Shown: positions 1 through 35,171 of the stretch, piece by piece
Position numbering within the stretch: position 1 is the first letter of the stretch
Layout of the letters: each line of letters starts with the position of its first letter
From: Planctomycetaceae bacterium
GTDB lineage: Bacteria > Planctomycetota > Planctomycetia > Planctomycetales > Planctomycetaceae
Assembly (NCBI GenBank): GCA_028291565.1
Contig: JAQGHT010000205.1
Coordinates: 1 to 35,171 of the forward strand
Direction of reading: 5' to 3'
DNA length: 35,171 bases
The notes under the pieces: model-generated
What the model was told of the DNA's origin: nothing
What the model saw: the letters and a program-made list of their open reading frames with translations, nothing else
The model's database searches: none
Made by a program: the position numbers and the translations under genes

Positions 1-735
1 GCGGCTGACTTGCGAATTGGGACGCTCACCAACGTTGACGCCATCGGGCTGTACGGTCACGCGTTCGGCCACCGCGAAGATTACATCCAGCCGATGACTG
101 TTGTAAACGACGCCAATTCCTTGTCGCTTCAATTCCGCAATGATCGCGAATAACCGGCCGACCTCGTGGGAAGTCAGTGCGGCGCTCGGTTCATCCATGA
201 CGATGATGCGGGCTTGAAACGCTAATGCCTTTGCAATCTCGACCAGCTGTTGCTGCGCCGTGGTCAGCCGACGGCAGGGTAGATCGAGATCGATTTCGAC
301 TCCGAGCCGCTGAAAGAGTTCGGCCGCTTTTCGCCGCTCCTGGGATTGCGCGATAAAGCCAGTGCGGGTGGGTTCTTGACCTAAGAAAATGTTCTCGCAA
401 GCATTCAGGCCGGGAACGAGGTTGAACTCTTGATAGATCACGGCGACGCCCGCGCGACGGGAATCCTGCGGCGACGAAAAATGCTGGGCGGATCCGGCGA
501 TCTCAATCGAACCCGCGTCAGCGCGAAAGGCGCCCCCCAGAACCTTCATCAATGTGCTTTTTCCGGCACCGTTTTCGCCAAGCAATGCCAGGACTTCACC
601 TGCGTGTAGAGACAGGCTCACACCGCGCAACGCCTGCACGCCGGGAAATGACTTCACGATCCCGCGCATTTCCAGCAGCGGAAAAGTTGGCGTTGAGCCT
701 GGTGGCAATGACGACAATGCGGCGGCTGTGGTCAT
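1..735 (-). CDS. Sugar ABC transporter ATP-binding protein (RbsA/MglA-type), C-terminus cut by the window edge
   Basis: Not in the ORF track because it runs off the left edge. Reverse-strand translation from ATG at 735 is open for 245 codons: MTTAAALSSLPPGSTPTFPLLEMRGIVKSFPGVQALRGVSLSLHAGEVLALLGENGAGKSTLMKVLGGAF...VIYQEFNLVPGLNACENIFLG...LTTAQQQLVEIAKALAFQARIIVMDEPSAALT...VVYNSHRLDVIFAVAERVTV. Walker A GENGAGKST, Walker B IIVMDEPSAALT. Confidence 0.93.
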   Translation of the reverse strand, partial: MTTAAALSSLPPGSTPTFPLLEMRGIVKSFPGVQALRGVSLSLHAGEVLALLGENGAGKSTLMKVLGGAFRADAGSIEIAGSAQHFSSPQDSRRAGVAVIYQEFNLVPGLNACENIFLGQEPTRTGFIAQSQERRKAAELFQRLGVEIDLDLPCRRLTTAQQQLVEIAKALAFQARIIVMDEPSAALTSHEVGRLFAIIAELKRQGIGVVYNSHRLDVIFAVAERVTVQPDGVNVGERPNSQVSR

Positions 736-1586
736 AGTCCCAGTGCCTGTTCTAAAGCCTGACGCATCACCGCCGCATCCGGTTCAATACCGGTCCAATA
801 CTGCACCCCGACTATCCCCTGATTGACGAGCATCCCTAATCCGTCGAGAGCCGTGCAGCCACGTGCCGCCGCGTCGCGAATCAGTCGGGTTCGAGGCGGA
901 TTACCGATCACATCGGCGACCACCGTGCCCGGTTTCAGCGAGTCAATATTCAGATTCAGCCGGGCTTGGGCGTCATAGAGTCCGATGGACGTCGCGTTGA
1001 TCACCACGTCTGTGCCGACCGGAATCGAATAATCTCCATCCCAGACAACCAGCTCGGCATTGAGCTGCAGTTTGTGACGCAGCAAATCGACAAGTTCGGC
1101 CCCTCGCGCTTTGGATCGATTCACAATGGTGATCTGCCGAATTCCCGCCAGCCCCAGTTCCACGGCAATCGCCCGCGCCGCGCCGCCAGCTCCGAATAGC
1201 ACGACAGACTTGCCCCTCGGGTCTGTGACAGACGTTAGCGATTTCAGGAAACCCTTCCCGTCGGTGTTCTCGCCGATCAATTGAGCACCGCGCCGCACAA
1301 CACAATTCACCGCTCCCATCAAGGCTGCCGATTCGCCGAGGCCATCCAGATGGGAAATCACAGTGACTTTGTGTGGCAGACTGCAATTGAAGCCGCGAAA
1401 TCCCAGAGCTCGAGCTCCCCGGACGGCCGTGCCCAAGTCTTCGGGCGTGACTTCCATATTGACATATCGCCAGTGCAATCCGTGATGTGCAAATGCGGCT
1501 TCAATCATGACCACGGTCGGATTTCCCGCAGCACCCTGGGACATCGATCCGACGAGTTCGTGCAAAAAGTTTTGTTGATCACTCAT
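732..1586 (-). CDS. Shikimate dehydrogenase (AroE)-family oxidoreductase, variant substrate site
   Basis: ORF 732..1625; likely start MSDQQNFLHELVGSMSQ at 1586. NxxxPHK-type motif (FNCSLPHK), GENTDGKGF, Rossmann GAGGAARAIAVEL, NATSIG. Stop overlaps the ABC ATPase start (ATGA). Confidence 0.88.
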   Translation of the reverse strand: MSDQQNFLHELVGSMSQGAAGNPTVVMIEAAFAHHGLHWRYVNMEVTPEDLGTAVRGARALGFRGFNCSLPHKVTVISHLDGLGESAALMGAVNCVVRRGAQLIGENTDGKGFLKSLTSVTDPRGKSVVLFGAGGAARAIAVELGLAGIRQITIVNRSKARGAELVDLLRHKLQLNAELVVWDGDYSIPVGTDVVINATSIGLYDAQARLNLNIDSLKPGTVVADVIGNPPRTRLIRDAAARGCTALDGLGMLVNQGIVGVQYWTGIEPDAAVMRQALEQALGL

Positions 1587-1754
1587 GACAACCTGAATTT
1601 CGCGAATGTTTGAAAGGGAGGTCAACGATTGGAACCTCCCATGTAGCCAAGGTCGCCAGACCTTGGGAGATCGAAGGATCGGCGAAGTTATTATCGTCGG
1701 ATTGGAGGGCGACGCTTCCGTTTTGAAGTTGCGTTATTTTTTGTGGCACTACGC

Positions 1755-1993
1755 CACCACCGACCCCGAGTCGGTGGAGCGCTGACTGGCAGGCTAATCA
1801 AATCTCCTGAAAATTGCGTGCTCGACGTGTGGTCTGGTTTGCCCCTCTGCCGCCGCGAGTGAATCGCCTTCTGATGATTGAGCATACTTTCGCGGCGGCA
1901 GAGGGGCAAACCAGACATGAGCGTTGAGGAATTCTTTGATTCGTTAGTCTTAGCTGGCCAATCAGCGCTCCACTGACGCGGGGTCAGTGGGGG
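1755..1993. repeat. Nested imperfect palindrome, MITE/REPIN-like
   Basis: Perfect 27-bp inverted repeat GTCTGGTTTGCCCCTCTGCCGCCGCGA at 1832-1858 and its complement at 1890-1916. Outer imperfect arms at 1755-1795 (ccaccaccgaccccgagtcggtggagcgctgactggcaggct) and 1951-1993. Each outer arm forms its own hairpin (ccaccgac-cccga-gtcggtgg; ccactgac-gcggg-gtcagtgg). Confidence 0.85.
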
Positions 1994-2185
1994 CGAAATT
2001 CTTGGACGGCGCGCGTCCGCTCCGCGCCAAAACAGTGCAAACTAGAAAGCCGATGCCTTGCTCTACCGATACTTATCTCCGACAACAATTGACCCGCCGA
2101 TCTCAAGTGGTGTTTGAGTCAACCGCCCCAATCTCTCACGAGATTGGCTACGAATTTGGCGTCCATGTGATGACGTGCATGACGA

Positions 2186-3178
2186 TTACTTCAATTCCGG
2201 ATCCTTGTCGGCGTCGGCCTTTCGATAAAGGCGGGTGGGAATCAACCTCTGCGGTTCAAGCGTTTCGCCCTTCGAATGCTGCACGATGGCCGTGACGATT
2301 TCGATTCCCATTTTGTCTGGAAACTGAATCGGATCGGCGTAGATTTTGCCGTCTTTGATGGCTTGTTTGCCTTCCGGTTGGCCGTCGAAACCGACGATCA
2401 GCACCTGGTCCGCCTTACCGGCCTTTTCCAGGGCGGCGCGGGCACCGAGTGCCGCAGGATCATTAATGGCAAACACGCCGCGCAAATCGGGATGGGCCTG
2501 CAATGAATCTTCCGCAGCTTTGTAGCCCATATCCTTTGCGCCGCCACTTTCAAGCTCGGCGACGAGATCGATCTTTGCCCCGCCCTTTTTATTGTGCGCA
2601 TCAATGACTTCGCGAAATCCTTTGACTCGCAGGATACAAGATTCGGCTTGTTTGAAATGGAGAATCGCAACCTTACCACCCGCTTCGCCCAGTGCCTCGA
2701 TCATCGCCTGTCCCGCTTCCTTGCCGCCCCCATAGTTGTCCGTCGCGACTTGCGTGGCGATCTTTACTCCAGGCTCGTTACACGGAATGTCAACGGTGAA
2801 CACGGGAATCCCCGCCGCGTTTGCTTCTTGAATAACAGGAATGATCGACTTCGAATCGCACGGGCTGAGCACAATTGCGCTCACTTTCTTGACGATAAAG
2901 TCCTTGATCTGGTTGCTCTGCTTGGCGACGTCCTTATCACCGCTGACCACGATCGTCTCATAACCCCGCAACTTGCCCTCGGCAGTGATGTTGTCGCCAA
3001 TTACCTTGAAAAAGGGATTGTCGAGCGTCAGCAAAGAGACGCCAATTGTCCGTTTCGGAATTTCTGAGGCCGTTTTCGGTGCCCCTGAACCGGGAGTTTT
3101 CGCGGTATCATCGGATTTCCCGCAGCCGATTGAACAAACCACCAGACTTGTCAGCAGGATCCACAGCGAGTGTTTCAT
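2186..3178 (-). CDS. Sugar ABC transporter substrate-binding lipoprotein (RbsB-like periplasmic binding protein)
   Basis: Lipoprotein signal MKHSLWILLTSLVVCSIGCGKSDD; TIGVSLLTLDNPFFKVIGDNITAEGKLRGYE...DFIVKKVSAIVLSPCDSKSIIPVIQEANAAGIPVFTVD...GVFAINDPAALGARAALEKAG...IVGFDGQPEGKQAI, typical of the ribose-binding family. Confidence 0.93.
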   Translation of the reverse strand: MKHSLWILLTSLVVCSIGCGKSDDTAKTPGSGAPKTASEIPKRTIGVSLLTLDNPFFKVIGDNITAEGKLRGYETIVVSGDKDVAKQSNQIKDFIVKKVSAIVLSPCDSKSIIPVIQEANAAGIPVFTVDIPCNEPGVKIATQVATDNYGGGKEAGQAMIEALGEAGGKVAILHFKQAESCILRVKGFREVIDAHNKKGGAKIDLVAELESGGAKDMGYKAAEDSLQAHPDLRGVFAINDPAALGARAALEKAGKADQVLIVGFDGQPEGKQAIKDGKIYADPIQFPDKMGIEIVTAIVQHSKGETLEPQRLIPTRLYRKADADKDPELK

Positions 3179-3239
3179 AGTTGTTTTGCCTTATGAGAGC
3201 TTTTTCAGTGGCAGGAAGTGACTGGTCCGCAGCGTAATT

Positions 3240-3374
3240 CAATCTCGTTCCCATGCTCCGCATGGGAACACCGCATTCTGAAGCTCTGCTTCTTTTTGAG
3301 GCGGGTACGATTCGGATCGTGAGGAAGCGGAGCTTCGAAAACTGCATTCCCAGGCAGAGCCTGGGAACGAGTTG
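3240..3374. repeat. Imperfect inverted-repeat element, MITE-like
   Basis: Left arm caatctcgttcccatgctccgcatgggaacaccgcattctgaagctctgcttct (3240-3292) is complementary, with mismatches, to aggaagcggagcttcgaaaactgcattcccaggcagagcctgggaacgagttg (3322-3374). Each arm contains its own hairpin. Confidence 0.8.
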
Positions 3375-3407
3375 AAGTCTGTGAACACGAGTCGAGATTT
3401 TCAATGC

Positions 3408-4658
3408 CTACAATTTGCCCGACTTCAGAAATTCGTGTCGCACCGCGCTGACCACACGTTTGCCTGTCGTCGAGACAAACGTCACTTGTCCCGGCCCGAA
3501 ATCCAGTGTCTGGACCATTTCGAAGCCATCGGGAATCTTGACGACTCCCTGAATATAGTTCACAGAGGTTGGCTGTGAAGGTTTCAATTCAATCGCAGTC
3601 GCGACGCCCTGTTTGGTGAGCATGTTTTCACGCGTCGAAGCCGCCAGTCCGTCAGCAAAATACGACGTGACATCTTCGAGCCCCAGACAGTTGTTGCGGC
3701 CGTTCCAGGGATGCCCGTGACGGCCGTGATTTTCAATCCAGAAGACGGTACTGTTCAACACGGCCGGATCTTTCAGGGAGAACCACAGATACCCAGCGTC
3801 CGTAAAGGTGGCCGTCATCCAGGCGGGGCCGTGCGTTTTCTCCCACGGTTCATTCACAAGTTGAATCAAGTCGGCGTGCCCCTGGCGAGCCGGCAATTTG
3901 GTCAGGTCGGCGTCGGGTTCCCCTTTCCAGGCGACGGGGACTTTGGCCAGAGACGTCCACTTCGCGCCCGGCTGCAGCGATTGATACTCCCGTTGCTTCG
4001 GATCTCCAAATAATCCCGGATAAGTCATTCCAAAGCGAAATGGACTGGCAACGAGCCGCACGGTTCCCTCTTTGTCGGGCATCGCCAGAGTCGCATGATG
4101 TCCCAGTGGCACTCGACCGGCAAAGCCGTCAATTGTGTCTCGCGAGTAGATCACATTTTGACCATCAACGAGTGAAAGTTCCTTGGTGACTCGGCCCTGA
4201 CGTGCGTGGGTCTCAATTGACATCGTCAGCGTGGTTACGTCGGCCAATTTCTTCGTTCCGGCGAACTTCCATTTCGTCCCCACGATTTCACCGTGTGGCG
4301 GATGCTTTTCACCGCCCACTTCTTCCGAGTTGCTACCAAACGGCATACAGAAGAAATCACCTCGCAACGGAACCAGCACGGGAGCCGGCATCACGGTCGG
4401 CTTTTCATCCTGCCACGGGCTGACATAGTACGGCTGCACGGGCTTGCCGGAGTCACGAAAAAACGTGACGGGGGCCATATGGCCACCGATCTCGGTCACA
4501 GCCAGTTCCACCTGCGGCGTGGTCACGATGAAACTCGGTTGCGAGTGCACCGTTCGAACGGCGGCTTCATCTGCGCGACAGCAAGTTGCAGTATTTGCCG
4601 AGAAAGCGAAGACAACCAACAAGATTAAGGCCTGACGACTGGCTTGTAATAGCTTCAT
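3408..4658 (-). CDS. Secreted protein, possible galactose-mutarotase-like fold
   Basis: ORF 3408..4685; likely start MKLLQASRQALILLVVFAFSANTATCCRADE at 4658 (signal peptide). Sequences such as VELAVTEIGGHMAPVTFF, PHGEIVGTKWKF and PLGHHATLAMP resemble the mutarotase/aldose epimerase superfamily. Confidence 0.65.
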   Translation of the reverse strand: MKLLQASRQALILLVVFAFSANTATCCRADEAAVRTVHSQPSFIVTTPQVELAVTEIGGHMAPVTFFRDSGKPVQPYYVSPWQDEKPTVMPAPVLVPLRGDFFCMPFGSNSEEVGGEKHPPHGEIVGTKWKFAGTKKLADVTTLTMSIETHARQGRVTKELSLVDGQNVIYSRDTIDGFAGRVPLGHHATLAMPDKEGTVRLVASPFRFGMTYPGLFGDPKQREYQSLQPGAKWTSLAKVPVAWKGEPDADLTKLPARQGHADLIQLVNEPWEKTHGPAWMTATFTDAGYLWFSLKDPAVLNSTVFWIENHGRHGHPWNGRNNCLGLEDVTSYFADGLAASTRENMLTKQGVATAIELKPSQPTSVNYIQGVVKIPDGFEMVQTLDFGPGQVTFVSTTGKRVVSAVRHEFLKSGKL

Positions 4659-4940
4659 GGGATGGCTTCTCGAGATGCATAGCACAAGATGTAGAAAGTC
4701 AGAGATGCAAGCTGATTGTATTCAGGCCGACAGTAAGAATCACTGTGGGCCAGCGATACAATGATGACTCCGCGACGACATTGCAACCGAAACGCAGCAA
4801 ATGAGTTGAGCGTTTCGGCGTCACAGCCGACGGAGTTACTGGTGCGGTCTAACGCTGACCGCTCCGATTTGCAACAGGAATCGTGCCATTGCTTTACTGC
4901 GTGTTTATCAGATTGAGAATCACTCAATCGGTACAAACAT

Positions 4941-5855
4941 TCACGACATCAACGGCACATCATCGACGGCCGCCAGCAATCGCTCCACATCGGCGTCTTT
5001 CCAGGGGCGATCGGTGACCCCTAACGGTGAACGGCACGGACCGATATCGATCTGATACTTGATCCGCATTGCAGATCGCAAAAATGTCCACGTTGACTGT
5101 GACGACAGGATTTCATCCAGGGCCACTTGAAAAGCCATCATGAAACGGCTTCCCGCAGAGACTGAGCCGCCCACAAACGCAGCTCTTGCGGCACTGCAGG
5201 CAGGTCCCCAGATATTGTAGAAAGTCCCAATTGCTCCGCTGACGCCACACAGCGCAGCGTGGCACATCACTTCATCCGCCCCACTGAAGAGCTGCAAACG
5301 ATCACCGGCGTAGGCACTGATCAAACCTAATTGGTAGAGATCGCGCTCAGTGAATTTCATTCCGGCAATGTTCGGCAAGCCAAGCAAGCGGTCAACGTAT
5401 TCGCGGCCTCCCAGAGACAGCGTATTCACAATGCTCAGGTGGTAGACGAAGAACGGAAGTTCGCCCGCTTCGCCGATCTGACGATAGTGTTCGAAGACGG
5501 CGTCGGCACCAGTTCGGTAGTAGATTGGTCCCACGCTGGAAATCGCATCCGCCCCGATTTTCGACGCGTGCCGCGCCAGCGCCACCGATTCCTCAGTCGA
5601 AACCGCGCCGACATGCACCATGACGGGGATTCGACCTGCCGACGTTTTGACGACGCATTCGGCAACGGCCGTGCGTTGGGCCATCGACAGCAAAGGTCCT
5701 TGACCCGTCGAACCGAGCAGGTAGATTCCATCTAACTTCTGCTGTACAAAGAGCTCCACCAGTTTTTCGGTTTCGCCCAGCGCGGGTTGTCCAGACGCAT
5801 CCAACGGAGTCAACATGGCGGGCCACAGACCACGGTATTTCTGAGTCATAGTCAT
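4941..5855 (-). CDS. DapA/NanA-family aldolase (dihydrodipicolinate synthase / N-acetylneuraminate lyase family)
   Basis: YRGLWPAMLTPLDASGQ, GIYLLGSTGQGPLLSMAQR, VMVHVGAVSTEESVALARHA, FFVYHLS (Tyr), IAGMKFTERDLYQL (Schiff-base Lys), SGADEVMCHAALCGVSGAIGTFYNIWG. Confidence 0.9.
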   Translation of the reverse strand: MTMTQKYRGLWPAMLTPLDASGQPALGETEKLVELFVQQKLDGIYLLGSTGQGPLLSMAQRTAVAECVVKTSAGRIPVMVHVGAVSTEESVALARHASKIGADAISSVGPIYYRTGADAVFEHYRQIGEAGELPFFVYHLSIVNTLSLGGREYVDRLLGLPNIAGMKFTERDLYQLGLISAYAGDRLQLFSGADEVMCHAALCGVSGAIGTFYNIWGPACSAARAAFVGGSVSAGSRFMMAFQVALDEILSSQSTWTFLRSAMRIKYQIDIGPCRSPLGVTDRPWKDADVERLLAAVDDVPLMS

Positions 5856-6158
5856 TCTGGAATTGATTTCTACATGTTCGGAATGCTGGAGGGATACCGA
5901 GCGCGGGCATCAAGGGTGGGAAACTTGATTACAGGCGATCATTCTATCAACAGTCGCTGATCGAGAAAAGTTGAGGCAATCCGTCCGCGCGGATCTTGGG
6001 GCTCGAAATGAAATCGGACTTCTGAGGATCGGTTCTCGTACCGAAGTCGTCTTGCCGAATTGGACGGGACCGAGGTGCTACCACGCTGTCTCCTGGCGGG
6101 TTATCGAGTCCCAAGGTTCTGAATTGAACTCGAATTGCGATACTTTTCGCCGAACCCC

Positions 6159-6262
6159 CGCCACCTGGCTTGCCCAGGTGGGTCCACGGCCTATGCACTA
6201 CTCGCTTTCCAGGGTTCAAGTAGTGCAAAGGCCGTTGAACCACCCCGGCGAGCGGGGTGGCG
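6159..6262. repeat. 44-nt imperfect inverted repeat with 16-nt loop, family also seen at 26857-26900
   Basis: Left cgccacctggcttgcccaggtgggtccacggcctatgcactact (6159-6202); right agtagtgcaaaggccgttgaaccaccccggcgagcggggtggcg (6219-6262). Very similar half-unit cgccaccgggcttgccccggtgggtccacggcctctgcactact at 26857-26900. Confidence 0.85.
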
Positions 6263-6464
6263 GGGGGATTAGCGAATAGTCTCCGAATTTGAATTTCAAA
6301 AGTGCAAAGGCACGCTTCATCCCGTCCTTGGACGCAACGGAGATTGTTGATACAATCCCGCCGATCAAATGGAGTTCAAGACGTGTCGCGCGACGCGTGT
6401 CACTTGCTGAGATTCAAGAATCACCGGTTGTCAAATCCTGAGTCCATCCTGGGACCTTATTGAT

Positions 6465-8543
6465 ATGGTTTTCAGAGTCAATGCACAGTTCAAGCCAGCA
6501 TTTCAATTGATTCTGGTGGCTTGGGTCACCCTTATTTCGGCGACAGCTTTACCGGCGGCAGAACCATCATTGGTCAGCGTCGATGATCTCTACCGGCTCG
6601 ATGCGCCATTGAATTCACTGGTCCTTCCAAACGACGGTGGGATGATTTACTCACGTCGTTGGTCAGATCGTTCATCGCGTACGGTACGATTTGCCTTATG
6701 GAAGGTCGAACGTGAAGTTTCGCAACGCCAGGCCCTGGAAAGCGGTGAGCCTGACGCTCGGCAGTTGTTGCTGTCGCCAGACGGCAAGTGGATTGTATTC
6801 CTCTCAACACGCGCATTTCCGGACGGGAAACCTGCATTTGCCACGGTTCCCCCCTATTCCGACCCGGCAACTGACATTTGGCTGATCGCCTCTGCCGGCG
6901 GAAAAGCAATTCCTCTCGCCGGCCGCGACAAGCCCTATGGTCGCGTTTTCAGCGATCCGTTTTATGGCAACGTGAGTTTCTCCGCCGATGGGAAACGACT
7001 GGTGTTTGTTGCGGATGACGGGCGCGACGTTCGCACTCCGGAAGAAATCCGGAACAATGTCCGAGTCGTTCGCGAGGATCAAGGCGAAGGCTATGAAGGC
7101 TACCGGCCGGCTCAGATCTGGATTGCTGACCTGCTGGACCGGCCCGCCGAGATCGCTGCTGCTCGGGTGACGCGCATGACGAACGACGAGACCTGGTATG
7201 GAGATCCCCAATGGACTCCTGATGGCAAGTCGCTCATCGTCCAGGCCAATATGACCTCTGAGCGGGAATCGGTGCGGTATAGCATCAATCAGAATTACGA
7301 CCTGTGGCGAATCGATGTGGCGGACCACAGCCTGAGGCAATTGACTTCGGGGCCTGGACCAGAGGTTTCCCCCCGAGTTTCACCCGATGGCAAGCGACTG
7401 CTCTATCTCAGTATTCCGCGTCGTGGATCACACATGGATGTGTTCAGTCTCGCCGTCACAGACCTTAAGACGACCGCAACTCCGTCCCAGGTCCTATTTG
7501 ATCAACACAGTCCTGAAGCAGATCCTCCACCGCATCTACCGCCCGTATTTCCACTCCCTCGAGACTGCTGGCTGACGGCCGACAAAATCTACTTTAATGC
7601 CAACGATCGGACGACGAGCCGCACGCAGGTCATCGATCTCGGCGCCGGACCGAAGGCCCTGGCCGACTCCAATCCTGAGTCCCAGCATGCGGATTTCGCC
7701 AGACAAGCGGCTGTCCGTCGTCTATTGAGTCCGCCTGCCGATCCGTTTCTTCAGGAGCGGATTGTTGCGAAAGCCGAAGTCGTCCACTGGAAAAGTACCG
7801 ATGGTCTCGAAATTGAAGGCATTTTTACGCGTCCGACTCTGCCGGGGTGCCAGCCGCCGTTCAAGCTGGTGTTGTTTCCGCATGGCGGTCCACACAGTAA
7901 ATCATCCCTGGGCTTTGATTTGACTGTCCAGGTTTTCGCGGCAAACGGTTACGCGGTCTTTCAGCCCAACTTTCGCGGCAGTGCTGGCTACGGCCAGCGT
8001 TTTATCAATGCCGATCGACTTGACCTCGGAGGCGGCGACATGAGTGACATCTTGACCGGTATTGACGAGCTCGTCAAAAAAGGCGACGTCGATTCGAAGC
8101 GTCAATTCGTCTACGGCAGCAGTTATGGCGGCTACACCACGACGTGGCTGATTGGCCAGACGCATCAGTTTCGGGCTGCCGTCCCTCAGAATGCCGTGAC
8201 CGACCTGCATACGATGTGGGGACTCACGGATATTCAAAGCTGGACGGAATGGGAATTCGGCGGACTGCCCTGGGAAGTGCCGGAACTGATGCGTCAACGA
8301 AGTCCCTTGACGTTCGCTTCGCGTGTGAGAACCCCGACATTGATTTTGCACGCGGCAAATGACCGACGTTGCCCTCTGCCGATGGGCGTGATGTACTACC
8401 GGGCGCTCAAGAAATCGGGAGTTGAAACGGAAATGGTCATTTACCCCGACGAGGGCCATCCAATCAAACAGCTGCCGCATATGGAAGACGTATTGAGACG
8501 GGTACTGGATTGGTTCGCCAGACACGATGTGCCGGCGAAATAA
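6465..8543 (+). CDS. S9 family peptidase (prolyl oligopeptidase/acylaminoacyl-peptidase-like), secreted
   Basis: Signal peptide (LILVAWVTLISATALPAAE); TolB/DPP-type propeller repeats (SPDGKWIVFLS, SADGKRLVFVADDG, SPDGKRLLYLS); alpha/beta hydrolase domain with nucleophile elbow GSSYGGY and Asp/His motifs LHAANDRRCPL and YPDEGHPI. Confidence 0.94.
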   Translation: MVFRVNAQFKPAFQLILVAWVTLISATALPAAEPSLVSVDDLYRLDAPLNSLVLPNDGGMIYSRRWSDRSSRTVRFALWKVEREVSQRQALESGEPDARQLLLSPDGKWIVFLSTRAFPDGKPAFATVPPYSDPATDIWLIASAGGKAIPLAGRDKPYGRVFSDPFYGNVSFSADGKRLVFVADDGRDVRTPEEIRNNVRVVREDQGEGYEGYRPAQIWIADLLDRPAEIAAARVTRMTNDETWYGDPQWTPDGKSLIVQANMTSERESVRYSINQNYDLWRIDVADHSLRQLTSGPGPEVSPRVSPDGKRLLYLSIPRRGSHMDVFSLAVTDLKTTATPSQVLFDQHSPEADPPPHLPPVFPLPRDCWLTADKIYFNANDRTTSRTQVIDLGAGPKALADSNPESQHADFARQAAVRRLLSPPADPFLQERIVAKAEVVHWKSTDGLEIEGIFTRPTLPGCQPPFKLVLFPHGGPHSKSSLGFDLTVQVFAANGYAVFQPNFRGSAGYGQRFINADRLDLGGGDMSDILTGIDELVKKGDVDSKRQFVYGSSYGGYTTTWLIGQTHQFRAAVPQNAVTDLHTMWGLTDIQSWTEWEFGGLPWEVPELMRQRSPLTFASRVRTPTLILHAANDRRCPLPMGVMYYRALKKSGVETEMVIYPDEGHPIKQLPHMEDVLRRVLDWFARHDVPAK

Positions 8544-8570
8544 TTCGGAATATTGAACTTCGAGTCTGCT

Positions 8571-10412
8571 TTATTTCAGAATCTGCATCCACTGCAGCAT
8601 CTGCAAATAATTCGTGGCGGCACGGCTGCCGATTGAGGCCGCCAACCATTTTTCGGCCAGAATTGCCGGATCTTCCGCGAACCGCATTCCCTTGAGATCG
8701 GTCGTCGTGGAAATCGTGGACTGAGTCAACCCGTGGAGCAGCGACGCCGCTGTGGGGCGTAAGCTCGACTTCAGCCGCGCCGCATCGCGAACAGCACTGG
8801 TGACGAGCCCTTGCGGAATCGCGTGGCGCCCTCCCACCACAATGGCCCTGAGCCAGCGTTCCAGACTTTCATCGGAATTGGCCAGAGTGATCAACGGCGA
8901 ACTTTCGCCCAGCTCAATACTGACGGGGTGAGTTTGAGCTTTGGATAGCTGCGATCGAGTCACCTCTTCAAGCCCGATCGAAAGAACCGGACTCGCGTCA
9001 GACGGCAGCAGTCTGGGAGCTTCCGAATCGTCGGTTTCCGCCGGGGCGATCGCCAGGAGATTAATTCGTCCCGCGGAATTCAAATCGACCCGACCGACGC
9101 AACGCAGGGCCAATCCAGGAGCGCGAGACAGCATCGTCAGGCTGGCGCGAAAAGCCACCTGGTCGTCATCCAGTGTCAACGCCAGACGCAGAATTGCTCC
9201 TGAATCAATTATGCGAACGACCAGCTCCTGTCCTGAAAAACCGAGCACGTTCGCGGCAAAGAAAACCAGATCTGCTCCAGCTGGCTTAAGAAATTCGGAC
9301 CCATTTTGATTTGCGAAGACGCGTCGAATCTGTTCCACGAGTGGTGTCTTAAATCGCTGAGCGACCGGGGGAGCGTTCCAGCCTTGGCCTTCAATCGTGA
9401 CGGCGCGGGCAGATTCACCCCCTCCCAACCTCCCGTCGACAGACCGAGTCGCCTTTGAAATCAGCAGACATTTCCGGCTGAGATCGCGATGTGATAACGA
9501 TAACCCCGCGAGAGAAACACCGGACTGCCAGGCCTGGTTGATGCGGCTGGCATTCCCGGGTTGCACATCGCTCACCGTGCCGATCCAACCGTCATCTGCC
9601 ATCAACCACGTCACGACTCCGCCATACCCGCTACGCGTCAGAACCGGTTCACAGAACAGGCCGTGTAGCTTCAAACTGTTGACTGGCTCATAGCTGCGCC
9701 GAGCGATGCCGACCAGCTCGAGCGTCGCCCCCGCGGAATTGATGGCAGAGCGTATGACTCGCAGGCAGACTTCCAGAACGTCTCGGAAGTCGTTCTCAGC
9801 AGCCGCCGAAGTGAACTGATCGTCTCCATCACGCAAGAGTCTCAGGTTTGACAGCAGTCTGAGGCCACCCGCCGCAATCCGATGCAGGCCTTCTGATCGG
9901 CACTCGTGGATCGCCCGAAGCAGACGAGATTGCAAGACCGCCCCCGAGGCCCGCAGGCCAGAAGTCAATATCGCCGCACACGCTTCGTACATCTGACGAG
10001 CCGCCATCAGCTGGGATTCGGACAGCTCAATCTTTGCTGATCCAGGAGTCTCGTTAGAGTCGCTTTCTGACACTGACAGTTCCGTAGTGCCAGATGTGAC
10101 CGCACTGTCGTTGCCGGCCGCTTGTAAGTCGTCCACGGTCGCGATGTCGGCCACGTTCAACACGGCCAAAACATGAAAGCAGCGCGGTGACAACAGACAG
10201 CTGCATTGGACTTGGATCACATCAGTAATGGTCCCGGCCGGAATACGAACTTGCTCCTCACCGGCAGAAATTGTCCACTGCCCGTCGGCGTGCTCCCAGT
10301 TCCAGGAATCTGCGACACGCGGTTCACGATCCAGCTTCTTCTGTAGCCGTTCCGGAGCAGCAGTGATAATGGTCGCTAGTACGGCCGGAGCGATTGTCGG
10401 ACGTTGATTCAT
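8571..10412 (-). CDS. SWIM zinc-finger protein (YehQ-like)
   Basis: ORF 8571..10478; likely start MNQRPTIAPAVLATIITAAPERLQKKL at 10412, giving an ATGA overlap with the upstream VWA gene stop. SWIM pattern CxCxnCxH: VQCSCLLSPRCFHVLAVL. Confidence 0.82.
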   Translation of the reverse strand: MNQRPTIAPAVLATIITAAPERLQKKLDREPRVADSWNWEHADGQWTISAGEEQVRIPAGTITDVIQVQCSCLLSPRCFHVLAVLNVADIATVDDLQAAGNDSAVTSGTTELSVSESDSNETPGSAKIELSESQLMAARQMYEACAAILTSGLRASGAVLQSRLLRAIHECRSEGLHRIAAGGLRLLSNLRLLRDGDDQFTSAAAENDFRDVLEVCLRVIRSAINSAGATLELVGIARRSYEPVNSLKLHGLFCEPVLTRSGYGGVVTWLMADDGWIGTVSDVQPGNASRINQAWQSGVSLAGLSLSHRDLSRKCLLISKATRSVDGRLGGGESARAVTIEGQGWNAPPVAQRFKTPLVEQIRRVFANQNGSEFLKPAGADLVFFAANVLGFSGQELVVRIIDSGAILRLALTLDDDQVAFRASLTMLSRAPGLALRCVGRVDLNSAGRINLLAIAPAETDDSEAPRLLPSDASPVLSIGLEEVTRSQLSKAQTHPVSIELGESSPLITLANSDESLERWLRAIVVGGRHAIPQGLVTSAVRDAARLKSSLRPTAASLLHGLTQSTISTTTDLKGMRFAEDPAILAEKWLAASIGSRAATNYLQMLQWMQILK

Positions 10413-13400
10413 CGAATTTGTTCCCCGACCCAGCGTGCCAGTTCCGTTGGACTCAGCGCAGCCACAGGCATGCCGCATCCCGCCACTTGCGAAGCGATGC
10501 CCGTATGATAACGCGGCTTCCCGTCATCCGAGAGGGCCGCCAACCCTAAGGCTTTGGCTCCCGAATCGACGATCGCCTGAACCTCGGCCAACAGATCGCC
10601 GACGTGGCCACCTTCTTCAAAGTCGCTCACTAACAGGACAATTGTTCGCGACGGTACTTTCATTCGTTCGCGAGCGGCTTTCAGTCCCTTCGAAATGATC
10701 GTTCCGCCACCGACCTGCACTTCCATCAACATGGCCAGTGGATCCTCCACGTGGTTCGTAAAGTCAATGATTTCTGTGCTGAAGGCCAGGAATGTGACGC
10801 TCAACGCGGGCAGCGCCGCAAAGATCGCCGCCGTCAGCGCGCAGTAAATCACGGACGCTTCCATCGATCCTGAGACGTCGACAACATAGATCAGGTGCCA
10901 ATCCATCGTGCGGCGGACAGGCGAACGAAAGTAGAACTCTTCGGGGACGAGACGGTTGACCCCGTTTGCGTCGCGTTGGACCGTCTTGAGATTTGATAAG
11001 ACTGTGCGACGCAGATCGAGTCGCCGGTTTGGCCGGCGCGTCGGGCGTGGTGTTGAAAGCCCCATGAGGGCCGGCGCCATGCGAGTCGCCAACTCCTTAG
11101 CCAGTTCGTCTGTGATCCGCCGCGCGATATGCCTCAACTTCTCCGTCTGTGATTCCGGCAAACTTCCCTTCATCGATAAGACCGTCTGTAGTAACTCGAC
11201 AGACGGGCGAACCGCATCTTCGTTCATGACGGTTAACGCCGCTGCGCGCCCTTTTTCGACGGCGGTGCCCAGGACTTCCTCTCGGACTCGAGTTCCGAAT
11301 AACTCACCCAGTTCGTCGGCCCAGACTCGGGTGTTGGGCCAGGGAGCTTCGTCACCGGCGCCGCTGCCTCCGAGATTGCCTCGTGCGCCTTCACCAGATC
11401 CCTGTCCGTAGAGTTCGTCCAAGGCCCGGGCCGCTCGGCAGGCGGACTGTCCCATCGCTGGATCTTTGACACCCAGGATCAACCGCCAGCGGTCCAGCAA
11501 ATTCAGCTGGCGTTGCGGGTCGTCCACAATCGAACGCGGGATTTCGTCGCTTGGCAAACTGAGATCGTCCATCCAGCGCAAATCGGGCAGCAATTCGGCA
11601 ACCGCGGCGCGGGCGACTTGATCGGCATCAAACCACATTTTCTGAATCAATGGGTCGACTTCGGATGGTCGTGATTGAGACGAATTCTGAGGCAGCCTGC
11701 GCTGAATCTGTTGCAGCAACTGTTTCCGGGGCGCAGGACTCATCACATCAAAGCCGCCCCGTAATGCGGGCAGCCGTTCCAGGAAATCAGCGTCTGAAAA
11801 GATATCGATTCGGTCCTCGATCCCATCCAGACAATCGGGCTCCGATAGAAGTCTTGGTGCGATCAGAATCAATGCGCCTCTCAAGCGGCGCGTCAAATCG
11901 TGGCGCAGTTTCTCATCGATCGCGGAATCCACCCACGAACCGGACTGACTGACGAAATCCGTGGCGAGAGTATCGTTCAATATCAATCGACAGGCGAGCG
12001 ACGCTCCCTGCATGAGTGCAGAGCCGGACTGCGTGAACTGACGCAGGAAAAACTGGAGCTGACCCGCTTCCAGAGTGAACGCATCGTCCGACTGATGTTG
12101 AAACCAGAGTACCAGTTCCAACAGCGCCGTCACATCGGCTTCATCGTCCGAACCCGTCAACCCTCCAACTCGGGAAATGGCTGCCTGTAGCAGTGGCGTC
12201 GTGCTCAGGCCACCAGTCTCGGTGAGCGGTTGACAGAACGCGGGCAGGTAGTCGTCCTGAGGCAGGGGCAATCCCGGAATATGTCCGGAACAGATCCGAT
12301 CGACGAAATGCATGGCCTGCATCAATTGTGTCAGGGAGGCGGATCTCGGGAACTCGCCGAGCAACCAGCCCAAACCCTTCTGCACCAGGTCCGACAATCC
12401 ACAATTGGCAGCCTGCATCAACTGCTGCAACTGAGCTTCACCCCATTCGGTGACCGGCTTTTCCATCCCTGATAATCGCAAGAGGCCCTCGGCCGCCTGC
12501 CGCAACGTAGCTCCGCGAGTTCCCGCTAATGCGATCGTCGCGACGGTCGTGTGCTGCCACTGCACATCCCAGACCGACGTCAGACTTTCGCGATCACCAA
12601 CGCTGCCTGCATCGGCACGACTCGCATAGGGAATCTGGCACGCTTGCAGTTGTTCAAATACGACGACGCGAGCCCGATCCAGCCCGCTGCGCAGGGGATC
12701 GAGTCGCAATCGTTTTTCCTGTCCCAGGCTTTCTGGTCCTGGTAAGCGAAGTTGCCTGAGAATCGATTCCATGTGCGGCGCGAGACCGCACCGGGGCAAA
12801 TCGGCGGGGACGCTGCCGAACCGATTTCCCACGAGAATCGTTTGCATGGCGGAAGCGACTGCGCGTCCCAGCCCAAACAATTGCCCGCGCGTTAAACACA
12901 TCTGTAAAGATTCAATGAGTTCACTTCGTCCAGGTGCCGCCAAGCCACGTAAATGGGCGAGGTCCCGTGACATGCGGAGGACCTCGGTCCCATCGGCCGC
13001 ATTCATCGGGTGGCCGGCTTTGCGAAGTTCACGACACACAGCCACGATCAAGTCGGCAATGGCGCGATCACACTCGGCAATGGTCTGAGCTTCAAATGAC
13101 CGTTGATGCCACAACGGATCTCGGATTCCCGCGGGGTATCCCGAGCGTTCATCCAATTGCTGAAACGAATAAGGAGTCATGGCCGTGACAAATCGATCGG
13201 GAACTTTCGAACGACCGGCTTCGGGAGATCCCTCTGCTTCAGGCTGCCACCAGTGGCGCGGAGTCGGCAGCAATGCCGCGGCGTGATAGGCACCGATGAC
13301 CGCGACAGCTCGCTTTGTTCCGCATGCGGCAATCCGGGATCTCATATAGGCTTCGCGACGGAGATCGTAATCGCAGGGCTCTGCGTCATTCCATCGCATG

Positions 13401-13948
13401 GCCCAGCCAAACATCAGTCCCGAGCGCCGAATACTCTCGGCTGTGCAACCCGCCGCCGTCGATTCGACCAACCGTTCCCACAACTGCCCGGAATCGGCAG
13501 ATTCGGTCCGTTGCATTAATTGAGCCAGTAATCCACGACTGTGCTCCGCACGAAATTCAGACCGTTCCGTGCGTTGACCGATCGGCAGATCAAATGCTTC
13601 AACGGGAACTCCATGCTCCGACGCCCAGCGAATAGCGGCAAGTTCCGGAGAGAAATCCGCAAACGGGTAGAACGACAGATGCTGTCCCTGTTCATCGCAC
13701 CCGGACAGTGCAATGGGAGCCTTGGTTTCCGCATGTGCGAGCCAGGGAATCCACTCAGAGAATTCGGGCGGCAACTCCAGCAGCAGAATTTCTGGTGCGA
13801 AAGCCTCTAAGAGCTCAGGGATGACCTTCGCCAGAGCTGCAGAGTGATGTCTGACGCCAATCAAAAACGGAGTCTGGCACGCGGCGAGCTCGGTGAGAAC
13901 CGCTTCGGCATGGAGATCAGCAATTGGAAGAGTCACAGATTCAGGCAT
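10409..13948 (-). CDS. Fused DUF5682-like (TraB/ChaN/EreA-like fold?) and C-terminal VWA (CoxE-like) protein; YehM+YehP-like fusion
   Basis: ORF 10409..14137; likely start MPESVTLPIADLHAEAVLTEL at 13948, since the upstream extension runs into the REP repeat. N-terminus FLIGVRHHSAALAKVIPELLEAFAPEILLLELPPEF...FADFSPELAAIRWASEHGVPVEAFDLP...AVAVIGAYHAAALLP. C-terminal VWA with MIDAS DVSGSM in MDWHLIYVVDVSGSMEASVIYCALTAAIFAALP, plus LLVSDFEEGG. Confidence 0.85.
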   Translation of the reverse strand: MPESVTLPIADLHAEAVLTELAACQTPFLIGVRHHSAALAKVIPELLEAFAPEILLLELPPEFSEWIPWLAHAETKAPIALSGCDEQGQHLSFYPFADFSPELAAIRWASEHGVPVEAFDLPIGQRTERSEFRAEHSRGLLAQLMQRTESADSGQLWERLVESTAAGCTAESIRRSGLMFGWAMRWNDAEPCDYDLRREAYMRSRIAACGTKRAVAVIGAYHAAALLPTPRHWWQPEAEGSPEAGRSKVPDRFVTAMTPYSFQQLDERSGYPAGIRDPLWHQRSFEAQTIAECDRAIADLIVAVCRELRKAGHPMNAADGTEVLRMSRDLAHLRGLAAPGRSELIESLQMCLTRGQLFGLGRAVASAMQTILVGNRFGSVPADLPRCGLAPHMESILRQLRLPGPESLGQEKRLRLDPLRSGLDRARVVVFEQLQACQIPYASRADAGSVGDRESLTSVWDVQWQHTTVATIALAGTRGATLRQAAEGLLRLSGMEKPVTEWGEAQLQQLMQAANCGLSDLVQKGLGWLLGEFPRSASLTQLMQAMHFVDRICSGHIPGLPLPQDDYLPAFCQPLTETGGLSTTPLLQAAISRVGGLTGSDDEADVTALLELVLWFQHQSDDAFTLEAGQLQFFLRQFTQSGSALMQGASLACRLILNDTLATDFVSQSGSWVDSAIDEKLRHDLTRRLRGALILIAPRLLSEPDCLDGIEDRIDIFSDADFLERLPALRGGFDVMSPAPRKQLLQQIQRRLPQNSSQSRPSEVDPLIQKMWFDADQVARAAVAELLPDLRWMDDLSLPSDEIPRSIVDDPQRQLNLLDRWRLILGVKDPAMGQSACRAARALDELYGQGSGEGARGNLGGSGAGDEAPWPNTRVWADELGELFGTRVREEVLGTAVEKGRAAALTVMNEDAVRPSVELLQTVLSMKGSLPESQTEKLRHIARRITDELAKELATRMAPALMGLSTPRPTRRPNRRLDLRRTVLSNLKTVQRDANGVNRLVPEEFYFRSPVRRTMDWHLIYVVDVSGSMEASVIYCALTAAIFAALPALSVTFLAFSTEIIDFTNHVEDPLAMLMEVQVGGGTIISKGLKAARERMKVPSRTIVLLVSDFEEGGHVGDLLAEVQAIVDSGAKALGLAALSDDGKPRYHTGIASQVAGCGMPVAALSPTELARWVGEQIR

Positions 13949-14130
13949 TGAAATTGAGCCGAAGTTCGAAGGGACTTTTTTAGAGGAACAATTTAGACGC
14001 GCGGTGTCGCCACAAGATCCAAAAATTGACGAATTTGATTCCCGCCTTAACGATCGGTTCCGACCTCGAGCACATATCGATTCAGCCGTCACCAAACAAG
14101 CACACTTGCCGACAGATCTTCCTGATTTCT

Positions 14131-14221
14131 TCCCCAAAGGGGATGCGTCAATAGCCCAGGGTTGCCGCGTCGCGGCTACCCTGGGTAATCATATGTTAAC
14201 GTCTTCAACCCCAACGGGGTT
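14131..14221 (-). repeat. REP-type repeat unit A (inverted relative to B and C)
   Basis: tccccaaaggggatgcgtcaatagcccagggttgccgcgtcgcggctaccctgggt...aaccccaacggggtt; reverse complement matches units B and C. Confidence 0.9.
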
Positions 14222-14320
14222 GCGCTGGGTCGATATCGTTCGCCCCCGCATCTATATTTAACCGAAATACCCATTGTCGTTTGCTGCAATCAAATTGACC
14301 GTGATCGCTCACACGGGCAC

Positions 14321-14413
14321 AACCCCGTTGGGGTTGGATACACGTGTCCCGTCAAAACCCAGGGTAGCCACTACGCGGCAACCCTGGGCTATTGACGTAT
14401 CCCCGTTGGGGAT
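14321..14413 (+). repeat. REP-type repeat unit B
   Basis: caaccccgttggggttggatacacgtgtcccgtcaaaacccagggtagccactacgcggcaaccctgggctattgacgtatccccgttgggga: three consecutive hairpins. Confidence 0.92.
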
Positions 14414-14498
14414 AAATCCTCGGATTCGTGACCTCTCTTGAATTCGCGTTATCGTACCTCATCTGATCGCGCGCCATCATTGGATCGTGCACCAACTT

Positions 14499-14954
14499 TC
14501 AATCCCAAACATAACGTTCGTCCCATTCCAGATGATGTCGACTCAATAATGCTCGAAATTCATCCTGAAACGTCTGCTTCCGATGGTGCTCTTCCTGATT
14601 GAGAATATATTCTTTGACTTGTTCGACGTTGGATTGACTCACGGAAAATGCGCCGTAGCCGCTTTGCCATTCAAAGGCTTTGTATTCGATGCCGAGCTCC
14701 TTGAGCCACGAATTGGATACGCGTTTCAGTTCTTTGACCCAGTCTGCAATCGAAATCGTCCGACCGAGAACCCCCAATATGTGGACGTGATCGTCAACTC
14801 CACCAACGACAATTGGGGAACAGCCGAGGTTTTTCGAAACGCCTCCCATGAAATTGTAAAGTTCGCTGCGAATCTTGAGGTCACTCAGAAATGGTCGCCG
14901 ATCTTTGGTTGAGAAAACAAGGTGCACGTAGATGGCGGCTAACGATTGAGGCAT
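14499..14954 (-). CDS. REP-associated tyrosine transposase (RAYT; IS200-like Y1 transposase)
   Basis: MPQSLAAIYVHLVFSTKDRRPFLSDLKIRSELYNFMGGVSKNLGCSPIVVGGVDDHVHILGVLGRTISIADWVKELKRVSNSWLKELG...FEWQSGYGAFSVSQSNVEQVKEYILNQEEHHRKQTFQDEF: HUH-type motif (DHVHIL) and Y1_Tnp C-terminal Tyr region (VEQVKEYILNQEEHH). ORF track start at 15149 reads through repeat unit C; internal start at 14954 preferred. Confidence 0.93.
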   Translation of the reverse strand: MPQSLAAIYVHLVFSTKDRRPFLSDLKIRSELYNFMGGVSKNLGCSPIVVGGVDDHVHILGVLGRTISIADWVKELKRVSNSWLKELGIEYKAFEWQSGYGAFSVSQSNVEQVKEYILNQEEHHRKQTFQDEFRALLSRHHLEWDERYVWD

Positions 14955-14997
14955 TTTCAGGTCCCCAGTGCACGGGTTTGTTCGGAAACAAGAGGCG

Positions 14998-15093
14998 CAA
15001 CCCCCGATGGGGTTGAATATATTTGTCCCATTGAAACCCAGGGTAGCCGCTACGCGGCAACCCTGGGCTATTGACGTATCCCCGTTGGGGATA
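14998..15093 (+). repeat. REP-type repeat unit C
   Basis: caacccccgatggggttgaatatatttgtcccattgaaacccagggtagccgctacgcggcaaccctgggctattgacgtatccccgttgggga, near-identical to unit B in its second and third hairpins. Confidence 0.92.
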
Positions 15094-15180
15094 ATGAAAG
15101 TTCGAAGGCCGTTGACCGGTGTATCACATGGCGACTGATTGAAACTCAACGAGATGGCGCCTGCCTAAACCATCGCAAAT

Positions 15181-16389
15181 TCACTGCATCAAGTCGCGCC
15201 TCAATTCCAGCAGCCGTTGCCAATTCCTCGATTTCTCCGCACGTCGCTTGACGGCGCTATCCCAATAGGCGAGCAGACGGGCTCGGTCTTGCGCGTCGTC
15301 TTTCAATACCGCTCCCAAAAGCAGTCCGGGAATCAGACTGAGCGGATCTTTCTGCGATGGAAAATAGGCAACTTGTCGGCCAATCGACGCCGCAATTGCG
15401 ACAGCTTCCGCAGTGCTCATTACCGAACCTGGTTTTTCCACCGACCAGCCCTCGACAGTCCGCCCTGCGCGAAGATCTCGGAACGCGGTCACCAAAATGT
15501 CGAGCAACCCTTCATCGACAGGGATCTGCACATTCGAAGCCTCCAGTAATGCGGTCGCCTGCCGCCGTACCAGCTCCACTTCCCGGTGATGTTCAGCAAT
15601 GGGTGCAATGACTTCGAAATTGAACCGGCGTTTTAGAGCCGCGGACATTTCTGAGACGCCCTTGTCCCTTAAATTGGCGGTCGCGATGATATTGAATCCC
15701 GGCAGCGCGAAGACGCTTCCAATCTCCCCCTGCAGCTCGGGAATCATCAGCCGGCGTTCTGACATCTGAGAAATCAAGGCGTCCTGAACCTCGGGCAGGC
15801 AGCGGGTCACTTCTTCGACTCTAACAATTTGCCCGAGTTTCATCCCTGTCATCATGGGTGACGGCACGAGTGCGGCTTCGCCTGGCCCTTGAGCCAGCAG
15901 AATAGCGTAGTTCCACGAATAGCGCAGATGCTCTTCTGTCGAACCAGCGGTTCCCTGGATCGTCAAGGAACTCGTCCCGGAAATCCCTGCCGCGAGGAGT
16001 TCGGAGAGCATTGATTTCGCCGTCCCGGGCTCACCCACCAGCATCAGGCCTCGTTCGCCGGCCAGTGTGACGACGCAACGCTCGACCAGAGAACGATCAC
16101 CGACGAATTTTTCCGTGATCACGAGCGAGTTGGGAAGGTTCTCTTTATCCTGCCCCTGCGCCAGCCGCAACGGTTCGTTCCGGCTCCCACAGATAAAAGT
16201 GACGACCGCTTGCGGTGACAGAGTCCAACCTTCGGGGCGTTTTGTCGAATCCCAGGACCGCAAAAACTCCAGTTCCTGAGCATAACGCTCTTCAGCTGGC
16301 GGCGACTGCTTACGCCGCTGGTCTGAACTCTTCTCCGATGTCGCAGGCGATGCCGCGGCTTCTTCGATTTTTGCGACTCGTTTGGCCAT
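15181..16389 (-). CDS. MoxR-family AAA+ ATPase (YehL-like)
   Basis: LMLVGEPGTAKSMLSELLAAGI (Walker A), GQIVRVEEVTRCLPEVQDALISQMSERR (Walker B region), PGFNIIATANLRDKGVSEMSAALKRRFNFEVI (sensor 1 and arginine region), typical MoxR. Confidence 0.93.
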   Translation of the reverse strand: MAKRVAKIEEAAASPATSEKSSDQRRKQSPPAEERYAQELEFLRSWDSTKRPEGWTLSPQAVVTFICGSRNEPLRLAQGQDKENLPNSLVITEKFVGDRSLVERCVVTLAGERGLMLVGEPGTAKSMLSELLAAGISGTSSLTIQGTAGSTEEHLRYSWNYAILLAQGPGEAALVPSPMMTGMKLGQIVRVEEVTRCLPEVQDALISQMSERRLMIPELQGEIGSVFALPGFNIIATANLRDKGVSEMSAALKRRFNFEVIAPIAEHHREVELVRRQATALLEASNVQIPVDEGLLDILVTAFRDLRAGRTVEGWSVEKPGSVMSTAEAVAIAASIGRQVAYFPSQKDPLSLIPGLLLGAVLKDDAQDRARLLAYWDSAVKRRAEKSRNWQRLLELRRDLMQ

Positions 16390-16645
16390 GCGGAAACTCT
16401 TTTCGAATTGACTTTGTTCGCAATCAGAAACTCAAATGACTGTTTGCGCGGATCGAATGATGGTGTTGCTCAGGACGGGTCCTTTGGTTGTGGCAATTGT
16501 TCCTGGCGATTCACCCCAATAGTACCGCGCCCCAGTTCGAAGCGATCGGTAATTCCGGAACCGGAGGTTGACACGTTTCGGCTGATTGCGTCAGTAACTT
16601 TTGCCTTTTGCCGCCCCGATAATCCTGGCGATCGCAACGAGCTTG

Positions 16646-16663
16646 ACGGACAGGAATGTCCGT
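16646..16663. other. Short hairpin immediately downstream of giant gene 1
   Basis: acggaca-ggaa-tgtccgt: 7-bp stem with 4-nt loop, ending 14 nt beyond the stop codon of the 16677..21692 CDS. Function unknown; no clear poly-T tract. Confidence 0.4.
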
Positions 16664-16676
16664 CCTACGGGTTACG

Positions 16677-19600
16677 CTACTTGACTTCCTCGTACCGTGG
16701 CACGTCACCATCAACGATTCGCTTCCAGGCCTTCGCAAACAACGCATGCACTGGTTCCAGGGGCACTATCCGCCCAAAAGGAGGGACGGGTCGCTGGAGA
16801 TAGTCGCGACTGAGTTGGAAGTGCGGGATCTTCCAGGTCTCGAGCGGCAAATGGGGGGCTTTAAGATCTTCCCATCCACCAGGCAGAAAATGCTTGCGCC
16901 CCGCGCGAGTTCTGGACGCTTCGAGAACCAGCTTCTTTTCAAGCAGTTCACTGCCATGCTTCTTGATCGAGGCCGTCGTCCAGCCATTCCACAATGTGAC
17001 ATTCTTGTCAGTGGGGTCGGCCAACGTAATCAATTGCAAATAGTAGACTGCCGCGTCCTCACTCAGTGCCAGTTTGCGGGTCACCTGTTTGACAATGTCC
17101 GGGGCGGAATGCAATGGATTTGTCTCATAGTTACCAGGGGGGACCGGAGTTTGTTTGATGCGATTCACAAGGGCCTGAAAATCGTCGGAACGGACCACGC
17201 GAAAGTGCTTCATGACGCTTGATGGCTCCAAGGATTCCTGATCAGCGGTACCTAACAGAGCATTCAGTTGATTTGACACTCTCTCGATTTCCGTATGCGT
17301 CGTGGCCCGCGCGGGTCGGAACGTGATCCGCAGTCGATTTTCATCGACTCCCACGACGACACATCCGTCATCAGCGACATCAATCGAATCCTGCTTCTGC
17401 GGTTTTCCGACGATGGACTCCAGAAGCTCGCTCAGTTTCGGTCCCTTACCAGTTCCCGAATCGTATCGGCCTCCCGCGGAAAGCAACAAACCAGGGTTTG
17501 CCAGTGCCTTCAGCGTTGCCTGATAAACTTCGACAATCTTCGTTCGCGCAGGATCGCCAACCGGCAGCCCATAAGCCAGCAGGGCGATGCAATTGCCAAC
17601 GGCCTGCAGAACAGATTCGTTGAATTTGAACCGGTCGTCGTGACAGACCGGTTCCGTCCAATTTTGGACTTTACCAAACTTCCAAACCCCTTGATCACTC
17701 AATAACGGATGTGTCAACGGCGTGTTGAGGGCCTCGAATAGCTGGTTCTTGTTGACTCCATAGCCGATCGATTCGGACAGCTTTTCCATCCATTCGGCAC
17801 TGAGTGGCAGCCGATTCGGTTTTTCGCCATGCCATGCGGCTCGAATGCGGTCTGCAACTTTCGTGGGAGGCTGCTCCCACAGGTCGGCGGGTTCGCCTGC
17901 GATCACCGCCCGCACCAGCGACTGCAACAGATTCGCCGGCAATGCTTTCAACGCTTCTTTCGCCGCTGAGCATTCTTTGGTCTTGAGTTTACAACCTTCC
18001 CGCAGAGGAGTCGGCATGAAATTGACCGAGTAGTCATCAAATCCCGGCAGCCCAAACCAGACCAATGCAACTTCCGCGACGGACGCTTTGACTTCCTCGG
18101 CCAGCGATTTCAACAGAGCTGCGGGCGGGATATTGACGGGATTCAATTTCGCGAGACCGATGAACGAGCGGAGTGCGTCGGCGGACCAGACGGGAGGTGG
18201 AATGATGACTTCAGAACCGGGTTGTTCGGTGAGTCCCGAAATCGATTCGAATTCTCCATCGGCTGAATACTCGATGACTTCGAAACCTCGATAATTGCGG
18301 TCAATCAGAAAACGGTTCCGTTTCCCAATGTAGGGGATGCCCCAGTCGAGGTATGCCACGTGTCCCGCTTCAGCCGCTTCCGCTTTGACGACCGCCTTTT
18401 CTGCATCGAGAAACTGGTTGTCTGATGTCGCAGCGATGAAGATCCGGAACGATCCAGGAAGCTGGTGAAATGCCAACTGACTCCAGCCTTCAGCAAAGGG
18501 AATCCAGCGTCCGTCTTTAGGATCGGAACAGTATGCGGACCAGATTCGCTGGGCGACACCTTTGGTCAAAGTCCGCAAATGGTCCAGCCACTGCTGAGGG
18601 AAGAGGACGCCGGCGCTTTGCCCGGTAAAAAACTTGGCTGCAAGCCCCGCGGACTCCATGAAGGACAGGTGCGGCAGAGATCGAAATCCGTACTTGATGC
18701 TTGCCAGATAGGGCGTCGCGGCGGCATCGGCGGCAGCGACATCAACGGCCGATTTGTCAGCGACCGGCTCTGCAGACCGAGTCTCAACCAGCTTGGCGAG
18801 CTGACGGATCTTCTGACCGGCCCGGATCGTGATCCCGCGAAGTCCGGTTAACAGGCGGGTGTGAACTTCCTTTCCCAGCAACTTGCGAATCGCGTCGTCC
18901 AGCAGGGGCGAATGGAGCGCCTCGTCACGGAGCGTCAGCTTTTGCATGATTTTCGTGACGGGTGTTTTCTTCGGGGTATTCGCCGGAGCATTGGCTTCCA
19001 GATCGGCGACATTGCCGCTCGTAAAGTTGTCGAAATCCTGCTGCTCTGCCTGCAGCAAGGCGCCGACTTCGGCGTCCGAGATCGAACGCAGTTTTTTCGA
19101 TGCCGCAAGATCCCGGATTTGAAACTCATGCAGATAGATCGGGGAAACGCCGGTCACCTGGCCCCGGCTGTAGCTGTCGCCGTCTCCTGCGACAGCCGAG
19201 ATTTCATAAGCACCAGAGGGATCCCAGATGGTGAAGCTTTTTGAAGCACTATGCAGCTTGATCTGCTCAAGAGGCAAAAGCGTCTCTGTCGCCGGTTGTT
19301 TCAGCAGAAAACTGACCTCTCGACCGCTCGTCGACTCCCACGCGCGTCCGTCAACTCCTTCGATACGGCGCGTCCCGTTGGGACTGCTTCGGATTCGAAA
19401 GCCAGCCAACCCCGCATGGACTCCTAAAGGGGAATTGGGAAAGCTGTCACCAACTGGCAGCAATGAACTGTGCGCAATGTCCAATTGCGAATTGTCTCGA
19501 ACAAAATCCTCAAAAAATGAGGGCATCGATTTCCGGCCTTTCTTGCCGGTCACCGGGTCAATTTCGTGGATCGAGTATTCATGGTCGGTCGTGACCGAAT

Positions 19601-21692
19601 TGTAGTCAAAGGATCGCATCCACCAATGTGTGCCATCGCAAATCACGGAATCGTTGTCTCGCAGACCTGTCAGCCCCTGGCTGCCGCGATGCACAATCTT
19701 GTCCCCAATGAAAGTCCCTCCGCCAGGCACGTCAACGGAGATGCCACTCAGTTCAGATGCAAAGTGGACGTATTCGGGTTCACCGGGATGGGGATCACTG
19801 TTCCAGAAACTCGCGAATTGATAACCCTTACCAGACCAGACCAGCAGATCGCCATCAATGAATCTGAGACATTTCAGTTCATGGCCTTTGGGAAGTTTCA
19901 ATTCAGTCTCGTGAACAATGTCTTCCCCTTTCAAAACAACCGCTTTCAGACGGTCGGTCAGAATCACATAGGGAAATTGTCCGAAAACGAGGGGCGGTGA
20001 TTTGTTTGCGGCAATGAAGTTCTCGAACACTCGTTCCAACGCCGGCCACCCGTATTCGTCCATCAGACCGCCGCAGATCGTGCGCTCGATTGCCGGCTGA
20101 ATGTTGGCCCCTTTTAACTGTTCGAGGGCCTCGGGAAATTCCTCGAAAATTGCTCGGCGTGTCTTATTTTCCAGGAGCTGTAATGAGGACTCCGCCCCGG
20201 GCAACCCACCACTTGTCAAGTCGCCCACCAGTGAACTCAGCCATTTGCGGCGCGCATCGCGCAACGCGATCTTTCCTGCCGCGACGGCTTCAAACGCGGA
20301 CTCGCCGGCCGCCGCCTGCAGCGCATTGTGAATGGACTGAGTGAACCGGCCATCTGCGACAACATGAACTGGATCGCGTGGACGATTCCGTAGTTTGTCT
20401 GCGAGATCAACTGGTACCGCCCAATGTTTCAGGTCAAAAAAGATGCCTGCTGGAACTTCCAGGAAAGGGACTTTCAATTCCAGGGCCAGATCGATGAGAT
20501 CCACATCTGCCGAAACGATGTGATTCCAGCGATTCTTCGAATACAAGTCGACCGGCACGTTGTCTTTTCGCAAACGGGGCGCCATGGCTTCGAGAATGTC
20601 GAAGATCTTCTGCCGGGGACGGTCATAGTTGCGTGTCAGGCGCGTCAACCAGGCAGCTGGTCCGCCATTCGGCTGGGCTTCGTCCGCCACATTATCTTTC
20701 CAGGCATTGGCCAGAATACCCCATGAGTCGAGATGGTCCAACCACGGCCACAGGTCATCATTCCTCCAGCTCGACGTCTGAGGAATCATGTTCAGCAACA
20801 CGCCTGCAACATGGTTGTTTTGAACCACGAGTTGCGAGATCGCTTTCGACGCGCTGACCCAAAACCCCATCGACGCCCGACTGATTGCCGGCGAATCGAT
20901 GATCTCCAGGAGTACCGAGCGAATTTCCTCATCCTGATTGAGCCCCGTGGCTTTCATCAACGGTTGCAGGTCTTTCAGCATCGACGTCCAGGGCGGCATA
21001 CCCCCCAATGTCCGGCGAACACACAGTTCCCGGAAGAACTTCCAGGCCGCTTTGGGGTCATGAGTCGACAACAGTTCTTTGCCGTACTCGGTTAACGCCT
21101 TGATGCTGACCGCGCCCGCGAGTGCGAACTCCAGAAACGCATCCTGCCGTAACGATTCGTCGACCTTCAGTGCATGCACTTTCTCGGCTTCGCGCGCTTT
21201 GCCGAAAGCTCGCGATCCATACGTCGCGTTATCGAGTGCGATGAACTCGCGCCCGGCTTGCTCCCAGAATGAGGGCAGGAAATGGGCGACACTTTTGCCC
21301 AGTCGCTTGGAGATTTCCGTGAATTCCTCATAGCCAAAGCCTGGCTTGGCCTTCGATCGGCGAACGGCTTTCTTAAACTCCTTGACCAGTTCCAGAGCAT
21401 ACCGCGCGTGCGGCGGATCATTGACGACGGCCCAGCCGGGAAAGCCCAAAGCTTGCCGCTGCCGCTTGGCAATCGGACCGGTGACCTCGGGCGGAGTGCA
21501 CCCGAGAAACTCCATCGTCAGATCTTCACCCTCAGCCAGATTGTCCGCGATCAGTCGTACGATGGGTCGGTTTCCGAGCGCCGCGTGCCGGTACAATCGT
21601 GCGCTGATGTTGTCGACCGTCGATTCATTCTTCAGCTTTTCTTTCGCGGACAAATACGCGCCCGCGGCGATGAGGTCTTCCGGCTTAATCAT
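16677..21692 (-). CDS. Giant uncharacterised protein (1671 aa), paralog 1 of tandem pair
   Basis: Uninterrupted ORF MIKPEDLIAAGAYLSAKEKLKNESTVDNISARLYRH...IVDGDVPRYEEVK; homologous along its length to the neighbouring ORF 21749..26767. Confidence 0.93.
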   Translation of the reverse strand: MIKPEDLIAAGAYLSAKEKLKNESTVDNISARLYRHAALGNRPIVRLIADNLAEGEDLTMEFLGCTPPEVTGPIAKRQRQALGFPGWAVVNDPPHARYALELVKEFKKAVRRSKAKPGFGYEEFTEISKRLGKSVAHFLPSFWEQAGREFIALDNATYGSRAFGKAREAEKVHALKVDESLRQDAFLEFALAGAVSIKALTEYGKELLSTHDPKAAWKFFRELCVRRTLGGMPPWTSMLKDLQPLMKATGLNQDEEIRSVLLEIIDSPAISRASMGFWVSASKAISQLVVQNNHVAGVLLNMIPQTSSWRNDDLWPWLDHLDSWGILANAWKDNVADEAQPNGGPAAWLTRLTRNYDRPRQKIFDILEAMAPRLRKDNVPVDLYSKNRWNHIVSADVDLIDLALELKVPFLEVPAGIFFDLKHWAVPVDLADKLRNRPRDPVHVVADGRFTQSIHNALQAAAGESAFEAVAAGKIALRDARRKWLSSLVGDLTSGGLPGAESSLQLLENKTRRAIFEEFPEALEQLKGANIQPAIERTICGGLMDEYGWPALERVFENFIAANKSPPLVFGQFPYVILTDRLKAVVLKGEDIVHETELKLPKGHELKCLRFIDGDLLVWSGKGYQFASFWNSDPHPGEPEYVHFASELSGISVDVPGGGTFIGDKIVHRGSQGLTGLRDNDSVICDGTHWWMRSFDYNSVTTDHEYSIHEIDPVTGKKGRKSMPSFFEDFVRDNSQLDIAHSSLLPVGDSFPNSPLGVHAGLAGFRIRSSPNGTRRIEGVDGRAWESTSGREVSFLLKQPATETLLPLEQIKLHSASKSFTIWDPSGAYEISAVAGDGDSYSRGQVTGVSPIYLHEFQIRDLAASKKLRSISDAEVGALLQAEQQDFDNFTSGNVADLEANAPANTPKKTPVTKIMQKLTLRDEALHSPLLDDAIRKLLGKEVHTRLLTGLRGITIRAGQKIRQLAKLVETRSAEPVADKSAVDVAAADAAATPYLASIKYGFRSLPHLSFMESAGLAAKFFTGQSAGVLFPQQWLDHLRTLTKGVAQRIWSAYCSDPKDGRWIPFAEGWSQLAFHQLPGSFRIFIAATSDNQFLDAEKAVVKAEAAEAGHVAYLDWGIPYIGKRNRFLIDRNYRGFEVIEYSADGEFESISGLTEQPGSEVIIPPPVWSADALRSFIGLAKLNPVNIPPAALLKSLAEEVKASVAEVALVWFGLPGFDDYSVNFMPTPLREGCKLKTKECSAAKEALKALPANLLQSLVRAVIAGEPADLWEQPPTKVADRIRAAWHGEKPNRLPLSAEWMEKLSESIGYGVNKNQLFEALNTPLTHPLLSDQGVWKFGKVQNWTEPVCHDDRFKFNESVLQAVGNCIALLAYGLPVGDPARTKIVEVYQATLKALANPGLLLSAGGRYDSGTGKGPKLSELLESIVGKPQKQDSIDVADDGCVVVGVDENRLRITFRPARATTHTEIERVSNQLNALLGTADQESLEPSSVMKHFRVVRSDDFQALVNRIKQTPVPPGNYETNPLHSAPDIVKQVTRKLALSEDAAVYYLQLITLADPTDKNVTLWNGWTTASIKKHGSELLEKKLVLEASRTRAGRKHFLPGGWEDLKAPHLPLETWKIPHFQLSRDYLQRPVPPFGRIVPLEPVHALFAKAWKRIVDGDVPRYEEVK

Positions 21693-21748
21693 GATGTGTC
21701 ATCCCTGTTTGCGCTGCTGGATAAATGGCTGACAAAGGACCAGGCGTG

Positions 21749-24700
21749 TCATTTCACCTCTTCATATCGTGGCACGTCCCCGTCGACGATCCGCTTCCAG
21801 GCCTTGGCAAACAACATCGATACCGGCTGCAGCGGCAGGACGCGTCCCAGCGGTGGAGTTGCCCGCTGATAGGCATCGCGGGTCATCTGGAACAGAGGCA
21901 TTTTCCAGGTCTCCAGGGGGAGGTGCGGCGACTTCAGATCTTCCCAACCGCCTGGCAGAAAGAATTTGCGTCCCGCTCGCGAACGTGTCGCTTCAAGGAC
22001 CACTTTCTTTTCAATCAGTTCCTGCGCGATCTTTTTCAACGCGGCCGTCGTCCATCCATTCCAAACCGTGATATTCTTGTCGGTCGGATCGGGCAGGGCG
22101 AGCAACTGCAGATAATAGGCCGCTGCGTTTTCACTCACTTTGAGCTTCTTGGCGACCTGTTGGACCAGCTCTGGAACTGACAGCAGCGGATTCGTTTCGT
22201 AACTGCCAGCTGGTACTGGCGTCTCTCTAACACGCTTGCCGAGTTCCTCGAATTCCGTGGAGTGAATGAGCCGCAGTTGGTTGATCAGTTGTATTGAATC
22301 ACCGTCGGCTTCGTCATCATCATCGGACTGACCAGCAATCAAGGCTCCTAATTGATTCGCCAATCGCTCCCATTGAGCGGTTGTTTTCAATGCTGCCGGA
22401 CGGAACGCGACGCGGAACCACTGCGAATCATTTACGACAACCACGACACCGTCATCGACCATCTGGAACGTCTCGTGCGGTTTCAGTTGACCGACTGAGG
22501 ACTGCACTAGCTTTTCGTATGCCGTTTTCTTCTTGGGCTCGTACTCGTAATGAGCTCCCGCAGTCAGCAGCAACCCTGGATTGGCGAGCGCCCTCTTAAG
22601 CGCCGGAATCACATCGCTGGCCTTTTCTCGGGCGGGGTCGCCTACTGGCAGGCCGTAGATCAACAATGCGACGCTGGGCAGGGCGGCCGTCAAAACGACT
22701 TCGCCGAACTCGCAGCCATTGTCGTCACACACAAGTTGAACGTTGTCATCCTTCATCCCGAAGGACCAGTTCCCCTGATGGCTGAATAACGAGCTGTTTA
22801 ATGGAGAATTCAGCGCCTCGAGCAGGCGGGACTTCACAATTCCGTATCCCATCGCGTCGGTCAGTTTCTCTACCCACTCGGGCGAGAGCGGAATTCGCTG
22901 GTTCTGATCGTCCTTCCATGCAGCTGTGAGCCGCGCCGCGACCTTCGCGGGAGGAGCTTCCCACAATTCGGCAGGATCTCCGGTCAAAACGGCTTGAACG
23001 AGGTTCCGCAGCTTCGCAGGTGGCATCGCCTGCAGAGATTTCTTCGCGGCCGAGCACTCCTTGGCCTTCAGTTTGCATGCGTCACGCAGGTGGGCCGGCA
23101 TGAAGTTAGCCGAGTAATTATCAATATTAGGCAATCCAAACCAGACCAGTGCCACTTCGGCGACACTCGCCTTGACTTCACTGGCAACCGAATTCAACAG
23201 GTCAACCGCAGGGATGTTGATGGGATTCGCTTGTGCCAGCTGCGCGAATGTACGCAACTCCTTACCGGTCCAGATTGCCGGAGGGCTGACCGACACCGTA
23301 TGGGGCTGTTCAGTCAGGTCGGGAATAGATTCGAAGTTTCCGTCAGGTGAGTATTCCAGAACTTCAAAGTCGCCGTAACTCTTGCGGATCAGGAAGCGGC
23401 TGGACCGGCCTGCATAAGGCACCACCCAGGACCACTCCTCATCTTCATCATCATCGTCGTCGTCGTCATCATTTTCGTCCTCCAAGGAACGGATCGCATT
23501 CAACGCGGCGTATTCCGCTTCCATAAACTTTTCATCCGTAGATTCACCATCGAATCGGCGGAACCGACCCGGCAGGTTCTGGAACGGTAGATCGCTCCAG
23601 ATCTCGGCGAACGGGATCCATTTCTTGTCATTCGGATCCGTACAGTATTCAGACCAAAGTCGCTGTGGAAGCCCTTCGGAGAGGGCACGCAGATGATCGA
23701 ACCAAACTTCCGGAAAGTGCACACTCGATAATTCCCCATTGAAGAAACGCGAGACGTGCTCAATGGATGACAGGAACGAAACGTCGGGTAGTCGCTCAAA
23801 GCCATAACTGAGCGTCGCAAGAAATGGCTCGACCGCAATTTCCGCCTCGGTCAGCGAACCGTCCACGGAGTTCGAGTCCGATTCCGCCGAGCGTTGCGCG
23901 ACAATCTTTGCGAATTGGCGCGATGTCTGCCCAGCCTGAATCACAACGCCTCGCAGTCCCTTCAGCAACCGCGGGTGAACGCCAGCCCCCAGCAGTTTGT
24001 CAATCGCCGCATCCAGCGACGGGCAATGGATCGAGGGATCTCGTTGCGTACTCGGCGGTGATTGTGGATCAGACTGCGGAGTCGTCAACTTGCCAGATTT
24101 GAATGCCTCATAATCCTGCTCTTCGGCATCCAGCAGTGTCTGTGTCTGCTTTTTCGTAATGGCCCGCAACTTTTTCGAAGCGGCCAGATCTCGGAATTGG
24201 AAAGCGTTCAGAAAGATGGGTGGTAACAAGCCAACCTGGCCAGAACTGTATCCGCTGCCATTACTGATCACGGACAGTTCCATTTCCCCAGTCGAATCCC
24301 ATAACCGGAAGCCGGCATCGGAACTATGGAGACCCATCGATTCCACGGGCAGATAGGCATCAGTTCCAGCCTGATGCAGCAAACCAGTGAATTGCGCGGC
24401 ATGCGGCACCTCAATGGATCGGCCGTCGATGCCTTCAATTCGATGCAGGCCTGTGGCGTTTGATCGCACTCGGTATCCGAGCAATCCGTCCTGGCTCCCG
24501 AACAGCGAACTGCTAAAGAGCTCGCCCAGCGGCAACAAGGACGACCTGGAGTGATTCAACGTCGCGTCATCCTGAAGAAAATCTTCGAAGAACGACGGCA
24601 TCGATTGCCGGCCGCGCTTGCCCGCGACCGGATCGAATTCATGCGTTGAAATCGTCGATTCGTAGGTCGTCATATCGTATTTCTGAACCTGTGACCACCA

Positions 24701-26767
24701 GTGCTTTCCATCGGAAACAATCGCCTCAGAAGCGGCGAGCGACATCACCTCCCGATCTCCGCGATGGACAAGTTTTTCGCCGATCAGCGTACCGCCGCCG
24801 GCCATTTCCAATGCGATGCCGAAGATTTGACTCGAAAAATAGGCATAGCCCGACTGGCCGGATTGGGGATCACTGTTCCAGAAATTCGTCATCTGGTAGT
24901 TTGCGGCTGCCCACACCAGCAGATCGCCATCGAGATACATCAGGTACTCGAGTTTGTGTCCTTTCGGCAACTTCAATTCCGCTTCAAAGACAATCTGATC
25001 GGCGCGCAACACGACCGCTTTCAGGCTATCTGTCACGATCAGGTAGGGGAAATGCCCAAAGAACCGCGGCGGGCGCTGGCCTGCCGCGACGAATGATTCA
25101 TACACACTTTCCAGTGCGGGCCAACCGTACTCATCGATCAAGCCGCCCGCGATCGTGCGCGTTACGGCCGACACCAGATCAGCTTGACGCAAGAGCGCCA
25201 GTTGATCTGGAAATTCCCGGAAGATGGCTCGCTGAGTCTTCTGGTCCAGCGCTAATAAAGACGCTTCGGCCCGCGGCAATGCCGCGTTCGAGACCCCGGC
25301 AACATGTGCAGCCAACCAATCACGGCGCGCCTGCTGCAGCCCCTGTTTGCCTGTTGCCGCCAATTCGAAATTGGAATCGCCAGCGGCCTCCTGGACCGCG
25401 GTACGAATCAAGGGACCAAATCGCTTGTCGGCCACAAGATGCACGGGGTCTCGAGGACGATTCCGAGCCCCTTTTTCGGCGTCTGCCGGTGTCGCCCAAT
25501 CTTCCAGATCAAATGTCGTCTGGGATGACGGATCCGAAACCGGAATCCCCAATTCCAGTGCCAGATCCAATACGTCGGCATCGGCCACGACACGACCTCG
25601 CCAGCCGGGTTTGGGATACAAATTCACGGGCACGTTGTCTTTTTTCAAGACGGGCGCCAGATGTTCCAGAAGGTCGAAGATCCTTTGCCGGGGACGATTG
25701 AAGCTCTGGATAATTCGAGACAACCAGGCGGCCGCCCCACCGCTCGGACGTGCTTCGTCCGCGACTCCGGGCTTCCAGGCGTTCGCCAGGATCCCCCAGG
25801 ACTCCAGATGTTCCAGCCAGGGCCAGATGTCTTCTTTCCCCCAGCCCGCGGTTTGCGGAATCATACTGAGCAGCACGCCCGCCACATGATCATTTTTCTT
25901 GACGAGCTGCGCAATGGCTTTCGACGCGCTGTCCCAAAATCCCATCGCCGCGCGGCTGATGGCGGGAGAATCGATGACTTCCGCCAGGATGACTTGGATC
26001 TCGTGCTCCTGATCGAGCTCTGCCGCCTTCATGAGAGGTTGCAGATCCTTCAACATCGCTGGCCAGGGGGGCATGCCACCCAGAATGCGGCGTACGCAGA
26101 GCTCGCGAAAGAACGCCCACGCGGCCTTGGGGTCATGCGTCGACAGCAACTCTTTCCCGTACTCGGTGAGGGCCTTGATACTGACCGCCCCCGCCAATGC
26201 GAATTCCAGGAATGCATCCTGGCGCGTCGACTCGTCCACCTTCAGGGCATGGACCTTCTCCGCTTCCCGTGCCTTGCCAAACGCTCGTGAAGCATAAGTG
26301 GAATTGTCGAATGCGATAAACTCACGCCCGACTTGCTCCCAGAAGGAAGGCAGGAAGTGCGCCACGCTGCTGCCGAGTTGCTTCGAGGTTTCGACGAACT
26401 CGTCATAGCCGTGACCGGGCTTGGCCTTCGACCGACGAACGGCCTTCTTGAACCCTTTGACCAGTTCCAGAGCGTACCGTGCATGTTTCGGATCGTTGAC
26501 CAGGGCCCAACCGGGAAATCCCAGGGCCTGTCGTTGCCGCCGGGCGACCGGACCAATCACTTCCGGCGGCGTAAACCCGAGGAACTCCAGGGTCAGGTCT
26601 TCACCTTCCGCCAGGTTGTCCGCGGTCAGTCGCACGACCGGGCGGTCCCCCAAAGCGGGGTGGCGGTACACACGAGCACTGATGTTATCGACAGCCGATT
26701 CATTCGACAGTTTTTCTTTTGTCGAAAGGAACGCACCAGCGGCAATCAGTTCATCAGCCTTAACCAT
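21749..26767 (-). CDS. Giant uncharacterised protein (1672 aa), paralog 2 of tandem pair
   Basis: Uninterrupted ORF MVKADELIAAGAFLSTKEKLSNESAVDNISARVYRH...IVDGDVPRYEEVK; contains an Asp-rich run DENDDDDDDDDEDEEW. Confidence 0.93.
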   Translation of the reverse strand: MVKADELIAAGAFLSTKEKLSNESAVDNISARVYRHPALGDRPVVRLTADNLAEGEDLTLEFLGFTPPEVIGPVARRQRQALGFPGWALVNDPKHARYALELVKGFKKAVRRSKAKPGHGYDEFVETSKQLGSSVAHFLPSFWEQVGREFIAFDNSTYASRAFGKAREAEKVHALKVDESTRQDAFLEFALAGAVSIKALTEYGKELLSTHDPKAAWAFFRELCVRRILGGMPPWPAMLKDLQPLMKAAELDQEHEIQVILAEVIDSPAISRAAMGFWDSASKAIAQLVKKNDHVAGVLLSMIPQTAGWGKEDIWPWLEHLESWGILANAWKPGVADEARPSGGAAAWLSRIIQSFNRPRQRIFDLLEHLAPVLKKDNVPVNLYPKPGWRGRVVADADVLDLALELGIPVSDPSSQTTFDLEDWATPADAEKGARNRPRDPVHLVADKRFGPLIRTAVQEAAGDSNFELAATGKQGLQQARRDWLAAHVAGVSNAALPRAEASLLALDQKTQRAIFREFPDQLALLRQADLVSAVTRTIAGGLIDEYGWPALESVYESFVAAGQRPPRFFGHFPYLIVTDSLKAVVLRADQIVFEAELKLPKGHKLEYLMYLDGDLLVWAAANYQMTNFWNSDPQSGQSGYAYFSSQIFGIALEMAGGGTLIGEKLVHRGDREVMSLAASEAIVSDGKHWWSQVQKYDMTTYESTISTHEFDPVAGKRGRQSMPSFFEDFLQDDATLNHSRSSLLPLGELFSSSLFGSQDGLLGYRVRSNATGLHRIEGIDGRSIEVPHAAQFTGLLHQAGTDAYLPVESMGLHSSDAGFRLWDSTGEMELSVISNGSGYSSGQVGLLPPIFLNAFQFRDLAASKKLRAITKKQTQTLLDAEEQDYEAFKSGKLTTPQSDPQSPPSTQRDPSIHCPSLDAAIDKLLGAGVHPRLLKGLRGVVIQAGQTSRQFAKIVAQRSAESDSNSVDGSLTEAEIAVEPFLATLSYGFERLPDVSFLSSIEHVSRFFNGELSSVHFPEVWFDHLRALSEGLPQRLWSEYCTDPNDKKWIPFAEIWSDLPFQNLPGRFRRFDGESTDEKFMEAEYAALNAIRSLEDENDDDDDDDDEDEEWSWVVPYAGRSSRFLIRKSYGDFEVLEYSPDGNFESIPDLTEQPHTVSVSPPAIWTGKELRTFAQLAQANPINIPAVDLLNSVASEVKASVAEVALVWFGLPNIDNYSANFMPAHLRDACKLKAKECSAAKKSLQAMPPAKLRNLVQAVLTGDPAELWEAPPAKVAARLTAAWKDDQNQRIPLSPEWVEKLTDAMGYGIVKSRLLEALNSPLNSSLFSHQGNWSFGMKDDNVQLVCDDNGCEFGEVVLTAALPSVALLIYGLPVGDPAREKASDVIPALKRALANPGLLLTAGAHYEYEPKKKTAYEKLVQSSVGQLKPHETFQMVDDGVVVVVNDSQWFRVAFRPAALKTTAQWERLANQLGALIAGQSDDDDEADGDSIQLINQLRLIHSTEFEELGKRVRETPVPAGSYETNPLLSVPELVQQVAKKLKVSENAAAYYLQLLALPDPTDKNITVWNGWTTAALKKIAQELIEKKVVLEATRSRAGRKFFLPGGWEDLKSPHLPLETWKMPLFQMTRDAYQRATPPLGRVLPLQPVSMLFAKAWKRIVDGDVPRYEEVK

Positions 26768-26856
26768 GATATCGCATCCCGGGTTTCAAGTGAGCGATGT
26801 TTGAAGCGAAGAGATGTCTTGGAAAACTTCCGCGTACTGCCTCACCAAATCTCAAA

Positions 26857-27203
26857 CGCCACCGGGCTTGCCCCGGTGGGTCCACGGCCTCTGCACTACT
26901 TCTTCTTCCTTCGGGCCCCGGAGAGGGCGAGGTTCCCACCGAGCCTTGGCGAGCTTTACAGTGGTTTAACCTTGAGTGTCCGGTTTGCGGTGATGAATCG
27001 TGCCACTGCTTTAATGCTGTACTCGGCGTTCAAGCATTGCTTTTCTCCGCGCCGTAAGCGCTGCTTGACGACCGAGTACAGTCGTAAAGCAGTGGCACAT
27101 CACCGGAAGGCCCAAGGTTAAACCGCTATAGCTCGGCGTCCGTCGGAGGCTGTACTTGGGTCGACCTGCGGCCGCGTTAGGCTCGGTCGGAACTTCGCCC
27201 TCC
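26857..27203. repeat. Composite nested palindromic repeat
   Basis: 26857-26900 matches the 6159-6202 half-element. Outer arms 26922-26955 (agagggcgaggttcccaccgagccttggcgagct) and 27131-27203 (gctcggcgtccg...gaggct...ggctcggtcggaacttcgccctccc). Inner arms 26963-27036 (ggtttaacctt...gtgccactgcttt...tgtactcggcgttcaagca) and 27062-27123 (tgcttgacgaccgagtaca...aaagcagtggcac...aaggttaaacc). Confidence 0.85.
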
Positions 27204-27323
27204 CAATATGCTGTCGCCGCCAGTTCAACAAACGTGGCATCTGACATTGGAACCGGATGCTAGCCCGTTCCGGCTGATTTCACGAATGAACAGGAGCCTC
27301 ACGTCGACCATCGACCACGCGCT

Positions 27324-28262
27324 TCAATTCGCCTCTTCGTTCTTCTCGACAACACGTTTGGCATAGATCGCCGCCGCCATTCGCATCCCTTCCGAGAACG
27401 CCACAGGCCCCACATCTTTCACGGGCATGGTGTGCTCTTTGGCGTCGGTAAAGATCAAGTCGGCCGTCCAGGCTTCACTTTCCGGATCGTCGGCTCCGAT
27501 CCAGAACCGAGCTTCGACCTGAGTTCCATGTTCCCAGACGGGACAACAGGCATAGCCGCCACTGACGCGATAGCCCAGTCGGCGACAGAGACCCAGCACG
27601 TGGTTCAGCTGGGCGAACTTACCCCCACTGAAGTCGTTGATGCTGCTTCCCGCCAACTGTTCTGCCGTTCGAGCCCACGTCTGTCGGAACAGTTGATCCA
27701 GCTTTTGCTGCACACTCAATTCGATCGTCAATTGCCGGAAGTCGTTCAATTCCTTAAGCAGGATGGGATGCGGAATTGCGATGGCGTCAACCTTCAGCCA
27801 CTGTGTTTCGCCATCCAGATCAATGACACCCACACCTTTCTTGTCGTCGACGTTCCGCAGGAAGCCGGCTTCGCTCTGACTGAGCTCCCCCTTTTTGACC
27901 GAACAGACGACCGAATTCGTCAGGATCGACTGCCAGGCCGGGTCGGGCCAGACGGCGATCAGCAGTTCCCGAGGAACTGGCAGAGATCGCAGCATCCACA
28001 ATTCGATCGACGCCCGGCATTCCTGTTCGTGCTCATCAAGCCAATCTCGCAGGCTGGTCAGCTGCTGAGCCTGTTCCGTTTCCTTAAGCCACGGAGGCAA
28101 GGTTGCCAGCTTCGCGCCCTTCGGGTTGCGGGCCACCAGTTTCCCGTCGAGCAGTCCGACGGAATAGTCCTTTTCCGAAGAAATCCAGTGGACTTCAGGT
28201 TCCGCCGTCACTACAGACGGAGCTTCCTTCTTGGATTTGGCTGCCATATTTCGCCGTTCCAA
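27324..28262 (-). CDS. Stand-alone DUF4132-like protein (resembles the C-terminal region of MolR/YehI-type proteins)
   Basis: 312 aa; LPVPRELLIAVWPDPAWQSILTN, GVIDLDGETQWL, IPHPILLKELNDFRQLTIELSVQQKLDQLFRQTWARTAEQ, FSGGKFAQLNHVLGLCRRLGYRV, DVGPVAFSEGMRMAAAIYAKRV. The QLFR...RRLGY...VGPVAFSEGMR order matches my recollection of DUF4132. Alternative start MAAKSKK at 28247. Confidence 0.65.
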   Translation of the reverse strand: MERRNMAAKSKKEAPSVVTAEPEVHWISSEKDYSVGLLDGKLVARNPKGAKLATLPPWLKETEQAQQLTSLRDWLDEHEQECRASIELWMLRSLPVPRELLIAVWPDPAWQSILTNSVVCSVKKGELSQSEAGFLRNVDDKKGVGVIDLDGETQWLKVDAIAIPHPILLKELNDFRQLTIELSVQQKLDQLFRQTWARTAEQLAGSSINDFSGGKFAQLNHVLGLCRRLGYRVSGGYACCPVWEHGTQVEARFWIGADDPESEAWTADLIFTDAKEHTMPVKDVGPVAFSEGMRMAAAIYAKRVVEKNEEAN

Positions 28263-28403
28263 CTACGAGAGCAATGAGATGGGTATCGAGACGCGCGCTG
28301 CGAACTGATCAGTCCCGCTGGAGAAGGTATACATCACGACGATACAAACTGGAATAGATCCGAGGTTCCACTCTTTCGATTTTCTTATTTGCACCGCCGC
28401 ATC

Positions 28404-28566
28404 GGGAGGGCGAGGCGCCCGGACGCGAGGTTCCCTCCGAGCTTGGGCGAGCTTCAGCTTGGCGTCCGCCGGAGGCGATCGTTGACGCCACCGGAGGCAT
28501 TGACAAGGGGGCCTCCGGTGGACGCCGACCTGCGGTCGCTGAGGCTCGGTGGCAACCTCGCCCTCC
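28404..28566. repeat. Imperfect inverted-repeat element (GAGGGCGAGG family), related to 26922-27203
   Basis: Left gggagggcgagg...gcgaggttccctccgagcttgggcgagcttcagcttggcgtccgccggaggc (28404-28476) versus right ggcctccggtggacgccgacctgcggtcgctgaggctcggtggcaacctcgccctcc (28510-28566). Inner arms cgccaccggaggc / gcctccggtgg. Confidence 0.85.
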
Positions 28567-28725
28567 TGGTGCCTCGACCTGCCAAATACGACAGTAATGA
28601 CTGTGCAAGTTCCCAGGTCTGGTGAAAAGAGTCGGCTCATGTAGTCGGATTGCCGGATGTGCGGTATGATCACTTCGTTCGCATCCTGTCACGGCTCGTC
28701 AAATCATTGCTTCCGGAGATCCCCA

Positions 28726-29955
28726 ATGCAACCTTGGAAGTCATCAATGCTCGGCGCGTGTTTGTTCACATTGTCATTCACGCTGTCAAATGCCGGGCAA
28801 CTCAGGGCGAATGACCCAGCGGCGAAACAGCCGGCACTGAACGGGCCGACAAATTCAAAGTCTGGGATTGGGGAACAGAAAACGGCGAAGCCCGCGAACG
28901 TGCAGGCCTTGTACCGTTTTTATGACCATGAATTGAACGAGCACCTCTATTCCTCGAAGCAAGAGGAAGTTGCCGATTGGCGATTGAAGAAGCATCTGCG
29001 GGAACATGTGATTATCGGGGACATCTCGCCGGTCGCACTGCCGGGCACCGTCCGGTTGTGGCGTGGCAGTCGAGAGGATGGGAAGCATTATTTCTACTTC
29101 AAAGCGGCCGGAAAGGTGCCTAACGTCAAAGTTGAGGACAACAAGTTTGAAGTCTGGGTCTGGACCAAGGCCGGGGATGGCCGGATCCCGGTCTACGGAC
29201 ATACCTGGACCGATGATACCGACGTCTTCCTGGAAGTGGACCTCAAGAACGTGAGTAAGTTCCGAGCAGACTCGCAGGACGCATTGGGCGTCAGCCGGCT
29301 TTCGCTGTCTGACAAAGGCGACGAAACTCCTGTGTTTTACGTCTATCCTCATGCGGCGGCCAAAGATCCCAAAGTGGTGCCGCTGGCGAATGCACAGGCT
29401 CCCAAAGAACCCCCCAAAAAATCAGAGCCTGGAACCGTGGGAAAGAAATCGGCGCGGCCCGACAACCTGCAACCCTTCATCCGTTTTTACAACGACGAAT
29501 TGAATGAACACATCTATTCTCTGAAACCAGAGGAACTTGAAGAGTGGCGAAAGAAGAAGACGTTTCGCGAGCAGATCATCATTGGAGACGCATCGCCCGT
29601 TGAACTTCCCGGTACGCTCCGGCTATGGCGCGCCGTGCGGGATGACGGCAAGCATTATTTCTACTTCAAATCGAGTGGAAAGGGTCCCAAGCTCAAAGTC
29701 GAGGATCTGAAATTTCAAGTCTGGGTCTGGACCGAACCTGGCGACGGTCGCATCCCGATTTATGGAAATACCTGGATCGACGAAACCGACATCTTCCTGG
29801 ACGACGATTTCAACAACGTGGACAAATTCCGAACGGACTCACTGACGGCACTGGGAGTAAACCGTCTGTCGCTCGCAGAAGACGGCGACGGAACACCCAT
29901 TTTTTACGTCTATCCCCATGTTGTGCCCAAGGATGCCAAACCTAAGGCGAAATGA
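28726..29955 (+). CDS. Secreted protein with two ~150-aa tandem repeats (possibly DUF5648-like)
   Basis: ORF 28657..29955; likely start MQPWKSSMLGACLFTLSFTLSNAGQLRAND at 28726 (signal peptide). Repeat 1 LYRFYDHELNEHLYSSKQEEVADWRLKKHLREHVIIGDISPVALPGTVRLWRG...FYVYPHA; repeat 2 FIRFYNDELNEHIYSLKPEELEEWRKKKTFREQIIIGDASPVELPGTLRLWRA...FYVYPHV. Confidence 0.88.
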   Translation: MQPWKSSMLGACLFTLSFTLSNAGQLRANDPAAKQPALNGPTNSKSGIGEQKTAKPANVQALYRFYDHELNEHLYSSKQEEVADWRLKKHLREHVIIGDISPVALPGTVRLWRGSREDGKHYFYFKAAGKVPNVKVEDNKFEVWVWTKAGDGRIPVYGHTWTDDTDVFLEVDLKNVSKFRADSQDALGVSRLSLSDKGDETPVFYVYPHAAAKDPKVVPLANAQAPKEPPKKSEPGTVGKKSARPDNLQPFIRFYNDELNEHIYSLKPEELEEWRKKKTFREQIIIGDASPVELPGTLRLWRAVRDDGKHYFYFKSSGKGPKLKVEDLKFQVWVWTEPGDGRIPIYGNTWIDETDIFLDDDFNNVDKFRTDSLTALGVNRLSLAEDGDGTPIFYVYPHVVPKDAKPKAK

Positions 29956-30067
29956 CCAATCGTGTTCGGGAAGGTATTACTGGCTTTTCCAGTGCTTAAG
30001 CGTCGACAGTCCCCAACGCCTGCCGATGCTTTGAAAGATTCAGCCTTTGATGGCATTTGACTCTATG

Positions 30068-31540
30068 TCAAGTTTTCCCACGCTTCGGTTTGGGAGAGGC
30101 ATCGGATGCGGCCGGCTTTGTTTTCCCGTCAGGTTTTGATTTCTTGGCGACAGGAGGTGGCTTTGGTGCAGTCATTTCTGGCAAATCCAAATGCATATGG
30201 AATCCATGCTCCGAATCCCAGGCGGCACCACAAAAGATTTCCGCAGTCGGTTCCGTTTCGCCGGGCCATTCATCCAGTGACAGATTGAGGCAGCCTCCTT
30301 CTATATTGGCCAGAATCGTGGCTTCGGGGATCACACCGGAATCGTCCAAGTATTCTGCGAGCTCTTCAACATCCATTTCACTGCGATAGTTATCAAACTG
30401 TTCGAGAATCTCTTGCTTGATGAGGTCGAATTGCAACTTCCAGGTTGTGATAAAACTGTGAGCCGTTGTCAGCAGGATTTTGAATGGCTCGTCCGGCTTC
30501 TTTTTCGGCATTCTAAAGGACAGAGACAACCTGCCCCATGGGCATTCCAATCCCTTCACGTCGTCAACTTCAATGGTCAAATCGTTGTGCTCGACTTCGG
30601 ATTGATAGGTCCCCAATGCCGTGAGTTGAATCATCAAATCCTTGTCTTTGAACGGTGGCGGACTCAAAATCGTGCTGTATCTTGCTTGAATTGAACGAAA
30701 TTCGTCCCGCCATTGGGCCATTTCCGGTGTCAGATCGTCCGCTTTGGATTTGTTGTACTCTTCATAAACGCCTCGAATCTCTTTCCATTGTTTCAGGCCA
30801 GACTTTGATACCGCGCCTTGTTCGAGAGATTGCTTCAATAGTTTGAGCTTCTCTGCATGTTCATTGATCCGTTGGCCCTGTCGTGCCAGTATGAAGATCC
30901 GGCGTTGCCGATCCTGGAGTTCCTGAAGATTCTTGTCCGAGTCGAAAGCGGGCCTTTTACGGACGTCACCGAATTTGGTAACGTCGGCAGCCAGTTCGTC
31001 CTGATGTTTGGTGACATATTTCTCGAGCAATCCAACGACTTCGTCACGAGTTTCCATTTTTGCCAGAATCTCCGCTGACGGCGGCGATTGCCATTCGATG
31101 ACGGCCGCGACATCAGCGAGTCGAGGCGCTCCGACCGCCCGAAGCGCTTCTGAAGTCAAAGCCAGCATCGGTTCAATATCACCGCTGTACATTTCCGAGC
31201 GACGCCATTGAACGAGATCGATTTTCTTTTCATTCTTGTCCAGAAAGCTTTCCACGATCAGACTATTGGCACCAGCGGTCGAAAGCTTTTCGCGATAGGT
31301 ACGATAACGATCGCCCGGATTTCGTCTTGCCGTGTAAATTCCCGCGTGCAGGCACCAATCGGCATAGTCGGTGAGTGTCATAGAAGTCAGTTCTGTAAGC
31401 GAGTCGTTCTCAGATTTGAGTGGGATTCTGGAGTTGATTCTGTTATGAGATTCAGCGATAGAATTCAGATCGGTCGATTCTGGGAAGGTTACACCAAACG
31501 TGGTCTTGCAGGGGGATTCCAACTCACTGGAGATCGCCAC
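30068..31540 (-). CDS. Uncharacterised 490-aa multidomain protein with charged helical middle; C-terminal region resembles SUKH-adjacent/DUF6985-type immunity-like domains (tentative)
   Basis: Continuous ORF; N-terminal part EMYSGDIEPMLALTSEALRAVGAPRLADVAAVIEW (weak DMP19/DUF4375 flavour); C-terminal ILANIEGGCLNLSLDEWPGETEPTAEIFCGAAWDSEHGFHMHLDLPEM; Lys/Pro-rich tail. Start may be internal (MTLTDYADWCLHAGIY). Confidence 0.7.
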   Translation of the reverse strand: MAISSELESPCKTTFGVTFPESTDLNSIAESHNRINSRIPLKSENDSLTELTSMTLTDYADWCLHAGIYTARRNPGDRYRTYREKLSTAGANSLIVESFLDKNEKKIDLVQWRRSEMYSGDIEPMLALTSEALRAVGAPRLADVAAVIEWQSPPSAEILAKMETRDEVVGLLEKYVTKHQDELAADVTKFGDVRKRPAFDSDKNLQELQDRQRRIFILARQGQRINEHAEKLKLLKQSLEQGAVSKSGLKQWKEIRGVYEEYNKSKADDLTPEMAQWRDEFRSIQARYSTILSPPPFKDKDLMIQLTALGTYQSEVEHNDLTIEVDDVKGLECPWGRLSLSFRMPKKKPDEPFKILLTTAHSFITTWKLQFDLIKQEILEQFDNYRSEMDVEELAEYLDDSGVIPEATILANIEGGCLNLSLDEWPGETEPTAEIFCGAAWDSEHGFHMHLDLPEMTAPKPPPVAKKSKPDGKTKPAASDASPKPKRGKT

Positions 31541-31774
31541 GGTCTTTGAGAAACTGTTCTAAGTCATTGACCTTTTTGTCATTGAACCAGTGGCTGCGAA
31601 TTTTATTCAACTTTTCTCGAGGAGTTGGGCAGGTCAACTTGAATAGCGATACAAATGGAGCCGCCGAGTCGCTTCAAGGATCGGTCACCGCAAGAAGCAG
31701 AGCGTCGGCGGAGCCTCGCCCTCCCGATGTGTACACCTCAAGTTGATACGCTTCGGTGTCACCCCGTAGCCAGA

Positions 31775-34585
31775 TCAATTCAAGTTGGAATCGACGATTT
31801 CAAAGTCAAACATATCGAGAGGTTCGGGAGTCCCCGTGATCGTCGTAAACGGATAGACGCCGATTGTGATCTTGTACTTGTTGATGTCGAGCGGCTGGAT
31901 ATCCCAGATCACACCGTACGTGGCATCGAGATTTCTGACGCGATCCAGCACTTGCGCCTGACTGAGAGGTGTCGCGGATTCTCGAAAGCCGAATCCAAGA
32001 CTTCGCCCAAACCGTTGTTGCTGCTGCGGCTGCGCGATCGCCCCTTCCATTTTGGAGGGGATTCCCAGTTTGGTAAAGGACTTCGATAACGTCGTATTGA
32101 GCAACTCGGCCGTTTGCAGACCGGTGGCCTTGATGCGGTCCGCGGTGACGCGGTTCGACATGATCATGGAAATCTCGGACTTCTTGTTGGGCATACTCCA
32201 ATTCGGAGCGGCGAATGCGACCGTGCGGCGTTGCTGAATCGCTGGCAGAACCACATCGTTCGTCGTCAGCTCGCCCACTTCAGGCCAGTCTTTTTCGAGT
32301 CCTGTCGGGACGATGCGAGCCAAACTGTGGTCGTCAAACACTTGGATGACTGTTAACTGAGTCGCCAGGATATTCTGCTCTCGATTGCCGTTGGGTAGAG
32401 TGCGAATTCGCAGCACTTCCAGAACGTTCCCAGGTTTGAGTCCGTCTGCCGCGGCAATTGAAATCTTCACGGTACGACTGATAGCGTCTTTGTAGAGCCC
32501 CTGAATTTCCGTGACTCGTCCTGCCATCTGCTGGCAGGATCGAGCGAGCCGGCAAACGACGTAGCGCATCATCAGTTCGCGGGGGACTTCCGAAGTCTTC
32601 GTGATTTTGACCAGACTCTTGACAATTTCTTTCTTGTCCTTGTCCTGTCGAGGTAGCTCCTGAACCTGCAAATCAAACAGATTCCGATACTTCATCGGCG
32701 ACGCTGTTTCGTCCTCGAGATAAACCAGGTTTCGGGACAGTTTTGCCGACGGCCGCTTGAGAATGGGCACGACGGGTGGTTGCTCCGTCCCGGTGTAATT
32801 CATGGGCACCTTTTCATTATCGGTTTCAAGCATCGCGATTTTGCCCGAGCCCAAGTGGAACACGTGTTCTGATTCTTCAAATCCTCGAACTCGATCGCCA
32901 CTGTCAGCGCACACCACTTCATCGCTGATGGCGTCCACCAGGCGGACGGACAAATGGTAGACGCCCTTTTTTTGAGGAGCTTTGACTTCGATCAGCAGGA
33001 CGTGAGTCAGATTCAGGAGATTCGCATGGTTGACCAACGTCGGGCGAGTTGCACTGATCTGGCGCAGCTTTTCCATCTGCTCGTTGTCGACAACTCGTAC
33101 CCCCAGTTTGACAAGTTTGGAGTAGACTTCGTCCTCGACGTACTGAACCGCTTTTTCGACCGACTTATGAGGATCTGGGACTTCGTAAATGTGGGCCAGG
33201 AACTCTTGTAAGACGAGTCCCGCCGCCGTCGTCGGGGGATCAACTGTTGGGGGCGGTGCGCGTCCCGTTCCCGGCCCAGATTCCCGTGGCGGACCGAATC
33301 TCGGCGGCGGCCCAGATCCCGGCTTCGCTTCGACTTCCGGTTGCGGCTGCTGCTCAATTTCACCGAGTCCAACTCGGACCGCAATCGATACATAATTGGA
33401 GCTGGCGAGTTTATGGGCCACGTTGTACAGGCAGTAGTCCAGGAAATCTCCTGCCTTAAGGGCGGAAACGATGTCTTCCCCCTGAGCAACTCGGGCACTC
33501 CCCGGCCGAAGATCGGATTTGGCAATGTTCAAATCCTGTTTGGAGAAGTTCGTATACACCAGCCCATCCTTGCGGATTTCCTTAAGAACTCCCAACACTT
33601 GTTCGTTTTTGGTGGCATTCTTGAACGTCACAAACATGAGGGGTTGGCCGGCGTTCTGCTTCACCGGCAGGAATTGGTGAGCGCCAATGACTTTCTTGAC
33701 TTCAACCTGCAGTGCCGGTGGAACAGGTTCGCCTTCTTTGAACGCCTCGTAAAGCCGGTGAGTCAACGCTTTGTCGCAGGCCACCCGAGGTATCTTGCTA
33801 TCCCGTGCCTTCCTGATGGCCAGTTGTGCCGCCAGATCGGCGGCGCGTTGATTAAAGATGACCGTTCCGTCAGGACGCAAATCGACTCCTACCACAAGAT
33901 GCTCTGGATTCACAAACACGAACTGCGGTTTACTCCAGAGGTTCCGCTTTTCCAGCATTGTTGACAGCTCCTGGATCTTCCCCTCCAATTCCTTGGCTTT
34001 CCGATCCAGATTGTTCTTCTTGTCATCCAACGTCTGAATCTCTTCGCTCAACGCCCGGCGGTGCTTCTTGAGATCTTCCACTTCCTTTGACAATTTCGCT
34101 TCTTCATTTCTGGTCGATTTGTTAAATAGGGTTGCTTTGGTCGCTTTGGCCGGCGGTTCGGTCGCGGCGTTGTCTGCAGAATTGTCCGTGTTCTCATTCG
34201 CCGTCACCGGCGGCCGCGTACCCGACCGTCCAAGTTGCCAGATGCCAAACATCAACAGCAAGAGTGTCGGAACGGCGATCGCAGCCATGACAGCGGGATT
34301 GGAGAAGGGAGAACTTTGACCCGATCCGGCGCGTGATGCTTTCGCTGGCGCTGCGGACGCTTTTGATGCCTTTTTGCGTGGTGCGGGAAGACTGGGAGCC
34401 CCGGGAAACAGGCCCCCGACGGAGGATGCGGGGATCCATTCCGAATCACCGCCGGATGACACCAACGTCTCTGGCTTAATGGTTCCTTCTCTGATCAACT
34501 GATGAAATTCACTGGTGGAGAAGGGCCCCAGAGGTTGTTCATCCACCGATTCGGAATAAAACCAAGTCGCCATCATCGCCCCCAC
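31775..34585 (-). CDS. GYF_2-domain membrane protein with coiled coil, Pro-rich linker and large C-terminal region
   Basis: N-terminus MATWFYSESVDEQPLGPFSTSEFHQLIREGTIKPETLVSSGGDSEWIPASSV (GYF_2 pattern); TM segment VMAAIAVPTLLLLMFGIWQL; coiled coil EEAKLSKEVEDLKKHRRALSEEIQTLDDKKNNLDRKAKELEGKIQEL; Pro/Gly-rich linker; then a region with CsgG/FlgO-like feel (LGVRVVDNEQMEKLRQISATRP...HVLLIEVKAPQKKGVYHLSVRLVDAISDEVV). Confidence 0.85.
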   Translation of the reverse strand: MGAMMATWFYSESVDEQPLGPFSTSEFHQLIREGTIKPETLVSSGGDSEWIPASSVGGLFPGAPSLPAPRKKASKASAAPAKASRAGSGQSSPFSNPAVMAAIAVPTLLLLMFGIWQLGRSGTRPPVTANENTDNSADNAATEPPAKATKATLFNKSTRNEEAKLSKEVEDLKKHRRALSEEIQTLDDKKNNLDRKAKELEGKIQELSTMLEKRNLWSKPQFVFVNPEHLVVGVDLRPDGTVIFNQRAADLAAQLAIRKARDSKIPRVACDKALTHRLYEAFKEGEPVPPALQVEVKKVIGAHQFLPVKQNAGQPLMFVTFKNATKNEQVLGVLKEIRKDGLVYTNFSKQDLNIAKSDLRPGSARVAQGEDIVSALKAGDFLDYCLYNVAHKLASSNYVSIAVRVGLGEIEQQPQPEVEAKPGSGPPPRFGPPRESGPGTGRAPPPTVDPPTTAAGLVLQEFLAHIYEVPDPHKSVEKAVQYVEDEVYSKLVKLGVRVVDNEQMEKLRQISATRPTLVNHANLLNLTHVLLIEVKAPQKKGVYHLSVRLVDAISDEVVCADSGDRVRGFEESEHVFHLGSGKIAMLETDNEKVPMNYTGTEQPPVVPILKRPSAKLSRNLVYLEDETASPMKYRNLFDLQVQELPRQDKDKKEIVKSLVKITKTSEVPRELMMRYVVCRLARSCQQMAGRVTEIQGLYKDAISRTVKISIAAADGLKPGNVLEVLRIRTLPNGNREQNILATQLTVIQVFDDHSLARIVPTGLEKDWPEVGELTTNDVVLPAIQQRRTVAFAAPNWSMPNKKSEISMIMSNRVTADRIKATGLQTAELLNTTLSKSFTKLGIPSKMEGAIAQPQQQQRFGRSLGFGFRESATPLSQAQVLDRVRNLDATYGVIWDIQPLDINKYKITIGVYPFTTITGTPEPLDMFDFEIVDSNLN

Positions 34586-34761
34586 TTAACTGAACAAAAG
34601 TCAGAGAACAGCCGAAAGCATTAGACGGGGAGAAATGCTCATTGTGAATATTGAGCGATCACCGTACATTGAAGAACGACCGGAGACGAGCCACACACCG
34701 ATTCGATTTTGAATTGTAAGTCGGTTTATAGTACTGCATTCCGGTTCACAGAGTCAAGGAA

Positions 34762-34995
34762 ATGCCAATTCAGGAACAGGAAGACTTGGATTCCGACGTC
34801 ATGGCGGAGCGTACGCGAACTTTGGTCGGAATTGACAATACGACGGGGTTCGGCGCTCACCTTACATCTTTGTTTAACCCCGAGCCTACGGCGAGGGTGA
34901 TGTCGATCGATGATCTGATTCCGAATCCGGTTCACTCTGCCGAAACCCAACGCAAGTACTGGGCGAGGTCAAGTCCCTGGAGTGCTGCGGCTTGA
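34762..34995 (+). CDS. Short ORF, possibly a truncated gene ending inside a palindromic element
   Basis: MPIQEQEDLDSDVMAERTRTLVGIDNTTGFGAHLTSLFNPEPTARVMSIDDLIPNPVHSAETQRKYWARSSPWSAAA; the last codons lie in the left arm of the 34974-35142 inverted repeat. Confidence 0.35.
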   Translation: MPIQEQEDLDSDVMAERTRTLVGIDNTTGFGAHLTSLFNPEPTARVMSIDDLIPNPVHSAETQRKYWARSSPWSAAA

Positions 34996-35142
34996 CGCAG
35001 CCCTCCCTTCGATTGGAATGGAGACGTTGATCATTCAAAAACCGATTGACAGCGTCGTCGACTTGGACGTTCACGGTTTTGAACTTCGAGAGTCGCAATT
35101 TCATTCGAATGGAGGGCGGTGTCGAGCCACCGCACTCCAGGG
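34974..35142. repeat. Imperfect inverted-repeat element, MITE-like
   Basis: Left tccctggagtgctgcggcttgacgcagccctcccttcgatt (34974-35014); right attcgaatggagggcggtgtcgagccaccgcactccaggg (35103-35142), complementary with mismatches. Confidence 0.8.
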
Positions 35143-35171
35143 CCTGGAGGTGTGATGTCGATTTTTGGCTC

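Follow-up and report, generated by a model that had tools for sequence, protein, structure and literature searches.

A MoxR/VWA gene cluster bearing a giant protein, kept in order across several bacterial phyla

Do a MoxR-type ATPase, a VWA-domain protein, two giant proteins and the genes beside them on a planctomycete contig form one system and, if so, on what would its motor act? MoxR/VWA motors are widespread, and clients are known for only a few of them. The window, that is, the whole stretch of DNA that was analysed (35,171 nucleotides), had been given a preliminary description from its sequence alone, which proposed a system of six co-directional genes.

Layout of the locus

The window covers the entire contig C1072, which belongs to a planctomycete genome of 10.1 Mb (1263 contigs, 85% complete) whose nearest named relatives are Planctomycetaceae MAGs. 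The genes occupy the minus strand from 8571 to 28262 and are transcribed in the order DUF4132, giant 2, giant 1, MoxR, transposase, DUF5682-VWA, SWIM (Table 1). All six genes named in the preliminary description were confirmed as open reading frames (ORFs) in one direction at the coordinates listed; a seventh co-directional ORF, encoding the transposase, had been overlooked. The "tandem giant proteins" are likewise real ORFs of about 1670 aa, but their paralogy had not been recognised: they are 57% identical over the whole length. The likely ATG of the SWIM gene overlaps the stop codon of the DUF5682-VWA gene as ATGA, which suggests translational coupling. It should be mentioned that a 936-aa protein adjoining the locus (31775-34585) starts with a GYF_2 domain (E=1.4e-12) and may contain a coiled coil.

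Table 1. Features of the locus, in order of transcription
Feature	Coordinates	Strand	Remarks
Short DUF4132 protein	27324..28262	-	Likely ATG 28247; PF13569 E=9e-27
Mini inverted-repeat element, DUF4132-giant gap	26923..27202		Passenger, outside the proposed machine
Giant 2, 1672 aa	21749..26767	-	Tandem paralogue of giant 1
Giant 1, 1671 aa	16677..21692	-	No Pfam/NCBIfam match
MoxR-type AAA+ ATPase	15181..16389	-	AAA_5 E=4e-34; Walker A GEPGTAKS
Y1/IS200-type REP-associated tyrosine transposase	ORF 14499..15149	-	ATG 14954, 151 aa; PF01797 E=2.5e-21
REP-like palindromic repeats around transposase	14131-14222, 14320-14415, 15002-15094		Insertion, outside the proposed machine
DUF5682-VWA_CoxE fusion	10409..14137	-	Likely ATG 13948, 1179 aa; PF18934 E=2e-145, PF05762 E=2e-53
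SWIM-finger protein	8571..10478	-	Likely ATG 10412; PF04434 sub-threshold E=0.025

Two of the gaps between the genes hold mobile elements. The gap between the MoxR and DUF5682 genes contains a REP-associated tyrosine transposase element, composed of a Y1 transposase gene and inverted REP palindromes that are repeated genome-wide. The transposase matches NF033573 (E=3.5e-14) and, weakly, the REP transposase model NF047646. The three REP-like copies repeat one another in direct and inverted orientation (93 nt at 90%), and the palindrome has 38 matches in the genome, in most cases as inverted pairs. A copy of the transposase, 72% identical, is at the same site in a same-genus genome; in the related locus L025, MoxR and DUF5682 are only about 0.1 kb apart. 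The 556-bp gap between DUF4132 and giant 2 contains a MITE-like mini element with nested inverted repeats, for which 69 matches were listed across the genome, both orientations counted. The corresponding gap in the same-genus genome is 151 bp. Both elements are passengers.

Gene order and giant copy number across genomes

Genomes of several phyla share a five-gene, operon-like cluster, which keeps its gene order and is passed on as a unit. Relatives of the giant were not found by a single-sequence peptide scan, whereas a profile search based on an alignment yielded 254 of them in the GTDB species genomes (about 85,000 species). The best 80 of these were kept as loci, and their neighbourhoods were surveyed with HMMs, the loci with enough room serving as denominators. 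The holders are Planctomycetota, Myxococcota, Actinomycetota, one Riflebacteria MAG and others, and tblastn located the giant on Streptomyces plasmids. Of 70 loci, 67 have DUF4132 as the gene immediately upstream of the giant, and in 47 of 53 MoxR, DUF5682-VWA and SWIM follow downstream in this order; in two of the six downstream exceptions (L030 and L072), the motor genes are close by and ordered, on the opposite strand. The giant-DUF4132 pair occurs without MoxR close by at L010, L017, L019 and L078, so that the pair seems able to act without an adjacent motor.

Since dozens of genomes show this order independently, the locus is not a chance arrangement, and the earlier view of the six genes as one system is upheld. 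The preliminary description had also named an outcome that would speak against it, namely that the giants do not recur beside MoxR, VWA and SWIM genes elsewhere; this was sought in the 80 loci and not found. The tree of the giants follows the phyla, with four changes among four groups, against a mean of 15.9 after shuffling. The pairwise distances of all six parts are correlated, with rho of 0.81-0.94 against permutation maxima of 0.30-0.54, a signal that shared species history can produce as well as co-function. No additional gene recurs across phyla in the flanks of the surveyed loci, and the system therefore looks closed at five genes.

A single giant is usual, and the two giants of the window are a tandem duplication specific to their lineage. 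The single giant of the same-genus genome is the orthologue of giant 1, and giant 2 branches before the split between these two. This branching order indicates that the window's pair is older than the split from the same-genus genome. Independent tandem giants are present at L025 (two), L084 (four) and L067.

Several variants were seen besides. At the Actinocorallia populi locus (L084:838-22843), three of the four giants are in tandem, a second DUF4132 gene lies between the third and the fourth, and MoxR is downstream. In Nonomuraea gerenzanensis (L019:11086-15981), one 1631-aa ORF fuses DUF4132 and a giant-like region, with no MoxR nearby. A second, more divergent giant subfamily, whose match starts at about profile position 80-124, occurs in Streptomyces (G110, G116, G124 and others); it is possibly the standalone type of L009.

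Predicted features of the proteins

The giants form a large protein family without a Pfam or NCBIfam model: neither giant had a match in the versions searched, and a scan of the C-terminal half of 58 homologues gave no consistent family. Conservation peaks in the N-terminal 250 and the C-terminal 150 residues, and neither a hypervariable module nor a domain swap was seen along the alignment of the homologues. AlphaFold2 models of the two halves, built on 58-row alignments, were confident, with pLDDT values of 89.9 (N-terminal) and 91.1 (C-terminal). In the model of giant 1, a small mixed N-terminal domain is followed by a helical solenoid (residues ~93-560) and a beta-propeller-like domain (~565-845) with about five four-stranded blades. 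The blades matched WD40-type propellers locally in Foldseek, with low overall TM-scores (0.2-0.3). On these local matches, the blade number is provisional and closure of the propeller putative. For the C-terminal half, Foldseek gave no structural match (best E of 0.09 in PDB and 0.11 in viral models); weak winged-helix-like matches (RovA, RepL) lie within this half. A sequence search of PDB with the giant and SWIM profiles gave no meaningful match. Kinship of the giant halves to each other or to DUF4132 was also considered, and profile-profile comparison showed no relation.

The motor proteins retain the residues expected of their families. The MoxR P-loop is GxPGTAKS in 76 of 76 homologues, and its Walker A (GEPGTAKS), sensor 1 with its asparagine (TANLRD) and arginine motif with the RR finger (KRRFNFE) are conserved. 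The MIDAS of the VWA_CoxE domain (DxSxS-T-D) is intact, with DVSGSM, GGGT and SDFEE conserved. In the DUF5682 part (11528-13879), GxRHH, E, SPE, D, RE..M and GxxH are invariant in DUF5682 of both the giant type and the Yeh type, the latter named after the E. coli yeh genes; these residues suggest a catalytic or metal-binding domain. The SWIM assignment was accepted despite its E-value because all 51 aligned homologues retain the same four zinc ligands (CxCx5CxH). Outside the finger, this protein has no family match; it is 32% identical over 636 aa to the product of the gene at the same position in Streptomyces atratus. The DUF4132 protein is 40% identical over 291 aa to DUF4132 of the same S. 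atratus operon, and its profile matches the C-terminal part of YehI with 97% probability.

A proposed machine, its alternatives and its relatives

It seems somewhat probable that the genes specify a single conserved MoxR/VWA remodelling machine, a giant-bearing form of the Yeh type, that acts on a giant-DUF4132 complex. Gene order, the distance correlation, the DUF5682-VWA and Nonomuraea DUF4132-giant fusions, the ATGA overlap, the conserved motifs, the predicted fold and the lack of any further recurrent flanking gene were counted in its support. Counted against it were the giant-DUF4132 pairs with no MoxR close by, the low TM-scores of the propeller matches and the share that species history may have in the distance correlation. 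The MoxR ring of NorQ-NorD is plugged by the VWA domain, an arrangement that its authors propose for the whole class (PMC9976466). By this precedent, MoxR would form a ring on which the VWA domain would dock, bringing the fused DUF5682 to the ring. The giant, with its solenoid and propeller, would serve together with DUF4132 as client or assembly platform, which the ring might load, open or rearrange. The SWIM protein may provide a zinc-dependent contact with nucleic acid or protein. The extra giant of the window would be a duplicated client subunit and no new component. Among the roles earlier suggested for the giants, substrate or scaffold fits their fold and conservation, whereas that of effector is unsupported. 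More tentatively, the cluster could represent an undescribed class of MoxR-vWA NTP-driven machine found in several phyla, with a solenoid/propeller scaffold of ~1600-1700 aa, possibly with a new fold in its C-terminal half, and with DUF5682 as a motor-coupled enzyme.

A part in biological conflict, also suggested in the preliminary description, is unlikely. The locus would then be a MoxR-vWA ternary system directed against phages or other bacteria, and the giant its sensor or effector. Its scattered occurrence, in 36 of 81 Streptomyces species and in 3 of 60 relatives of the source genome, and the recurrent tandem duplication of the giant would suit such a role. So would its likeness to the ternary systems described by Kaur et al. 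2020 (VMAP, iSTAND, FtsH and beta-propeller types), which combine MoxR and vWA with a large third component and are found, like the locus, chiefly in lineages that are multicellular or developmental (Actinomycetota, Myxococcota, Planctomycetota); the GXXXTAKS P-loop variant, common to the FtsH and beta-propeller types, is present in the window (PMC7159879). However, the locus has no VMAP, iSTAND or FtsH, and the variable effector domains carried by ternary systems have no counterpart in the giant, whose ends are most conserved and show no swap. In the beta-propeller type, the vWA protein has a C-terminal propeller and the third component has TPR and propeller with a variable N-terminus (PMC7159879), whereas here VWA is C-terminal in its own protein and the giant, although it has a solenoid and a propeller-like domain, is most conserved at its N-terminus. 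SWIM, DUF4132 and the yeh genes are not mentioned in that work (PMC7159879). Also against conflict, PADLOC gave only a chance-level E=0.02 for the five non-giant proteins scanned, no defence neighbour recurs in the flanks, the phage records searched contain no giant, and the giants follow the phyla in their tree.

The DUF5682 motif set of two GX2H motifs and acidic residues, invariant across both types, resembles the layout of the Tiki/EreA superfamily. This would suit a machine for the maturation of a cofactor or an enzyme, with DUF5682 as a metal-dependent hydrolase and the giant as its target or regulator; moreover, MoxR/VWA pairs insert metals, as in NorQD (PMC9976466). Such a machine is nevertheless considered quite unlikely. 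As a candidate relative of the erythromycin esterases, DUF5682 did not reach significance in profile comparison (probability 0.2-0.6%), although the RE..M...GxxH region does line up. Against PDB, its profile gave armadillo-like matches to the C-terminal part only and none to the N-terminal part. A search for TraB family members in this class, meant as a comparison set, gave nothing above the family cut-off. A DNA-damage or chromosome-stress machine is very unlikely. The DUF4132 protein DRA0166 of Deinococcus radiodurans is DdrO/IrrE-controlled and mitomycin-induced (PMC8533742), molR is listed among the E. coli SOS genes (PMC3978071), and the SWIM finger and the winged-helix-like matches in the giant could point to DNA. 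However, DRA0166, a putative relative of the short DUF4132 type, is not presented as part of a MoxR/SWIM operon (PMC8533742), and 81 regions upstream of the DUF4132 gene contained scattered loose matches and no consistent LexA-type box.

The Yeh type, to which the preferred reading assigns the giant-bearing machine, is that of the E. coli genes yehI-yehK-yehL-yehM-yehP-yehQ. These encode, in the order seen in the window, DUF4132, MoxR, DUF5682, VWA_CoxE and SWIM, with DUF4132 upstream, and YehL is 44% identical to the window's MoxR. The likeness in gene content to yehI and yehL-yehM-yehP-yehQ had been pointed out beforehand and holds, with five domain families in common. The E. coli genes differ in having no giant, in a YehI of 1210 aa with a long N-terminal region in place of the 312-aa DUF4132 protein, and in separate genes for DUF5682 and VWA. 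Two added giants and a separate DUF4132 protein had been given as what distinguishes the window; the separate protein is real, but a single giant is the rule. The idea that the DUF4132 part was split off a giant shared with YehI was abandoned: homology of the giant to the N-terminal ~950 residues of YehI was undetectable in profile-profile comparison (probabilities of at most 8%). DUF5682 and VWA form a single ORF in 58 giant-type loci and are separate in the Yeh-type loci examined. In Streptomyces scabiei, one DUF5682 gene is in a long ORF of fused size and another in a short ORF, so that both types can coexist in one genome.

A plasmid operon of S. atratus (OHV24_RS03055-RS03075) is gene for gene the same system. 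It differs from the window in having one giant and no transposase insertion, and is annotated, not characterised; its genes are labelled "DUF4132", "DNA-binding protein" (the giant), "AAA family ATPase", "DUF5682" and "hypothetical" (SWIM). The SWIM-DUF5691-MoxR-DUF5682-VWA loci of Rhizobium, Methylosinus, Deinococcus and Hymenobacter share MoxR, DUF5682 and VWA with the window; a SWIM gene is also shared, except that the Hymenobacter record has none annotated. In these loci, in contrast, DUF5691 replaces both the giant and DUF4132; DUF5682 and VWA are unfused, and SWIM comes first. A further arrangement, MoxR-DUF5682-DUF4132-VWA-SWIM, was observed on a conjugative plasmid of Sinorhizobium sp. 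RAC02 (L104:3393-13881). NorQ-NorD, RavA-ViaA and CbbQ-CbbO have other clients and are not known to include DUF5682, DUF4132, SWIM or a giant. With the window they share a VWA protein as the partner of MoxR, which forms a ring in them (PMC9976466).

In the open-access literature, to which the search was confined, no paper naming DUF5682 or the giant was found, and the literature searched held no biochemical or genetic data on any member of the system. The Yeh type may be mentioned in older surveys of the genes around MoxR and SWIM proteins. Because DUF5682 and VWA are fused and the giant shows no detectable kinship to the N-terminal part of YehI, the cluster is placed beside the Yeh system as a sister type and not as a copy of it. 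A likely client and cofactors are packaged with the motor in one cluster, in manipulable genera (Streptomyces, Micromonospora), and the role of Yeh-type MoxR systems becomes directly testable through giant-bearing loci.
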